From the NCBI RefSeq assembly GCF_024707545.1, contig NZ_CP062229.1:2647501-2711500 (forward strand): a DNA stretch of 64,000 nucleotides, read 5' to 3'. Position numbers and translations under genes: made by a program. A model generated the notes under the pieces. That model was not told the DNA's origin, did no database searches, and saw only the letters and a program-made list of their open reading frames with translations. Origin of the DNA: Mesorhizobium onobrychidis (GTDB lineage: Bacteria; Pseudomonadota; Alphaproteobacteria; Rhizobiales; Rhizobiaceae). Shown here one piece after another: positions 1 to 64,000 of this stretch (position 1 is its first letter; each line of letters begins with the position of its first letter).

Positions 1-1293
1 CATGACGCCGGCTTCGAACAGCCGGCGCGCCGCGACAACCTGCACTATCGGCACGGCGAGGCCGAGTGCACATGGGCATGTGATGATGAGGACGGCGATG
101 GCGATGGTCACCGCCTGGTGCCAGTCGCCTGCTGCCGCCATCCAGCCAAGGAACGTTACGAAGGCAGTGAGATGGACCACCGGCGCGTAGAGCGCCGAGA
201 CGCGGTCGGCGATCCGGCGATAGCGCGCACGACCGCCTTCGGCGGCTTCCATCAGCCGAACCATTTCCGCCAGGAAGGAGTCCTTTGCGGCGGCGGTCGC
301 CTCGATGGTCAGCGGGCCGGTTAGGTTCAGCGTGCCGGCCTGAACCTGTTCCCCCGATGCCACGGTTTTCGGTGTGCTCTCGCCGGAAACCAGCGAACAG
401 TCGAGATCCGATGCGCCCCGAATGATCCTGCCGTCGACAGGTAGCCTTTCGCCGGCAGCGACCAGCAGCTGCATGCCCGGTTCGATCTCCTCCACAGGCA
501 GGTAGTTGTGGCTGCCGTCATGGCGCAGCACCATGGCGCCGCGCGCCGCCAGCCGCGCCAATCCATCAACCGCCGTCCGTGCCCGCTCGCGCATCACGTG
601 ATCCAGCGTGCGGCCAATCAGCAGGAAGAACAGCAGCGACACCGATGCGTCGAAATAGGCGTGCTCGCCGTGGGTCATCGTCTCGTAGAGGCTCATGGCA
701 TAGGCGAGCGAGACGCCGACCGCGATCGGCACGTCCATGTTCATGCGGCCGTGGCGCAGCGCATTCCATGCCGAGCGGAAATAGATGCCGCCGGCGAAGG
801 CGAGCGCGGGGATGGCGATCAATGCCGAGACCCAATGAAACAGGTCGCGAGTAGCACCCTCAGCACCGGACCAGACCGAGACCGAGAGCAGCATGATGTT
901 GCCTGCGGCAAAGCCGGCAACGGCGACGGCGCGGATCAGTTCCGAGACCGTCTTGTCCTTGCCGTCAGCCTCTGGATCGAACAGGTGCGCGTCATATCCC
1001 AGCCGTCCAAGCGCTGCGACGAATGATGGCACCTCGTCGCCGCGCCAGCGGATGGAGACCCGTTTCGTCGACAAATTGACGCGCGCGCTCTCGATCCGTT
1101 CGAGCTTTCCAAGTGCTATCTCGATCGCCTGGATGCAGGCTGCGCAATGCACGGTCGGCACCGAGAGGTCGGTTTGGCGAAGATCGCCGCCAAGCGATCG
1201 GCTCGCCAGCCTGACCTCCTGGCTGGACGGCAGCACCGATATGCTAGCTTTCAAATCCAGCGCCATTTCAGCGCCCGGTGCACAACAGCTCAT
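1..1293 (-). CDS. fixI: Cu+-exporting P-type ATPase FixI/CcoI (partial, 5' part)
   Basis: The reading frame starts at 1293 and stays open to the left edge, so only about the first 430 residues are present. The N-terminus carries a heavy-metal-associated domain with the copper-binding motif VHCAAC. Transmembrane segments and an actuator-domain stretch (VSGEST) follow, and the membrane motif TCPCALGLAVP is present close to the edge. FixI loads copper into the cbb3 oxidase active site across the inner membrane. Its ATG overlaps the fixH stop by four bases, which fits translational coupling in fixGHI(S). The P-loop phosphorylation motif and fixS would lie beyond the window. Confidence 0.93.
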   Translation of the reverse strand, partial: MSCCAPGAEMALDLKASISVLPSSQEVRLASRSLGGDLRQTDLSVPTVHCAACIQAIEIALGKLERIESARVNLSTKRVSIRWRGDEVPSFVAALGRLGYDAHLFDPEADGKDKTVSELIRAVAVAGFAAGNIMLLSVSVWSGAEGATRDLFHWVSALIAIPALAFAGGIYFRSAWNALRHGRMNMDVPIAVGVSLAYAMSLYETMTHGEHAYFDASVSLLFFLLIGRTLDHVMRERARTAVDGLARLAARGAMVLRHDGSHNYLPVEEIEPGMQLLVAAGERLPVDGRIIRGASDLDCSLVSGESTPKTVASGEQVQAGTLNLTGPLTIEATAAAKDSFLAEMVRLMEAAEGGRARYRRIADRVSALYAPVVHLTAFVTFLGWMAAAGDWHQAVTIAIAVLIITCPCALGLAVPIVQVVAARRLFEAGVM

Positions 1294-1787
1294 TGCAGCG
1301 CTCCATGGGAAATGATGATTCTACGGACGTCGCGATAGGGCTCGGCGAGACTGGCATCGGCGTCGATTTCGACAATCCAAACGCCGTCCCTCGGCGTGTG
1401 TTGCGTGGCAAATTCCTGACCCTCAGCGGAGGCCAGGGTGACGGACTTGTCCGCTGCCTCGTAGGCGGGGTGACGAAACAGGACCTTCACAGCGTGCAGG
1501 GGAACGGGCTTGCCCGCGGCATCGCTTAGGCCGTAGCGCACCTCGCCCCATGCGATCGTCAGTTTGCCGGTCCAGCCGAGCGCCGCCTGCGCGCGCCCTT
1601 CCTCTGCCTTCCGGTTGAACTGCTGGCTCGCCACATAGGTGTTTTCGACGACGAGGCCGGTCCAGCTCTTGCTGGCCAGCGTCGCCATGGTCAAGTTGAC
1701 GCCAATGACCACCCCGAAGAAGCCGAGAATGATGAACAGCATATGCCTGCCGGTGAATTCGCGGGATTTTGGCGAATGAGCGCTCAT
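1290..1787 (-). CDS. fixH: cbb3 oxidase assembly protein FixH
   Basis: This 165-residue protein has one N-terminal transmembrane segment (about residues 15-37, in the LFIILGFFGVVIGVNL region) followed by a periplasmic domain, as in FixH/CcoH, which helps assemble and stabilise the cbb3 cytochrome oxidase. It overlaps fixG by four bases at its start and fixI by four bases at its end, so the three genes form one translation-coupled operon. Length is normal for the family. Confidence 0.92.
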   Translation of the reverse strand: MSAHSPKSREFTGRHMLFIILGFFGVVIGVNLTMATLASKSWTGLVVENTYVASQQFNRKAEEGRAQAALGWTGKLTIAWGEVRYGLSDAAGKPVPLHAVKVLFRHPAYEAADKSVTLASAEGQEFATQHTPRDGVWIVEIDADASLAEPYRDVRRIIISHGALQ

Positions 1788-3343
1788 CTGGCGATCTCCG
1801 GTGCATTGAAGGTGGCCGTGTATTCGGCGGACTCAAGGCCTGCCTTGTCTTCGATCCGGAACGTGAAGCTCTGCGCGGTTCCCTCGATCTGATCCGCGGG
1901 TTGGCGCACGAAAACCTTGAGCGTCTTCAACCGGTCCGGATCGGCCAGGGTGGCGAAGGATCGTGCGGGAGGAAGATCGACGCCGACCGCGCTCATCTCG
2001 GCGCCAGGCAGGCCTTGCAAGGTGACAACGATCATCCTTGGCTCGGGGATCATGTTGAGCAGCTTGACGGTGTAGCCGTTGCGGATCGAACCGTCGGAGA
2101 GCGTCACGAATTGCGGGTTGCGATCGTGCAGGACGTTCAGCTCGAGCCGCTCGCGGGTCAGCAACGAATAGAGCAGTACGAGCCCGACCGCCGACCAGGC
2201 GCCGAGATAGATGAAGGTGCGCAGGCGGAAGATCTTGCGAATATGGAAATGCGCCAACCTGTCGGTAAACTTGCCTTCATCCGTCCTGACAAGGGAAGGG
2301 GTCACCGGGGAGGAACCGCCCGCGGTCGCCACCGCCATGTTGGCGTTGTAATCGGACAATGTCGCATAGGAGATCAGCCCGCGCTCCCTGCCGAGCTTGT
2401 CCATGACGCCGTCGCAGGCATCGATGCAGAGCGCGCAAGTGATGCATTCGAGCTGCTGGCCGTCGCGAATGTCGATCCCCATCGGACACACCGCGACGCA
2501 GGCATTGCAGTCGACGCAGTCGCCGACCGACTGGCCCGCGGCCAGGGCCTTCTTGGCGTGGCGCGATCGGGGCTCGCCGCGCCAGTCATTGTAGGTGACG
2601 GTCAGCGAATTCTCGTCCAGCATGGCCGCCTGGATGCGCGGCCATGGGCACATGTAGGTGCAGACCTGTTCCCGCATCAGCCCGCCGAATGTATAGGTGG
2701 TCGCCGTCAGCACCGCGATGGTCACGTAGGCGGCCGAAGCGGCGGTCCCGGTGAAGACTTGGCCGATCAGCGTTGGCGCATCCGCGAAATAAAAAATCCA
2801 CGCGCCGCCGGTGGCTACCGCAATAACCAGCCAGATGGCGTGCTTCGTTACGCGCAGTACCAGTTTGCGCGCCGTCCACGGGCCGGCGTCGAGCTTCATG
2901 CGGGCGTTGCGATCGCCTTCGATCGCCCGCTCCACCACGAGAAACAAGTCGACCCACACGGTCTGCGGGCAGGTATAACCGCACCAGGCTCGGCCGACTG
3001 TGGACGTGACCAGGAAAAGGCCGACGCCGGCCATCATCAGCAGGCCGGCGACGTAGTAGAATTCCTGCGGCCATATCTCGATGAAGAAGAAGTAGAAGCG
3101 GCGATTGGCAAGATCGAGCAGCACTGCCTGGTCCGGCGCAAACGATCCGCGGTCCCACCGAAGCCAAGGCGTCAGATAGTAGATGCCCAGGGTGATCGCC
3201 ATTACCAGCCATTTGAAACGGCGAAAGCTGCCCGAGGCGCGTTTCGGGAAGATCTTCTTGCGCGCGGCATAGAGCGGCTGGCGGGTCTTGGCGGAATTGA
3301 CCGCCTCGGCTTCCAGCCGTTCTATCTGCGTTTGATCCAGCAC
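1784..3343 (-). CDS. fixG: cbb3 oxidase accessory ferredoxin-like protein FixG/CcoG
   Basis: A membrane polyferredoxin of about 519 residues, with an N-terminal transmembrane region, Cys pairs WCGYTCPQ and CTYMCPW, and two ferredoxin-type clusters (CVDCNACVAVCP and CITCALCIDACD). The C-terminal periplasmic domain is Ig-like. CcoG is known to act in copper reduction during cbb3 maturation. The chosen start is a GTG at 3343, preceded six bases upstream by GGAG; a longer frame to 3412 begins with unconserved residues. The FNR box at 3419-3432 is placed to drive it. Confidence 0.93.
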   Translation of the reverse strand: MLDQTQIERLEAEAVNSAKTRQPLYAARKKIFPKRASGSFRRFKWLVMAITLGIYYLTPWLRWDRGSFAPDQAVLLDLANRRFYFFFIEIWPQEFYYVAGLLMMAGVGLFLVTSTVGRAWCGYTCPQTVWVDLFLVVERAIEGDRNARMKLDAGPWTARKLVLRVTKHAIWLVIAVATGGAWIFYFADAPTLIGQVFTGTAASAAYVTIAVLTATTYTFGGLMREQVCTYMCPWPRIQAAMLDENSLTVTYNDWRGEPRSRHAKKALAAGQSVGDCVDCNACVAVCPMGIDIRDGQQLECITCALCIDACDGVMDKLGRERGLISYATLSDYNANMAVATAGGSSPVTPSLVRTDEGKFTDRLAHFHIRKIFRLRTFIYLGAWSAVGLVLLYSLLTRERLELNVLHDRNPQFVTLSDGSIRNGYTVKLLNMIPEPRMIVVTLQGLPGAEMSAVGVDLPPARSFATLADPDRLKTLKVFVRQPADQIEGTAQSFTFRIEDKAGLESAEYTATFNAPEIAR

Positions 3344-3418
3344 GATTATCTCCACTTGCGCGCAACAGATGATTTTGCCGGCGTCGAGCAACATTGCCGC
3401 CGGACGGGTCACGCCGCG

Positions 3419-3432
3419 TTGATGCAGGTCAA
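3419..3432 (-). promoter_or_regulatory. FNR/FixK anaerobox upstream of fixGHI
   Basis: TTGATGCAGGTCAA matches the FNR/FixK consensus TTGAT-N4-ATCAA with one mismatch. Its centre lies about 82 bases upstream of the fixG GTG, so a class II start (centre at -41.5) would give a leader of about 40 bases. Confidence 0.8.
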
Positions 3433-3454
3433 TCTTCAGATGCCGGAAGCAAAT

Positions 3455-3480
3455 CGAGGCCCGGCACTGGCCGGGCCTCG
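3455..3480 (-). terminator. Hairpin between fixP and fixG
   Basis: A perfect 11-bp GC-rich stem (CGAGGCCCGGC and its complement) closes a 4-base loop directly downstream of fixP. There is no strong U-tract. It separates fixNOQP from fixGHI, which has its own anaerobox immediately beyond it. Confidence 0.65.
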
Positions 3481-3520
3481 TCGCTTGGGCAGTCGAGGGC
3501 CGAGAATAGGCCCCCGCCTC

Positions 3521-4384
3521 CTATTCTCCACCGCCAAGCGAATGGACGTAGACGGCAAGTTCCTTGACCGTGGTTTCACCGAGCCGCCCGATCCAGGCCG
3601 GCATCACGCCGTGTTTCGGCGCGCGGACCTGGGCGGCGATCGCTGTTTCGCCGGATCCGTAGAACCAGATCGCATCAGTCAAGTCGGGCGCGCCAAACTC
3701 CTTGTTGCCTTTTGCGTTGGCGCCATGACAGGCTACGCAATTTTCCGCGAAGACCTTGGCGCCGGGCTCGATCAGGCTTGCATTGTGAACCGGGCCGGAG
3801 AGGCTGGCGACATAGGTACTGACCTGCGTGGCCTGCTCGGGCGTGATGATGTCGCCAAAGGCAGGCATCTCGGACTGCCGCGTATCGGGATCCGAGGCGA
3901 AGCGGATGCCGTGCGTGATCGTTTGCTGGATCTGTTCTGCGCTCCCACCCCACAGCCACTCGTCGTCATTGAGGTTGGGAAAACCGGCTGAGCCTTGGGC
4001 GCCCGAGCCGTGGCACTGCACGCAATTGACCTTGAACGCGGCACCACCGGCCGCGACCGCGAATTCGCGCAGCGCATCGTCGGCAGCGATCTCGGAGACG
4101 GTCTTCGCCTGGATGGCGGCGACATACTTGCCTTTGGCGGCTTCGGCGGCCGCCAGCTCATTCTTGACATCGTTGCGGCTGGAATAGCCGAGCACGCCCT
4201 TCGTCGCCGAAGACAGCATCGGCCATGCCGGATAGGCGATGGTGTAGCCGGCCGCCCAGGCGATGGTGATGTAGAAGGTTATCACCCACCAGCGGGGAAG
4301 GGGGTTGTTGAGTTCCTTGATGCCGTCCCACTCATGGCCGGTCGTCGAGATGCCCGAGACGTCATCGATATCGTCTTTGCTCAT
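3521..4384 (-). CDS. fixP: cbb3 oxidase subunit III, dihaem cytochrome c FixP
   Basis: A 287-residue protein with a cytosolic N-terminus, one transmembrane segment (around residues 35-52, WWVITFYITIAWAAG) and two c-type haem motifs, CVQCH and CVACH. Each is followed by distal methionine candidates (EMPAFG, VMPAW). FixP passes electrons from cytochrome bc1 or c to FixO and the FixN active site. Its ATG lies two bases after the fixQ stop. Normal length, no defects seen. Confidence 0.95.
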   Translation of the reverse strand: MSKDDIDDVSGISTTGHEWDGIKELNNPLPRWWVITFYITIAWAAGYTIAYPAWPMLSSATKGVLGYSSRNDVKNELAAAEAAKGKYVAAIQAKTVSEIAADDALREFAVAAGGAAFKVNCVQCHGSGAQGSAGFPNLNDDEWLWGGSAEQIQQTITHGIRFASDPDTRQSEMPAFGDIITPEQATQVSTYVASLSGPVHNASLIEPGAKVFAENCVACHGANAKGNKEFGAPDLTDAIWFYGSGETAIAAQVRAPKHGVMPAWIGRLGETTVKELAVYVHSLGGGE

Positions 4385-4386
4385 GA

Positions 4387-4536
4387 TCAGTCGTCCTTGA
4401 GAGGAATTCGGGCGGCTTCATCGGCTTGCCTGCGGCTGCCAGGGCGAAGTGCGAAAGCAACGCATCCAACGAAAAAGAGAGCCATGGCGAGCAGCGCCCA
4501 GCTATCCGCGAACTCCCGCATGAGGTTGTAATCCAT
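4387..4536 (-). CDS. fixQ: cbb3 oxidase small subunit FixQ
   Basis: A 49-residue protein beginning MDYNLMREFADSW with one hydrophobic helix (ALLAMALFFVGCVAFAL) and a basic, then acidic tail. This is the size and layout of CcoQ/FixQ, which stabilises the cbb3 complex. A GAGGA Shine-Dalgarno sequence lies just upstream, and the gene is tightly packed between fixO and fixP. Confidence 0.93.
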   Translation of the reverse strand: MDYNLMREFADSWALLAMALFFVGCVAFALRPGSRRQADEAARIPLKDD

Positions 4537-4547
4537 GGTCGTCCTCC

Positions 4548-5279
4548 TCAGCGGTAACCGGCGGCTTCGTCATAGGTCTTGAAATCGACCAGCGTGCCGA
4601 GCATCTGAAGATAGGCGACCAGCGCATCCATCTCGGTGACCTGCTGCGGATTGCCGTCGAAGTCACCGATCTTGGCCTTCGGATAGCGTTTCTCCAGGCC
4701 GGATGTGTCGGCACTCGGGCCGGCCTGTGCCATCACATCGGCGTTGGCGCTGGCGATCATGTCATCGGAGTAGGGGACGCCAACGCGCGCATTCGCAACC
4801 AGATGCGTCGAGAAGTCCTTCACGTCGATCTGCGCGTCCTTCAGGAACGCGTAGCTCGGCATGATCGATTCCGGCACCACCGAGCGCGGGTCGGCAAGAT
4901 GCTGGACGTGCCATTCATTCGAATAGCGATCGCCGACCCGGGCGAGATCCGGCCCAGTTCGCTTCGATCCCCACTGGAACGGATGGTCGTACATCGACTC
5001 GGCCGCCAGGCTGTAGTGGCCGTAGCGTTCGACTTCATCGCGGAACGGCCTGATCATCTGGCTGTGGCAGAGGTAGCAGCCCTCGCGCACATAGATGTTG
5101 CGTCCGGCAAGTTCGAGCGGCGAATAAGGCCGCATGCCTTCGACCTTCTCGATCGTATTGTCGAGATAGAAGAGCGGTGCGATCTCGACGATGCCGCCGA
5201 CCGTGACCACCAGCAGTGAGCCGATGAGAAGAAGCGTGGCGTTCTTCTCGATGATCGCGTGTTTGTCCATCAAGCCCAT
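4548..5279 (-). CDS. fixO: cbb3 oxidase subunit II, monohaem cytochrome c FixO
   Basis: A 243-residue protein with an N-terminal membrane anchor ([18 protein letters not shown]), the haem c motif CYLCHSQ, and a C-terminal methionine-ligand region ([10 protein letters not shown]). It receives electrons from FixP and passes them to FixN. The start is the ATG of MGLMDKHAI, twelve bases after the fixN stop; a longer open frame runs on antisense to fixN and is not real. Confidence 0.95.
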
Positions 5280-5290
5280 TGTCTGGCTCC

Positions 5291-6901
5291 TTATTGTGCA
5301 GGCTGGAGGGCGGGAATGGAGCCCGGCATTGGTTGCTCCTCGCGCTGGTAGCCGAGGATGGTCATGGCGATGTTCCAGGCCATGATGAGGGCGCCGCAGA
5401 GGTACATGGCGCCGCCGACGGCGCGCATGACGTAGTAAGGGTGCATGGCGGCGACGGTTTCGGCGAAGGAATAGACCAGGAAGCCCTGCTCGTCGTATTC
5501 GCGCCACATCAGGCCCTGCATGATGCCGGAAACCCACATCACGGCGGCGTAGACAACGATACCCAGTGTCGCCAGCCAGAAGTGCCAGGTGACGAGGCGC
5601 AGCGAATAGAGCCGCTCGCGGTTCCAGAGCTTCGGCACCATGTAGTAGATCGCGCCGAACGAGATCATGCCAACCCAACCGAGCGCGCCGGAATGGACAT
5701 GCCCGATGGTCCAGTCGGTATAGTGCGACAGCGAGTTGACGGCCTTGATCGACATCATCGGACCTTCGAAGGTCGACATGCCGTAGAAGGCGATGGCCAT
5801 CACCATCATGCGGACGATCGGATCGGTGCGGATCTTGTCCCAGGCGCCCGACAGCGTCATCAGGCCGTTGATCATGCCGCCCCAGGAAGGCATCCAAAGC
5901 ATGATGGAAAAGACCATGCCGAGCGTCTGCGCCCAGTCGGGCAGGGCGGTGTAGTGCAGGTGATGCGGCCCGGCCCAGATGTAGAGAAAGATGATCGCCC
6001 AGAAATGGATAATCGACAGGCGGTAGGAATAGACCGGCCGGTTCACCTGCTTGGGCACGAAATAATACATCATGCCAAGGAAGCCGGCGGTCAGGAAGAA
6101 GCCGACGGCGTTGTGGCCGTACCACCATTGCGTCAGGGCATCCTGGACGCCGGAGAAGGCGGAGTAGCTCTTCGAGCCCAGGAGGGACGCGGGCATCGAC
6201 AGGTTGTTGACCACATGCAGCATCGCGATGGTCACGATGAAGGCCAGGTAGAACCAGTTGGCGACGTAGATATGCGGTTCCTTGCGCTTAAGGATGGTGC
6301 CGAGGAAGAGCAGCAGGTAGGCGACCCAGACGATGGTCAGCCAGAGGTCCACATACCATTCGGGTTCGGCGTATTCGCGGCTCTCGGTGATGCCGAGCAG
6401 ATAACCGGTCGCGGCCATGACGATGAAAAGCTGATAGCCCCAGAACACGAACCAGGCGAGATCGCCGCCGAAGAGCCGGGCGCGGCAGGTGCGCTGTACG
6501 ACATACAATGAAGTGCAAAGCAGCGCGTTGCCGCCGAACGCGAAGACAACACCGGACGTGTGCAGCGGCCGCAAGCGGCCGAAATTGAACCACGGCTGAA
6601 TGTTGTGATCAGGGTAGGCAAGCTGCAGCGCTATGACCACGCCGACCAGCATACCGACGACGCCCCAGAACATGGTGGCGATGGCACCGTAGCGGATCGG
6701 CCCGTCCATATAGGCCGAGGGGTCAATCGGGGCGGGGGCTGTAAAGCTGGTGTTGCGCAGAAGGACAACGACAAACCCGAGCAGCACGAAGAACAGCACC
6801 CACATGTGCTGCCGGAAAGGTTCGTCGACACCAAAGCCGGCTGCCACCAGCGCCAGAAAGGTGAAGAAGCACAACAGAACAATTTCCGTGCCGAATTTCA
6901 T
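5291..6901 (-). CDS. fixN: cbb3 oxidase catalytic subunit I FixN
   Basis: A polytopic haem-copper oxidase subunit of 536 residues. It carries histidine ligand motifs for low-spin haem, haem b3 and CuB, visible as [31 protein letters not shown] and [10 protein letters not shown]. It reduces O2 to water with very high affinity and pumps protons. The start at 6901 ([10 protein letters not shown]) has a GGGGA Shine-Dalgarno; a 31-codon longer frame runs into the promoter. The anaerobox at 6981 would give a leader of about 45 bases. Confidence 0.96.
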
Positions 6902-6980
6902 GGCATGTCCCCGACCTTGGAGTCCGTACGCGGACATCGATCCGCATCGGCACCAATTCCGCAGTTGCTTCGGCGTCGCC

Positions 6981-6994
6981 TTGATCCAGGTCAA
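6981..6994. promoter_or_regulatory. FNR/FixK anaerobox between fixN and a hemerythrin gene
   Basis: TTGATCCAGGTCAA is a one-mismatch match to TTGAT-N4-ATCAA. Class II spacing predicts starts near 6946 leftward (fixN leader about 45 bases) and near 7029 rightward (leader about 23 bases to a TTG start at 7052). It may therefore serve both genes. Confidence 0.8.
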
Positions 6995-7051
6995 AGCCGC
7001 TTCGTTTTGGATTGGGCAGCTTCGGTCCGGCCAAGGAACGGGAGACTGCTA

Positions 7052-7564
7052 TTGAACGGGGAGCGAGGACCGTCGTTGTTCGAAAGGCGTCGCGAAAACG
7101 CGATGCTTGCGGATCGATCGAGCAGAGAGGCGATCCCGGCCGCGGTGATGAAGCGAGCGCACCGGGAAAAACTGCAGCTTTGCGATGCCCTGGAAAAAAT
7201 CGCCGATGACCTGCCGAGCGTCGATCGGCTGAAATGCCTGGGAACAGCCAACGCCATTATTCCGTTGCTGCGCGACATCCATCACTATGAAGAGACGATC
7301 ATCTTTCCGGCATATGAGGCGGCCACAAGCAGCGGACAAGCCAATCTTGCCTCAATCCGCCGACTGCGCGCTGAACATGTCGAAGACGAATGCTTTGCTG
7401 GCGAGGTAACGGAGATTCTGCTGGCGATCGGCCATGGCAAAACGATCGACAATGCCGAAGCGATCGGGTTCATGCTGCGCGGGTTCTTCGAGAGCCTGCG
7501 CCGGCATATCGCGTTTGAACGCGAGCACGTCCTGCCGAAGATCGGAATCGTTGATCCAGGCTAG
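7052..7564 (+). CDS. Hemerythrin HHE domain protein
   Basis: About 170 residues of four-helix hemerythrin type. Metal-ligand candidates are HREKLQLCD, the DIHHYEETIIFP motif (H..H...E), RAEHVEDE, and RRHIAFEREHVLP. Such proteins bind a di-iron centre and act in O2 or NO sensing, storage or Fe-S repair. The start is uncertain: TTG at 7052 has GGGAG seven bases upstream and fits the predicted transcript start; ATG at 7103 is the alternative. It sits divergent from fixN and beside fnrN, so an anaerobic role is likely. The exact function is not shown. Confidence 0.82.
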   Translation: MNGERGPSLFERRRENAMLADRSSREAIPAAVMKRAHREKLQLCDALEKIADDLPSVDRLKCLGTANAIIPLLRDIHHYEETIIFPAYEAATSSGQANLASIRRLRAEHVEDECFAGEVTEILLAIGHGKTIDNAEAIGFMLRGFFESLRRHIAFEREHVLPKIGIVDPG

Positions 7565-7595
7565 AACCTCTATGAGGGTCGACCGCGTTGCTAGG

Positions 7596-8324
7596 TTAGG
7601 CGCCGGAGCGCTGCTCCAGCCGACTGACGCTGTCCACCGTCACATGCCGGTTGTTCTCGATCCGGATCACGCCGTCGGTTCGCAGCCTGGTCAGCTGGCG
7701 GCTCACCGTCTCGATCGTCAGACCGAGGAAGTCCGCGATACCCGCGCGTGTCAGCGGCAGATCGAAGGTCGCCGAGCTGGCGGTCGAGTCAACCGTGGGA
7801 TCGATGTTCCTGGCGATCATCAGCAGGAAGCTCGCTACCTTCTCCCCCGCGGTCTTGCGCCCCAGCGTCACCATCCAGTCGCGCGCCTCGTCGAGTTCAT
7901 CCAGCGCCTGCTTGAACAGGCGATGCTCGAGCTCCGGCGATTCCTTCATCATCCGTTCGATGGTCGTCTTCGGAAACGAACAAAGCGAGACGACCGTTGC
8001 CGCTTCGGCGTTGATCTCGCTTTCCGCCTTGAACGGCCTTCCCAGGAAGTCTGGGGCGAACTGGAGGCCGACAATCTGCTGGCGTCCGTCCGAGAGGCTC
8101 TTCGTCAGCTTCACCACGCCGGAAAGCACGTTCGAATAGCTGTCGACGGTCTCGGCATCGCCGATCAGTTCGACCCCCGGCTCGACCCTGTGCCTGGACG
8201 ATGACTTGGCGAGCCCGACAAGCTGGTCGGCATCGAGCGCGCCGCAGACGCCCCGGTGCCGTGCCTCGCAAGACTGGCAAAGCACAGGAATGCCGGCACT
8301 GTGAATGTCCTGTCTGACGGTCAT
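7596..8324 (-). CDS. fnrN: FNR-type oxygen-sensing regulator FnrN
   Basis: A Crp/FNR-family activator of about 242 residues. The N-terminus holds the cluster motif CQSCEARHRGVC, and a fourth cysteine lies in VVSLCSFP, matching the four ligands of the oxygen-labile 4Fe-4S cluster of FNR. A cyclic-nucleotide-like fold and a C-terminal helix-turn-helix with ETVSRQLTRL follow, the E..SR contacts expected for TTGAT half-sites. The perfect anaerobox at 8408 suggests autoregulation. A TTG at 8342 is an alternative start. It probably controls fixNOQP, fixGHI and hemN. Confidence 0.92.
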   Translation of the reverse strand: MTVRQDIHSAGIPVLCQSCEARHRGVCGALDADQLVGLAKSSSRHRVEPGVELIGDAETVDSYSNVLSGVVKLTKSLSDGRQQIVGLQFAPDFLGRPFKAESEINAEAATVVSLCSFPKTTIERMMKESPELEHRLFKQALDELDEARDWMVTLGRKTAGEKVASFLLMIARNIDPTVDSTASSATFDLPLTRAGIADFLGLTIETVSRQLTRLRTDGVIRIENNRHVTVDSVSRLEQRSGA

Positions 8325-8407
8325 TGCATCGCCCGAGGTCAAGATGCCGGCAGGATACCACCGTCGCCTCGAGAATTGTTGCGTCAGTTTGTCCGTGCCC
8401 GGCCGCC

Positions 8408-8421
8408 TTGATTGAAATCAA
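8408..8421. promoter_or_regulatory. Perfect FNR anaerobox between fnrN and hemN
   Basis: TTGATTGAAATCAA is an exact TTGAT-N4-ATCAA site. Leftward it predicts a 49-base fnrN leader. Rightward the class II start would fall at about 8456, the base before the hemN ATG. Confidence 0.88.
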
Positions 8422-8456
8422 GGCTTCGTCATCGCGGTACGGGCAGATTGCCCGCC

Positions 8457-9860
8457 ATGCAGCCGACAGCAGCCAACGATACGCGCACGACTTCGACCGC
8501 CAGCCTGGGCGAGACCGTCCCGCGCTATACGAGTTATCCGACCGCCCCGCACTTCCACCCTGGCGTCGACGCCATAACGGTTCGCGGCTGGATGAAAGCG
8601 CTCGAAGCCGATGATGAGATATCGCTATACCTGCATATTCCGTACTGCGACAGGTTGTGCTGGTTCTGCGCCTGCCACACCAAGCAGACACGGCATTATG
8701 CGCCGGTGGCAACCTTCCTGCGCTCGCTGCATAAAGAGATCGAGACGGTTGGCAACCTTGTGAGCGGGAAGGGCCGGGTGCGCGCTGTCCACTTCGGCGG
8801 TGGCTCGCCGACCATGCTGAAGCCGGAGGACATCCTTGCACTTGGGAAAGCCGTGAAGGACCGCTTCGATTTTCTCGACAATGCCAGCCTCAGTGTCGAA
8901 ATCGATCCTAACGACATGGATGAAGGCCGCCTCGACGCCTTCGCCGCGATCGGCATGACAAGAGCGAGCCTTGGCGTGCAGGATTTCGATCCCAAGGTGC
9001 AGAAGGCCATCAATCGCGAACAGAGTTTCGTACTGACCAGGAGCGTGGTGAACGCGGTGCGCGCACGCGGAGTCAATTCCGTAAACCTCGACCTGCTTTA
9101 CGGACTGCCGCACCAGACCCTTGAGAGCGTCGCCGCGACGGTCGCCCAGGCGTTGACACTGGAGCCCGACAGGATGGCCCTGTTCGGCTATGCGCATGTC
9201 CCCTGGTTCAAGAAGCATCAGACGATGATCGATGAAGCCTGGTTGCCCCAATCCGCCGAACGGTTGGCTCAATCGCAGCTTGCCGCGCGGTTGATCGTGG
9301 ATGCAGGCTACGAGGTTTTGGGACTCGATCACTTTGCAAGGCCGGATGATGCGCTCGCGGTCGCGGCTCGCGCCGGCAATATCCGCCGTAATTTCCAGGG
9401 GTATACCGAGGACAACTGCGAGACCCTGATTGGTCTCGGACCGTCGGCGATCAGCCGGTTTAGACAAGGTTACGCACAGAACATCGTCGCGACGGGTGAG
9501 TACGAGAAGGCTGCGAATTCCGGACAGTTGGCGACAACGCGCGGTGTCGAATTCAGTGTCGATGATCTGGCTAGAGGATGGATCATCGAGCGCCTCATGT
9601 GCCATTTCGCCTTTTCGGCGATCGAACTGGTCGAACGTTTCGGCGACGTCGGGCAGAAGCTTTTGGCTGCAGCAAGCCGTCTCGCCATCAACGGCGCAGA
9701 CAGGTTGCTTCTGCTCGACGGTGAAAACTTCGTCGTGCCGCAGGAGAGCCGCCCGCTTGTCAGGGTCGTGGCGGCGAAATTCGACAGATACTTTCAGACC
9801 GGACGGGCAGACATTCCCTGGCCGTCTAAACCAGACGGCAGGGCCGATCGTTGGCTCTAA
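8457..9860 (+). CDS. hemN: Oxygen-independent coproporphyrinogen III oxidase HemN
   Basis: A radical SAM enzyme of 467 residues with the cluster motif YCDRLCWFC (C-x3-C-x2-C), the SAM-binding FGGGSPTML, and the family signature PRYTSYPTAPHF at the N-terminus. It decarboxylates coproporphyrinogen III to protoporphyrinogen IX without O2, supplying haem for the cbb3 oxidase and nitrite respiration. The ATG at 8457 fits family N-termini. No Shine-Dalgarno is visible and the anaerobox centre is 42 bases upstream, so the mRNA may be leaderless. The stop overlaps the convergent channel gene by four bases. Confidence 0.94.
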   Translation: MQPTAANDTRTTSTASLGETVPRYTSYPTAPHFHPGVDAITVRGWMKALEADDEISLYLHIPYCDRLCWFCACHTKQTRHYAPVATFLRSLHKEIETVGNLVSGKGRVRAVHFGGGSPTMLKPEDILALGKAVKDRFDFLDNASLSVEIDPNDMDEGRLDAFAAIGMTRASLGVQDFDPKVQKAINREQSFVLTRSVVNAVRARGVNSVNLDLLYGLPHQTLESVAATVAQALTLEPDRMALFGYAHVPWFKKHQTMIDEAWLPQSAERLAQSQLAARLIVDAGYEVLGLDHFARPDDALAVAARAGNIRRNFQGYTEDNCETLIGLGPSAISRFRQGYAQNIVATGEYEKAANSGQLATTRGVEFSVDDLARGWIIERLMCHFAFSAIELVERFGDVGQKLLAAASRLAINGADRLLLLDGENFVVPQESRPLVRVVAAKFDRYFQTGRADIPWPSKPDGRADRWL

Positions 9861-10288
9861 AAGTGCTCGCCAACCCTGAACGGGCCGATGCGCGTTCCGG
9901 CTGCGATCAGGTAGGCAGTCGACCAACCAATCAGAAGAAACCCGTTCACGCCCTCCAGTGCCGCCAGGACACGCCAGTCGTGGGCCGGCACCACGTCGCC
10001 ATAGCCAACCGTCGAAAAGGTGATGGTCGAAAAGTAAAGCGCCGTCTCGAAGTCCGGCAAAACGCCGAGTTGGCGGTACACACCGGCCCACAGCCAGACC
10101 TCGGCAGTCATGACTGCAAAGAGGCCCATCACCACGCTGATCATTGCCACAACCCGGCTTCGCCGCCCATGCATGCGAAATCGCGCCACCAGATGTCCCA
10201 TCGCATGGGTGACGGCGATGAGGCCAAAGGTGTGAATGAGGACCGTCAGGCTTATGACGATCGTACCGAGGAAGAGATTGAGGGCCAT
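9857..10288 (-). CDS. Two-TM potassium channel-like protein
   Basis: A 143-residue protein with an N-terminal hydrophobic segment, a second one (VVAMISVVMGLFAVM), then a pore loop with the K+ selectivity filter TVGYGD and a final helix (GFLLIGWSTAYLIA). No cytosolic RCK or cyclic-nucleotide domain follows, so it is a minimal pore protein of the Ion_trans_2 type. It lies convergent with hemN. A degenerate FNR/NnrR-like box lies 40 bases upstream. K+ selectivity is inferred from the filter only. Confidence 0.82.
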   Translation of the reverse strand: MALNLFLGTIVISLTVLIHTFGLIAVTHAMGHLVARFRMHGRRSRVVAMISVVMGLFAVMTAEVWLWAGVYRQLGVLPDFETALYFSTITFSTVGYGDVVPAHDWRVLAALEGVNGFLLIGWSTAYLIAAGTRIGPFRVGEHF

Positions 10289-10321
10289 GCCAGGAGACTA
10301 GAATTTCGAGGAACCTTTTCA

Positions 10322-10335
10322 TTGCGCGAAATCAA
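10322..10335 (-). promoter_or_regulatory. Hybrid FNR/NnrR-like box upstream of channel gene
   Basis: TTGCGCGAAATCAA has one NnrR-type half (TTGCG) and one FNR-type half (ATCAA). Its centre lies 40 bases from the start of the channel gene, so class II geometry would again give a nearly leaderless transcript. Confidence 0.4.
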
Positions 10336-10386
10336 ACCTGGCCTTTCGAGCTTGGGGCAACCGGCCGAGTTTTCGCCAAGGCAGGC

Positions 10387-10836
10387 CTATTCGCCGCCGA
10401 CCGTCATGGCGGGAGCGAGGCGAAAGAACATCGCGAGTTTGAGGCTTGTCGCGATCCGCTCGGCTCGGTCGACAAACACCGCCGCCGTTTCCGGAACGAA
10501 GAGTTCAGCCGCCGTCTGGCGAAACAGGGCCAGCCAGATATCGAAATCGGCTTCGGTAACATCCTTGAGTTTGAGGTGCGCCGGCACCGGGCGTCCGTGA
10601 TAATCGCCGCTCTTGAGGATGACGGAACACCAGAATTCCGTCATTTTCTCGAAATGTGGCTCCCAGTCGCCGGTGATCTCGCGCGCGAAAATCGGCCCCA
10701 GACGCTCGTCGCTCCTGACTTTTGCGTAGAATTCGCGGACCAGTTTTCCGACAGACTTTCGATCGACGCCAGTATGGTTCAGAGGCTGTTCTGCGATCGG
10801 GCGCGCCCGATCCAAAGCTGATTTCAATGTCATCAT
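10387..10836 (-). CDS. Group III truncated haemoglobin
   Basis: A 149-residue globin of the truncated group III family. It has a FYAKVRSDERLGPIF helix, the EPHFEKMTEFWCSVIL segment characteristic of the group (H in helix E, FW pair), and HLKLKDVTEADFDIWL with the proximal histidine region. Such globins bind O2 or NO and often accompany microaerobic or denitrification genes. Here it lies directly downstream of nirK and the broken nirV, so NO handling is a reasonable inference. Start at 10836 or 10833 (adjacent ATGs). Confidence 0.88.
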   Translation of the reverse strand: MMTLKSALDRARPIAEQPLNHTGVDRKSVGKLVREFYAKVRSDERLGPIFAREITGDWEPHFEKMTEFWCSVILKSGDYHGRPVPAHLKLKDVTEADFDIWLALFRQTAAELFVPETAAVFVDRAERIATSLKLAMFFRLAPAMTVGGE

Positions 10837-10854
10837 GCACTCTTGTTTATGCTG

Positions 10855-11435
10855 TCAGGAGAAGCCCAGGCGCCGAAGGGCAACCTGCACGAGACTGGGC
10901 TGGTCGCGGACAAGCCGGAAACCCAGATTGTCGGGCGGCGTGCCAACTGCGCAACCGCCGCTCTTTCCGTCCCGGATGAAGTTCGACATGTAGGTGCGGT
11001 GGAACCCCTCAACGACGTGCACGCCGCAATTGTCGATCGAACTCGCGGTCCGCTTACCATCAATATCTATCGTGGCGTGGGAATAACATGTCGAGGTCCA
11101 TTCCCAGACATTTCCCGCAATATCCGCCAGGCCTTTTGAATTGGTGCCGAAGGACCCTTGAGCCCTCGGCTCTGGATCAGGTTTCCGTCCGAGCGAGGCC
11201 TCCAGGCGATACTGTGTCAGCCACCGGCGCGCCGGGTTGTTCGGGTCGCTTTCGCCGCCCTCAATGTCACCTCGGAACCGTTCACTGGCCGCATAGGCCC
11301 ACTCCACGTCTGTTCGCTTACGGCGACCGGTTGGGAGAACTTCAGAGGACTCTCGCCGAACGTATGGGCTATGCCCATGCTGATCAGTGTGGCAGCCGCA
11401 ATTGTTCCGAAGGTGAAGACAGGGTCGAAGGACAT
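10855..11435 (-). pseudogene. nirV: nirV-like formylglycine-enzyme-fold protein, internally deleted
   Basis: The C-terminal half (from about 11320 to 10855) is a clear FGE-sulfatase (SUMF1-type) domain of the NirV group: VEWAYAASERF, GLADIAGNVWEWT, RTYMSNFIRD and GTPPDNLGFRLVR. The expected central region is absent. Upstream, in a different frame, lies a short stretch starting at 11435 with a hydrophobic leader (FGTIAAATLISMGIA) like a NirV signal anchor. The join suggests an internal deletion plus frame change, so the gene is probably dead. NirV follows nirK in many denitrifiers; its function is unclear. Confidence 0.75.
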
Positions 11436-11507
11436 GGCATCAAGTCCGGCTGCGAGTACAACCCTTTGGCTCCGCCGCCGGGTTGCACTGAGGATCGGAT
11501 CTCCCGT

Positions 11508-12611
11508 CTACGAGGCGATCGCCTTGGGCGCTTCGACCTGCATCATCAGATCGTCGTCCCAGTTTCCCTCGACGGTAAAGTGCGCGGTCGCGCCGAGTTC
11601 GACTGCCTCGATCAAATTATGGTTCACATAGGCGTAGATGCCTGGCTGCAGGAACGTGTAGAGCGCCGCGCCGGCCGATCCGCCACGAATGAACCAGGTT
11701 TCCAGGTCTTTCGCGGGAGGGTTGGCGAACTTGCCCTGTTCCCAGACAAAGTCGCCATGACCGCCGATCAGGTGCGGACGCGTGTCGCGGTTCGCCTGCA
11801 AATGAACGATCAAGATCGTCTCGCCGACCTTCGCCTTCATGGCATTGTCGCCGGTCAGCGAACCAGCATTGCCGTTGAACACAACATGCGTCGGGATCAG
11901 CCCGCGCATGACCTTCATGGTCTCGTCGTAGTTGTCGCCGGCCGACTCGTACTTCTTGAATTGCCCTTGCTCGTCGCGCGGGATGTAGAAGTCGTTCTCG
12001 CCGATGCAGTAGATGCGGTCGTAGTGAACGGGCTTGCCCTTATCGTCCTTGAGGCCGTCGCGCGGCAGCACCATCACCGCCCCGCTCATGCCCGAGACCA
12101 CGTGCCATGGGATCATCGCGCCGCCGGGTGCGCAGTGGTAGACGAACGTTCCACTCCGGGTCGCCTTGAAGCGCAGCGTGACCTGCTCGCCCGGATTGAC
12201 CAGCGTCAATTCGCCACCGCCAAGCGCGCCGGTGGCGGCGTGGAAATCGATGTTGTGGGCGAGGGTGCTGGTGTCGGGGTTGACGAGCGTGAGCTCGAGA
12301 TAGTCGCCTTCATGCACGACCATCAGAGGACCGGGAATCGAGCCGTTGTAGGTCATTGCATTGAGCTGCGTGCCGTCGGCGTCGATAACCACCGGCTTTT
12401 CCTCGATCGTCATGATGAATTCGACGACCTTTGGACCGCCCTTGGCGACCTGATCATGAGCATGGACGAACGGCGGCGGGACCAGGGTTACCTTTTCACG
12501 GGGCAGCCCGGCGACACCCTTGGCGCTTGCCACGGCCGGCATTGCACCAACGGTGGCGACCGCGGCTGCGGTAAGAACAGAACCCAACAAAGCTTCGCGT
12601 CTCGTAAGCAT
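11508..12611 (-). CDS. nirK: Copper-containing nitrite reductase NirK
   Basis: A 367-residue periplasmic enzyme that reduces nitrite to NO. It has a twin-arginine leader ([10 protein letters not shown], then a hydrophobic stretch) and two cupredoxin domains. Copper motifs are [15 protein letters not shown] and [19 protein letters not shown], which hold the type 1 Cys/His/Met and type 2 His ligands, with [11 protein letters not shown] in domain two. The ATG at 12611 is chosen because AAGGAG lies six bases upstream; starts at 12617 and 12635 fit worse. A perfect NnrR box is centred 69 bases upstream. Electron donor is probably the pseudoazurin next door. Confidence 0.96.
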
Positions 12612-12673
12612 TTCCATCTCCTTGGTTTCGGCCATTCGATGTCGTCAGAATAGTCTCGGCTCCGGCCAAGTCT

Positions 12674-12687
12674 TTGCGCTAACGCAA
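12674..12687 (-). promoter_or_regulatory. NnrR box upstream of nirK
   Basis: TTGCGCTAACGCAA is a perfect TTGCG-N4-CGCAA dyad. Class II spacing gives a 28-base nirK leader from the 12611 ATG. Confidence 0.82.
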
Positions 12688-12836
12688 ATCCAAAACGTTG
12701 ATGCAATTTTCTGTGTTTTGGAGACTGCATGTACCAACGTGGACGCCGAACCGGATGGGAAGCCGCGCCTGAGAGAGGGCAACTCCCATTAGATCGGAGG
12801 GCATCGGCTCTGCTGCATGAAATCGGGAATGAAATA

Positions 12837-12871
12837 GGCCGGGCTGGACCTCTCCCCTGGTCCACCCGGCC
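12837..12871 (-). terminator. GC-rich hairpin downstream of pseudoazurin gene
   Basis: GGCCGGGCTGGACC pairs with GGTCCACCCGGCC with one bulged base, around an 8-base loop, about 40 bases past the pseudoazurin stop. No clear U-tract. The rest of the 12688-12912 interval shows no gene. Confidence 0.55.
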
Positions 12872-12912
12872 TTCCCCCCGGCCGCCGAACCGGAGGGGAT
12901 CTGTGAAAAAGG

Positions 12913-13359
12913 TTAGTTAGAGGCGGTCTTGGTCACTTCGGCGAACAGTTCGGCGAATACTGGTTTGGCTTTTCCGACCTGCTTGACGGCTTCCGCTGCT
13001 GCCAGGTTGACAGGCTTGCCGACCACGATCAGTGCGACCATGCCCATGCCGTAGTGTGGAGCGCACTTCACGCCATAGACCCCCTCCTGGGTCACGGTCA
13101 CGGCAATTTCCGCGTTGGGCTTGCCCTTGAAAGCTTCAGCTCCGTCCGGGATCATGCCCTTGATGCTTTCGGCGTTGTGGGACTTGTCGGTCGGCACGAA
13201 CTTGATCGTGTCTCCAGGCGCCGCCCGAACAAAGGCAGGCTGGAAAACCATCGAACCTTTCTCTCCCTTGTTCAACATCTGCACGACGTGTTCTTCGGCA
13301 TTTGCGGCACCGGCGATTGAGAGCAGAGCGATGGCCGCAGCGATCAGGGGCAGTTTCAT
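12913..13359 (-). CDS. Pseudoazurin, periplasmic electron donor
   Basis: A 148-residue blue-copper protein. It has an N-terminal signal peptide ending ANAEE, the copper histidine in [16 protein letters not shown], and the C-terminal ligand set [15 protein letters not shown] (Cys, His, Met). Pseudoazurins carry electrons to NirK. Start at 13359, with AGGA upstream; a nine-codon longer frame has no advantage. A perfect NnrR box at 13433 gives a predicted 39-base leader and is shared with divergent nnrR. Confidence 0.94.
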
Positions 13360-13432
13360 TTGGAAATCCTTTCTTGAGTTCGTCACGGCATCAACCGTTG
13401 CGCTCTTCTACTGGACCGGGAGACCTGACGAT

Positions 13433-13446
13433 TTGCGCTGGCGCAA
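13433..13446. promoter_or_regulatory. NnrR box shared by pseudoazurin gene and nnrR
   Basis: TTGCGCTGGCGCAA is a perfect TTGCG-N4-CGCAA dyad in the divergent interval. Class II geometry gives leaders of about 39 bases (pseudoazurin) and 30 bases (nnrR), so one site may serve both and allow autoregulation. Confidence 0.82.
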
Positions 13447-13510
13447 ACTCGCGAGCAAAAACAGCCCTGGTGCTGTATTGTGACCGCGATCAAATTCGGG
13501 AGGGACAGGG

Positions 13511-14215
13511 TTGGGTAGCCTCGATCGTTCGCTGATTGCAGGGCTGCCTGTCTTCGAGGGCGTGGCCGCCGCGGATCTCGACCGCATAGTCGGCCAGGCC
13601 AGGTCGCTCCGGATTGCCAAGGACCAACCTGTGTTCGAGCAGGAGCAGGAAGCCCATTCCTTCTTCCTGTTGCTCGATGGACATGTGCGCGTCATGAAAT
13701 CGACCCCTGACGGGCACGAGGTGACGGTGCGGTACATAAGCCCGGGCGAGTTGATGGGCATTGCCCATGCGCTTGGCCGCACCACCTATCCGGCAAACGC
13801 GATAGCCGCCGTCGATTGCGTGGCTCTCGCCTGGCCAAGCCAGCTGTGGCCAACATTCGCAGCCGATTTCCCGAGCTTTACTACCAACACCTACAAGACA
13901 GTCGGCAGCAGGCTGCAGGATGCCCATACGCGCGTTATCGAGATGTCCACCGAGCAGGTAGATCAGCGCGTCGCCCATGCGCTGCTCAAACTGGTCAAGC
14001 AGACGGGCAAGAAGACCGAGGAAGGCATCCTGATCAACTTCCCGATCTCACGTCAGGACATTGCCGAGATGACAGGAACGACGCTCCATACGGTGAGCCG
14101 GCTGCTCTCGGCATGGGAAGACCAGGGATTGGTCAAAAGCGGACGTCAGAAGGTCACCGTGGTCGAGCCCCACCAGCTCCTTCTGATCGCCGAAGGTCGC
14201 GTGGAGAAAAGCTAA
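13511..14215 (+). CDS. nnrR: Crp/FNR-family NO-responsive regulator NnrR
   Basis: A 234-residue Crp-type regulator with an N-terminal effector domain (FFLLLDGHVRVMK, ISPGELMGIAHALG) and a C-terminal helix-turn-helix (ISRQDIAEMTGTTLHTVSRLLSAWE). It has no FNR cysteine cluster, as expected for NnrR/DNR proteins that respond to NO. The TTG at 13511 has GGGAGGG six bases upstream. Its location within the nirK cluster and the surrounding TTGCG-type boxes support the name. The 3' end overlaps the convergent DUF1858 gene by four bases. Confidence 0.88.
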   Translation: MGSLDRSLIAGLPVFEGVAAADLDRIVGQARSLRIAKDQPVFEQEQEAHSFFLLLDGHVRVMKSTPDGHEVTVRYISPGELMGIAHALGRTTYPANAIAAVDCVALAWPSQLWPTFAADFPSFTTNTYKTVGSRLQDAHTRVIEMSTEQVDQRVAHALLKLVKQTGKKTEEGILINFPISRQDIAEMTGTTLHTVSRLLSAWEDQGLVKSGRQKVTVVEPHQLLLIAEGRVEKS

Positions 14216-14427
14216 TCGGAGTCGGTTCTTTCGATTGCGGTCCGCAAATCGTAGCTGAGTTCTTCCTCGTCCAGATCGTGCTCCCGTGCGGCATCGGAAA
14301 CGGTGTGGAACGAAGCAATCGGACAGCCGACGCAAAGCATGCCGCGCTGGAGTACGACCCGGATGGCAGCCGGCGACCCGTGCATGATTTCGTCCATCGT
14401 CGCATCGTCGCTGAATTTGCGTTTCAT
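14212..14427 (-). CDS. DUF1858 redox-disulfide domain protein
   Basis: A 71-residue protein of the DUF1858 family (hybrid-cluster-protein-associated redox disulfide domain). DDATMDEIMHGSP is followed by the conserved CVGCPIASFHTVSDAA with a CxxC pair. Such proteins often lie near NO-detoxification and denitrification genes. Start at 14427 is chosen because a TTGCG-N4-GACAA site predicts a start of transcription about 21 bases upstream; a longer frame to 14517 lacks support. No biochemical role is established. Confidence 0.8.
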   Translation of the reverse strand: MKRKFSDDATMDEIMHGSPAAIRVVLQRGMLCVGCPIASFHTVSDAAREHDLDEEELSYDLRTAIERTDSD

Positions 14428-14482
14428 GCCGCTTGCCCGCGTCTGGAAGCGGACATGTTGCATTCGCTTTACGGGATGCTCG

Positions 14483-14496
14483 TTGCGCCAAGACAA
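14483..14496 (-). promoter_or_regulatory. Degenerate NnrR box upstream of DUF1858 gene
   Basis: TTGCGCCAAGACAA matches TTGCG-N4-CGCAA at 8 of 10 fixed positions; the centre is 62 bases from the ATG at 14427. Confidence 0.5.
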
Positions 14497-14518
14497 AGAA
14501 GAAGCAGCCTCATGCACA

Positions 14519-14857
14519 TCACGGCTGAACAGCGCAGATCGTCGAGCGCGTCAGGAACCGCTTCTCGCGTCCGTTGTCCAGCGAGAACATGCCGCCGCGG
14601 CCAGGCACCACGTCGATTATGAGGTCGGTGTGCTTCCAGGCCTCGAATTGTGAGGCCCCGATGTAGAACGGCGCGTCGCCGATGTGGCCGAGCAGCACAT
14701 CCTGGTCGCCGACGATGAAGCCGGCGCGCGGATAGCACATGGGCGAAGAGCCGTCGCAGCAGCCGCCGGATTGATGGAACAGCACCGAACCGTGTTCGGC
14801 AACGATCTCCGCGATCAGTTCAAGCGCTGCCGGCGTTGCCGTGACCTTCGCATGCAT
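14519..14857 (-). CDS. DUF779 protein linked to aldehyde dehydrogenase
   Basis: A 112-residue DUF779 protein with the typical cysteine-rich segment FHQSGGCCDGSSPMCYP and the later FYIGASQFEAWKHTDLIIDV. DUF779 genes usually sit directly beside acetaldehyde-type aldehyde dehydrogenases, as here (67 bases downstream of one on the same strand). The cysteines suggest metal or redox function, but none is demonstrated. Confidence 0.85.
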   Translation of the reverse strand: MHAKVTATPAALELIAEIVAEHGSVLFHQSGGCCDGSSPMCYPRAGFIVGDQDVLLGHIGDAPFYIGASQFEAWKHTDLIIDVVPGRGGMFSLDNGREKRFLTRSTICAVQP

Positions 14858-14924
14858 GGGTTTTTCCGATTTCCAGCTTGGGCGCGACCCCCTATGGGGC
14901 CGCGCCGGTGAGCCAAAGCAGCGA

Positions 14925-16442
<1,518 letters not shown>

Positions 16443-16462
16443 GTGTCTTCCTCCCAAAGCTG

Positions 16463-16481
16463 GCGTCGCGGGATGCGACGC
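16463..16481. promoter_or_regulatory. Inverted repeat GCGTCGC/GCGACGC near aldehyde dehydrogenase start
   Basis: Perfect 7-bp arms with a 5-base spacer, 21 bases upstream of the aldehyde dehydrogenase ATG. The core GTCGC/GCGAC is shared with the dyad at 16550-16567. Confidence 0.5.
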
Positions 16482-16549
16482 TTCGGAAGAGAGACTTGCG
16501 ATTTCCGCCGCCATTGTCACCGGGCCGAGGACAGTGGCCGGGCGGGATG

Positions 16550-16567
16550 TGTCGCAGAATTGCGACA
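16550..16567. promoter_or_regulatory. Inverted repeat TGTCGCA/TGCGACA, likely activator site
   Basis: Perfect 7-bp arms with spacer GAAT, about 110 bases upstream of the aldehyde dehydrogenase ATG and immediately downstream of the GAF-Fis regulator. It resembles upstream activator sites bound by AcoR-like regulators. Confidence 0.6.
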
Positions 16568-16589
16568 GTCAGGCGGAGATTAGAAAGGA

Positions 16590-17558
16590 TCAGTGAGACC
16601 GGTGGACATCCAGGCGGTTGAGCTTGCGGTGAAGCGTCGCGCGGCTGATGCCAAGCGCCTGAGCTGCAGCCGAGACATTTCCGTCTGCGCGCGCGAGCGC
16701 GCGCTGGAGTACGCCGCGCTCGGCCTCGGCGAGAACTTCGGGGCCGCTCTCAGCCCAACCGAGCAGATCGGCCGCGGGCATCGGCTTGTCGAGACAATGT
16801 TGGGTAATTCCAAGCGCCAGGCGAGCCGATCGGGTCGCGCCGACCACAAGGTCGTCCGCATCAACGGCAATCAACGCGCCGGAGCCCTTGTCGGTCACCG
16901 GCGCCAAAAGAATTCGCGCCTTGGGAAACGCCATCCTGAAGTTCTCCGCCTCGATCCTGCGCACCGCGTCGGTCACGGCCACCGAAATAAGATTGGCGAA
17001 GGCTTCGGTCAGATCGGCTCGGCAGGAGGAGACGTCAAGCGCGGCTACAAGATCCCCCCGGTGATCATAGATCGGAGCGGTGGTGCAGCTGAGTCCTGTG
17101 TTGCGCGTGTGAAAATGTTGATCGCGGTGGATCGTCAGCGCACGCTGTTCGACCAGACAGGTGCCGATCCCGTTGGTGCCCTGGCTCTCTTCGTTCCAGA
17201 CGGAGCCGGTCCACAACCCCCAGGAATGAAACGTCTCGTCATCCACAGGCGCGCCGCGCCGTTCTACTGGCACCCCGTTACGATCGGCGAGCAGAACGCA
17301 GCATCCTACGCCGCCCACCGCAAGATAGAGCCGGTCCAGACTCGATTGAGCAGCCCGGACGAGCGGCTCGATGCGTTGTCGTGCCTCCCCCAATTCCGCC
17401 TCCGTCAGGTAGCGGGGAGGACTGCGATCGGCCGGATCGAGCCGATGCAAACTGGAAGACCGCCGCCAGGAGGCAACCAGCGCGGACTTCGCTGCCGCGT
17501 CCGAAGCGATCGCCGCCTGAATGCGGTCGGCATGATGACCGGATAGGTCCTCGCCCAT
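16590..17558 (-). CDS. GAF-domain regulator with Fis-type HTH, no AAA+ domain
   Basis: About 322 residues with the N-terminal layout of AcoR-type activators. WRRSSSLHRLDP is followed by a GAF domain (WTGSVWNEESQGTNGIGTCLVEQRA, quoted in part as GTNGIGTCL). A C-terminal Fis-type helix-turn-helix follows (DGNVSAAAQALGISRATLHRKL). The sigma-54-interacting AAA+ domain between them is absent, so it should act on a sigma-70-type promoter or as a repressor. Start at 17558 has GGGAGGATAGC upstream. It is 147 bases upstream of the aldehyde dehydrogenase on the same strand and probably controls it. Confidence 0.85.
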   Translation of the reverse strand: MGEDLSGHHADRIQAAIASDAAAKSALVASWRRSSSLHRLDPADRSPPRYLTEAELGEARQRIEPLVRAAQSSLDRLYLAVGGVGCCVLLADRNGVPVERRGAPVDDETFHSWGLWTGSVWNEESQGTNGIGTCLVEQRALTIHRDQHFHTRNTGLSCTTAPIYDHRGDLVAALDVSSCRADLTEAFANLISVAVTDAVRRIEAENFRMAFPKARILLAPVTDKGSGALIAVDADDLVVGATRSARLALGITQHCLDKPMPAADLLGWAESGPEVLAEAERGVLQRALARADGNVSAAAQALGISRATLHRKLNRLDVHRSH

Positions 17559-17775
17559 GCTATCCTCCCATCCCACTTCTTGTAGCGCCAGGTTCCGCTT
17601 TCAATCACCGCATTGTCAATTCGACAGAAGAACCAGATGGGGCAAATCCTCTATGTTCTCCTGGCAGTTAGTGATGTTTGGCCAATCGAAAGTCGTTCCT
17701 TGCCGGTGCCCCCAAAGCCTACCAGCATGAATTGGGCATTCATTGATCGAGAGCAAAGAGGAACGACTATGATCA

Positions 17776-17876
17776 GCCGCGGGACCGTGCGGAACAATAC
17801 GGGAAGCTTTTTGATTTTGGCCCACGAAAAAGTCAAGGAAATCAACAGTTTTGATACATCCTCCGGGCCCACCAAA
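17776..17876 (+). repeat. Dispersed ~100-bp repeat, copy A
   Basis: It shares with copies B (23767) and C (34901) the ordered blocks GGAAC-like start, TTTTGGCCCACGAAAAAG, AATCAA and TACATCCTCCGGGCCCACC. All three are in the same orientation. A 10-bp inverted repeat (AGTCGTTCCT at 17691 and AGGAACGACT at 17759) lies just upstream of this copy only. Confidence 0.8.
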
Positions 17877-17959
17877 ATCCACCTATAACCATTTGATTTT
17901 ATTGTATTTTCTGAAACAGACCCACAACATGGACTCGAACCCCCTCCCGCAAATGGGGC

Positions 17960-17995
17960 GGAGATCTTCGCAAAGGCGATTGCGAAGGAATCTCC
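17960..17995. repeat. Strong stem-loop of unknown role
   Basis: GGAGATCTTCGCAA pairs with TTGCGAAG, then ATCTCC after a 2-base bulge, around a 6-base loop. It lies in a gene-free interval after repeat copy A. No promoter or U-tract is evident. The remaining sequence from 17996 to 18446 shows no gene I can support. Confidence 0.45.
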
Positions 17996-18446
17996 GGTGA
18001 GTCTCGGGAAGGGCGCTCGCTCCGCCCAGCCTATGTTCGACACGGGATCGAGCTGCCATGTCGGCTCCCGAACGGCAGAGCGTCCCTTCTTGCGTTGTCG
18101 GGCAATCTTATGGGCAATGGCGAATGGCAGCTTGTTTGAACGCTAAGTGGACGTTTGCAAGGACACCGTGCTTAGGGCTCCGCTCCTGTTCGCGATACCG
18201 GACGTTAGCCCCAGTGAACATAGCCGAACATCCGATCAAGCGCTCTCTCGTCTTCTGGCTACCGTAGCGTTTTGCCTGGATGTTGGCCTGCTCTGCGTGA
18301 CCGGCGAAGGCGCGATCCGAATTGCCCGACAATTGCCGAAGCATCGTCCGAGATAATGCGTTGGTAGGTACACGTCTGAGAAATTTCCCTTGGCCGATCA
18401 GATCGAGCCGGCGTTCAGGGAGGAATGATGGTGTGCCGGTTGGAGA

Positions 18447-18617
18447 TCAAGTGTGTAATGTTTCGGGCGAGCTCCCGGGATTTCGAACTTTGGTGTTGGC
18501 ACAAGGTATGGTGGGCATGATCGAAGCGTCGATGACGTGGAGCCCCTCCATGCCGATCACTTTTCCGGACGGCGTCATCACAGCCAGCGTGTCGCTTGTG
18601 CTGCCCATCTTGCAGGT
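18447..18617 (-). pseudogene. GMC oxidoreductase C-terminal fragment
   Basis: In the minus frame ending at a TGA at 18447 are about 56 codons matching the C-terminal signature of glucose-methanol-choline oxidoreductases: TCKMGS, then VIGMEGLHVIDASIMPTIP with the active-site-proximal ANT. The rest of the roughly 530-residue enzyme is missing. It is a decayed relic with no start or promoter. Confidence 0.7.
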
Positions 18618-18798
18618 TGAACTGTCTCAGGGCAAACGACCCTCAGCCGCGTGGACTGGCCGGTCGATTTGAAATTCAGTTGTTCGACTCTCGCAACGAC
18701 CTTGCTAGAGCTAACCTCGGCCATACTTTTTCGGCGTCTACTTCGGCAGCGGAGCGGCTCGTCGCCGCCGTCGCTAAGGGTCTGGACTATAGGCCATG

Positions 18799-20658
18799 TT
18801 AATCGTGCGCGGTGCCGAGCACCGCTCGGAGCCCTGAGTCGTTCTGGCGGAGATGTTCCTCGATCCATCGGGTCGTGCGGTCGTAGGCATCCAAAAACAA
18901 CCCGGAATGCCGACTCCAATCCATGAAGCTGATCGTGTTGGAAAGCTCCGGACAGACCAAGATATCCTCTTCGCCGACGGCAATGTCCTGCGGCCGGTGT
19001 GCCAGCATGCTCGAGGCAATGACCTGAAGCATACTGGGAACCCGAGGCAAGCGGGCACGACCGAAAGGGTTCAGCAAGGCCAATGCCAGTTCGGAAGCTC
19101 CGGGGATGCGGTCATAGTCTATGTCGTATTTCTGCGGTGCACTCGACCCGAAGGTAACGATGACATTGGGTCCGGTCTTGAGCTCCTTCATCTGCTCCAG
19201 CGGCAAATTGTTCATGATAGCGCCGTCCACCAGCATATCGCCGTCATCTGTAAAGAACGGCGGCAGGACACCCGGGATGGAGCCGGACGCCCGAACGGCG
19301 TGCCAGAGCTTTCCACGACGGTGGACATGGGGCTGACGGCTGCTCAGATTGGTCGAAAGCGCAAAGAACGGAAGCCAAAGATCCTCGATCAGAACGTCGC
19401 CGTATTCCAGCCGAAGGGCCCGATCAAACGCTTTGTGATCCAGAAGCGCGAAATGCGGCAAGGTGGGACGGCGAAACGCCCGGCTCTTGATAAATATGTT
19501 GTGGGTACCTCGGTCGATCTGCTCGGCATCCAAGCCTCTTGCGAAGCCGGCCATCATCGCCGCTCCGGAACTTGTCCCGCCGAGATAGTCGAAGCAAGCG
19601 CCCGCCTCGACGAAAGCCTTGTAGACGCCTAAATGAGCGCTGCCGAGGGACCCACCCCCTGCCGCCACGAAGCCCAGTGCCTTGCCCGAAATAAATCGGA
19701 CCAGGCGCTGGAAATCAGACCCGTCGTCCAGCGCAACATGATGATGCTGGTCAACATAGGGTCGCTCATCGAGCCATGCAGAGGTACCGGAGACCGCAGC
19801 CGAGCGACTGTCGTGAATTAGGACAAGCCGACTGGTCGATGGCGGATGGACCGATAGCGTCAGTTCCTCAGACGGGTTCAGGCGAGGCGAGCAGGACGCG
19901 TTGGCCAGCAACAGGACGGTATCGGCCTGGCGAATGCAGATTTGGGTCCATTCATTAGGTTCCTCATCGGCAACATAGACTATGAATTGGGCTTCCGCCT
20001 CCAGTTCGTTCAACCAGTTAAGGATCGGCTGGTCGTCGATCGGAAGACCTGGGAACTTCGCTTGGATGTCAAGCCGGGAAACGAACCGAGCGCGCGTGGC
20101 CGCGTCGAACGCTTGCCGCAGGTGCTGGATGAGCACCGGTGAGATGCGACTTCCGCCGGCTGCAATGATCGCAAGCGTTCGGATCTTGGCAGGTTCCTTG
20201 AGACGCGACGAACTCGGAGATTGGGTGGCAAACCGGCGCGCCAGAAATACCGTGACCGCCTCTTTCAGGCTCGGCAATGTCTCGGCCGCCTTCTCGAAAT
20301 GATTGCGACCGATTTCAAGGACGATCGAATCGCGCGCTGCAAGGACAGTGGCCGTGCGGGGTAGTCCCGCGAAGAAACCGATTTCACCGATGAGTTCACC
20401 CTGTGCGATCTCGGCGACCGAGCTAGTCGAATCTCCTTTGTGTACCGTAAAGCGTCCAGACAGCACGATGAAAAACCTGTCCGACGCATCGCCTTCGCGA
20501 ACCAGCACCTCACCGCGTCTCAGGACCCGACGGTCGGATTCGGCAGCTAAAGCCTCGAGCGCCAGCAACGACGCCCGATCGAACATCAATGTCGCCGACA
20601 ATAAACTCGCTGCAAGAGAATCGACGGAGGACATCTGAGCCATCCCTTGGGAATCCAT
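18799..20658 (-). CDS. Cyclic-nucleotide-binding-domain patatin-like phospholipase
   Basis: A 619-residue protein like the neuropathy-target-esterase/RssA group. A cNMP-binding domain (about residues 15-140, GEVLVREGDASDRFFIVLSG and GELIGEIGFFAGLPRTATV) precedes a linker. A patatin hydrolase domain follows (about 325-500) with GGGSLG oxyanion loop, nucleophile motif GTSSG and catalytic DGA in MLVDGAIMNN. It probably cleaves lysophospholipids at the membrane under nucleotide control. Start at 20658 follows GAGGAG by nine bases. The open frame extends 450 bases further upstream only because it fuses with an NmrA-like relic. Confidence 0.85.
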   Translation of the reverse strand: MDSQGMAQMSSVDSLAASLLSATLMFDRASLLALEALAAESDRRVLRRGEVLVREGDASDRFFIVLSGRFTVHKGDSTSSVAEIAQGELIGEIGFFAGLPRTATVLAARDSIVLEIGRNHFEKAAETLPSLKEAVTVFLARRFATQSPSSSRLKEPAKIRTLAIIAAGGSRISPVLIQHLRQAFDAATRARFVSRLDIQAKFPGLPIDDQPILNWLNELEAEAQFIVYVADEEPNEWTQICIRQADTVLLLANASCSPRLNPSEELTLSVHPPSTSRLVLIHDSRSAAVSGTSAWLDERPYVDQHHHVALDDGSDFQRLVRFISGKALGFVAAGGGSLGSAHLGVYKAFVEAGACFDYLGGTSSGAAMMAGFARGLDAEQIDRGTHNIFIKSRAFRRPTLPHFALLDHKAFDRALRLEYGDVLIEDLWLPFFALSTNLSSRQPHVHRRGKLWHAVRASGSIPGVLPPFFTDDGDMLVDGAIMNNLPLEQMKELKTGPNVIVTFGSSAPQKYDIDYDRIPGASELALALLNPFGRARLPRVPSMLQVIASSMLAHRPQDIAVGEEDILVCPELSNTISFMDWSRHSGLFLDAYDRTTRWIEEHLRQNDSGLRAVLGTAHD

Positions 20659-20780
20659 GACTTTTGTCTCCTCGAGGGTGCTGGACGCCATGCCGAATGA
20701 TACCACACATGAGAGCCGCCGAACGGCTGAGGCGCCGGACTGACCGCTGGGCCATCTCTGGCTCCCAGCAAGGGCCACGA

Positions 20781-21111
20781 TCAGGCCGCCACGCCGCTCT
20801 CGGCGTCCGTCTTTTGGGCCGGGAAATTCACTTGAGCCCACGTCGCGAACCTGCTCGCTTGCCTGCCTGCTATTTTTGTTTGCGAGCGCAATTTCGTCGG
20901 ACGAATTCGAACCCAGGTACGTATGAGCTTCGAAGTAGCTAAACGTCTCTGCCACCTCGGCGGCCCCGGGAAAGAGCGTAGCGAAGACGTCCTTGGGGAC
21001 TTGCTTGAATGAGAATTCATGTCCCTGTCGATTCAACGTTTCGATGATTTCGTTGAAGCTCATAAAGTCACCGACCAAGGGCAGATACTCGCCATTGCCC
21101 GCCTGATCCAA
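20781..21111 (-). pseudogene. NmrA-like NAD(P)-binding protein, C-terminal relic
   Basis: Two adjoining frames together give the C-terminal part of an NmrA/HSCARG-type protein. FMSFNEIIETLNRQGHEFSF and AHTYLGSNSSDEIALANK lie in one frame. IAGRQASRFATWAQVNFPA lies in another and ends at 20781. The N-terminal dinucleotide-binding part is missing and a frameshift separates the two pieces, so it is a relic. Confidence 0.65.
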
Positions 21112-21152
21112 TCACTGCGATGCGGGAATGTTTCCCTGCTCGTCCAAATGAA

Positions 21153-21280
21153 TTCCCTGATAAAGGCATAAGGGAATTTCTGCCCTAAACAACTGAAATT
21201 GCGTAACAATAATGGGGTGGGGACCGCCAATATCGACGGTTTGCGCGAAAATTCCCTGTTTTTTTGCCTTTATCAGGGAA
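21153..21280. repeat. MITE-like palindromic element
   Basis: A perfect 16-bp inverted repeat, TTCCCTGATAAAGGCA at 21153 and its complement at 21265, bounds a 128-base segment. Internal copies of ATTCCCTG and AGGGAAT lie near both ends. It has no coding capacity. Similar TTCCCTG-rich palindromes are common in rhizobial genomes, which is recollection and not a search result. The following stretch to 21688 holds no gene I can support. Confidence 0.6.
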
Positions 21281-21688
21281 GCTCGGCGAGAGACCAGTTC
21301 GCTTCAGACTGCCACACCCACCAAATCCATCGCTTAAGTGCTTAATTTCATTACTTTGACCGTCCTGCCAATGATGGACTGGACGGATAGGAATTAGAAA
21401 CAAGTGGTTAGAGGGTGACATGCACGCGCCGTGCACACGAAGTTTTCTCTTTTCTTTTGTTCAGTTTCGGGAAAGAGGCGCGCCAAGACAAGCTGGCCCC
21501 GAAGATTTGACGCGGCCGCGCCCGGAGTTGGCGGCACCACCGACTGAGCGCTGCAAGAGCCAAGGTATGACGGGGATGAGCCTTTAAAGGTGTTCGAGAG
21601 ACTACCTGGGGTGAGGAAACTCGCACGACGGTTCGGTCACTCCACCGTTGACAAGCCTGAAGGAGAGGCGAGGCGGGCGGACGACGTC

Positions 21689-22113
21689 CTAGCTGGCATC
21701 GGCCGAGTCTCGTTCGATCATGAAGTGACGCGACGGAGAGCTGATTTTGCGGTCGGCTTCGGCTTTAAGCAGCCAAAGCATGAGGCAAGGAAGCAGCAAA
21801 AGCGTGCGCCCTGTGGCGATCGCAAGGCCACCGATGATTGCAAAGGCCATCGGCCCCCAGAAGATCTGGGTAGCTATGGTATCATGCCGAGGATTGCCGC
21901 GCAGGCCGTGAGCACGATAGGCCTGGCTCGCTGAATAGAGGCGTTAACGACCGCATCGAGTGGTGTGTGGCCTCTTGCAATATTCTCGTCTACTTCCTGA
22001 ATAAGGATCACGGCATTGCGGATGATCATGCCGGCAAGAGCAATGACACCAAGTTGCGCTACCAAGCCCATAGGAGTTCCCGTCGGCAACATCGCGGCGA
22101 CCACCCCGATGAC
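21689..22113 (-). pseudogene. RND efflux permease C-terminal relic
   Basis: The minus strand encodes VVAAMLPTGTPMGLVAQLG, IALAGMIIRNAVILIQEVDE and RPIVLTACAAILGMIP, a conserved block of RND permeases. A one-base loss then creates a TAG, and the sequence resumes in another frame with FWGPMAFAIIGGLAIATG to a stop at 21689. Everything before this block is missing. It is a dead fragment, unrelated in position to the two intact RND operons. Confidence 0.75.
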
Positions 22114-22497
22114 GGAATGTCAAGAATGCCCCCAAGCAGCCGACATTGTAGCGGCCGCTCTGAACGACCGAAGTTGGCGCGGCGAAGCCCTTCGAGCTCC
22201 CGGCGTTGTGTCCTTCCTCACTGCGTAGGCTTGACCCTCATGTATGCCTCCCTCGATCATCGAACCGACCAACTGCGCGGTTGGCAGCTTCGGCGGTAGG
22301 TGAGGGCAGAGCCACATCAGGGACTGAAAAAAACCGCCCGGGTCGTCGGCGACAATCTATTAAGGCACTGGCGCTAAGAACGCTTTCTTGACTAACACTC
22401 AGCGCTAGTAAAGACTTCGTTCCCAGAGAGGTCGCCAAGGAACGCTGTCGTTCCTTGCTCGCCACGATCCGAACGAAGCTGTTCCCAACTGGGCGTC
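22114..22497. other. Gene-free interval between RND relic and fic
   Basis: No supportable gene. Short frames on both strands lack recognisable motifs or Shine-Dalgarno sequences. It probably contains the fic promoter, but none stands out. Confidence 0.5.
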
Positions 22498-23679
22498 ATG
22501 AAAATGCCGAAGCGAACAACGGGCCGATACGAGAGCGTAACCGCTGGCGCAGAGCACGTCGATGCGTTCATCCCGTTCGATCTGCCGCCTGCGCGCCCGG
22601 CACTCTTTGTTGAAGGCAAGCTCGAACATCGTCTGCGGGAAGCCGAGCAGGCGCTCGTTCGGCTCGATCTCGCAGGCGATATGGTGCCTTCCCTCGATTG
22701 GTTCATCTATGCCTTCGTGCGCAAGGAGGCAGTGATCTCGTCGCAGATCGAGGGCACGCAGGCATCACTCGTGGACCTTCTCGCTTTCGAGGCCGAAGAG
22801 AGGCCGGCACCCAATGCCGATGTGGAAGAGGTCACGAATTATCTCGATGCGCTCGCCTATGCCCGCGACCAGCTAGCGTCGAAGCAGGGGCTGCCGATTT
22901 CCATGCGGCTCCTGAACGAGGCACACAAGCGGTTGATGCGCGGCGTGCGCGGTTCGAACAAGCAGCCCGGAGACGTGCGCCGCAGCCAGAACTGGATCGG
23001 GGGGAGCCGGCCAAGCTATGCGGCCTACGTCCCGCCGCCACCTGATAAGCTTCCCCAGCTTCTCAGCGAATTTGAGAAATACATCCACGTCGACGATCCG
23101 CTACCGAAGCTGGTGCGGGCGGGTCTTCTCCACGTGCAGTTCGAGACCATTCATCCCTATCTCGACGGCAACGGGCGGATCGGGCGGCTCCTGATCGCGC
23201 TGCTCTTGGAGCACTGGGGCTTGCTGAAGGCGCCGCTCCTCTATCTCAGCCTGTTTTTCAAACGCCACCGGGAAGAGTACTATCGGCGACTCAATCTGGT
23301 CCGGCTGGAAGGGGACTGGGAGGGCTGGATCGACTTCTTTCTCGATGGGGTCGCCACGATTTCAGATGAAGCCGTCGCCTCGGCGCGGGAACTGTTCAAT
23401 CTCGTATCTGCGGACCGGGTGCGACTGCTCGAAGCCCAGTTCGCCTCCGTCTCGGCAGTGAGACTGTTCGAGCAATTGCCGCGTCATCCGATCGTGAGTG
23501 TTGCCTCGACCATAAAGTTGATCGGCGCAAGCAAGCCGACCGCGATCCGTGCGATCGAGGCTCTTACCGAAGCCAACATTCTCGTGGAAACCACGGGGAG
23601 GAAGCGCGACCGCAGCTTCGCCTATCGCGCCTATCTGGAGTGCCTGCGAACCGGAACGGAATTGGACAGCGGCGGCTGA
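22498..23679 (+). CDS. Fic family protein (class II, self-inhibited)
   Basis: A 393-residue Fic protein. An N-terminal Fic_N region holds the inhibitory helix motif SSQIEGT. The catalytic loop is HPYLDGNGRIGRLL, a full match to HxFx(D/E)GNGRxxR except for Tyr in place of Phe. The C-terminal part looks like a winged helix (STIKLIGASKPTAIRAIEAL). Fic enzymes transfer AMP or related groups from nucleotides to protein hydroxyls; in class II the inhibitory helix is in the same chain, so no separate antitoxin is needed. It is isolated between decayed sequences. Start is either of two ATGs, 22498 or 22504. Confidence 0.88.
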   Translation: MKMPKRTTGRYESVTAGAEHVDAFIPFDLPPARPALFVEGKLEHRLREAEQALVRLDLAGDMVPSLDWFIYAFVRKEAVISSQIEGTQASLVDLLAFEAEERPAPNADVEEVTNYLDALAYARDQLASKQGLPISMRLLNEAHKRLMRGVRGSNKQPGDVRRSQNWIGGSRPSYAAYVPPPPDKLPQLLSEFEKYIHVDDPLPKLVRAGLLHVQFETIHPYLDGNGRIGRLLIALLLEHWGLLKAPLLYLSLFFKRHREEYYRRLNLVRLEGDWEGWIDFFLDGVATISDEAVASARELFNLVSADRVRLLEAQFASVSAVRLFEQLPRHPIVSVASTIKLIGASKPTAIRAIEALTEANILVETTGRKRDRSFAYRAYLECLRTGTELDSGG

Positions 23680-23766
23680 TCGCTACCAACCGCGAAATCA
23701 TACCACGCAAAGCCCACATCCTAGGACCTGCATGAAGCCCCATCTTGTGCAGCGTCCTTTGCTTAG

Positions 23767-23866
23767 GCGCGGAACCATACGGAGCGATACCGGAAGATTT
23801 CTGATTTTGGCCCGCGAAAAAGACAATGAAATCAAAGTTCTTGATACATCCTCCGGGCCCACCATA
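23767..23866 (+). repeat. Dispersed ~100-bp repeat, copy B
   Basis: Second copy, closest to copy A: they share GATTTTGGCCC, CGAAAAAG and the 28-base block around GATACATCCTCCGGGCCCACC. A further 21-base stretch at 24063-24083 recurs at 35247-35267, beyond copy C. The rest of 23680-24116 shows no gene. Confidence 0.8.
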
Positions 23867-24116
23867 TTCATGTATATCAAAGGCTTACCAGAAAACATCC
23901 ATGGGTGAGTTCATTTATATCGGCTAACGTCATGCGGTTCGAAAGAAAACATTTGGGCCTTGCGCTGCGACTCTCCTTCTCATCGAAGACACACGTCGCA
24001 CCTAATACAGAAATTCTGGCCTCGAATGGCCGCTCGGCTATCCGTGCGGTGATCGGCGGCAACGACGTGCGAATGGGATGGTTGACCCAAAGCGGCCGTG
24101 GAAAAATGTCGACAAG

Positions 24117-25107
24117 TCAGTTCGAAACTGCCGATCTGAACTTGCTGGGCGGCTGGCCATAAGTCTGGCGGAAGAGCCTCGAGAAATGCGAGGCGTTTTC
24201 AAACCCGACTTCGATGGCGATCTCGATCATCGGAGCCCGGGTCTGCATCAGGAGGTATTTCGCTCGCTCCAGACGCACCCTTGTGTAAACAAGTGCCGGA
24301 GAACTGTTTGTTTTCTCCATGAAGAGGCGCTCGAGTTGCCTTCGGGATAGTCCAACCAAGGCCGCCAATTTGGGAATGGAGATTCTATTCTCAACGTGGT
24401 TCTCCATGATGATGAGCGCCGCCTTGAGTCGCGGATCGTGGCTCTCGATGGAAAGCGGCCTGCGCGGCTGGATGTCCGATGCCGAGCGCGCCTTGTCGAT
24501 CTGCAGCACTTCGAGTGCGTTTCTCTCGGCCTCTCTGCTGATATGGCGTCTGACGATTGACGCCGCCATATCCGCAGCGCTGCTGCCGCCGGCACATGAT
24601 CCCCTAGTACGATCAAGATTGAATAGACGGTCCGCCCCTGACCGCGTGATCCGGGAAGCGCTCGCGGAAAGCCTGAAAGTGGAGCCAGCTGACGCAAGTC
24701 TGATGGTACTTCATCAAGCCAGCCTCGGCCAGGATGAACGTTCCCGTGCAGACCCCAATCAATGGAATCTTCGCAGCGGCGGCTCGCTTGAGGTAGCTGA
24801 CTGTCTCGCTGTCGACCGGGAATTCACTGTTCAGGAGACCACCCACGACGACGATATAGTTGAACTCGCCCGGATCGACGAAATCCGATGTCGGTGCGAC
24901 CTGGACTCCGCAACTGGAGGTGATCAGGTTTCGGCTGCTTGCCAGGAGCTGCCAATCGGCCAAAACCCTGCCGGATTTGTCGGCCTCGTCGCTCGCCAGT
25001 CTGAGCGTGTCGACGAACAGCGCGAACGCGGAAAGGGTGAAGGAGCGAGCGAGAATAAAGCCGATTTTCAATCGGTCGATCTCCGCAACGTCATTGGCTG
25101 ATTTCAT
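24117..25107 (-). pseudogene. GlxA/GbdR-like AraC regulator with one-base frameshift
   Basis: The first frame (25107 to about 24640) is a DJ-1/PfpI-like sensor domain: GFILARSFTLSAFALFVDTL and PLIGVCTGTFILAEAGLM. The second frame (to 24117) is the AraC-type DNA-binding domain: ISIPKLAALVGLSRRQLERLF and IEIAIEVGFENASHFSRLFR. The frames join cleanly if one G is removed from the GGGG run at about 24634-24637. Full length would be about 330 residues, normal for the GlxA family. Such proteins regulate betaine and carnitine catabolism, and it lies at the end of a betaine-type operon. It is either a pseudogene or a sequencing error. Confidence 0.82.
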
Positions 25108-25250
25108 GATTGTCTCAACCTGTGCATTGTCGAAACCGTTTTCCCGCTCGCAGCAATGGCAGCAGCTGTCGTCCCCTCATAGCCCATGAACGACGTGACC
25201 GTCGCAGAACAAGTGTCGTCGCGAACACCGGTCCTGCCATTCAGCTTCGC

Positions 25251-26249
25251 CTAAACTATCTGGAATCCGTGGGCCAACGGATCGCGATCGTCCACAAATA
25301 TTGTGTTGTGCCCGATGACCCGCGCCCAGCCACCGATACTAGGTTTGATGCCGTTGAAGGGGCCTATGTCGGCTTCCGCCTCGATGCGGCCCTCGAACAC
25401 CGTGCCGATTAGGCTTTCCTGGCGGAAGGCGTCGCCGACCTTTAGTCGTCCCTTCCCATATAGTTGCGCCATGCGAGCCGAAGTTCCTGTGCCGCCTGGC
25501 GAACGGTCGATCGCCTTGTCGCCGTAGAACACTGCGCCGCGGCCGTCGGCATTGCTGCTTGAGGGCGTGTCGCACCAGATGGCGTGGTGCACGCCGCGTA
25601 TTTTTTCGTCTTCGGGATGAACTGGATCGCAGACGGGTTCGAGCGCTTCGCGCAGACTGCGGCTGACGTCCACGATGTCGCTTGCCGACATGCCGTCCAG
25701 GCCCTGCCACGCCTCCTGCGGCTCGACGACAGCGTAGTAGTTGCCGCCATAGGCGATATCGACGACGAGCCGACCGAGACCAGGGATATCGACGGTGACG
25801 TCCGCGGCATGCAGATAGCTGGCTACATTGAACATCCGGACGGAGTCTACAAACTCGCCCGGCTTCTCGTATTGGACATCAACCCTCCCAGCCGGAGTCT
25901 CGATTGAGAGTTTGCCCGGGACTCGGGGGGTTACAAGACCTTCTTCGATTGCCGCTGTCACGAGGCCGATGGTGCCGGCACCGCACATCGGCAGGCATCC
26001 GCTGACTTCGATGAAGATCACGGCGAAATCACAGTCCTGACGGTACGCAGGGTAGATAATCGCGCCCGACATGATGTCGTGTCCGCGCGGCTCGAACATC
26101 AGTGCTCGCCGGACCCAGTCATGATCGCGCACGAACAGGTCGCGTCGCTTGGCGATGGGGATATGAGGCAGCAAGGGGCCGCCTCCCGCGACCAGGCGGA
26201 CCGGATTGCCGCAGGTGTGGGAATCGATGCAGAAGAAACTACGGCGCAT
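25251..26249 (-). CDS. Proline racemase / 4-hydroxyproline epimerase family protein, atypical active site
   Basis: A 332-residue protein of the proline racemase superfamily, closest in motif to rhizobial 4-hydroxyproline 2-epimerase: FFCIDSHTCGNPVRLVAGGG, FEPRGHDIMSG, YGDKAIDRSP, GWARVIGHNTIFVDDRDP. The first catalytic cysteine is present (Cys89 in MCGAGTIG, where the usual His is Ala). The second, normally DRSPCGTG, is Gly252 in DRSPGGTG. Known epimerases have Cys/Cys and trans-3-hydroxyproline dehydratases Cys/Thr, so this pair is unusual. It is the last intact gene of the operon. Start 26249 with AAGGGAAG upstream. Confidence 0.85.
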   Translation of the reverse strand: MRRSFFCIDSHTCGNPVRLVAGGGPLLPHIPIAKRRDLFVRDHDWVRRALMFEPRGHDIMSGAIIYPAYRQDCDFAVIFIEVSGCLPMCGAGTIGLVTAAIEEGLVTPRVPGKLSIETPAGRVDVQYEKPGEFVDSVRMFNVASYLHAADVTVDIPGLGRLVVDIAYGGNYYAVVEPQEAWQGLDGMSASDIVDVSRSLREALEPVCDPVHPEDEKIRGVHHAIWCDTPSSSNADGRGAVFYGDKAIDRSPGGTGTSARMAQLYGKGRLKVGDAFRQESLIGTVFEGRIEAEADIGPFNGIKPSIGGWARVIGHNTIFVDDRDPLAHGFQIV

Positions 26250-26267
26250 AGTACTTCCCTTAGCGGT

Positions 26268-27128
26268 TCAGGCGGCCTTCGCTGCGCCAGGTGCCTGGCG
26301 GCGCTGCAGCACGCCCCTGGAGACCCTGTCGAGCAGGATGGCGACGGCGACGATCGACAGTCCGGCCCGCAGGCCCAGGCCCATTTCCATCCGTGTCAAT
26401 CCGCGCGTCACCTCGGCTCCGAGACCTCCAGCTCCGACGAGGCCGGCCAGGACGACCATAGCCAGCGACAGGAGGATGCACTGGTTAAGACCGACCAGGA
26501 GGGTGGGGGTGGCCGAAGGGATTTCGATCTTGAACAGAATCGACCGCGGCGAGGCGCCGGTGGCCTGGCCGAGCTCCAGGAGGTCCTTTGGCACCTGGTT
26601 GAAGGCCAGAGTTGTCAGGCGCAGCATCGGCGGTATGCCGTAGACGATCGTGGCGATGATCGCCGGAACGCGACCGAGGCTGAAGATCATGACGGCGGGG
26701 ATGAGATAGACCCACGGCGGCACAGTCTGCATGATGTCCAGCACGGGTCGAATCGAGGCTTCGAACTTCCTGTGGCGTGATGTCAGGATGCCAAGCGGGA
26801 ACGCGATCGACACCGAAATGATCACTGCCACCGTCACCAGCGCCAGCGTCTGCATCGAAGCGGTCCAAAAGCCCGCCAGCAAGCAGAACGCGAGCGCGAT
26901 GGCTGTCACCACCGAGACCCGGATGCTGATGAAGAATGCGGTGAGAAGGACAGCCACGACGATCGTCGCATAGGGAGGCGGGTAGAGCAGGGCGGTTTCG
27001 ATGCCGCCCAGCACCGCCTCGATCAGCTTGGTCACCGCGTCGAAGAACGGATGGAAGTTCGTATTCAGCCAATCCACTGCAGGGGCGAGGTAAGCCCCCG
27101 GCGAAAACTGGAACAGATCAGGGTTCAT
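26268..27128 (-). CDS. Betaine/proline-type ABC transporter permease (ProW-like), second copy
   Basis: A 286-residue inner-membrane permease of the OpuAB/ProW family, with about six transmembrane segments. The EAA-type coupling loop ELGQATGASPRSILFKIEIP is preceded by the conserved PPWVYLIPAVMIFSLG stretch. Its start overlaps the stop of the preceding permease by four bases. With that gene it probably forms a heterodimeric membrane channel. Substrate is inferred to be a betaine or hydroxyproline derivative. Confidence 0.88.
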   Translation of the reverse strand: MNPDLFQFSPGAYLAPAVDWLNTNFHPFFDAVTKLIEAVLGGIETALLYPPPYATIVVAVLLTAFFISIRVSVVTAIALAFCLLAGFWTASMQTLALVTVAVIISVSIAFPLGILTSRHRKFEASIRPVLDIMQTVPPWVYLIPAVMIFSLGRVPAIIATIVYGIPPMLRLTTLAFNQVPKDLLELGQATGASPRSILFKIEIPSATPTLLVGLNQCILLSLAMVVLAGLVGAGGLGAEVTRGLTRMEMGLGLRAGLSIVAVAILLDRVSRGVLQRRQAPGAAKAA

Positions 27129-27973
27129 CTTGCGCCTCCCTCGGTGCGTCGCGCCGCGCTCTGCGTGAGCCTGTCAAGCACCATGGTCAGGATGACGATC
27201 GCGATCGCGGCGTTGATTGAAGTGGCGATGTCGAGCGTGCGCACGGCTGTGTAGATTGTCTCTCCGAGACCTCCCGAGCCGACGATGCCGGCGATCACGA
27301 CCATGCCGAACGCCATCATCAGGCTCTGGTTGATCCCGGCCATCACGCTTGGGATGGCGAAAGGAAGCCTGATCTTGATGAACATCTGCCACGGTGTCAG
27401 GCCGCTTGCCTGGCCGAGTTCAATGAATTCGCGCGGGGTCATCCGGATGCCGAGGGACGTGAGTCGGATGGCGGGCGGCATCGCGACGATGACGGTGGCG
27501 ACGAGCGCGGTCGCGGGCCCATAGCCCAGGAGCGCGATCGCAGGAAGAAGGTAGATGTAGGGTGGCAGGGTCTGGATCAGGTCGAGCACTGGCTTCAGAA
27601 TTCGGTCGAACAACTTGACGAAGCCAGCCACGATTCCGAGGGGAATACCGACGACTAGCGCGAGGATCGTGGCTGTGGTCACCAGGGCCAATGTGCTCAT
27701 GGTTTCGGTCCAGAGCCCCATGATTGCGCAGAAGATAAGGGCAAGGCCCGCGAGGACGCCGGACAAAGCACTGATCACTCGCCATGCGAGCAGCGCTGCG
27801 ATGATCGCGATCACATAAAACGGCGCGAGCTGCAACAACCACAGGACGCTGCCATAGGTCCCTTCAAGCACGGTCCTGAAAAAATCAAACAACCATTCGC
27901 CGTTGTCGCTGATCCAACCGAGCGCGGCGTCCGTCCAGGCATCGAAAGTGTCCGTAATGAATGAAGTGTCCAT
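27125..27973 (-). CDS. Betaine/proline-type ABC transporter permease (ProW-like), first copy
   Basis: A 282-residue permease homologous to its downstream neighbour. Motifs are LDLIQTLPPYIYLLPAIALLG and the coupling loop FIELGQASGLTPWQMFIKIRLP. Start 27973 has GGGAGGAG upstream, sixteen bases after the ATPase stop. Two different permease genes instead of one distinguish this system from classic ProW, which is a homodimer. Confidence 0.88.
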   Translation of the reverse strand: MDTSFITDTFDAWTDAALGWISDNGEWLFDFFRTVLEGTYGSVLWLLQLAPFYVIAIIAALLAWRVISALSGVLAGLALIFCAIMGLWTETMSTLALVTTATILALVVGIPLGIVAGFVKLFDRILKPVLDLIQTLPPYIYLLPAIALLGYGPATALVATVIVAMPPAIRLTSLGIRMTPREFIELGQASGLTPWQMFIKIRLPFAIPSVMAGINQSLMMAFGMVVIAGIVGSGGLGETIYTAVRTLDIATSINAAIAIVILTMVLDRLTQSAARRTEGGAR

Positions 27974-27988
27974 TTCGCTCCTCCCGAA

Positions 27989-29080
27989 TTATGCTGCAGC
28001 AAGCTCTCCTGCGGGCGCCCCGGCAACACCCCGGAGCAAGCCACGGATGGTGACGACACCGACGACGGTCCCATTCTCGACGACAGCGACCGCGTCGCGA
28101 TCCGACCGCATGGTCAGGTCGATGAGTTCGCCAATGTCGGCCTCCAGCGAAGTCCGAAGAAGCGCGTTCACGTCGCAATGCGGCTGCGAGTTCTTGAACT
28201 CGGCTACGGGTCGCATCACGGAGTGCGCCTTGACCAGGTGAATCCTGGATATGCCCGCCACGAAATCGGAGACGTAGTCGTCGGCGGGTTTGGTTACGAT
28301 CTCCTCCGCCGTTCCGACCTGGACGATGACGCCGTCCTTCATGATGGCGATGCGGTCACCGATCCGGATGGCTTCCTCAAGGTCGTGGGTAATGAAGACG
28401 GCCGACTTGCCTAGCGACTTCGTAAGGGTCCGGAATTCGTCTTGCAACTGGCGGCGGATCAGCGGGTCGAGGGCGCTGAATGGCTCGTCCATGAGGATGA
28501 TCTCGGGGTCTGCCGCCAGCGCCCGGGCGAGGCCAACGCGCTGCTGCATGCCGCCGGACAGTTCGGCGGGATACCGCGACGTCCAGTCGCCAAGCCCAAC
28601 TTTTTCGAGCGTTGCACGGGCGGTCCTGTTGCGCTCGTCTTTCGAAACGCCCCTTACCTCAAGACCGAAGGCGGCATTCTCGAGAACTGTCCGGTGAGGG
28701 AGAAGCGCCACGCTCTGAAACACCATGCCGATGTTCCGGGCGCGCATCTCGCGGAGCTCCGCCGCATTCAGCTTGGCGATCTCCTTTCCTTTCACCGTGA
28801 TCTTGCCGAGGCTCGGTTCGATCAGACGGTTGAGGAGGCGGATCAGCGTCGACTTGCCGCTTCCCGATAGCCCCATGACGCAGAAGATCTCGCCGCGGCG
28901 GACCTGGAGGCTGGCATCGGAGACACCCACCACGCAGTCGAAGTCCTGCAGCACCTGCTTCTTGGATAGCCCTCGTTCGGATATGGCCTTGACGGCGGCC
29001 TGAGCGCGACCACCGAAAATCTTCCATACGGACTGGCAGTCGACCAACACGTCGCTGGAGTCGTTCATCGCAGTGTTCAT
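27989..29080 (-). CDS. Betaine/proline-type ABC transporter ATPase (ProV-like)
   Basis: A 363-residue ATPase with Walker A GLSGSGKST, signature LSGGMQQRV, Walker B EIILMDEPFSALD and the H-loop VFITHDLEEA. The C-terminal region after about residue 270 matches the CBS-domain tail of ProV/OpuAA, which senses ionic strength in OpuA. Start at 29080 has GGGGA upstream. It energises the two permeases downstream. Confidence 0.9.
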   Translation of the reverse strand: MNTAMNDSSDVLVDCQSVWKIFGGRAQAAVKAISERGLSKKQVLQDFDCVVGVSDASLQVRRGEIFCVMGLSGSGKSTLIRLLNRLIEPSLGKITVKGKEIAKLNAAELREMRARNIGMVFQSVALLPHRTVLENAAFGLEVRGVSKDERNRTARATLEKVGLGDWTSRYPAELSGGMQQRVGLARALAADPEIILMDEPFSALDPLIRRQLQDEFRTLTKSLGKSAVFITHDLEEAIRIGDRIAIMKDGVIVQVGTAEEIVTKPADDYVSDFVAGISRIHLVKAHSVMRPVAEFKNSQPHCDVNALLRTSLEADIGELIDLTMRSDRDAVAVVENGTVVGVVTIRGLLRGVAGAPAGELAAA

Positions 29081-29171
29081 TGCGTTCCCCGTGGGCCGGC
29101 CTGTTGCTGGCCTTCATGTTTTCGAAGTTCCGCGGCGGGCCACCGACTACGACAGCCCGCCGTTTCGACAA

Positions 29172-30023
29172 CTACTGGGTCTTGATGTTTTCCCAGCGCT
29201 TCAGGAGGTCGGCATGGCTGTCGGTCCAGTCGTTGATGGCCTGGTCCATGGTCTTGCCCTCATTGACGGCGGCGTTGATCGCGGTGATGTCGGCAAGAGG
29301 GACATAGACACTGGCGATCACTTCGCGGGCGTGCGGGTTCTCCGCAGAGAAGCCCTTCTGGCCAATCCAGTAGTAGCTCTGCGGCGGCGGGAAAACGCCC
29401 TTAGGGTCCTTGAGGAACTTGACGTCATACTTCTGCATCATCCAGGACGGCTCCCAGATGGTGACTGCGATCCATTCCTGACGATCGACGGCGGATTTGA
29501 GTGCGGCCGTCATAGCCGCAGTGCTGCCCTCGATGAGCTGTAGTTTGAGATCGTATTCCTTGACTGCGTTGCTCGTGTCGCGCATCAGACCCGATCCGGG
29601 CTCGATGCCGACGATCTTGCCGCCGAACTTGTCGGCGTTGTCATTCAGCTGGTCCATGGACTCGATCGTCACGTACTTCGGCACTGCCACGCCCTGGAAA
29701 AGGCCATGCGAAACCGGAGAGATTTTCTCGAGGCGGTTCTTGTTTTTGTCCCAGTAGTCCTGGGCGACGTAATCCGTCTGCGAGGCGAGGATCTGGATGT
29801 CGCCCTTGCTAAGCGCGGCGTAGGCGATGCCCCATTCGGAGAAAGGCACCACTTTCACGGTGTAGCCGGAGTCTTCGAGCACTTTTTTGGTGATGCCGGT
29901 GATGGGGGTGAGGTCCTCCCAGGACATCGTGCCCACGGTAATGGTGTTTTCCTCCGCGTGAGCGGACAGCATGGTCATACCGACCATCGCGGCAGCGCAG
30001 AGCGCTTTCCACAACGTCTTCAT
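29172..30023 (-). CDS. Betaine/proline-type substrate-binding protein (ProX/OpuAC-like)
   Basis: A 283-residue periplasmic protein with a signal peptide (ALCAAAMVGMTMLSAHAEEN). The fold is that of the OpuAC family: ITVGTMSWEDLTPITG, ESMDQLNDNADKFGGKIVGIEPGSG and IWEPSWMMQKYDV, with tryptophans likely forming the aromatic cage for a quaternary amine. Start 30023 has GGAG eight bases upstream. It lies between the oxidoreductase and the ATPase genes. Confidence 0.9.
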   Translation of the reverse strand: MKTLWKALCAAAMVGMTMLSAHAEENTITVGTMSWEDLTPITGITKKVLEDSGYTVKVVPFSEWGIAYAALSKGDIQILASQTDYVAQDYWDKNKNRLEKISPVSHGLFQGVAVPKYVTIESMDQLNDNADKFGGKIVGIEPGSGLMRDTSNAVKEYDLKLQLIEGSTAAMTAALKSAVDRQEWIAVTIWEPSWMMQKYDVKFLKDPKGVFPPPQSYYWIGQKGFSAENPHAREVIASVYVPLADITAINAAVNEGKTMDQAINDWTDSHADLLKRWENIKTQ

Positions 30024-30105
30024 TTTACTCACTCCTTATTGTTCGTTCCCATTCTCATTTGAAGACGTCGCGGTCGGCTCGGTCTTCATATTGCGCGGCG
30101 AGGAC

Positions 30106-31437
30106 TCATCCCTCGCGGCCTGCACGCAATTCCTGCAATCGGATCACGGTGTTGACGCCGAGCCATGCGAGCGGCTCCGGAGGGACCCTCGCGGGCACCG
30201 GCTGATCCGAGAATTCGTCGAGCATGTGCGAGTGGGTACCGGTCGCCAGATCGGCGGCCATGACGCCGGCGAGCGTGCTTTTCACGGTTCCGAGACCGTT
30301 CTCGCAGCACGCCGAATAGAGGCCCTTGTCGACTTCGCCGAAGGCGGGCACATGGTTCCTGCTGAGGCAAAGCCGTCCGGCCCAGACATGCTCGAAGGGC
30401 ACATCCTTAAGGTCCGGAAACCTGGCGTCCAAGGAAGTCCGCTGCTCAGCGGCGATCCCGGCCAAGCGTTTCTCGCTGACCTGGACGGCCCAGTCGTAGG
30501 TGAACCGCGTCCTGATCACGATACGCGACAGGCCGTTGGCGCTGATCTTCCTGACTGTCGCACCCATTGGGTCGGCGGGAAGCAATGCCCACCTGTCCTT
30601 GCCCGTGGACCTCGAGGTGAAGGGGACAGTCATCGATGCATAGGTGAAGATGTGCATCAGACGGCCGCGGAAGTAACCGAAATCCTCGATGTGTCCGTTG
30701 ATGCCCAAGATGACTTTCGGCGCGGTAACGGTCCCGCGACGCGATACGGCCTTCCACATCCCGCCGAGGCGCTCAAGTTTGAGCACTGGCGAGTGCTCGA
30801 ATATGTCGGCTTTCGATGCCAGCCCCTCGGCGAACCCGCGGATATAGTCGGCGGGCTGGATCATCACAGCGCCCGGCGTGTAGAGACCTCCCAGATAGTA
30901 GGTCGATCCGATGATCTCGCGCATCTCGTCCGCGTCCAGGAAGCGGTGCTTTTCGCCGATGCCTTGGAGCGAACGGCCATAGTTCGCGTTGAGCTTTAGT
31001 CCGCGCTCTGTCGCCGCAGCATTGATCTTGCCCGAGGGGTCGAAGGTGCGCACGGACATGCCGTATTCGGCGGCCGCGTCGGCGGCGAAAGAGATCGCAA
31101 AACGGTTCTGCGCGATCTCCGTCCTTGTCACCGTCTCGCTGGCAACCGAGTATTCGCCCGACGACAGATTGTGCGGGACGTCGATCATGTAGCCGGAGTT
31201 CCGGCCCGAAGTGCCTTTGGCCATCTCTCCTGCCTCCAGCACGACGATCCTGTCGCCGGGCCGGAGTTGAGACAGCCGCCGCGCAGCAGACAGGCCCGCG
31301 AAGCCCGCACCGATGACCAGCCAATCGGCCGACACGTCGCCGTCGAGCGTCCGGACGGGGAAGCTGCGTCTGCTGAGCGCCTCCCAGCCCGAGGTTCCGG
31401 ATTCCGCCGGAAGACGCTTGACGACGAGGTCGCTCAC
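30106..31437 (-). CDS. FAD-dependent amine/D-amino-acid oxidoreductase (DadA/PuuB-like)
   Basis: A 443-residue DAO-family flavoprotein with the dinucleotide motif VIGAGFAGLSAARRL, the second FAD motif GTSGRNSGYMID, and the C-terminal ENGLGTVKSTLAGVMAADL. Such enzymes oxidise D-amino acids, D-hydroxyproline or gamma-glutamylputrescine. In this operon a D-hydroxyproline-type dehydrogenase step would follow epimerisation. The GTG start overlaps the aldehyde dehydrogenase stop by four bases. Substrate is inferred. Confidence 0.85.
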   Translation of the reverse strand: MSDLVVKRLPAESGTSGWEALSRRSFPVRTLDGDVSADWLVIGAGFAGLSAARRLSQLRPGDRIVVLEAGEMAKGTSGRNSGYMIDVPHNLSSGEYSVASETVTRTEIAQNRFAISFAADAAAEYGMSVRTFDPSGKINAAATERGLKLNANYGRSLQGIGEKHRFLDADEMREIIGSTYYLGGLYTPGAVMIQPADYIRGFAEGLASKADIFEHSPVLKLERLGGMWKAVSRRGTVTAPKVILGINGHIEDFGYFRGRLMHIFTYASMTVPFTSRSTGKDRWALLPADPMGATVRKISANGLSRIVIRTRFTYDWAVQVSEKRLAGIAAEQRTSLDARFPDLKDVPFEHVWAGRLCLSRNHVPAFGEVDKGLYSACCENGLGTVKSTLAGVMAADLATGTHSHMLDEFSDQPVPARVPPEPLAWLGVNTVIRLQELRAGREG

Positions 31438-32951
31438 CGGATGGTCTCGTCGACCGAACGATCAGAGACGTCGATCCAGACGGTCTTAAATTCACAGTAG
31501 TTGTCATGCGCGAAGACCGACTTGTCGCGTCCTCCGAAACCCGATTCCTTGTAACCGCCGAACGGCGTCGTCGCGTCGCCTTCGCCGAAGCAGTTGACTG
31601 TCACGACACCCGCCCGGATTTCGCGCGAAAGCTTGACCGCCTTGCGCAGGCTTCCGGTGTAGACGGATGCGGTCAGGCCGTAATTCGTGTCGTTGGCGAG
31701 AGCCACGGCTTCGGCAATCGAATTGAACGTCGTGACCGAAAGGATCGGTCCGAAAATCTCCTCCTGAAACAGGCGGCTCGATGGCTTGACACCGTCGACG
31801 ACGGTCGGCTCGATATAGATGCCCTTGTGCGTGCCGCCGCCATGAGCGACGGAGAGCTTTTCGGTCTTCACGTCGGCGAGGAAGGACTTCACCTTCTCGA
31901 AATGGCTTTTGCTGACGAGCGCGCCGATGCGATTTTCCGGGTCGAGCGGATCGCCGGTCTTCCACTCGCGCATGTAGGCGCCGATCCGCCGGAGCAACTC
32001 CTCCTTGATCTTGGCGTGGACGATGAGCCGTGACGTCGCCGAGCAGTTCTCGCCCATGTTCCAGAACGCGCCGTTGACCACCTGCTCGGCGACGAGGTCG
32101 AGGTCTTCGGCATCCTCCAGAACCACTGCCGGGTTCTTGCCGCCGCATTCGAGGACGACGCGCTTCAAGTTGGAGTCCGCAGCGTAGCGCAGGAAACGGC
32201 GGCCCGTCGGCGTCGATCCGGTAAACGCCACCATATCGACGTCCATATGCATGCCGATCGGTTCGCCGACTTCCTTGCCGCCGCCCGTGACGACATTGAA
32301 GACGCCTGCCGGGATACCCGCTTCATGCGCCAGCTCGGCGACACGAAGTGTCGTCAGCGTCGTCTCCTGGGCAGGTTTCACGATCACCGAGCACCCGGCG
32401 GCAAGCGCCGGGCCGATTTTCCAAGCCAGCATCAGCAGCGGGAAATTCCACGGCAGGACGCAACCGACGACGCCAACCGGTTCACGCACGACCATGGTCA
32501 GCGCGTTCGAGCCCACGGGAGCGACGTTGTCATAGAGCTTGTCGATCAGCTCGGCATGCCACCGGATGGTATGGATCGTGTCCGGAATATCGACGGTCTG
32601 GCATTCGCGGACCGGCTTGCCGCTGTCGAGGCTCTCCATGACCGCAAGTTCATGGCGGTTGCGTTCCAGAAGCTTCGCGAATGTGAGCAGCACGGCCTTT
32701 CGCTCGCCGGGCGACTGGAGATGCCAGCGGCCGTCGTCGAAAGCTTGCTTGGCCTTGGCCACGGCGAAATCGACATCGCTGGCCTCGCAGGCCGCGATCT
32801 CGGCAAGCGTCTTGCCAGTCGCAGGATTGGTCGTCATGAACGTCTTGCCGGAATTCGCCGGACGGAACGCCCCGTCGATGAAGGCATTGGTCGGGAATTG
32901 AATGTCGGCGGCGATCGCCTTGTATTCGGCGGCGGTCAAAGGTTCATGCAT
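31434..32951 (-). CDS. NAD(P)+-dependent aldehyde dehydrogenase (PuuC-like)
   Basis: A 505-residue aldehyde dehydrogenase with cofactor motif FTGSTPTGRRF, catalytic Glu in LECGGKNPAVVLED and catalytic Cys in NMGENCSATSRL. Sequence resembles PuuC (gamma-glutamyl-aminobutyraldehyde dehydrogenase). In a hydroxyproline route the same step would oxidise alpha-ketoglutarate semialdehyde to alpha-ketoglutarate. It overlaps the upstream lyase gene by eight bases and the downstream flavoprotein by four. Confidence 0.87.
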   Translation of the reverse strand: MHEPLTAAEYKAIAADIQFPTNAFIDGAFRPANSGKTFMTTNPATGKTLAEIAACEASDVDFAVAKAKQAFDDGRWHLQSPGERKAVLLTFAKLLERNRHELAVMESLDSGKPVRECQTVDIPDTIHTIRWHAELIDKLYDNVAPVGSNALTMVVREPVGVVGCVLPWNFPLLMLAWKIGPALAAGCSVIVKPAQETTLTTLRVAELAHEAGIPAGVFNVVTGGGKEVGEPIGMHMDVDMVAFTGSTPTGRRFLRYAADSNLKRVVLECGGKNPAVVLEDAEDLDLVAEQVVNGAFWNMGENCSATSRLIVHAKIKEELLRRIGAYMREWKTGDPLDPENRIGALVSKSHFEKVKSFLADVKTEKLSVAHGGGTHKGIYIEPTVVDGVKPSSRLFQEEIFGPILSVTTFNSIAEAVALANDTNYGLTASVYTGSLRKAVKLSREIRAGVVTVNCFGEGDATTPFGGYKESGFGGRDKSVFAHDNYCEFKTVWIDVSDRSVDETIR

Positions 32952-33855
32952 GGTTTGCTCCCGACGTGACCTTGGCGACCGTTCGCTTCAGGGTGGTGAC
33001 GACAGTCTGGAGACCTCGCTTTTCTTCCGAATTGAGAGGGCGGAGCGGCGCGCGGACGGAGCCGACCTTCAGACCGATCAGCTCACATCCGTGCTTGATC
33101 GACTGGACGAATTTCCCGCACTCGAGGAAATCCATGAGCGGCAACATCGCGGCCATGATGGCGCGGCCCTTGTCGAAGTTCTTTTCGAGCACGCAGGCTT
33201 CGTAGAGCGCGACATGCTCGCGCGGCAGGAAATTCGAGCCGGCGCAGACCCAGCTCCTGGCACCCCACGCAAAGAATTCGAGCGCTTGGTCGTCCCATCC
33301 GCAGGAAAGCGAGATGTGGGGAAACTTCCGGGCGAGCAGGTGGAGGTTGCCCATCTCGCCGGAGCTTTCCTTGATCGCTACGACGTTTCTGGACTTGCCG
33401 ACGCGGGCGAAATAGTCCTCCCGCATGATGACTCCCATGCGGGCAGGATAGTTGTAGAGCATGATCGGAAGGTTGGCCGCGCGGTCGACCGTCAACGCAT
33501 GAACTGCATTCTCACGCTCCGTCGGCAAGGCGTAGGGAGGCGACGATACGAGGATCGCGTCGGCGCCGATCTCCTTCGCCGCCTTGGCATATTCGACCGA
33601 GTCTTCAGTCCTTGTGGCGCCCGTTCCGATGATGAGCGGAAGCCGGGTGCCAATGACCTCCTTGGCATAGGCAGCGAGATCGAAGCGCTCCTGGGCGCTC
33701 TGGGCATAGTACTCGCCCGTCGATCCGCCAACGATGATGCCATGCACCCTGGCTTCGATGAGCGACTCAAGGACCGCCGCGAAGGCGTCACGGTCTATCT
33801 GTCCGTCCCTGTCGAGAGGCGTGATAGCCGGGGTGTAGATACCTTCGAACTTCAA
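32944..33855 (-). CDS. Dihydrodipicolinate synthase family lyase/deaminase
   Basis: A 303-residue class I aldolase-fold enzyme with GGSTGEYYAQSAQER, the tyrosine-containing LYNYPARMG and the Schiff-base lysine in VVAIKESSG. It is outside the lysine-biosynthesis context, beside an oxidoreductase and aldehyde dehydrogenase, as in HypD-type deaminases that act on pyrroline-4-hydroxy-2-carboxylate. The start overlaps the GntR stop by four bases. Confidence 0.85.
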   Translation of the reverse strand: MKFEGIYTPAITPLDRDGQIDRDAFAAVLESLIEARVHGIIVGGSTGEYYAQSAQERFDLAAYAKEVIGTRLPLIIGTGATRTEDSVEYAKAAKEIGADAILVSSPPYALPTERENAVHALTVDRAANLPIMLYNYPARMGVIMREDYFARVGKSRNVVAIKESSGEMGNLHLLARKFPHISLSCGWDDQALEFFAWGARSWVCAGSNFLPREHVALYEACVLEKNFDKGRAIMAAMLPLMDFLECGKFVQSIKHGCELIGLKVGSVRAPLRPLNSEEKRGLQTVVTTLKRTVAKVTSGANHA

Positions 33856-34562
33856 GACGATTTCTCCGTCAATGCAGTGGGCATTTCGACGAGCGCGTCC
33901 GCCTTCATTCCTTGCGGAGCGATGAACATCTCCATGTTCTCGCGCGACAGTTCCCAGTGTTCGAAAACAAGGTCGACGACCGTATCCTCGTCGTGCGAGC
34001 CGATGGCGGCGATGAAGCCATCATGATGCTCGACGGCGAGCAGCAGACGCCGGCGCATGTCATCGTTACGGGGCCGGAAGAAGGTGTGACCGATCCGGGC
34101 GTGGTCGATCAGGAGCCGGCCAAGGCTCGGTTGCAGGTAGGCGTTGCCCGACATCTCGCCGATGATCTCGTGGAAGCGATTGTTCTCGAGGACCATGGAG
34201 AGCGGGTCGCCAGTGACGCTTGCGGTACGGAACCGCTCCTGTGTGTCCTTGAGGTCTGAAAGTTGCTTCGACTTGAAGTTTTGGACTGCAAGGCGGCCGA
34301 TCGCGGCATAGATCATCGGAGCGACCAGGAAGAAGTGCCTGAGCGTCTGATGGTTCATGGGGATGACGCGCGCGCCACGATTGGCCCGGATATCGATATA
34401 GCCTTCACCCTCGAGCCGACGAAAAATCTCCCGAACAGGCGTTCTAGAGAGGCCGTAGCGCTCGCTCAGGCTCACCTCGTCCAGATCCTGGTCGGGATCG
34501 AGTTCCATCGTCAAAATCTGACGCTTCAGATCGTCGTACAGACCATTCTTCCCGCTCTTCAC
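33852..34562 (-). CDS. GntR/FCD family regulator
   Basis: A 236-residue regulator with a GntR winged helix (LYDDLKRQILTMELDPDQDL, SERYGLSRTPVREIFRRLEGEG) and an all-helical FCD ligand domain (NNRFHEIIGEMSGN, AVEHHDGFIAAI) with metal-binding histidines. The GTG at 34562 follows GGAGG by about seven bases; a 13-codon longer frame to 34601 is possible. It is the first gene of the 25.2-34.6 kb operon, so it probably represses it until the substrate or an intermediate binds. Confidence 0.88.
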   Translation of the reverse strand: MKSGKNGLYDDLKRQILTMELDPDQDLDEVSLSERYGLSRTPVREIFRRLEGEGYIDIRANRGARVIPMNHQTLRHFFLVAPMIYAAIGRLAVQNFKSKQLSDLKDTQERFRTASVTGDPLSMVLENNRFHEIIGEMSGNAYLQPSLGRLLIDHARIGHTFFRPRNDDMRRRLLLAVEHHDGFIAAIGSHDEDTVVDLVFEHWELSRENMEMFIAPQGMKADALVEMPTALTEKSS

Positions 34563-34646
34563 CGAGATCTCCTCCCTGAATTCCCGTGGCGACGGGTCCA
34601 TTAACCGCGTCCGATGGCAGGAGATTTACACGGTCGGGCGAGCGAG

Positions 34647-34705
34647 TCAATAAATTGTATAATCTAAGTACACATTACTTATACGCAAGGAGTACAATTT
34701 ATTGA
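34647..34705. promoter_or_regulatory. AT-rich promoter with perfect 13-bp inverted repeat upstream of gntR
   Basis: TCAATAAATTGTA (34647) and its exact complement (34693) flank a 33-base AT-rich spacer. The site is 85 bases upstream of the GntR start and AT-rich against a GC-rich background. It is a good candidate for paired GntR operators that could loop. Confidence 0.6.
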
Positions 34706-34900
34706 GGTCGGCCAGGAATCACCGACGGCTGGGGTTGGCCAACTCCTGAAGGGCTCACGCAAAGGGCTGTATCGATGGCCTCAGCGTTGGTTGTTCAAAG
34801 CGCTGCAGCCGGGATTGCTCGGCGCCGGAGATCGCGCGCAGCTCTTCGTGGATGATGCGAAACAGGCATTTGGTGTGGCCAATTTCAAAGCGTACGGTGG

Positions 34901-34993
34901 GGGCGGAACGATACGAGACAATAGGGAATGATTTAGGCCCACGAAAAAGCCAGTAAAATCAATAGTTCGGCTACATCCTCCAGGCCCACCAAA
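34901..34993 (+). repeat. Dispersed ~100-bp repeat, copy C
   Basis: Third copy, slightly shorter: about ten bases around the TCTGATTTTGG block are missing, but GGCCCACGAAAAAG, AAATCAA and TACATCCTCC-AGGCCCACCAAA remain. Same orientation as copies A and B. Confidence 0.75.
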
Positions 34994-35470
34994 GTTGTTC
35001 AATATCAATAACTTATGACCAACGTCTATCTAAAGTGGGCCACTTGAGCTCCGCTATACCCGCCGTATTCAGATTTGAATGTTGTCGCCTGAACACGATC
35101 CAAGGGCAGGGGAAGCGATCTTATGCCTGTTTCTATCGTCTATTTTTGCTGCTGTTCGTCGGTCGGGTTGCGTGCCGCCACACATAGCGCAGCTATTTTC
35201 AACGCTGGAAAGCTCTTTGGTCGATGCGTGCGGCAAAAGGCGGTGACGACGTGCGAATGGGATGGTTTCGAGCGCCTGATCGAGAATGTCGCGGCAGCAA
35301 CGTATCGTCAAAGGGCATCGACCGCACGCAAGGCAACATTTGACTAGGGGCTGCGCGCTCCGAAGCTCACGATGCGCTGCCTCAATGCCCCTGTTGGCGC
35401 TCTCCGAGCTTTCTGGGGACCTCCGTAGTGCTCGTACTGCGAGAAATTTGCACGGTTTGCAGCCCTAGAA
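34994..35470. other. Gene-free interval after repeat copy C
   Basis: No supportable gene. It contains, at 35247-35267, the 21-base stretch that also occurs at 24063-24083 after copy B. Confidence 0.5.
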
Positions 35471-35477
35471 CACAGGT

Positions 35478-35505
35478 TCATATTGACTAAATAGTCGTTT
35501 TGACG
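35478..35505 (+). promoter_or_regulatory. Shared TetR-type promoter/operator, site 1
   Basis: CATATTGACTAAATAGTC is followed by GTTTTGAC. The perfect dyad GACTAAATAGTC sits between a TTGACT -35-like box and a second TTTGAC. It is common to sites 3, 4 and 5 and lies 112 bases upstream of the lipoprotein hydrolase start. Confidence 0.65.
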
Positions 35506-35616
35506 GTAGTGTGCGCTGGCGCGCCGACGACGGCACCTTCCAGTGTATCGGGGGCGGGTCGTTTCACGGTGATGAGCACCGCGTTGGAGCGTTTACAGAA
35601 TAGGACGGATCCAACA

Positions 35617-36852
35617 ATGCCAGCCTGTCGATGTCAGCCGGGGGACCGAAGAAGCTCTCGCTTGGTGCTTGCGATTTTACTGACCATTTGCTTGTTCGCA
35701 AACGGCTGCGCGAGCCGAGCGCAGAACGTGCTCCAACCTCCCGCGGTCACCACGAGCGAGGCCACGCGGGTTAACCTACTGGTCGCCACAACACGCAAAC
35801 CGTCAACGGATCCTGACCGACTTTATTCAGGAGAGCGCGGGACGGCGATCTCGTTGGACAGCGTCACTGTCACCATACCTCCTGATCGAAACCGAAAGAT
35901 CGGTGAAATCCAGTGGCCTTCGCGGCTTCCCCCTGATCCCGATCGGGAGTTTGCCGTGGCCGGAGTCGACAAAATCGCAACGGAAAGACAGGTCTTCGAT
36001 TGGTTCCGCAAGAACCGAAACGCTAAGCGACAGGTGCTCATTTTTGTGCACGGCTATAACAACTCTTATTCCGACGCCGTCTTTCGTTTCTCACAGATCG
36101 TTCACGATGCAGGAACCGACGCAGCGCCTATTCTCTTCGCTTGGCCATCGCGGGCCAGGGTCTTCGACTATCTCTATGACAAGGAGAGCGCCAACTACTC
36201 GCGCCGGGCGTTGGAGGACTTGATCCTCCAGGCCTCCATGAGTCCCGACGTCGACGACGTCACCATTCTCGCTCATTCGATGGGGACGTGGCTTGCCGCG
36301 GAGGCGTTACGCGGTGTCGCCATGCGCAAAAAGTCGATCCCGGCCAAGGTCAGGAATGTCGTCTTGGCGTCTCCGGATATCGACATCGACGTGTTTCGCC
36401 GTCAATTTGTCGAGATGGGGCCAAATAGGCCGCGTTTCACAATTTTCACGTCGACGCGGGACAAGGCTCTAGAGGTCTCCCGCTGGCTATCTGGTGGAAT
36501 TTCGCGTGTCGGCGGTACCGATCTCACGCCGTATAAGGCGGTTCTTGGTGAACTCGGAGTTGCGGTTATCGACACCAGCGCAATAGCGTCGGGAGATTCG
36601 CTGGGCCACAATGCCTTTGCCGGCAGCCCCGAGATTATCCGTTTGCTGGCACAGCGCCTGGGCGGGCAATCTGTGTCCGGAGGCGAGGCTGGGTTCGCGG
36701 ATCGCTTAGCCGCGGCGGCCGGTAGTCTCGGCCGGTCGGCGACGCGCAAAACCGTTACCGTCCCAGTTGATAGCAGCGAGGCACGCAAATTGTTGAAGCG
36801 TGAGTCTACCACCTCGACCGGGCAGATCGTTGATGGTCAGATCTCGTACTAA
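35617..36852 (+). CDS. Lipoprotein alpha/beta hydrolase (DUF900 type)
   Basis: About 411 residues. The N-terminus is a lipoprotein signal with lipobox-like LFANGC after a hydrophobic run (LVLAILLTICLFANG). The remainder is a DUF900 alpha/beta hydrolase: LLVATTRKPS, VLIFVHGYNNSYSDAVFR and the nucleophile elbow AHSMGTW. Acid and histidine residues are further on, in the SLGHNAF region. The ATG at 35617 follows AGGACGG; the longer frame to 35500 runs into the promoter motif. Substrate unknown. Shared operator links it to the TetR regulon. Confidence 0.82.
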   Translation: MPACRCQPGDRRSSRLVLAILLTICLFANGCASRAQNVLQPPAVTTSEATRVNLLVATTRKPSTDPDRLYSGERGTAISLDSVTVTIPPDRNRKIGEIQWPSRLPPDPDREFAVAGVDKIATERQVFDWFRKNRNAKRQVLIFVHGYNNSYSDAVFRFSQIVHDAGTDAAPILFAWPSRARVFDYLYDKESANYSRRALEDLILQASMSPDVDDVTILAHSMGTWLAAEALRGVAMRKKSIPAKVRNVVLASPDIDIDVFRRQFVEMGPNRPRFTIFTSTRDKALEVSRWLSGGISRVGGTDLTPYKAVLGELGVAVIDTSAIASGDSLGHNAFAGSPEIIRLLAQRLGGQSVSGGEAGFADRLAAAAGSLGRSATRKTVTVPVDSSEARKLLKRESTTSTGQIVDGQISY

Positions 36853-36923
36853 GATATCTGTGTAGACTGTGTCAGAGTCACGATAGTCGCGATTAAAGCC
36901 AGCCAACATAGTCTGGACGTTTT

Positions 36924-36936
36924 GGTCAATATGACC
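36924..36936. promoter_or_regulatory. Shared TetR-type operator, site 2 (tetR promoter)
   Basis: GGTCAATATGACC is a dyad whose core, read on the minus strand as GGTCATATTGACC, matches TCATATTGAC in the other four sites. It lies 36 bases upstream of the TetR ATG, in a position for autoregulation. Confidence 0.55.
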
Positions 36937-36971
36937 TAGTGTACAATCTGTTGTTGGAGATCTGATCAGCG

Positions 36972-37673
36972 ATGGCGAAGGTCAATCCGATTCGTCGAGC
37001 CGAAATTGGGCGCGAAAAGCGCGCGCGAACCCGAGCAGAACTCGTTGCCGCGGCCAACTCGTTGTTCGCCAAGCAGGCCGTGGAATCGGTCACAGTCGAC
37101 GACGTGGTCAGGGAGGCCGGCGTCGCCAAGGGTACGTTCTACGTTCATTTCGATGGTTTGGACGCTCTGACCGCGGCGGTCGCGGAGGACCTGGTCCAGT
37201 CTTTCGACGAAATGCTGCAGTCCGGCCGGCTCTCACTCGACGATCCTGCCCTTCGGATTGCGTTCGGGTGCAGCTCATTTATCGACAAGGCCCTTGGTGA
37301 TCCTCGATGGGCCAGCCTTGTCGCCAGAATGGCGGCTGCAGCCCCGAAGGGTGGCGAGCTCCTCCGCAGCCGGCTTTTCGAAGACCTGCAACAGTTCTCG
37401 AAGAACTTGCCGGGCAGCGGGGCATCCGCGGAGCTGAACCTGGAGATCGTCGTTGGGATCATGCTCCAGCTCATGCGCGCGCTCGGCGAGCGCAGGCTGT
37501 CATCGCTCGATCGCGACGCGGCCGTCAGCGCGATCCTGCGCGCGATCGGCCTCAACGCTCGGCAGGCGAAGTCGGTCCTTGCGCGCTTGCCTGGATCTGC
37601 CGACGGCGCAGTGCCTGATGGGCCGAGGCCGCCGAAGTCTCAGCGACCAGGTGCGGCGAGCAGCGCGGCCTGA
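36972..37673 (+). CDS. TetR family regulator (paralogue 1)
   Basis: A 233-residue TetR protein. The N-terminus RRAEIGREKRARTRAELV leads into a helix-turn-helix VTVDDVVREAGVAKGTFYVHF. The first 60 residues closely match the second TetR at 47345-47938, so the two probably recognise similar operators. The C-terminal ligand domain diverges, suggesting different inducers. Dyad site 2 lies just upstream. Confidence 0.87.
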   Translation: MAKVNPIRRAEIGREKRARTRAELVAAANSLFAKQAVESVTVDDVVREAGVAKGTFYVHFDGLDALTAAVAEDLVQSFDEMLQSGRLSLDDPALRIAFGCSSFIDKALGDPRWASLVARMAAAAPKGGELLRSRLFEDLQQFSKNLPGSGASAELNLEIVVGIMLQLMRALGERRLSSLDRDAAVSAILRAIGLNARQAKSVLARLPGSADGAVPDGPRPPKSQRPGAASSAA

Positions 37674-38015
37674 TCTTGGACTGCCGCCCTCACGCGGCGA
37701 TTTCCGTTATCTGTTCGCCGAGATCGGGTGCTTTGTGGCGGGCGCCAGATCCTTGCGTTGATCCGGTCACCAGAGTGTGGCCGGCGCCCTTCTGTTCCAA
37801 AACGGGCGCTCGGGCAGCAGCTGAAGCAAAGTAAGCGCTGCAAGTGCGGCGGGTGGCACACGCAGCGCGCAGCCGCCCGGCGTGACGGTCAAGAGGATAT
37901 CTCCCGGAACGATGTTGGCGAAGGTAGACAATTTCGAGATTGTCGCGGCAGGCCTGAACACGAGAGCGAAAGTGTTATCGCGCCGTCGTACTGTCCCCTT
38001 GATCGCGAACTGGAG
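37674..38015. other. Gene-free interval
   Basis: Short frames occur on both strands, none with recognisable motifs. The expected C-terminal part of DUF1403 copy 1 is not found here. Confidence 0.45.
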
Positions 38016-38741
38016 CTATGTTGCCGCGATGACGGTCACCGTCCTGCGGGACTTACCGGCACTCATAGCCAAAGCCGCCTCGCCGCCCAGAAGCGGTGTT
38101 GCATGGTTCCAGCCCAGCCGTTGCGCCAGCAGTGCATCCGCGAGCCAGCATCCAACGGAGCGTGGCAGGTCGCAGCGCTGGACGGCCACAAAAGCGTCGG
38201 TCAGCATCCCGACCGCGCCTTCGGTGGCCGCAAGTTGCCGAAGCTCGTCGGCCAGATCGCCCACCATCTCATCGCCGCGGGCATGGCCGAAATCTTCCAG
38301 AACTTTGGCGATGCTCGCCTTGGTCAGCAGTTCCTCGGTAGGACGCAGCGCCAGCCGGCGCCAGCCTAGAAACATTCGGCCAGCGGGGCCGACATCGTCA
38401 CCCGACCGCGTCAGCAGCACCGTATCGCGCAAGGCTGCTTCGTCCTCGACGCGGCCCGCTTGCCTCACCGTCACCGCGCCGGCCGCAAGCGCCAGCCGCT
38501 GCCGCCAAGCTCCGGCCCATCGCTCTTGCCGGCGGACCACCGCATCAAGGGCACAGATGGCGGTGCCGGCTGTGATTGCAATGTCATCGACCTCTTTCCC
38601 CGCAAGGCCTTGCGCATCGGGAACGGCACGACGCAGCCAGCTCGGCACCGCCGCAATGGGCGCGGCTAGACCAGCGCCGGGCAGCGTTCTGGGGTGGCGC
38701 GAGAGAGATTTGGGCCGCCTTGTTGGTGAGCATTTTTGCAC
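38016..38741 (-). CDS. DUF1403 protein, C-terminally truncated copy 1
   Basis: A 241-residue DUF1403 protein: ALDAVVRRQERWAGAWRQRL, AGRVEDEAALRDTVLLTR, GPAGRMFLGWRRLALRPTEE, CWLADALLAQRLGWNHATPLL. Compared with copy 2 and the family, about 70 residues are missing at the C-terminus, including the LSAELGRRADRLLAVAPKL and RLFDRLVELGAVREL segments. It ends abruptly at a TAG. Function unknown; DUF1403 genes often sit beside scpB on rhizobial plasmids. It may be non-functional. Confidence 0.75.
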   Translation of the reverse strand: MQKCSPTRRPKSLSRHPRTLPGAGLAAPIAAVPSWLRRAVPDAQGLAGKEVDDIAITAGTAICALDAVVRRQERWAGAWRQRLALAAGAVTVRQAGRVEDEAALRDTVLLTRSGDDVGPAGRMFLGWRRLALRPTEELLTKASIAKVLEDFGHARGDEMVGDLADELRQLAATEGAVGMLTDAFVAVQRCDLPRSVGCWLADALLAQRLGWNHATPLLGGEAALAMSAGKSRRTVTVIAAT

Positions 38742-38766
38742 TCACCTGCGGGAGACGCGCCATCGG

Positions 38767-39021
38767 ATGCTGGCATTGATTTTAGACGGGGAACTGGAGC
38801 GCAGCAGCCATTCGATACGAGTCGAGGCTCCGCGCGATCTGGCCGACGACCCCAGCGGCGATCGGCTCGATGCGCTTTTCTGCGCGATCCAGACGGCCTG
38901 GGCGTGGACGATGCGAAGCGAGCGATACGGCGCGCCGGAACATCTCGATCCGCTCGAGGGATGGATCGCCGATCCATCCCTCAGCGAGATCCAGGAACCC
39001 GCCGGTCCGGCTTCAGCCTGA
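38767..39021 (+). pseudogene. DUF429-like C-terminal fragment
   Basis: About 84 codons including SGDRLDALFCAIQTAWAWTMR and RYGAPEHLDPLEGWIADP, which resembles the C-terminal part of DUF429 predicted nucleases. The N-terminal two-thirds is absent, and the reading frame upstream is only antisense to DUF1403. I regard it as a truncated relic at the border of the RND operon. Recognition rests on memory of the family and is moderate. Confidence 0.4.
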
Positions 39022-39046
39022 ACCCGGCGCCTCATCGGCTCGGCGT

Positions 39047-42000
39047 CTACTCGGCTGCGCCGCTCTCGGAAGCCAGGGTCGGGCCGGCTTCAGGCCGCCT
39101 GCGCCGGAATGTCCTGCGCAGAGCAACGTAGAAGACCGGCGTCAGGAAGAGGCCGAACAACGTCACGCCCAGCATGCCGGAGAACACGGCCGTGCCGAGC
39201 GATTGGCGCATTTCCGCGCCAGGCCCGCTGGCGATCACTAGCGGCACCACGCCCAGGATGAAGGCGAATGCCGTCATCAGGATCGGCCGCAGCCGCAGCC
39301 GGCAGGCCTCGACAGCCGCCTCGACGGCGTCAAGGCCGCGCTCCTCACCTTGGCGCGCGAACTCGACGATCAGGATCGCGTTCTTCGCCGCCAGGCCTAC
39401 GAGCACGATCAGCCCGATCTGCACGAGGATGTTGTTGTCGAGACCGCGGAAGGCGACGCCCAAGAGGGCGGCCAGCACGCTGAGCGGGACGATAAGCACG
39501 ATGGCGAAGGGCGTAATCCAGCTTTCGTATAGCGCGGCGAGCGCCAGAAAGACGAACAGAACCGACAGGCCGAAGATGAAGACCGCCGTGTTGCCGGTCT
39601 GCCGCTCCTGGAAGGCGAGTTCAGTCCATTCGAAGGAAGTGCCCTGCGGCAGCGATTCGGCTGCGATCCCCTCCATCAGGTCGAGCGCCGTGCCCGTGGC
39701 GACACCCGGCGCTGCATTGCCCTGAAGCGGCACGGAGACATACATGTTGTAGCGTTGCACGAGCGAGGGACCGGTGACGTCGCGGATCTCGACCAGTGTG
39801 CCGAGCGGCACCAGGTCGCCGGCCGCCGAGCGCACCTTCAGCTTCAATATGTCGTCGCGATCGATGCGGAAAGCCTGGTCGGCTTGCGCCCGCACCTGGT
39901 AGACGCGACCGAAGGCGTTGAAATCGTTGACATAGGCGGTGCCTAGATTGATCGACAGCGTCTCGAAGATGTTGGGGATCGGCACGTTCAGCATGCGCGC
40001 CTTGTCGCGGTCGATCGCCAGGAAGAATTGCGGGCTGGAGGCCGAGAAGGTGGTGAAGACGCCCATCAACCCGGGCGTCTGGTTGGCCTTGCCGGCGATT
40101 TCGTTGGCCAGCGCCAGAATCGGCCGCATGTCGGCGCTGTTGCGCTCCTGGAGCATCATCTTGAAGCCGCCGGAGTTGCCGATGCCCCGCACTGGCGGCG
40201 GCGGCAGCGCGATGATGAAGGCCTCCTGGATGCTTTGCAGGCTGCCAAACAGCGTGCCGATGATCTTGTCGGAAGTATCGCCGCTCTCGAGCCGTTCCTC
40301 GAAGCTCTTGAATGGCGCGAAGATCACGCCGGAATTGCTGGCGTTGGTGAATGTCGCGCCGTTGAATCCTGCGAAGGCGACGGCGTTGGCGACACCCGGC
40401 GTCTCGCGGATGATATCCGACGCCTTCTGGATGACTGCGTCCGTTCGGGCGAGCGAAGAGCCCTCCGGCAATTGCACGACGACGATCGCATAACCCTGGT
40501 CCATGTTCGGGATGAAGCCGCGCGGCACCGTCTGCAGCATGTGATAGGTCGCGTAGAGCAGGCCTGCGAAGACGAGCAGCATGGCCGCAAGCGCCAGAGT
40601 CGTGCCGACCAGTCTGTGCACCAGCCACGCATAGCCGTCCGCCATCCTGTCGAACCCGTTGTTGAACCCGTTCGCCAGAGCGCGGCCGAACCTTGCCAGG
40701 AAGAAGTTCGAATGTTCCTCGATGTGCGGCTTGAAAAGCACGCCAGCGAGAGCCGGCGAAAGCGTCAGCGAGTTGAATGCGGAGATCGCGGTGGAGACCG
40801 CGATGGTGATGGCGAACTGCAGGTAGAACTGGCCGGAAATCCCGGGAATGAAAGCCGCCGGAACGAAGACGGAGATCAGCACCAGCGAGATCGCGAGGAC
40901 CGCGTTTCCCACTTCATCCATGGTCTTGTGCGCAGCGGCGCGCGGAGCGAGCCCCAGCCGGATGTTCCGCTCGATATTTTCCACAACCACGATGGCGTCG
41001 TCGACAACGATGCCGACCGCCAGCACCAGCCCGAACAGAGTGAGCATGTTGAGCGAGAAGCCGAAGGCGAGCAGCACGGCAAGCGTGCCGATCAGCGAGA
41101 CCGGTATCGCCACGATCGGCACGATCACCATGCGCCACGACTGCAGGAACACGATGATGACGATCACCACCAGCAGGATCGCCTCGGCGATGGTGACATA
41201 GACCTCGTTGATAGATTCGGCGATGAACTCGGTCGGATTGTAGATGATCTCGTAGGCCAGCCCCTCCGGGAAATCCTCCGAAAGCTCCGCGATGGTCTCC
41301 TGGATTTCTTCCGCCGAGGCCAAGGCATTGGTGCCCGGCCGCTGGAAGATGCCGAGCGCCACCGCCGCCTTGTTGTTGAGATAGGAATTGGTGACGTAGT
41401 CCCTGGCGCCGAGCTCTATGCGCGCCACGTCCTGCAGGGAGATCAAGCGGCCGTCCTCGGTCGACTTGACTATGACGTAGCGGAAGTCGCGCGCGTCTTC
41501 GAAGCGCCCTTGCGTGGTGACCGTATACTGGAAGGCCGAGCCGTCGCCAATCGGCGGCGCGCCGATCGAGCCGCCCGACACCTGGACGTTCTGGTCGCGC
41601 AGCGCCTGGACTACGTCGCCTGCGGTCATGCCGTAGGCGGACAGCTTTTCCGGGTCGAGCCAGACGCGCAGCGAATATTCGCGCTCGCCGAAGATCTGCA
41701 CGTCGCCGACGCCGTCCAGTCTCAGCAGGACGTCGCGCACGCGCGAACGCGCATAATTCGAGACGTAGAGCTGATCATATGTGTCGTCGGGCGACAGCAT
41801 ATGGATGACCATCATCAGGTCGGGCGAACTTTTCGCCGTGGTGATGCCGAGCCGGCGCACCTCTTCCGGCAGGCGCGCTTCGGCGATCGAGACGCGGTTC
41901 TGGACCAGCACCTGCGCCGCGTCGAGATCGGTGCCGGGGCGGAAGGTGATGGTGAGCGACATCGAGCCTTCGCCGGAGGAATAGGACGACATGTAGAGCA

Positions 42001-42229
42001 TGTGCTCGACGCCGTTGATTTCCTGTTCGATCGGCGTCGCCACGGTCGCGGCGACCGTCTCGGCGTCGGCGCCCGGATAGGAGGCGCGCACCACGATGGT
42101 CGGTGGCGCGATTTCGGGATATTGCGCGACCGGAAGCTGCGTATAGGCGATGCCGCCGACGAGCACGAGCACGATCGACAGCACCGCCGCGAAGATCGGG
42201 CGGTTGACGAAGAAATGGGCGAAGTTCAT
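39047..42229 (-). CDS. RND multidrug efflux permease (AcrB/HAE1 type), pump 1
   Basis: A 1060-residue trimeric inner-membrane proton/drug antiporter. It has NRPIFAAVLSIVLVLVGG at TM1, the proton-relay aspartates in AVGIVVDDAIVVVENIER, and two large periplasmic loops. The second half repeats the fold (VLIVPLSVLAALLG, VGLAAKNAILIVEFA). Length and motifs are complete. Its start overlaps the membrane-fusion gene stop by four bases. No outer-membrane factor gene is adjacent, so it probably borrows a TolC-like protein. Confidence 0.94.
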   Translation of the reverse strand: MNFAHFFVNRPIFAAVLSIVLVLVGGIAYTQLPVAQYPEIAPPTIVVRASYPGADAETVAATVATPIEQEINGVEHMLYMSSYSSGEGSMSLTITFRPGTDLDAAQVLVQNRVSIAEARLPEEVRRLGITTAKSSPDLMMVIHMLSPDDTYDQLYVSNYARSRVRDVLLRLDGVGDVQIFGEREYSLRVWLDPEKLSAYGMTAGDVVQALRDQNVQVSGGSIGAPPIGDGSAFQYTVTTQGRFEDARDFRYVIVKSTEDGRLISLQDVARIELGARDYVTNSYLNNKAAVALGIFQRPGTNALASAEEIQETIAELSEDFPEGLAYEIIYNPTEFIAESINEVYVTIAEAILLVVIVIIVFLQSWRMVIVPIVAIPVSLIGTLAVLLAFGFSLNMLTLFGLVLAVGIVVDDAIVVVENIERNIRLGLAPRAAAHKTMDEVGNAVLAISLVLISVFVPAAFIPGISGQFYLQFAITIAVSTAISAFNSLTLSPALAGVLFKPHIEEHSNFFLARFGRALANGFNNGFDRMADGYAWLVHRLVGTTLALAAMLLVFAGLLYATYHMLQTVPRGFIPNMDQGYAIVVVQLPEGSSLARTDAVIQKASDIIRETPGVANAVAFAGFNGATFTNASNSGVIFAPFKSFEERLESGDTSDKIIGTLFGSLQSIQEAFIIALPPPPVRGIGNSGGFKMMLQERNSADMRPILALANEIAGKANQTPGLMGVFTTFSASSPQFFLAIDRDKARMLNVPIPNIFETLSINLGTAYVNDFNAFGRVYQVRAQADQAFRIDRDDILKLKVRSAAGDLVPLGTLVEIRDVTGPSLVQRYNMYVSVPLQGNAAPGVATGTALDLMEGIAAESLPQGTSFEWTELAFQERQTGNTAVFIFGLSVLFVFLALAALYESWITPFAIVLIVPLSVLAALLGVAFRGLDNNILVQIGLIVLVGLAAKNAILIVEFARQGEERGLDAVEAAVEACRLRLRPILMTAFAFILGVVPLVIASGPGAEMRQSLGTAVFSGMLGVTLFGLFLTPVFYVALRRTFRRRRPEAGPTLASESGAAE

Positions 42230-43437
42230 TGCGTCTGCCCTTCGGCTTCAACCTTGGGCGGCAACGTGGTCATCTCGGACTTGACGGTGACGCCCGGCCG
42301 CACTCGCACCAGCCCGTTGATTACCACGGTCTCTTCGCCGGTGAGGCCCTCGCGGATAACGCGATAGCCGTCGATGCGCGGGCCGGTGCGGACCGGCTTG
42401 GCCGAGATCAGGCCTGCCTCGTCGACAACGAAGACGATGCGGCGGTTCTGGTCGGCGCCGATCGCCTCGTCAGGCAGAAGCACGCCCGGATGCGGCAGCG
42501 AGCCGGGCACGTTGATGCGGCCGAACATGCCCGGCTGCAGCACGCCGTCCTTGTTGTCGAAGCGCGCCCTGGCCCGCATCGTGCCGGTAGCTTCGTCCAG
42601 ACGGTTCTCGGCGAAGTCGAGCTTGCCCTTGAACGTCGCTTCATCACGGTCGGCGACACGGACGACAACATCGACGCCGCCGGCGCCCTCCTGCATGACG
42701 CCGCCGCGCTCGCGGGCGTCGCGCGCATAAGCGAAGTAGGTCCGCTCATCGATGTCGAAATAGAAGTCGATCGGGTCGATCGAGACGATGGTGGTCAGCA
42801 CGGTCTGGTCGGCCTGCACCAGATTGCCCGGCGAGATGAGCCGGCGGTCGACCCGGCCGGAAAACGGCGCCTTGATCTCGGTGAATTCGAGATCGAGACT
42901 TGCGTTTTCAAGTGCCGCCTCCGCGCCGTCCAGTTGCGCTTGGGCGGCGAGATATTCGCGGCGGCGGTCGTCCAGTGTCGAAACCGGTATGTTGCCTTCG
43001 CGCGACAGGGTCTCGGCGCGCTCGAACTGCATCTTGCTGAATTCGACCAGGGTCTTGGCCGAGTCGACCTGCGCCTGCGCCTGGTTCAGCGCCGCCTTGA
43101 ACGGCCGCTGGTCGATGGTGAACAGGAGGTCGCCCTGCTTGACCAGCGTACCGTCCTGGAAATGGACCTGGTCGAGATAGCCGCCGACGCGGGAGCGCAG
43201 CGAAACCTGGTCGACGGCTTCGAAACGGCCGACGAACTCATCGTCCTCGACGATATCGCGCACCAGCGGCTTGGCTACCGTGACGACGGGCGCGGGACGC
43301 GCTTCCTGCGCCTGTGCAGCCGGGGCCGCGAGCAAGCCGATCGCCGCGAAGGCCGCGGCGGCGAGCCATTTTGCAGGGACGTTTCTGCTGGAGGGGGCGG
43401 CCAGAGAATCGTGGCGGAGGCGTGCAGTGTGAACCAT
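42226..43437 (-). CDS. RND membrane-fusion (periplasmic adaptor) protein, pump 1
   Basis: A 403-residue adaptor of the AcrA family. It has a signal peptide ending APAAQAQE and a lipoyl half-motif (VGGYLDQVHFQDGTLVKQGDLLF). An alpha-hairpin follows, then the returning lipoyl half (IKAPFSGRVDRRLISPGNLV) and beta-barrel domains. No lipobox is seen. Start 43437 has GAGGGG upstream and is preferred over 43464 and 43509. It precedes the permease in the operon. Confidence 0.92.
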   Translation of the reverse strand: MVHTARLRHDSLAAPSSRNVPAKWLAAAAFAAIGLLAAPAAQAQEARPAPVVTVAKPLVRDIVEDDEFVGRFEAVDQVSLRSRVGGYLDQVHFQDGTLVKQGDLLFTIDQRPFKAALNQAQAQVDSAKTLVEFSKMQFERAETLSREGNIPVSTLDDRRREYLAAQAQLDGAEAALENASLDLEFTEIKAPFSGRVDRRLISPGNLVQADQTVLTTIVSIDPIDFYFDIDERTYFAYARDARERGGVMQEGAGGVDVVVRVADRDEATFKGKLDFAENRLDEATGTMRARARFDNKDGVLQPGMFGRINVPGSLPHPGVLLPDEAIGADQNRRIVFVVDEAGLISAKPVRTGPRIDGYRVIREGLTGEETVVINGLVRVRPGVTVKSEMTTLPPKVEAEGQTQ

Positions 43438-43803
43438 GGTTACCCCTCGTAATCGGCCCTTCATGCGAAGTCCGTAACATCTAGGTAGCGGGTGTGCCGC
43501 ACAAATCAATCTTTTGAACTGACCGCCACAACCGACAGCTTGCTATAGAACAAACATCGAACATCATCAACCTTGACAAGGAAGCGGCTAACCGGGGAGC
43601 GCGAACGCACATCTCGCGTTTATCCGCTGCGTAGGCATCGCCATGCGCTCGAGCTAAAGCGGATCTGACAAGCCATTGCGCATCCCGACGTGCGGCGGTT
43701 CTGTCGGGAGGAACAGGGCCGCTCTCGCATAGAGGTCCGACCTGCTTCTCATTCTGACGAGCGGCGAGGTCGCCTGGGTTCTCCGGTCCTAAATGGGGAT
43801 CAT
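43438..43803. other. Intergenic region upstream of RND pump 1
   Basis: No gene. It should hold the pump promoter on the minus strand, but no copy of the TCATATTGAC operator is present, so pump 1 is not obviously in that regulon. Confidence 0.5.
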
Positions 43804-44523
43804 CTATTCGTCGAGCGCGATGCTCGCACCACTATCGTCGATATCTTCAAATCCCGGTATGATGTCACCAGCCAGCAGCTTCTCCTTCGACAGCAGCCCG
43901 GCATCTTCAAGCGCCTCGAAATCCGGCAAATCCCGCAGCGTGTCGAGGCCGAACTCCAGCAGGAATTCTTTTGTCGTAACGTAGGTGTATGGCGCGCCTG
44001 GCGTCGGGCTGCGCGGGCCCGAAGCGATCAGCTTCGCCCCGCGCAGATGGCCGATCAGATCGCGAGAAATCTCCTTCCCGAAGAAGGACGACAGTTCGGC
44101 GCGCGTAATCGGCTGAAAGTAAGCGATGCACATCAGCACCAGCACGTCCGACTGCGTCAGGTCTACAGCAAGCCCGCTGTCGCCGACGGCCGTGCCAAAT
44201 GCACTGCGGATCGCGTCGGCATAGGCTGGGCGGGTCAGGTGTTTCCAGCCGCCGGCGGCCGCAACCAGATCATAGGGACGGCCGCGCAACTCCTCGCGGA
44301 TGTCGTCGATGAGGAGATCAATGCTGCAACTTTTGCCGACGACGCGGGCGAGCGTTTCGCGAGTGACAGGCTCGCTGGCAGCAAAAATTGTCGCCTCGAC
44401 GCGGTGCATCCATTCGCGCCAGCGCGCGTCCGGCGGCAGATGATCCAGCTCACGATCAAACAGGCGGTCGCCTGATCGATGGTCATCTGACCGGCCTCGC
44501 CTCTTGCGCGCTGCTTCAGCCAT
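43804..44523 (-). CDS. SMC-Scp complex subunit ScpB-like protein
   Basis: A 239-residue ScpB homologue with two winged-helix domains: VEATIFAASEPVTRETLARVVG and VLVLMCIAYFQPITRAELSSFFG, then GRPYDLVAAAGGW between them. ScpB with ScpA and SMC organises chromosome segregation; no scpA or smc is adjacent. It starts three bases after the DUF1403 copy 2 stop. This DUF1403-ScpB pairing is typical of plasmid or island backbones and may be a paralogue rather than the housekeeping gene. Confidence 0.85.
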   Translation of the reverse strand: MAEAARKRRGRSDDHRSGDRLFDRELDHLPPDARWREWMHRVEATIFAASEPVTRETLARVVGKSCSIDLLIDDIREELRGRPYDLVAAAGGWKHLTRPAYADAIRSAFGTAVGDSGLAVDLTQSDVLVLMCIAYFQPITRAELSSFFGKEISRDLIGHLRGAKLIASGPRSPTPGAPYTYVTTKEFLLEFGLDTLRDLPDFEALEDAGLLSKEKLLAGDIIPGFEDIDDSGASIALDE

Positions 44524-44526
44524 TTC

Positions 44527-45561
44527 CTAAAGCCCGTAGATGCGGAATGTGGTGCGGCCGGACAGCTCGCGCACGGCGCCGAGTTCGACCAGGCGGTCGA
44601 ACAGGCGGCGCAGGCCGCGATCGCTCATACCGGCGATCTTTTGCCATGCCACGATCGCATCATGACAAGAGTTGCTCCACCACGGTGTCCGCCGCCTTGG
44701 CCCTGAGTTTTGGCGCGACGGCAAGCAGCCGGTCCGCGCGGCGCCCGAGTTCGGCGGACAAATCGATCGCGCGCAGCGCCGCACGTGCCTGCGCCGCTAG
44801 CAGACTGTTCGCAAGGTCAGCTTCATCCTCGGTGCTCGCCGCCGCAATGGCAATTGTCGAGCGGCGGGAGCGGCCGGGACTTGATGAGCCCAAGGCCACC
44901 TCCGCGCCCAGCAACGGCATCGCATGTGCCCAGCCCAACCGCTGCGCCAGCAGCAGGTCGGCGAGCCAGCATCCGAAGGTGCGGCCGAAGCCATGTCGTT
45001 CGGCGGCCAGGAACGCGCCGGTCACCATGCCGACCATTCCGATGCTGGCGGAAAGCTGTCGAAGCTCGTCTGCCAGGTCGCTGACCACCTCGTCGTCGTG
45101 GGCGTGACCGAGATCTTCCAGCACCGCAGCGAAGTTTTTCTCCGTCAGAGGATCTTCGGCCGGCCGGGCTGCCAGCCGACGCCAAGCCAACAGCATCCGG
45201 CCGGCGGGCCCGACATTGCCGCCCGGTCGCGTGAGCAGCACGGCGTCGCGCAGCGCGCTTTCATCCTCGACGCGCCCCGCCTGCCGTGCCGTCACCCCGG
45301 CCGCAGCAAGCGCCAGCCGCTGCCGCCAGGCCCCGGCCCACCGCTCCTGCCGGCGGACCACCGCATCGAGCGCGCCGATGGTGGCGCCTGCGGCGAGCGC
45401 GACCTCTTCAACATCTTTTCCCGCAAGGCTTTGCGCATCCGGGGTGACCCGGCGCAGCCGGCACCGTTGCAATCGACGCGGTCGAAGGGGCACCGCCCAG
45501 CGTGGTGTAGTGGCGCGGAGAGGGTTTGGGGCGCAGAATCATCGAAATTACGATGAATCAT
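44527..45561 (-). pseudogene. DUF1403 protein copy 2, frameshifted at both ends
   Basis: The central frame (about 45493-44660) encodes ALDAVVRRQERWAGAWRQRL to LLAVAPKLRAKAADTVVEQL. It stops at TGA, and the family C-terminus continues in another frame (DAIVAWQKIAGMSDRGLRR, LFDRLVELGAVRELSG) to 44527. A second frame change near 45520 separates a start-like MIHRNFDDSAPQTLS from the rest when compared with copy 1. Two frameshifts suggest a pseudogene. It is a direct paralogue of copy 1 some 6 kb away. Confidence 0.75.
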
Positions 45562-45596
45562 GGCGGCGCTTTTAGCAATTGAGGGCGTCGCGTTGA

Positions 45597-45785
45597 AAGT
45601 ACGCCAAACAACGCTATGCCCTCATCATCTATTGGAATACCGTCCACCTCGGCCACGCCGTCGCAGAACGACGGAACGAAGAACACGATGTGCCGCCCGA
45701 GCTTCTGGCGCACATATCGCCGCTGGGCTGGGCGCACATTTTACTGACTGGCGAGTATCTGTGGCCGAAGGAGCAGAACGCTTAG
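45597..45785 (+). pseudogene. Tn3-family transposase C-terminal relic
   Basis: The last 60 or so codons of a Tn3-type TnpA: YALIIYWNTVHLGHAV, then LAHISPLGWAHILLTGEYLW and a TAG at 45783. Everything upstream is missing; the frame runs out at the junction with the DUF1403 promoter side. Confidence 0.82.
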
Positions 45786-45817
45786 GGTGTCATTTCGCCC
45801 CCACCGGAACCGACCCC
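45780..45817 (+). mobile_element. Tn3-family terminal inverted repeat
   Basis: Directly after the TnpA stop, GCTTAGGGTGTCATTTCG continues to GGAACCGACCCC. Its complement begins GGGGTCGG and has the length and layout of a 38-bp Tn3-family end. It marks one boundary of a lost transposon. No partner end was found in the window. Confidence 0.65.
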
Positions 45818-45974
45818 TATCACCCACAAGCGGCGTGATGCGTGTCCCCAGCACAAACGCCTCATTGCGCTCGCCCCTTGTACTCGAAGCGGGTGAGCTT
45901 GGTCGCCATTCGGATATCTCGCGAAGCGCTGCTTGCGGCCGAGCAGCCATTGAATTCACGCCGCTGCATAATTC

Positions 45975-45999
45975 ATATTGACTATTTAGTCGTTTTGAC
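45975..45999 (+). promoter_or_regulatory. Shared TetR-type promoter/operator, site 3
   Basis: ATATTGACTATTTAGTC followed by GTTTTGAC; dyad GACTA-TT-TAGTC. A TTGACT box lies about 17 bases from ATACTG, giving a plausible sigma-70 promoter. It is 214 bases upstream of the oxidoreductase start. Confidence 0.65.
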
Positions 46000-46212
46000 C
46001 ATACTGTACAAATATCAGTATCGGTGGGCCTTTGCCAGACAGGAGGAAAGGCTAGTGACAAGCGTATCTCAAGCTCCATGGTCGCACGTGCTCCGTATCC
46101 GGTGCCACGGGTTCGCAACTGCGTTGAAGATCACCCTCGGACGGTATGCATTCAAATCGGAGGTGTTGGAGTGTGTCGGCGCCGACCTCGGCAAGGCAGG
46201 GAGGTCCAGGGC

Positions 46213-47235
46213 ATGACATCAGGCGCTGCAGCTCTGTGCCTCGGGCATGGCGGCTCGGACGGGTTTACAGTTCGTCAATTTACAAGGCGAAGGCCGGCGG
46301 CAGATGAAATCGAAGTCGCCGTGACCGCCGCTTCGGTCAACCCGATCGATGTGCGCCGCTCCGAGGGCTACGGCAGGAGGCTGCTATCGCTGATCGGAGC
46401 CGGCAGGTTTCCGCTAGTGCTCGGCAACGATCTTGCGGGTACGGTTACTGCGGTGGGCTCCCGTGTGGCGACTTTCAAGATCGGCGATCGAGTCTATGGA
46501 GCAAAGCCTGCTTCAACCGCGGGGACTCACGCCAGCCATGTGCTGGTCAAGGCTATCCACGTGCTGGCGGTTCCTGAAGGCCTTGACCTTCACCCGCTCG
46601 CGGCAATCCCCTACAGCTTCACGACAATGTGGCTCGCTGTACGCGAAGCGGGTCTTAACCGGGAGAACGCCGCCGGAACGAACGTGCTGGTCCACGGTGC
46701 CGCCGGCGGACTGGGGACGTTGGCAACGCAGATGCTCTCCGTATGGGGCGCGAGAGTTACGGCGATTGCCGGGGAGTCAAACAGCAAGGCGTGTCTCGAG
46801 GCGGGTGCCACCGAAGTGGTCGAGCGAACAGACAAGCAGTTCGTCTCCCTGTCGCGCTCTTTCGACGCAACTCTCAACTTCGCCACCTGGGAAGACGATC
46901 TCGCGTTGCTTGGCTGTCTGCGCGTCGGTGCGCTCGGTCACGCAACCACCGTGCACCCAATGTTAGGGAATTTCGACCGGCTTGGCTGGCTGCGCGGTAT
47001 GCTAAAGACAATCTCGCAAAAGAAGCATCACCGACGCGCGCTGCCGAAGGGCGCCAGCAATTACGCATGGGTCCTCTTCAAGCCGGACAAGGCAGCACTG
47101 GATGATTTGCGCCAGGTCGTCGAACACAACCATGTCAGCCTGCCGATCGGGCTGTGCAAGCCGCTCGCCGCAGCAGGCGTGGCCTTCGACCACGTCAGGA
47201 AAAGACAGCCGGGGCGCGTGCTGCTGCTGCCCTGA
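46213..47235 (+). CDS. Medium-chain (quinone-oxidoreductase-type) dehydrogenase
   Basis: About 340 residues of the MDR superfamily. An N-terminal GroES-like domain (VTAASVNPIDVRRSEGYG, PLVLGNDLAGTVTAVG) is followed by an NADPH-binding Rossmann domain (VLVHGAAGGLGTLATQML). The zinc-ligand cysteine and histidine of alcohol dehydrogenases are absent, so it is of the zinc-free quinone or enone reductase type. Start 46213 follows GGGAGG. Substrate unknown. Operator site 3 links it to the TetR regulon. Confidence 0.83.
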   Translation: MTSGAAALCLGHGGSDGFTVRQFTRRRPAADEIEVAVTAASVNPIDVRRSEGYGRRLLSLIGAGRFPLVLGNDLAGTVTAVGSRVATFKIGDRVYGAKPASTAGTHASHVLVKAIHVLAVPEGLDLHPLAAIPYSFTTMWLAVREAGLNRENAAGTNVLVHGAAGGLGTLATQMLSVWGARVTAIAGESNSKACLEAGATEVVERTDKQFVSLSRSFDATLNFATWEDDLALLGCLRVGALGHATTVHPMLGNFDRLGWLRGMLKTISQKKHHRRALPKGASNYAWVLFKPDKAALDDLRQVVEHNHVSLPIGLCKPLAAAGVAFDHVRKRQPGRVLLLP

Positions 47236-47344
47236 CACCACAGTCGAGACGTTGCGACGAGCGCGAAGGGGCGCACCTCAGGCTTTCATAAGGTGCGTTG
47301 TCCATCAAAACATGCGTCAGGCCGACATGCTTTTCCAACGCTTG

Positions 47345-47938
47345 TCAGCGCTGACTGAGGCCGAGAGCTCGAAGCGTCGCGTCGAGCGCCTGGCTGGTCG
47401 TTTCGGGCCGGGGACCTCGCGCAACAATTCCGCGCGTCACCTCCAGCCATATTCCAATTGCGATGTCGGCTGCCAACTCTACGTCGCGCACGCTCACCCG
47501 GCCCTGGGCAATCGCTTCCTCGATGTCCGCCTTGAGATTCGCGCGGACTCCCATGCCGAACTCAATGGGTGATTGCGAACTCTGAATGACAAGGCGGGCC
47601 CAGTCCGTATCCGCGCTCGCTCTCTCCAGGAATTTCATGAACGCGAAAGAGAGGCGCTCAATCGGGTCCCGCCGCTCGAGCCTGGCAGGCGACAGCAGCT
47701 CATCAAAGCTCTGACTGAGCCCGGCCCCAACCGCTGCCGCCAGATCTCCGATGCTCTTGAAGTGGTAGTAGAAGGTCCCCTTGGCAACGCCCGCAGCCTC
47801 AACGACAGCATCCACCGTGATCGCCTCGTGCGTACGCCCTCCAAGGAGCGTCGCCCCTGCCTCCACGATCTGCGCACGCGTTCGCGCCCGCTTCTCACGC
47901 CCGATCTCCGCCCTGCGCGCCAAATCGACTTTTGCCAT
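47345..47938 (-). CDS. TetR family regulator (paralogue 2)
   Basis: A 197-residue TetR protein with the same N-terminal signature as paralogue 1 (RRAEIGREKRARTRAQIV; ITVDAVVEAAGVAKGTFYYHF). It lies divergent from the patatin operon, with operator site 4 in the 152-base gap, the usual layout for a local autoregulated repressor. Its ligand domain contains a long stretch (LSFAFMKFLERASADTDW) with no recognised ligand motif. Confidence 0.87.
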   Translation of the reverse strand: MAKVDLARRAEIGREKRARTRAQIVEAGATLLGGRTHEAITVDAVVEAAGVAKGTFYYHFKSIGDLAAAVGAGLSQSFDELLSPARLERRDPIERLSFAFMKFLERASADTDWARLVIQSSQSPIEFGMGVRANLKADIEEAIAQGRVSVRDVELAADIAIGIWLEVTRGIVARGPRPETTSQALDATLRALGLSQR

Positions 47939-47949
47939 TCGTCATGCCT

Positions 47950-48004
47950 TTTTTGCATTGCACCATTATGCAACTCTCATATTGACGATATAGTCGTTTT
48001 GACA
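47950..48004 (+). promoter_or_regulatory. Shared TetR-type promoter/operator, site 4, with upstream extension
   Basis: TTTTTTGCATTGCACCATT, then TCATATTGACGATATAGTC and GTTTTGAC. The first part is nearly the same as at site 5, so the two promoters are paralogous over about 65 bases. It serves the patatin operon and probably tetR paralogue 2. Confidence 0.68.
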
Positions 48005-48090
48005 TACTAGTGCAAATTGAAATTGAAACCGGTCCCCATGCGGACGGCGAAGGGCCGCGAGGTCACGCTCGGTGAGAAGGAAAGCATTCG

Positions 48091-49263
48091 ATGAACTTTC
48101 AGCCCCAGAAGGATTTCCGAACGGCGGAACGGCGTCTGCCCTTCGAATGCATTGCGCTGGTGTTGCAAGGAGGCGGTGCGCTCGGAGCCTACCAGGCCGG
48201 CGTCTACGAAGCCCTTGCGGAAGCTGACATTCATCCAGATTGGGTTGCCGGAGTCTCCATTGGCGCCATCAACTCTGCGATCATCGCTGGAAACGAGCCG
48301 GCCGAACGGGTTGAGAAACTGCGGACCTTCTGGCGGGAGATCACTGCCAATCCACTTCTCGACTGGACTGCCGCCGCAGACGCTCTCGCTCCGAAGGGCA
48401 ATCTGCCGCGTGCGCTCTTCAATCAATTCAGTGCAGCCTGCGCGCTCGTCGCCGGGGCCCCAGGCTTCTTCAGCCTGCGACAGCCCGTTCCCTGGTTGTA
48501 CCCGAATGGCTCAATTGAAAGCACGAGCTTCTACGACACCAACCGCCTCAAGAGCACTCTGGAGCGGCTTGTGGACTTCGACCGGATCAACGCGGGCGGG
48601 ATGCGTTTCAGTGTCGGCGCCGTGAACGTGCGGACAGGAAATCTCGTCTACTTCGACAATGAGACGCATACGATCCGGCCCGAGCATGTGATGGCCAGCG
48701 GCTCGCTTCCGCCCGGTTTCCCTGCGGTCGAGATCGAGGGCGAGTTCTACTGGGACGGCGGCCTCGTTTCCAACACGCCGTTGCAGTGGGTCGTCGAGCA
48801 CGGGACGCGGCAGGACACGATTGCCTTCCAGGTCGACCTCTGGAGCGAGCGCGGCGAGCTTCCCCGAAATCTGGCCGACGTCGCGGCACGGCAAAAGGAA
48901 ATCCAGTATTCGAGCCGAACGCGCGCCCATACCGATCAGTTCAAGCAGTACCAGCGCGCCCGACACACGCTCGCGAACCTTCTGGCAAAACTGCCCGCGG
49001 ACCTTTTGGGTAGCGAGGAGGCGAGAACGCTGAGCTCAATTGCGGACCACAAGGTCTACAAGCTGGTCCATCTGATCTACGGCTCGAAGCAGTATGAAAC
49101 CCACTCGAAGGACTACGAATTCTCGCGGCTGTCCATGGAAGAGCATTGGCGGGCTGGTTACTTCGACGCTTTGCGCACTTTGCGCCATCCAAAGGCGCTC
49201 CGTCGGCCGGACAATCAGGACGGGGTTAGCACCTATGACCTTGCTGCCGACGGGCAGGAATAG
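48091..49263 (+). CDS. Patatin-like phospholipase with DUF3734 tail
   Basis: A 390-residue hydrolase with oxyanion loop LQGGGALGAYQAG, nucleophile motif GVSIGAINSA, and catalytic Asp in YWDGGLVSNTPL. The C-terminal part after about residue 280 matches the DUF3734 extension (YSSRTRAHTDQFKQYQRARH). Such genes commonly accompany acetoacetate decarboxylase and 3-hydroxybutyrate dehydrogenase and may act on PHB granules or membrane lipids. Start 48091 has AAGGAAAG upstream. First gene of the operon under site 4. Confidence 0.88.
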   Translation: MNFQPQKDFRTAERRLPFECIALVLQGGGALGAYQAGVYEALAEADIHPDWVAGVSIGAINSAIIAGNEPAERVEKLRTFWREITANPLLDWTAAADALAPKGNLPRALFNQFSAACALVAGAPGFFSLRQPVPWLYPNGSIESTSFYDTNRLKSTLERLVDFDRINAGGMRFSVGAVNVRTGNLVYFDNETHTIRPEHVMASGSLPPGFPAVEIEGEFYWDGGLVSNTPLQWVVEHGTRQDTIAFQVDLWSERGELPRNLADVAARQKEIQYSSRTRAHTDQFKQYQRARHTLANLLAKLPADLLGSEEARTLSSIADHKVYKLVHLIYGSKQYETHSKDYEFSRLSMEEHWRAGYFDALRTLRHPKALRRPDNQDGVSTYDLAADGQE

Positions 49264-49365
49264 AGGTCAGTCACCGCAAAAAGACTGACGTCCCCGTCGC
49301 GGGGCCACCCTGGTCCTTCTGAACGCAAAGCGAACCGCTTGATCCAGCCCAAAGGAATTTCAGAC

Positions 49366-50151
49366 ATGCAGCAAGACACCGTCCGGGCGAGCGCTTTCGC
49401 CATGCCCCTGACCAGCCCGGCCTATCCGGCCGGTCCGTATCGCTTCCGAAATCGGGAGTATCTGATCATCACCTATCGCACCGATCCGCAGAAACTGCGC
49501 GACCTCGTGCCGGAGCCGCTTCAGGTGCGCGAAGCTCTCGTGAAATTCGAGTTCATTCGCATGCCGGACTCGACCGGCTTCGGCGACTACACGGAAAGCG
49601 GGCAAGTCATCCCGGTCACGTTCCGCGGACGCAAGGGCAGCTACACCCATTGCATGTTTCTCAACGACCATCCGCCGATTGCCGGCGGGCGCGAGCTGTG
49701 GGGCTTTCCCAAGAAGCTCGCAAGTCCGACTCTTCGGACCGAAACCGACACTCTGGTGGGCACGCTCGACTACGGCCCGGTCCGCGTCGCGACTGGTACC
49801 ATGGGCTACAAGCACCGAGCCGCGGACCTCGCGAGCGTAAAGGCCTCGCTCGCCGAACCGAACTTCCTCCTCAAAATCATTCCGCATGTCGACGGCACGC
49901 CGCGCATCTGCGAGCTCGTGGAATATCACTTGGAGGAAGTCGAGCTCAGAGGTGCGTGGACTGGTCCGGCAGCCCTGAACCTTTGGTCCCACGCCCTGGC
50001 CCCAGTCGCCGAGCTGCCGGTGCTGGAAGTCGTTTCGGCGGTTCACATCGTCGCCGATCTCACGCTCGCGCTCGGGAAGGTCGTCCACGACTACCTCGCG
50101 GAAGTCGAGCCTCACTATCGGAAAGGAAGAACCCATGCATTCGCAGAATGA
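49366..50151 (+). CDS. Acetoacetate decarboxylase family protein
   Basis: A 261-residue ADC-family enzyme with the catalytic lysine segment [12 protein letters not shown], preceded by [11 protein letters not shown]. Acetoacetate decarboxylase turns acetoacetate into acetone and CO2 through a Schiff base. Start 49366 follows AAAGGAA. The 3' end overlaps bdhA by 17 bases, so the two are coupled. An oligomeric enzyme of this length is typical. Confidence 0.88.
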
Positions 50152-50962
50152 AATTTCATCTTACAAGCACGCTAGCGGGGGTGGCCGGGTTCTCGACAAG
50201 GTGGCGATGATCACCGGAGCCGCGAGCGGCATCGGCAAAGAGATTGCGCTCATATTCGCTCGCGAGGGGGCAAGAGTGGTCATTGCGGATCTTGATCACA
50301 GCGCGGCGCAAAAGGCCGCGTCCGAGATCGATCCGATGGGCAAACGTGCGGTCGGGGTTGGCATGGATGTCAGCAACGAGGAGCAGGTGGAAAGCGGAAT
50401 GGCGCAGGCGATCGAAACCTTCGGGCGCCTCGACATCCTGGTCAGCAACGCCGGCGTCCAGATCGTGGCGCCGCTTGTCGAGTTCGAGTTCGAGAAATGG
50501 AAGAAGTTGCTTTCCATCCATTTGGACGGAGCCTTCCTGACCACCCGTGCCGCCTTGCGGCAGATGTACAGGCAGAAGGGCGGCAGCATCATCTACATGG
50601 GATCCGTGCACTCCAAGGAGGCGTCACCGCTCAAGGCGCCCTACGTCACCGCCAAACATGGCCTCGTTGGCCTTGCGAAGGTCGTGGCCAAGGAAGGTGC
50701 CGCGCACGGCGTGCGCGCCAACGTGATCTGCCCCGGCTTCGTGCGCACGCCGCTGGTCGACAAACAGATCCCGGAGCAGGCACGCGAGCTTGGGATCTCC
50801 GAGGCGGACGTGATCAAGACCATGATGCTGAAAGAGACGGTCGACGGCGAGTTCACGACCGTCCAGGACGTTGCGGAAGCAGCGCTGTTCCTGGCAGCCT
50901 TCCCATCGAACGCGCTGACTGGCCAGTCGATGGTGGTCAGCCATGGATGGTTCATGCAGTAG
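50135..50962 (+). CDS. bdhA: 3-Hydroxybutyrate dehydrogenase (SDR)
   Basis: A 275-residue short-chain dehydrogenase with cofactor motif [13 protein letters not shown], the NAG motif [10 protein letters not shown], and the YxxxK catalytic pair in [12 protein letters not shown]. The C-terminal residues [12 protein letters not shown] match bacterial BdhA. It interconverts 3-hydroxybutyrate and acetoacetate with NAD+. With the upstream decarboxylase it would drain 3-hydroxybutyrate to acetone. Start 50135 has GGAAG upstream. Confidence 0.88.
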
Positions 50963-51038
50963 CGGGTTCGGAGACGCGCGTCTTATCGCGCGCGATCTCC
51001 CTCCTTCTGTAGGATCAATCTTAGCTACTGGTCATCCC

Positions 51039-51093
51039 TTTTTTGCATTGCACGATTGCACAATTCTCATATTGACCATATAGTCGATTTGAC
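51039..51093 (+). promoter_or_regulatory. Shared TetR-type promoter/operator, site 5, with upstream extension
   Basis: TTTTTTGCATTGCACGATT, then TCATATTGACCATATAGTC and GATTTGAC, with TATAAG as -10 about 17 bases after TTGACC. Nearly identical to site 4. It lies about 100 bases upstream of the RND pump 2 adaptor gene. Confidence 0.7.
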
Positions 51094-51193
51094 GTATAAG
51101 TTCAAAATGAGATCGAGCCTCGGCCGCTAGGCCGGAGTTCCTTCATCAATCATCAGTTCCCTGCAACCTCGATCCTTTCGAGCGGAGGCTTTC

Positions 51194-52276
51194 ATGCGCC
51201 TATCGTACGGCAAATTCCTTTGTGTCTGTCTCGCCGGCCTTTGTCTTGCCGGCTGTTCCGAAGAGGAGAAGGCAGCATTAGCAGCACCGCGGCAGGCGCG
51301 GGCAGTGGTGGTGACGCCTCACAAGCTCGCCACGGTGGCGGAGGGCGCCGGTCGCGTCCAGTCGCGTTATGTCAGCGAGGTCGGCTTCGAGGTCGGCGGC
51401 CGAGTCATCTCGCGCGATGTCGACATAGGCGCCATCGTCAAGAAAGGTCAGAAGCTCGCTGAGCTCAGTGCCGTCGATTACCGCAACAAGGTGACCGCCG
51501 CAGAGGCGGATCTCACGGCGGCCAAGGCCGCACTCGTACAGGCCGTGGCCCAGGAGGAACGCTTCCGCATTCTGCTCGGCAAGGGCTTTGCCACACGTTC
51601 GCAGTACGATGAGGCGCTGAAGTCGTTGCAGAGCGCACAAGCTGCCGTCAAGGCGGCCGAAGCCAATCTCCGGATCGTTGAAAACCAGCTCGGCTACACG
51701 CAGCTGCTTGCGCCCGACGACGGAATCGTGACGGCGGCTGGCGCGGACCCTGGTCAGGTCGTGGCCGCGGGCCAGATGGTCGTCGAGATCTCCCGCAATG
51801 ACGCGCGCGAGGCGGTCTTCGCTGTTGCCGGCGAAGACATCGCCGGGGCAGAGCTCGGCATGGCGGTGAACGTTTCGATCCAGGGCCGGCCGGACATTGC
51901 GGTCACCGGCACAATTCGCGAGATTTCCCCCGAGGCCGACAGCACGACCGGCACCTATCAGGTGAAGGTGGCGCTGGCTTCGCCGCCGCCAGAGATGCGG
52001 CTGGGCGCAGTCGTCGTAGGTCGCGTCGAAAGCGAAGAGGGCCAGGAGGTCACCACGCTACCCCCGACCGCGCTGCTGCAGTCCGGAGACGAGCCGCAGG
52101 TCTGGGTGATTGGCGGTGACGGCAAGGTGCAGCGCCGGAACGTCCAGCTGCTTCAATTCGATACAGACTCCATCGTCGTCAGCCACGGGCTGTCGGCAGG
52201 AGAGAAGGTCGTGACCGCCGGCGTTAATTCGCTGGCAGACGGTGAGTTGGTGAACGCTGAGACGGAGGTCGAGTGA
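51194..52276 (+). CDS. RND membrane-fusion lipoprotein, pump 2
   Basis: A 360-residue adaptor with lipobox CLAGLCLAGC, so it is probably lipid-anchored, unlike the adaptor of pump 1. Lipoyl half-motifs flank an alpha-hairpin (VGGRVISRDVDIGAIVKKGQ; LLAPDDGIVTAAGADPGQVV). Start 51194 has GGAGG upstream. It overlaps the permease start by one base. Confidence 0.9.
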   Translation: MRLSYGKFLCVCLAGLCLAGCSEEEKAALAAPRQARAVVVTPHKLATVAEGAGRVQSRYVSEVGFEVGGRVISRDVDIGAIVKKGQKLAELSAVDYRNKVTAAEADLTAAKAALVQAVAQEERFRILLGKGFATRSQYDEALKSLQSAQAAVKAAEANLRIVENQLGYTQLLAPDDGIVTAAGADPGQVVAAGQMVVEISRNDAREAVFAVAGEDIAGAELGMAVNVSIQGRPDIAVTGTIREISPEADSTTGTYQVKVALASPPPEMRLGAVVVGRVESEEGQEVTTLPPTALLQSGDEPQVWVIGGDGKVQRRNVQLLQFDTDSIVVSHGLSAGEKVVTAGVNSLADGELVNAETEVE

Positions 52277-55200
52277 TGACACGCTTCAATCTTTCGGAAT
52301 GGGCCGTCCACAACCGGGCCATCGTAGTATTCCTCATGCTCGTCTGCGTCATCGGCGGCATCAGCGCTTACGAGAGGCTCGGCCGGCAGGAGGATCCGGA
52401 TTTCACCGTGCAAACCATGGTGGTCCAGGCGGTTTGGCCCGGGGCCACCGCGGCCGATATGCTCACACAGGTGACCGACAGGCTCGAGAAGAAGCTCGAG
52501 GAGACTCCCCAGCTCGATTACATCAAGAGCTACACCAAACCCGGCCAGGCGACCATTTTCGTTTACCTCAAGGAGTCGACGCCCAAGCGCGAGCTCGACG
52601 ACATCTGGTACCAGGTCCGCAAGAAGGTCAGTGACGTCCAGGCGACGCTTCCCCCTGGCGTGGTCGGCCCCTTCTTCAACGACGAGTTTGGCGACGTTTT
52701 CGGCATCATCTACGGGATCACCTTCGACGGCTTCACGCCTCGCGAGGCGCGCGACTTCGCCGAGACGGCGCGGACCGAGTTCCTGCGTTCGTCCGATGTC
52801 GGCAAGGTCGAGATTTTTGGCGACCAGGACGAAAAGGTCTATCTCAGCTTCTCACCCCAGAAGCTCGCCAATCTTAAGCTCAGCCTCGACGAAGTGCTGA
52901 CGGCGATCGCGCGGCAGAACGCGGTTGTGCCCTCCGGCGTCATCAATACGCCGCACGAGAACATGCTTGTCGACGTTACCGGCTCCCTCCTGAAGCCCGA
53001 GAGCGTTGCCGGCCTCAATCTCTGGATCGATGGGCGCTTCTACAAACTCACCGACATCGCCAAGGTTCAGCGCGGCTACAGTGACCCGCCCACGAAGATG
53101 TTCCGCGTCAACGGCAAGCCGGCCATCGGTATCGGCGTGAACATGCGCGAGGGCGGCAACAACCTGGACTTTGGCGAAGGCCTGCACGAGGCGGCCGGGC
53201 GCCTGATGCAGCGCTTCCCCGTCGGCATTGAGCTCAACCTGGTTTCGGACCAGCCCGAGGTCGTGCGCGAAGCTATCGGTGAATTCACCAAGGCGCTGTT
53301 CGAGGCGATCGTCATCGTGCTCGCTGTCAGCTTCCTCAGCCTCGGCTTCAGGGCCGGGCTCGTGGTCGCCTTGTCGATCCCGCTGGTGCTCGCCATCGTC
53401 TTTATCGCCATGGAAGCGATGGGCATCAGCCTGCAGCGCATCTCGCTCGGCGCGCTCATCATCGCGCTCGGCCTACTGGTGGATGATGCGATGATCACCA
53501 TCGAAATGATGATCTCGAAGATCGAGGAAGGCATGGAAAAAGTTAAGGCGGCTACATTCGCCTATACTTCTACCGCCTTCCCCATGTTATCGGGAACTCT
53601 GATCACGATCCTCGGCTTCCTGCCAATAGGCTTCGCCGACAACAACACCGGACAGTATACGTTTTCGCTGTTTGCCGTCATTGCGGTTGCGCTCGTGGCC
53701 TCCTGGTTCGTGGCCGTGATCTTCGCGCCGGTAATCGGGCTGTCCCTGCTGCCTTCTCACATGAAGGCGCATGGCACTCATGGGCCGGGCCGCTTCATGC
53801 GCGCTTTCATTGGCTTGCTCGGCTTCAGCATGCGGCACCGCTGGCTCACCATCGCCGCCTCGCTTGCCGCCTTCGGAGCCTCCCTCTTCGGCATGGGTTT
53901 CGTGCAGCAGCAGTTCTTCCCGGCGTCGAACCGGCCCGAGCTTGTGGTAACGATGACGCTGCCGAAGAATGCCTCGATCGCGGCGACCGAAACGGAGACG
54001 AAGCGGCTGGAAGAGACGCTTGCCAGCGACCCCGACATCGCCGGCTTCTCTTCCTATGTGGGCGGCGGCGCCATCCGCTTCTACCTGCCGCTCGACGTCC
54101 AGCTCGACAACGACTTCATGGCGGAGACCGTGGTCGTCGCGAAGGACCTCGAGGCGCGGGACCGCGTTCAGGCGAAGCTCGAGACGCTGTTTGCCGACAG
54201 CTTCCCGAACGTGAGGGCCCGCATCTCGCGCCTGGAGCTCGGGCCGCCGGTCGGCTGGCCGGTGCAATACCGGGTGAGCGCGCCGACGACCGACGACGCA
54301 AGGGACCACGCGGAGGAACTCGCAAAGGTCCTGCGGTCATCCGGCCTCGTGCGCAACGTCAACTACGACTGGGCCGAGAAGAGCAAGGAGCTGCGCATCG
54401 TCGTCGATCAGGATCGCGTGCGTCAGGCCGGCCTAAGCTCAGAACAGCTCGCCCAGGCGCTCGACCGCGTGCTCACCGGCTCGACAGTCACTCAGCTGCG
54501 CGACTCGATCTATCTGGTCGATGTCGTGGCCCGGGCCGAAAACAGCGAGCGCTCAAGCGTTGAGGCCTTACGCAATCTTCAGATCCCCACTCCGACAGGC
54601 GCCTCGGTGCCCCTGCGCGAACTTGCCGAGTTCCAGTATGATCTCGACGAGGGCTATGTCTGGCGTCGCGGCCGCCTGCCCACCATCACAGTCCAGGCGG
54701 AACCGTTGCCGGGGCTGCAGCCCGCCTCCGTTCACGAGCGACTCGCAGGCGCGATCGAAGAGTACACCAAGTCACTGCCGGCCGGCACGCTGCTAGAAAC
54801 CGGCGGCACGGTCGAGAAGAGCGGCCAAAGCAACGCCGCTCTGCTGGCCCAGTTTCCGCTGATGATCACGTTGATGCTGACCGTACTCATCGTTCAGCTC
54901 GGCAGCTTCCGCCAGATGGCGATGGTGATCAGCGTAGCGCCGCTCGGTCTCATCGGGGTCGCAATCGCGCTGCTGACCACGAGTACGCCCATGGGCTTCA
55001 TCGCCATCCTCGGGATCATCGCACTTGCAGGGATGATCATCCGCAACTCGGTGATCCTCGTCGATCAAATCGAGCATGAGCGGGCGCGTGGCATCGATTC
55101 CTGGAAGGCGGTGATCGACGCGACCACGCACAGGTTCCGGCCGATCATGCTGACCGCGGCTGCAGCCATCCTTGGCATGATCCCGATCATGCACGACGTG

Positions 55201-55371
55201 TTCTGGGGGCCGATGGCCTACGCCATTGTCGGCGGGCTCGCCGTCGCGACTGTACTGACGCTCGTCTTCCTCCCGGCCCTTTATGTCGCGGTCAACGGCA
55301 TTCGGGAAAAGCATGAACCGGCAGCAGCGCCTGACGTTCCGGCAATGCCCATTCTCGCCCCCCAGCATTGA
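52276..55371 (+). CDS. RND efflux permease, pump 2
   Basis: A 1031-residue RND antiporter with the proton-relay motif ALGLLVDDAMITIEMM and the conserved LAGMIIRNSVILVDQIEHE in the C-terminal half, plus ILGMIPIMHDVFWGPMAYAI near the end. Sequence differs clearly from pump 1 (for example GLGRQEDPDF-like N-terminus, YERLGRQEDPDFTV) and belongs to a different RND subgroup. Start 52276 overlaps the adaptor stop as TGATG, with GGAGG upstream. No outer-membrane factor is nearby. Confidence 0.93.
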   Translation: MTRFNLSEWAVHNRAIVVFLMLVCVIGGISAYERLGRQEDPDFTVQTMVVQAVWPGATAADMLTQVTDRLEKKLEETPQLDYIKSYTKPGQATIFVYLKESTPKRELDDIWYQVRKKVSDVQATLPPGVVGPFFNDEFGDVFGIIYGITFDGFTPREARDFAETARTEFLRSSDVGKVEIFGDQDEKVYLSFSPQKLANLKLSLDEVLTAIARQNAVVPSGVINTPHENMLVDVTGSLLKPESVAGLNLWIDGRFYKLTDIAKVQRGYSDPPTKMFRVNGKPAIGIGVNMREGGNNLDFGEGLHEAAGRLMQRFPVGIELNLVSDQPEVVREAIGEFTKALFEAIVIVLAVSFLSLGFRAGLVVALSIPLVLAIVFIAMEAMGISLQRISLGALIIALGLLVDDAMITIEMMISKIEEGMEKVKAATFAYTSTAFPMLSGTLITILGFLPIGFADNNTGQYTFSLFAVIAVALVASWFVAVIFAPVIGLSLLPSHMKAHGTHGPGRFMRAFIGLLGFSMRHRWLTIAASLAAFGASLFGMGFVQQQFFPASNRPELVVTMTLPKNASIAATETETKRLEETLASDPDIAGFSSYVGGGAIRFYLPLDVQLDNDFMAETVVVAKDLEARDRVQAKLETLFADSFPNVRARISRLELGPPVGWPVQYRVSAPTTDDARDHAEELAKVLRSSGLVRNVNYDWAEKSKELRIVVDQDRVRQAGLSSEQLAQALDRVLTGSTVTQLRDSIYLVDVVARAENSERSSVEALRNLQIPTPTGASVPLRELAEFQYDLDEGYVWRRGRLPTITVQAEPLPGLQPASVHERLAGAIEEYTKSLPAGTLLETGGTVEKSGQSNAALLAQFPLMITLMLTVLIVQLGSFRQMAMVISVAPLGLIGVAIALLTTSTPMGFIAILGIIALAGMIIRNSVILVDQIEHERARGIDSWKAVIDATTHRFRPIMLTAAAAILGMIPIMHDVFWGPMAYAIVGGLAVATVLTLVFLPALYVAVNGIREKHEPAAAPDVPAMPILAPQH

Positions 55372-55385
55372 GGAAGGGGCTTGCC

Positions 55386-55982
55386 ATGCCGGAAACCTCC
55401 TCTCTTGTCGACCGCTTTCTGAGATCGGATGCCGGCATGTATGCCGGACCGGGTGAGATTACACGCGAGTATGCCGACAAGATGCTCCTCGCCGCGCTTC
55501 AGGAAGCACAAACTGTGGCGCGTTCCTATGACAACAAGGCGCAAATCGTTGGCGTAGGCTACATCCTCGCCCTCAACCTCGTGCTGCGCTTCGGCGATCT
55601 TTTGCCGACGCATGCGCCGATCGGGCCGCTGTTCTATGCGGTCGTTTGGGGGATCGTCATCATGCCGATCCTTCAGTTCGGCCAGGTGCTCTATCCGAGC
55701 CGGACACGCGCGGAGAGGGAATTCAATGGCAAGACTACTCATGGTTCCAAGGCCCCACCGGTGTACTATGTCGACCCCAGCTACTTTGCCGATGTCCGTG
55801 ACCTGATGCACCAGGCCTTGAGGTCGGACTGGACCTCTGTTCTGGCCACCGAGTTGCTGAAAACGTCACGCGTCAGGATCTTAAAGCAGGCACGCTTCCA
55901 ACGCGGCCTGATGATGACGGTCGTGTCTTTCATCGTGCTGGGAGGCGAGCAGTTTCTTCGAAGTTTCGCCGTCGTTCAATGA
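55386..55982 (+). CDS. Hypothetical membrane protein, third gene of pump 2 operon
   Basis: A 198-residue protein with about two transmembrane segments (VGVGYILALNLVLRF, FYAVVWGIVIMPILQFG) and a cytosolic C-terminal part ending in a third hydrophobic stretch (GLMMTVVSFIVLGGEQF). No family is recognised. It starts 15 bases after the permease stop with AGGAAGGGG upstream, so it is part of the same operon and could be a pump accessory protein. Confidence 0.65.
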   Translation: MPETSSLVDRFLRSDAGMYAGPGEITREYADKMLLAALQEAQTVARSYDNKAQIVGVGYILALNLVLRFGDLLPTHAPIGPLFYAVVWGIVIMPILQFGQVLYPSRTRAEREFNGKTTHGSKAPPVYYVDPSYFADVRDLMHQALRSDWTSVLATELLKTSRVRILKQARFQRGLMMTVVSFIVLGGEQFLRSFAVVQ

Positions 55983-56232
55983 GAAAGTGTAGCGGGACGA
56001 AGTCCCATCGATGGTGAAGGCCACCCGAGTTTTGTCGGCGGAAAGCCCCCGCTCCTCCATCCAATCAGACAGTTGGGCATGATCACTCCGCGCCCGAGAA
56101 ACAGAATTAACCACATTCGAAGAAGGCGAAGGGCGGTTGGGTTTGTCACCGATCCGTCTCGCGTAACATGTTACTGTTGGAATTGGGGGCATCCGCAGCA
56201 CGTCCAGGCGCCAAAGGCAAGGAAGAGACAGG

Positions 56233-57738
56233 ATGCCGACCTTAAGCAATGGCAGTGAACTCATCGTATGGAACGAACCCGAGAATCCCAATCCGACCCC
56301 TGACTCGGTCCTTTTCAGCATTACGGAAACAGACGGCGACGTAATCGGACCGATAGGCGCAAAGCCGGATTTCCCTTTCGGTGGGATCGAACTAGCTTCG
56401 GTCGATGTCTTCGACGGCTTCTTCACCATCACCAGCTTCACCCACGAGGGCAGGACCGAAACCTGGACGACAGTGGAAACGCAGGTCTTCGACAACGAAG
56501 GCAATTTTCTCCGCACCGTGTCCGACCAGGCGGCCTTCCAGTCGGTCCGGATCGTCTCGATCAGCGCCGACAGCCCCGACGACCTCACGGTGACATGGAT
56601 CGGGGCGAACGAATATTTCGGCGGCGAAAACACCCAATACGGTCAGCACCAGATCATCTTGAAAGGGGGCGTGCTTCAGTCCGACACCTTCGTTAACCAC
56701 GCGCCCACCGTTGCCGACCTGGACTTGTCGATTTCGCAGGCGCAATCTCTCGACGACGTCAAGTTCAGCGCGACAGATGCCGACTACGATCTCTTGAACT
56801 TTATCGTCTTGGACGGGCCGGACAGCGGCACCCTGGAGCAGGAGACGAGTTTCGACGGTAACTACTACCCGTTTCACCAGGGTCATTATGGCACTACCCT
56901 GCACTATCATGCGGATTTTCTGAGCGGAAACCTGTTCGACTACACACCGGAGGCCGGCTTCATCGGCACCGACAGCTTTACGGTTTACGCTACGGACGGC
57001 CAGGGCAACAGCAATGTGGCGACGATTACGATCACCGTCACTCCGCCGGCCGAATCCATTACCCTGACCGACGCCAAAAACATCGCGAGCTACGCAAGCC
57101 ATGATCATGCCGTGCTCGTCGCCGCGCTGGGCGGGGGCGACCGCATCAGCGGCACCCCGTTCAACGATACGCTCGACGGCGGTGCCGGCCACGACCAGCT
57201 GTTCGGCGGCGCGGGCGCGGACGACATCATTGGAGGCGCGGGCACCGATTGGCTGAAGGGCGGCGCTGGCGATGACGAGATCAGCGGTGGTGAGGGCGCA
57301 GACGGCGTCCGGGGTGACACTGGCGACGACGTCCTCGACGGCGGCGCCGGCTCCGACGACATGCGAGGTGGTGCTGGCGACGACATCCTCAATGGCGGCG
57401 CCGGCCGCGACCGGCTGGCCGGCGAGGGGGGCAGGGATGTCTTCGTGTTCGACGCACTTGGGCCGGCGAACTACGACAGCATAGAAGACTTCAATGCGCT
57501 CGACGATGTGTTCTGGCTGGACAGCTCCGCATTCGTCGGGCTGTCGGCCGGCTCGCTTTCCGCTGCAGTTTTCGTCGTCGGCAAGCACGCCATCGATGAC
57601 AACGACCACATCATTTACGACGAGCAGACCGGCGATCTGCTGTTCGATGTGGACGGGGCAGGAGGAGCGGCGACTGTCAAGTTTGCCGCCCTGGACCCGA
57701 GCACATTCCTCACAGTGGACGACTTCTTCGTGTTATAG
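56233..57738 (+). CDS. RTX-type calcium-binding secreted protein with cadherin-like domain
   Basis: A 501-residue protein, acidic, with a central cadherin/Ig-like region (HAPTVADLDLSI, LFDYTPEAGFIGTDSFTVYA). About five or six nonapeptide repeats GGAGxDxLxGG follow (residues about 310-395), then the C-terminal tail VFVFDALGPANYDSIEDFN and a hydrophobic end like T1SS secretion signals. It has no N-terminal signal peptide, as expected for type I secretion. No ABC exporter or MFP partner is adjacent. Start 56233 has AGGAAGAG upstream. Confidence 0.82.
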   Translation: MPTLSNGSELIVWNEPENPNPTPDSVLFSITETDGDVIGPIGAKPDFPFGGIELASVDVFDGFFTITSFTHEGRTETWTTVETQVFDNEGNFLRTVSDQAAFQSVRIVSISADSPDDLTVTWIGANEYFGGENTQYGQHQIILKGGVLQSDTFVNHAPTVADLDLSISQAQSLDDVKFSATDADYDLLNFIVLDGPDSGTLEQETSFDGNYYPFHQGHYGTTLHYHADFLSGNLFDYTPEAGFIGTDSFTVYATDGQGNSNVATITITVTPPAESITLTDAKNIASYASHDHAVLVAALGGGDRISGTPFNDTLDGGAGHDQLFGGAGADDIIGGAGTDWLKGGAGDDEISGGEGADGVRGDTGDDVLDGGAGSDDMRGGAGDDILNGGAGRDRLAGEGGRDVFVFDALGPANYDSIEDFNALDDVFWLDSSAFVGLSAGSLSAAVFVVGKHAIDDNDHIIYDEQTGDLLFDVDGAGGAATVKFAALDPSTFLTVDDFFVL

Positions 57739-58260
57739 GCGCGCATGGCGCAGCTACATAGACCGGGCGTGATCGCGCCCATGCGCAGGATTTCCCTCCC
57801 CATTGCGCAGGAAGGGGCGTCAGGGCTCATCCGAGCGTTCATGACCCGACTGGCTGGTGTCGCAACGGTGAGGCATGATTTCGACGAACCGCGCCGATCT
57901 TTTCATCCGCATTGAGAAACCATGAGCGGAATGCTTACCGGATCGGCGTCTCGCCGCGAAACAGCGGCTGGTGCGCCCGCATCAAGGCGGTAATCCGATC
58001 GGCGACTTTTTTTGAGGGACGAACGGACGTAATTGAAGACAGCTTCTAAGACGATGCAGGCTCGATGTGCTCGTATGAATGGGTCGCGAGTTCACTTTCG
58101 CCAATACACAGCGATGGAGCCCCTATCGGCCCCGATGCCGCAGATGTCGTGGCATAGCCCCTGAGTCCTGACCTCAGTCGTGGATCCGTTGTGGTGCGGG
58201 CCAAGATTTCGGCACAGCCTTGCGACGCTGGGCAGACATAGACTATGCCGGTCTCAACAT
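57739..58260. other. Gene-free interval after RTX gene
   Basis: No supportable gene on either strand, and no hairpin terminator with a U-tract was noticed after the RTX stop. Confidence 0.5.
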
Positions 58261-58914
58261 CTAGCGGGTGCGCGCGTTGGCTTCCGACGCGTAGCGCGCC
58301 ATGTCCGCGATGTCATCTTTCGTAGGCTCTTGGCCAGTGAAACTACGAAGATAGGCTGCAACCAGCGAGAGCCTGCTGCTCATCGATTCATGAAGATCGA
58401 GCGAATAGTAGCCGATCTGCATGAAGTAGAGGATGCGCGCGCGCACAAAGGCATCCTCATCTGAATATCCGTGCCGCAAATACATATCGCGGATCGCGGC
58501 GACGCGCTCGTCGTCGGCTTGATCGATGATCCGCCGAACGGACCCTGAATGATGCGCCCAGGCCCTTATCGCGAAGTCCAGCCGCGGATCGAAAAGCCGT
58601 TCGTCGATCCAGCATTCAAAGATGCTCATAACCCCGCGAACGACGGTCGCTGACGGGCGAGCCGCATGCTCAAGGATGAAACGAGTGTTGGTGTCGCGCC
58701 AATGTTCTAGCAACTGATCAAGCAGATCCTGGCGGCTCTTGAAATACCAGTAGAAGCTCGAGCGTGAGACACCCAGCTTCTGCCCGAGAGTCAAGACCCG
58801 GACATTCTCCACCCCATCGGAGATCAAGGTGTCGAGCGCCAGATTCAACCAGTCCTCGCGGGTGGATTTTGCGTTGCTGTTCGCAGGCGGCTTCGGATTG
58901 ATCGGTTTCGTCAT
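58261..58914 (-). CDS. TetR family regulator (paralogue 3), divergent from mttB
   Basis: A 217-residue TetR protein with the helix-turn-helix VRVLTLGQKLGVSRSSFYWYF, unrelated in detail to the two TetR paralogues above. It is transcribed divergently from mttB, and a perfect 16-bp palindrome at 58955 lies in the gap, 41 bases from its start. It probably represses itself and the methyltransferase genes. Confidence 0.86.
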   Translation of the reverse strand: MTKPINPKPPANSNAKSTREDWLNLALDTLISDGVENVRVLTLGQKLGVSRSSFYWYFKSRQDLLDQLLEHWRDTNTRFILEHAARPSATVVRGVMSIFECWIDERLFDPRLDFAIRAWAHHSGSVRRIIDQADDERVAAIRDMYLRHGYSDEDAFVRARILYFMQIGYYSLDLHESMSSRLSLVAAYLRSFTGQEPTKDDIADMARYASEANARTR

Positions 58915-58954
58915 CGGCTAGCAATGTCACGCCACTGCCGTCAAATCAAGTTTG

Positions 58955-58970
58955 TGGACATTAATGTCCA
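58955..58970. promoter_or_regulatory. TetR operator palindrome upstream of mttB
   Basis: TGGACATTAATGTCCA is a perfect 16-bp palindrome. A further half-site ATGGACA lies at 58977, giving a possible second monomer contact. Confidence 0.72.
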
Positions 58971-59074
58971 TGAACTATGGACAATGCTGTACAGAGACGG
59001 TAGCATCCATGATATTCAAGCTTAGGTGGATGCTGCCCTCGGCTGATCGATCGAACGGCATCGGAGGAAAGGGC

Positions 59075-60628
59075 ATGTTGGTCGAAACAACGGGGAGCGA
59101 GGTGCGGCAGCGAGGTGGCCGAAGGCCCCGCGGCGACCGCGTTCAGACCTCGCGGCGCCCGAACTACCGCAGCCTGCGCAATTCTCTCACCCCTCAGCAG
59201 GTTTTCTCGGCCGATCAGATAGAAAACATCCACGACACGTCGTTGCGAGTGCTCGAAGAACTCGGCATCAAGGTGCTTCTGGCCGAGGCGCGCCAGATCT
59301 TTCGATCGAACGGATGCCTGGTCGACGACGACAGCATGATGGTTCGCATCGGGCGAGATGTGGTCGCTGGAGCGCTAGCGACCGCCCCGCGGTCGATTCC
59401 GGCATACGGTGGTGCCCGAGAGCGTGATCTCGTTTTCGAAACCGGCGCGCTTGCCTTCGTTGCGGGTTGTGGCTGTCCCAACGTAACAGATCTCGATCGC
59501 GGGCGTCGGGCAGGAACGCTTGCGGACTTCGAGGAGATTGTCCGGCTGGTGCAGACATTCGATGTGCTGCACATGCACGGACCCCATCTCGAACCGCAGG
59601 ATGTCGACCTGCGTTTCCGCCATTACGCGACTGCGCGGGCGCAACTCACGCTGTCGGACAAAATTCCTTTCGTCTTCGCGCGCGGAACACCACAGGTTGA
59701 GGATAGTTTCGAGATGATGCGCCTTGCGCGCGGCTTCTCCGAGGACGAATTCCGCAACGGTGTCCACTGTTACACTATCATAAACACCAACTCGCCTCGC
59801 CAACTCGACATCCCGATGGCGCAGGGCATCATCGATTTCGCGAGAGCCGGTCAGGTGACTGTCATCACGCCGTTCTGCCTTGCCGGCGCGATGGCGCCGA
59901 TCACGGTCGCGGGCGCGCTCACGCTCCAGCATGCCGAGGCGCTCGCCGGTATTGTCCTCGCCCAGACGAGCCGGACTGGGGCGCCAGTCGTTTATGGAAG
60001 CTTTTCGTCGAACGTGGACATGAAATCGGGCGCACCCGCCTTCGGGACGCCCGAGCACGCGAAGGCGACGCTCGGCGCAGGGCAACTTGCAAGATATCTC
60101 GGCCTCCCCTGGAGGGCGGGCGGCGGTAGCGCGGCGAACATCTCCGATGTGCAGGCCGCTAATGAATCGCAGTTCGCCCTCTGGGGAGCCGTGCTTGCCG
60201 GCGCGACCGTGCTCGTCCACGCGGCCGGGTGGCTCGAAGGCGGTCTAAGCCTCTCCTATGAAAAGCTGATCACCGACGTCGAAGTCCTTCAGATGATGGC
60301 CGAACTTTTCACCGAGACGCCGGGAGATGCCGCCGCGATCGCCTTCGAGGCGATCGAGGAGGTGCAGCCGGGCGGCCATTTCTTTGCGGCTCAGCACACG
60401 ATGGCGCGTTACCGAACCGCCTTCTACGAGCCGCTGGTAGCCGATTGGTCGAACTTCGGCAATTGGACGGAAGTCGGGAGCAAGGACGCGACCCAACGAG
60501 CGAACGGTATCTGGAAGAACGTTCTTGAAGAATTCCAGCCGCCCATTCAGGCCGCGGAAACAGCTCCTATGCTCGACGAGTTCATCGAACGGCGCAAGGC
60601 CGAGGGAGGCGCCGTGCCGGTCTCGTAA
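59075..60628 (+). CDS. Trimethylamine methyltransferase family protein (MttB-like, no pyrrolysine)
   Basis: A 517-residue member of the MttB superfamily: VFSADQIENIHDTSLRVLEELG, FVAGCGCPNVTDLDRGRRAG and ITVAGALTLQHAEALAGIVL. The frame contains no in-frame TAG, so it is the non-pyrrolysine branch, whose known members demethylate glycine betaine or other quaternary amines to a corrinoid protein or tetrahydrofolate. Start 59075 has GGAGGAAA upstream; a longer frame to 58952 runs into the operator. No corrinoid protein gene is in the window. Confidence 0.87.
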   Translation: MLVETTGSEVRQRGGRRPRGDRVQTSRRPNYRSLRNSLTPQQVFSADQIENIHDTSLRVLEELGIKVLLAEARQIFRSNGCLVDDDSMMVRIGRDVVAGALATAPRSIPAYGGARERDLVFETGALAFVAGCGCPNVTDLDRGRRAGTLADFEEIVRLVQTFDVLHMHGPHLEPQDVDLRFRHYATARAQLTLSDKIPFVFARGTPQVEDSFEMMRLARGFSEDEFRNGVHCYTIINTNSPRQLDIPMAQGIIDFARAGQVTVITPFCLAGAMAPITVAGALTLQHAEALAGIVLAQTSRTGAPVVYGSFSSNVDMKSGAPAFGTPEHAKATLGAGQLARYLGLPWRAGGGSAANISDVQAANESQFALWGAVLAGATVLVHAAGWLEGGLSLSYEKLITDVEVLQMMAELFTETPGDAAAIAFEAIEEVQPGGHFFAAQHTMARYRTAFYEPLVADWSNFGNWTEVGSKDATQRANGIWKNVLEEFQPPIQAAETAPMLDEFIERRKAEGGAVPVS

Positions 60629-60685
60629 TCAATCAACCAAAAGTAGAACAGGGAACATAACAAGGCAAAAGCCAAGGAGGCAGAC

Positions 60686-62335
60686 ATGACATTTTTCAAT
60701 CGCAACGGAAAGCCTGTATCCATCATTGTCGCCAAAATGGCGGTAGAGGCTACTGCGGGGCAAATTGACCGCCGCGAGTTTCTGGCAATATCGAGCGCAA
60801 TGGGTGCGTCGGCCGCAACTGCCTACGCCATGTTGGGCATCGCCGCGCCAACGTCTGCGATGGCTCAGACACCGAAGAGGGGCGGCGTGTTAAAGGTCGC
60901 CATGTTGGTGAAGCCGATGAAAGACCCCCGCACATTCGACTGGGTCGAAGGCTCGAATGCCGCCCGGCAGTTTCTTGAACCGCTGGTGAAATATGAGCGC
61001 GATTTCACCTTCAAGCCGATGCTTCTCGAGAGCTGGGACGTCAACGACGACGCCACAGAGTACGTCTTGCATGTGCGGAAGGGCGTCAAGTGGAACAATG
61101 GTGACGACTTCAACGCCGACGATGTCGTTTTCAACCTGAACCGATGGTGCGATCGTTCGGTCGAGGGCAATTCGATGGCAGGACGCATGGCGGCCCTCGT
61201 CGATCCTACGACTGGCAAGGCACGCGACGGTGCCATCGTTAGGGTCGATGACCATACGGTCAAACTCGTACTCCTATCGTCCGATATCACGATCATTCCG
61301 GGCTTCGTCGACTACCCAGCGCTAATCGTCCACCGCGGATACGAAAAGATGGGCGGTGATTTGATCAAGAACCCCATCGGCACCGGCCCATTCGAACTGG
61401 TCTCCTACAAAGTGGGTGACCGAGTCGTGGTTAAACGCCGTGAGAATGGAACTTGGTGGGGAGGCGAGGCCTATCTCGACGGCGTCGAATTCATAGACTA
61501 CGGGAACGATCCTTCTGCCATGGCGAATGCCTTTGAATCAGGTGAGGTGCACACAAACTACGAAACCAATGCCGACTTTGTGCCGATCCTTGATAAGATG
61601 GGGTTGGTGAAATCGGAAGTGGTTACGTCAGCGACCATCGTCGCACGGACCAACGTCACCAACGCCCCCTTTAAGGATCAGCGCGTTCGCAAGGCGCTTC
61701 AGCTTGCAGTCGAAAACGCGGCGGTGCTGAAACTCGCTTATGACGGTATGGGTTCGCTTGCCGAAAACCACCATGTCTGTCCAATCCACCCGGAGTATGC
61801 AGAACTGCCAAAGATCGCAAGAGACCTCGAAAAGGCGAAGGCGCTGATGGCCGAAGCGGGTCAAGCCGATCATGAGTTTGAACTGATCACCGTTGACGAG
61901 GAATGGCAGAAGAATGCGGGCGACGTCGTCGCCGCCCAGCAGCGCGAAGCCGGCTTCAAAGTGAAGCGGACGGTGATCCCAGGCAGTTCGTTCTGGAACG
62001 ACTGGACGAAATATCCCTATTCGATGACCATCTGGAATATGCGTCCCCTCGGCGTTCAGGTCTTGGCGCTCGCCTATAGGAGCGGCGAGGCCTGGAACGA
62101 GACAGGCTTCGCTGATCCGGAGTTCGACGCGAAGCTCAACGCGGCGATGAAGGTCGCCGACGTTGCCAAACGCAAGATCCTTATGGCGGACGTTGAGAAA
62201 CTGCTGCAGGATTCCGGCATCATCACGCAGCCCTTCTGGCGTAAGTTCTACAATCACTCGGTTGCGGCAGTGAAGAACCACGGCATGCACCAGACTAACG
62301 AAATCAACCTCGAAGCGGTATGGCTTGACGAATAG
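60686..62335 (+). CDS. Family 5 extracellular solute-binding protein (DppA/OppA-like)
   Basis: A 549-residue periplasmic binding protein with a twin-arginine leader ([13 protein letters not shown]) and the family fold: [53 protein letters not shown]. It lies 57 bases after mttB with AAGGAGG seven bases before the ATG. No permease or ATPase genes follow; a terminator comes 30 bases after its stop. It probably binds the methylated amine or a peptide linked to the same pathway. Confidence 0.88.
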
Positions 62336-62364
62336 TCGATTCCTCCACTACCTCGCGTGAAATT

Positions 62365-62392
62365 GGCCGCTCCGCTGTGGGCGGCCTTTTTT
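62365..62392 (+). terminator. Rho-independent terminator after the binding-protein gene
   Basis: GGCCGC, a 10-base loop, GCGGCC, then six T residues, 30 bases beyond the stop. A clear intrinsic terminator. Confidence 0.85.
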
Positions 62393-62673
62393 CTTGGCCG
62401 GCGTCAGGCCCTGCTCGACATCATCGGCGTGATGACCTGAAACCATGTCCACATATTCGTCGCCAGCGCGGTCGACGTTGACCCGGATTGTGTCCGCATA
62501 CCGATAGCGAAAGACAACGGTGGTGATGATGGCGAAGAGCAAGGGCGCGCTCAGGCTTGAAAGGTCGAGCGCCGTCGCCCGCCGCATGAGCGCCGGTGTC
62601 GCCGATCCGGAAATCTCGAACACCTGAAGGCCGGCTCCGAAACCGGCGACCATAACGCCTGCTTCGCGCCTAA

Positions 62674-62800
62674 CTAGACACCACCATAGATCGGAAATCG
62701 CGCGTCGGGAGTGAAATTCAGCAAAGGCGTGACCCGCCGCACATCCTCAGGCGAGAAGAGTTCGGCGTCGGTCCTGTTGCTCGGCCTCGCTGGTCGCGAT
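62674..62800 (-). pseudogene. Sarcosine-oxidase-beta-like fragment
   Basis: In the minus frame ending at a TAG at 62674 lies NRTDAELFSPEDVRRVTP, then LLNFTPDARFPIYGG, like the segment of sarcosine oxidase subunit beta before its LQRRGG motif. The frame ends there, and no other part of the enzyme is found. The remaining 62393-62985 interval shows no supportable gene. Confidence 0.5.
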
Positions 62801-62985
62801 GATGATCATTTTTCGCTTCAAGTCCATGATATTTGGAGTTAAGTTGCCGTCGCCCGCCTGTCGACCCGCCGGCCAGAATCACATCATAGGATGGCCGCGG
62901 GCTCGGGGTTGCGGGAGGTCGTCTACCATCCGGTCTTCCCTGACAGAGAAAGGGCCGAGTAGCGACTGGTTGTCGACGTTTCCGG

Positions 62986-64000
62986 TCAGGCCCGCAACCG
63001 CTTGCCCTGCGGATCATAGGGGGAGGGCGCCAGGATCCGGGCCGTCCGCTCGACGCCGACGATATGCATCGTCAACTCGGTCCCTTCCGCAGCGCAATCG
63101 CGATCGACCAGTGCCATGGCAAGGCTCTTGCCAACGGTATGGCCATAGCCGCCGGAGGTGACGAAGCCGGCAAGCTTGCCTTTGTTCCAAATCGGTTCGT
63201 AGCCGCTGGCGTCGGCATCCGCCGCGTCGATTTCGAGCGTCACCAGCGTTCGCCTTGATCCTGCTTTCCGCTCCTTCAGTGCCGTCTCGCGTCCGATGAA
63301 GTCGCCCTTGTCGAAAGCGATCCAGCGGTCCATCGCGGTTTCGGCCGGCGTGTAGTCCTGCGTGAATTCGCGCGACCAGATGCCGAAGCTTTTTTCGAGT
63401 CGCAGCGAATTGACCGCGCCGAAGCCGTATTCGGTAACCCCAAGGTCGCTGCCTGCCGCCAGCAGTGCGCGGCGCAGTCCGGCGTGTTCATTGGCCTGGC
63501 AATGGATTTCGTAGCCGAGTTCGCCAATGACCGAGAGCCGCCCGACCTTGGCCTGGACAAGGCCGACATCCAGCGTCTTGCAGGCGAGGAAGCCGAAGGC
63601 CTGGTGCGAGACATCCTGGTGTGTCAGCCGTTCGAGCAGACGGCGCGCATTGGGGCCAGCGAGCGAAAAGCCGACGACCGCGTCCGAAATGTCGCGCACG
63701 GTGACGCCGTCGCCGAGATGCTGTTCGAACCAGCGCATGTGCCATTGCCGCAGATAATAGGACCCCATGATCCACCAGGAGCCGTCGCCCCAGTTGAAGA
63801 TGGTGAGGTCGCCCTTGAGCTTGCCGTTCTCGCCCAGCATCGGCGCGAGCTTCGCGCGGCCGGGCTTCGGCAGCGCACAGGCAAGCAGCCGGTCGAGCCA
63901 GGCTTCCGCCTGCGGCCCGGAGACCTCGTAGCGCGAGAAGGCGGTGATATCGAGCAGGCCTACGCCTTCGCGCACCTTGCGGCATTCCTGGCCGACGATG
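62986..64000 (-). CDS. GcvT-domain oxidoreductase C-terminal part (dimethylglycine/sarcosine dehydrogenase-like, partial)
   Basis: The frame is open to the right edge, with 338 residues present and stop at 62986. VGLLDITAFSRYEVSGPQ, the GELGYEIHCQANEH motif, EYGFGAVNSLRLEKSFGIW and YDPQGKRLRA belong to the folate-binding GcvT-like domain at the C-terminus of dimethylglycine and sarcosine dehydrogenases. It would pass methyl groups to tetrahydrofolate. The FAD domain lies beyond the window. Context beside mttB supports a demethylation pathway. Confidence 0.85.
   Translation of the reverse strand, partial: IVGQECRKVREGVGLLDITAFSRYEVSGPQAEAWLDRLLACALPKPGRAKLAPMLGENGKLKGDLTIFNWGDGSWWIMGSYYLRQWHMRWFEQHLGDGVTVRDISDAVVGFSLAGPNARRLLERLTHQDVSHQAFGFLACKTLDVGLVQAKVGRLSVIGELGYEIHCQANEHAGLRRALLAAGSDLGVTEYGFGAVNSLRLEKSFGIWSREFTQDYTPAETAMDRWIAFDKGDFIGRETALKERKAGSRRTLVTLEIDAADADASGYEPIWNKGKLAGFVTSGGYGHTVGKSLAMALVDRDCAAEGTELTMHIVGVERTARILAPSPYDPQGKRLRA

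Follow-up and report, generated by a model that had tools for sequence, protein, structure and literature searches.

In Bradyrhizobium japonicum USDA110, BjG30 is a genistein-induced locus outside the symbiosis island in which an RND pump, two TetR genes and the acetoacetate decarboxylase (ADC) and 3-hydroxybutyrate dehydrogenase (HBDH) genes stand together (PMC4070704). FrrA is a TetR protein adjoining an RND pump in rhizobia, and the titles of its PDB entries (6g87; 6g8g with genistein) give it a flavonoid ligand. RolR of Corynebacterium glutamicum (3aqs/3aqt) is a resorcinol sensor with a phenolic inducer (PMC3086911). Rhizobia have to tolerate and exploit plant phenolics, and the regulon considered here bears on that need.

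We analyzed a stretch of 64,000 nucleotides from Mesorhizobium onobrychidis (the window). Like BjG30, it holds an RND pump with patatin, ADC and HBDH genes and paired TetR genes; the AAACTATAC palindrome and the FrrA-like TetR of the Bradyrhizobium relatives are absent from it. Probably, its two TetR proteins, TetR1 and TetR2, are paralogous repressors of one 26-bp operator and one regulon, from which a plant phenolic would release them.

The operator and its genes

The operator is a near-palindrome of 26-27 bp, TCATATTGAC-N6-GTCGWTTTGA(C), in four promoters of the window. The features of the locus are as follows.

35478..35504, + strand: operator 1, before the DUF900 alpha/beta hydrolase (TCATATTGACTAAATAGTCGTTTTGAC, 0 mismatches)
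35500..36852, + strand: DUF900 alpha/beta hydrolase (PF05990, E 1.8e-76)
36909..36934, - strand: operator 2, TetR1 promoter, reversed and half-degenerate (TGGAC-N6-GTCAATATGAC read along TetR1)
36972..37673, + strand: TetR paralogue 1 (TetR1), TetR1 clade (PF00440 TetR_N helix-turn-helix, 44.0 bits, cut-off 24)
45973..45999, + strand: operator 3, before the MDR oxidoreductase (0 mismatches)
46024..47235, + strand: MDR-type oxidoreductase (PF08240)
47345..47938, - strand: TetR paralogue 2 (TetR2; PF00440, 39.3 bits, same cut-off; AF2 model pLDDT 87.7)
47977..48003, + strand: operator 4, divergent TetR2/patatin promoter (0 mismatches)
48091..49263, + strand: patatin-like phospholipase (DUF3734; PF12536, PF01734)
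49339..50151, + strand: ADC (NF002614, 442.5 bits, cut-off 150)
50135..50962, + strand: HBDH (NF009931, 396.9 bits, cut-off 340)
51067..51093, + strand: operator 5, before the MFP-RND pump (0 mismatches; A at position 21)
51194..52276, + strand: RND periplasmic adaptor (MFP2; TIGR01730, 237 bits)
52273..55371, + strand: RND permease (RND2; PF00873, 529 bits)
55368..55982, + strand: conserved protein of 204 aa with no Pfam or NCBIfam match; its frame overlaps the end of RND2

The Pfam and NCBIfam matches agree with the gene calls of the original prediction (hydrolase, TetR1, MDR, patatin/ADC/HBDH, RND pump and TetR2). The listed DUF900 reading frame starts at a TTG within operator 1, and the true start is probably a later ATG. 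Upstream of TetR1-type genes, TCATATTGACNNNNNNGTC recurs in 18/21 cases at ≤1 mismatch and in 20/21 at ≤2. A second RND pump (39047-43509) has no adjoining operator in the window, and ScpB and DUF1403 genes lie between it and the 45973 site.

Exact copies of TCATATTGAC number five in the window, at 35478, 45973, 47977 and 51067 on the plus strand and at 36925-36934 on the minus strand; a scan of the whole window for a sixth at one mismatch returned none. Five matches at ≤1 mismatch arose in 3 of 100 shuffles (mean 1.77), and a first-order Markov model gave a mean of 0.05 exact copies with a maximum of 1 (60 simulations). The motif originally claimed is genuine and lies far above chance. All five predicted sites were recovered, 1-2 bases from where they had been placed, and TAGTCG and TTTGAC again accompany four of the five copies at constant spacing, being absent from the fifth.

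A background frequency of the motif genome-wide was to have refuted the regulon; this proved not to be the case. In the 7.5-Mb Mesorhizobium genome of the window, the full pattern has 7 sites at ≤3 mismatches versus 0 for the reversed control, which marks it as specific. Three of the seven lie outside the window, all in a duplicate locus ~120 kb upstream, where the MDR, TetR2, ADC, HBDH and MFP2-RND2 proteins recur at 93-98.5% identity. Such a copy is what one would expect if site likeness came merely from recent gene duplication. That explanation holds for the copy-2 sites only; for the four window sites it is refuted, and its overall probability is negligible, as the genes downstream of these are unrelated, N6 spacers and flanks vary from site to site, and relatives carry sites too. 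The left arm plus GTC has 8 exact and 8 one-mismatch matches in the same genome (control 0 and 1), with 7/8 and 1/8, respectively, inside the regulon. The remaining exact match (C1:1843979) has no right arm and coincides with the beginning of an unrelated TetR gene; we put it down to chance.

The 27-mer overlaps a -35-like TTGAC, and flanks outside the dyad, TTGCAC upstream and GTnCAAA downstream, are conserved, as might be expected if the site were a promoter element or the target of another regulator, with the TetRs as bystanders. We regard this as highly improbable: the site is near-palindromic, is reversed at TetR1, and its presence and absence track the TetR genes in Mesorhizobium, in Bradyrhizobium and on separate replicons. 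Mean TATAAT matches of 2.56-2.67 (2.52 at 15 bp) give a weak indication of a -10 element at a spacing of 17-18 bp from the left-arm TTGAC. The top mean, 3.3, falls at a spacer of 23, which is the GTnCAAA block, and no spacing yields a clear -10 among the 61 aligned sites, which were picked at ≤2 mismatches with TTGAC kept, so that their arm conservation is partly by construction.

Operator and TetR genes across genomes

In a set of 146 Mesorhizobium genomes, exact sites and strong homologues of these TetRs are found in the same 18. The best E value in each carrier is 1.9e-99 or lower, and the next genome stands at 3.2e-17; weak matches of about 1e-17 (G026, G042 and a second one in G065) were excluded. 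The coordinates of H2 (Mesorhizobium B1-1-8) are those of G121. Another 18 of the remaining 128 genomes have a single match at 2-3 mismatches, which we took as background (reversed control, 5 genomes). All these genomes share ancestry, and carrier counts are not independent.

Nine Bradyrhizobium genomes have a TetR with E below 1e-70, and the operator is present at ≤1 mismatch in eight and at 2 in the ninth. Two have an intermediate TetR (E about 1e-58); in G600 a variant site with 2 mismatches adjoins the TetR, and in G674 no match is better than 3 mismatches. Other operator-like rows in this genus proved to be recurring sequences inside long open frames; across the 30 loci checked these measure 405-578 aa. 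Since some accepted sites, too, fall within frames of up to 451 aa, the long-frame check alone cannot separate true from false ones.

The pairing of TetR and operator recurs in Rhizobium, Sinorhizobium, Phyllobacterium, Microvirga, Roseiarcus and some Bradyrhizobium. In the named loci L050-L064, some of which are genus-scan genomes, the operator is found in 15/15 at ≤3 mismatches and in 14/15 at ≤2, and five of seven plasmids examined carry it. TetR1-type genes without TetR2-type, and the reverse, are each found beside the same operator. At ≤3 mismatches, the operator occurs in none of 57 loci of remote TetRs (911 kb). The N-terminal arm is retained in three Rhodobacterales homologues (L065, L066 and L072); none has a convincing operator, L072 having one 3-mismatch match. 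In an order-level scan of 397 genomes, 14 have a match at ≤2 mismatches and just three, genus members, at 0-1; the Rhizobium/Sinorhizobium carriers located by name did not turn up in this sample.

At the level of sequence, operator specificity, co-occurrence with TetR genes, conserved placement, across several genera, ahead of the same genes and the occurrence of each paralogue type alone beside the operator are shown. The shared operator and TetR regulon that had been proposed, with roles for both paralogues, is strongly supported on three counts (genome specificity, the 146-genome co-occurrence and the other genera), and the regulon claim is well supported, with TetR binding predicted.

The lack of nodA enrichment among carriers (14/18 versus 87/128 other Mesorhizobium genomes) speaks against a strict link to symbiosis. 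By type, nodA is present in 7/7 TetR1-bearing and 6/10 TetR2-only genomes. G033 was left out of this count because both of its DUF900-operator contigs end inside that gene, and TetR1 may be lost from the assembly only. Like BjG30, which is outside the symbiosis island, the window lies away from nodA, at 2.65 Mb versus 7.06 Mb in its genome.

Two possible TetR lineages and operator position 21

An all-helical fold of about nine helices and, by sequence, a palindromic operator in own and adjoining promoters, both marks of the TetR family, are found here. The near-identical N termini noted originally are evident, as TetR1 and TetR2 share 19/22 residues (86%) over residues 1-22. Their sensing domains are 32% identical, and with the arm kept and the sensing domain diverged, the paralogues may make one regulon responsive to two inducers. 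Among solved structures, the closest sequence is RolR, aligned over almost the full length (E 1.8e-27, 15-205; next best, 6.3e-14).

The locus could also simply be the counterpart of BjG30 in Mesorhizobium, controlled by an FrrA-like genistein repressor, and the cargo types are indeed the same, an RND pump, patatin-ADC-HBDH and two TetRs. This is very unlikely. FrrA falls outside the best 60 by sequence for the window TetRs and is a generic fold match to the TetR2 model (rank 21, TM 0.58), whereas the BjG30-type TetRs are nearest FrrA in 3/3 checked (L258, L265, L266; E 2.4e-16 to 5.2e-16). The operators, too, are unrelated, TCATATTGAC-N6-GTC versus AAACTATACSGTATAGTTT. The latter occurs at ≤3 mismatches in 14/16 BjG30-type loci (not L253 or L271) versus 0/57 control loci. 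Before patatin, another palindrome stands in 6/13 BjG30-type loci; two of them, L257 and L258, have AAACTATACGGTATAGTTT exactly, and L262, L263, L265 and L272 have variants. Wenzel 2012 is reportedly the paper on the FrrA operator. Unlike the window, the BjG30-type loci of Bradyrhizobium have FrrA-like TetRs and a AAACTATAC-type palindrome; their pump is about 50% identical to that of the window and has two MFPs, and the window operator, sought in them, is absent beside the BjG30-type genes. The novelty claimed for the locus holds in part: the literature searched gave no description of the operator, and the cargo is already known from BjG30.

With FrrA-like TetRs and another palindrome in the BjG30-type loci, a single set of genes seems to have come under two lineages of TetR. 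A possible, still tentative, reading is that rhizobia wired one effector set (RND pump and patatin/ADC/HBDH) to two lineages with unrelated operators, one of them FrrA-like and found in Bradyrhizobium, the other a RolR-like twin pair found in Mesorhizobium and further rhizobia; that the twins read one operator through two sensing domains; and that position 21, A in TetR2-only settings and mostly T in those with TetR1, adjusts which promoter answers to which twin. In TetR2-only loci, position 21 is A in 15/15 sites, plus 2/2 in G040, classed as TetR2-only since its second TetR is also TetR2-type (no site at ≤3 mismatches lies within the 18-kb stretch of that second gene). In TetR1-bearing loci it is T in 28/37, or 25/28 without the RND2-promoter (MFP2) sites; minus L171 (G033), which had been classed among the TetR1-bearing loci here, these become 27/36 and 24/27. 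G033 itself has T in 5/8 sites and A in 3/8. The table left out L060. Relatedness among the loci of either type keeps this comparison from being an independent test. The BjG30-type TetR and palindrome data and those from G040 and G033 strengthen the two-lineage part of the reading and weaken the position-21 part.

The probable inducing signal and its predicted consequences

In Bradyrhizobium and Microvirga, the same pair of TetR and operator stands on what resembles an operon for flavonoid degradation, with FAA hydrolase, FAD monooxygenase and glyoxalase-fold dioxygenase genes. By enzyme type, the latter two resemble those of flavonoid catabolism in Herbaspirillum (fde) and Variovorax (ifc); genes of this type are absent from the Mesorhizobium window. 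Because the operator sits on aromatic-ring genes elsewhere, the cargo is that of genistein-induced BjG30 and RolR is nearest by sequence, we infer a plant phenolic, probably a flavonoid, as the signal. The genistein response is that of BjG30, and since the BjG30-type loci of Bradyrhizobium have another TetR and operator, genistein induction is not directly transferable. In an alignment of TetR1- and TetR2-type rows, read by eye, the RolR ligand motif Asp94-Arg145-Arg148-Asp149 is mostly not retained; the Asp149 equivalent is nearly invariant, Asp94 and Arg148 are not conserved, and the Arg145 equivalent is present in 7/8 TetR1-type rows and missing from TetR2-type rows.

The original prediction favored a lipophilic acid or ester, and the same regulon could respond to a product of lipid or PHB turnover, be it a fatty acid, an ester or a beta-keto acid. 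Patatin, the DUF900 hydrolase and HBDH belong to the regulon, and structures of the fatty-acid FadR group rank near the top of the fold matches to the TetR2 model (TM 0.73-0.75 versus 0.64-0.67 for RolR). Fold matches among TetRs are generic, however, the nearest solved TetR by sequence is RolR and not FadR, and where the operator occurs without patatin, DUF900 or HBDH genes, it sits on aromatic-ring genes or pumps. With the operator on aromatic-ring-cleavage genes in related loci and the window's cargo matching that of genistein-induced BjG30, an acyl signal is not favored and seems unlikely.

In the proposed mechanism, the left-arm TTGAC would double as a -35-like element, the -10 would be a TA-rich block 17-18 bp further downstream, and a bound dimer, or pair of dimers, would block RNA polymerase; TetR1 and TetR2 would each repress their own promoter. 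A plant phenolic, most likely 5-hydroxyflavonoid-like, would bind the helical C-terminal domain and release the TetRs. Release would turn on efflux by MFP2-RND2, hydrolysis by DUF900 and patatin, and the MDR oxidoreductase together with a branch from 3-hydroxybutyrate through acetoacetate to acetone.

Such a regulon is compact, and its operator is specific enough to be read straight from a genome. It leads to predictions on which strains export or break down which phenolics. The paralogous sensor pair is open to testing, the regulator over one set of response genes seems to differ from symbiont to symbiont, and the operator/repressor pair could be used in rhizobial biosensors.

As to the cargo itself, the top NCBIfam match of the MDR oxidoreductase is the quinone oxidoreductase PIG3 subfamily, with a score under the family cut-off. 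A relative of the 204-aa protein encoded after RND2 stands after an operator in Rhizobium/Sinorhizobium loci.

Operator sequence and promoter architecture

TCATATTGAC, a 10-mer, has five copies in the window and no neighbour at one mismatch, against an average of 0.05 exact copies expected from a first-order model of the window; the five shared copies of the original prediction are thus confirmed. The companion motifs TAGTCG and TTTGAC, noted at four of the five, recur there in the extended form TCATATTGAC-N4-TAGTCG-N-TTTGAC. The operator core is a 26-bp near-palindrome, TCATATTGAC-N6-GTCGWTTTGA, which reads TCAAAWCGAC-N6-GTCAATATGA on the opposite strand. The genome-wide scan proposed with that prediction places the extended pattern above background: at ≤3 mismatches, 7,548,464 bases hold seven matches, versus none for the reversed control, four inside the window (C1:2647501-2711500) and three on the same contig (C1) at C1:2562807, 2566127 and 2578165. 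Our searches of open-licence literature turned up no earlier description of the operator.

The TetR1 promoter copy is an operator in reverse orientation, itself conserved; along the gene it reads TGGAC-N6-GTCAATATGAC, and it accounts for the dyad noted earlier at this minus-strand site. Among the 21 cases examined, 18 show the left arm plus GTC upstream of the TetR1-type gene at ≤1 mismatch and 20 at ≤2.

The operator's left arm includes TTGAC, and a TA-rich block lies downstream of its right arm; TetR binding, as predicted here, would occlude the promoter and so repress it. Across 61 distinct sites, selected at ≤2 mismatches to the operator pattern, the six positions at the centre are rich in A/T, and conserved flanks stand about 20 bp upstream (TTGCAC) and about 8 bp downstream (GTnCAAA). 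Both flanks are off the dyad axis.

Operator and regulators across genomes

The closest named relatives belong to Mesorhizobium, and the window is assigned to this genus on that basis. Exact operator sites occur in 18 of 146 Mesorhizobium genomes, and the same 18 hold TetRs with strong homology (best E ≤1.9e-99, against 3.2e-17 for the genome that follows). Chance would give this coincidence at about 1e-23 if genomes were independent, an assumption that fails here. Single matches at 2-3 mismatches, found in 18 of the other 128 genomes (reversed control, five genomes), are taken as background. Sites at ≤3 mismatches were present in 15 of 15 named loci (L050-L064), a set that shares some genomes with the Mesorhizobium survey (L050 matches L157), and in none of 57 loci with remote TetRs (911 kb). 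In Bradyrhizobium, a TetR at E <1e-70 is present in nine of 257 genomes, eight of which have an operator at ≤1 mismatch and one (G608) at 2. Two further genomes have a TetR at E ~1e-58: G600 carries a perfect-palindrome variant, TCAAATTGAC-N6-GTCAATTTGA, immediately before it, and in G674 the best operator match is no better than 3 mismatches. A plasmid search with TetR2 matched eight records, seven of them rhizobial; five of seven fetched plasmids have the operator at ≤2 mismatches (that of Rhizobium T136 is degenerate), and the TetRs of the other two, which lack it, are 38% and 30% identical.

TetR1 and TetR2 form separate clades, each spanning several genera. Ten Mesorhizobium genomes have only the TetR2 type among strong hits, as does a short Bradyrhizobium contig of G697; TetR1-type genes without TetR2 occur in Bradyrhizobium (G608, G641, G688, G726; L063, L064) and, over the stretches covered, in Microvirga ossetica and Roseiarcus. 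Loci of either kind have the same operator. Identity between the paralogues falls from 86% in the arm (residues 1-22) to 50% in the HTH and 32% in the sensing domain, a pattern that we read as common DNA recognition with divergent sensing. Operator position 21 is A in 15 of 15 sites of TetR2-only Mesorhizobium loci and T in 28 of 37 sites of TetR1-bearing ones (27 of 36 when one locus of uncertain type is left out), the exceptions being mostly RND2 promoters. This position is possibly a preference code between the two proteins, and the pattern could also come from common ancestry of the loci.

In L300 (G040:C86), a second TetR2-type gene (69%) has an RND pump and a sensor kinase of large size as neighbours, with no operator at ≤3 mismatches in the 18-kb stretch. 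Ensifer canadensis has an operator also before an FMN-dependent NADH-azoreductase gene (L293:9758-9783). Distant TetR homologues (28-39%) lie near monooxygenase and FAA-hydrolase genes in L066, L072 and Parvibaculum L068-L071, the last with a dioxygenase gene as well; no convincing operator was seen in these loci.

Locus layout and a second copy

The fullest Mesorhizobium order, parts of which many loci lack, is [op]DUF900-TetR1-[op]MDR-TetR2 divergent [op] patatin-ADC-HBDH-[op]MFP2-RND2-orf. Within 37700-45500 of the window it is broken where two DUF1403 genes flank an RND pump (39047-43509) and an ScpB-like gene. The two DUF1403 genes share 70% identity across 184 residues:

38016-38741, first DUF1403 gene
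44660-45493, second DUF1403 gene

In two relatives (L166, L304), a pump 98-99% identical to this one is divergent from, and directly adjoins, the MDR-promoter operator, which might serve it there. The last gene of the window's pump operon encodes a 204-aa protein (55368-55982) without Pfam or NCBIfam match; in loci of Rhizobium and Sinorhizobium, a relative comes after an operator.

The three operators outside the window sit in a second copy of the locus (L018, L019). Identity between the copies is 93% for MDR, 97% for TetR2, 94% for ADC, 95% for HBDH, 97% for MFP2, 98.5% for RND2 and 98% for the 204-aa protein. For the DUF900 hydrolase the second copy has another paralogue (39%), and its patatin aligns over just 85 of 390 residues. 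Its HBDH and MFP2 genes are separated by sensor-kinase genes, one of them of 1988 aa, and by a response regulator. At L018:11127-11800 (C1:2566127 onward) the patatin is a remnant, with operator, ADC and HBDH kept.

Candidate inducer and BjG30-type loci

In Bradyrhizobium, the operator lies in a divergent promoter that serves an FAA hydrolase on one side and, on the other, an FAD monooxygenase with a glyoxalase-fold dioxygenase after it; TetR1 adjoins (13 rows, about seven distinct genomes). G555 differs, its operator preceding an RND pump. In Microvirga ossetica the FAA hydrolase arrangement recurs, and an acyl-CoA synthetase and the MDR gene come next. An FAD monooxygenase with a glyoxalase-type dioxygenase is also the pairing used in flavonoid degradation, as FdeE/FdeC and IfcA/IfcB (PMC11069340, PMC11303751), a likeness at the level of enzyme type. 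The window's cargo matches that of BjG30, a Bradyrhizobium japonicum locus induced by genistein and other 5-hydroxyflavonoids (PMC4070704). The solved structure nearest by sequence is RolR, which responds to resorcinol as inducer (PMC3086911). The RolR ligand motif is kept only in part, and FadR-group structures match the fold no less well. 5,7-Dihydroxyflavonoids have a substituted resorcinol as their A ring, which would make a flavonoid a plausible candidate ligand. Operator carriers are not enriched for nodA (14 of 18 versus 87 of 128 others), and in its own genome the window lies a long way from that gene, so plant-phenolic response would be a more fitting name for the module than nodulation system.

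Bradyrhizobium BjG30-type loci resemble the window in patatin (64-69% identity), ADC (77-82%) and pump (about 50%), and the window-type operator is absent at their BjG30-type genes. Instead, AAACTATACSGTATAGTTT occurs at ≤3 mismatches in 14 of 16 (L253-L266, L271, L272), in many cases ahead of the TetR or patatin gene, and in none of 57 control loci. FrrA is the closest solved relative of all three TetRs tested (L258, L265, L266), and these palindromes are candidate sites of FrrA-like TetRs. From the absence of the one operator and the presence of the other with FrrA-like proteins, the same effector genes appear, judging by sequence, to be under two TetR lineages. L256 and L257 each contain, within 20 kb, the BjG30-type genes together with a TetR1 that has an operator of its own.
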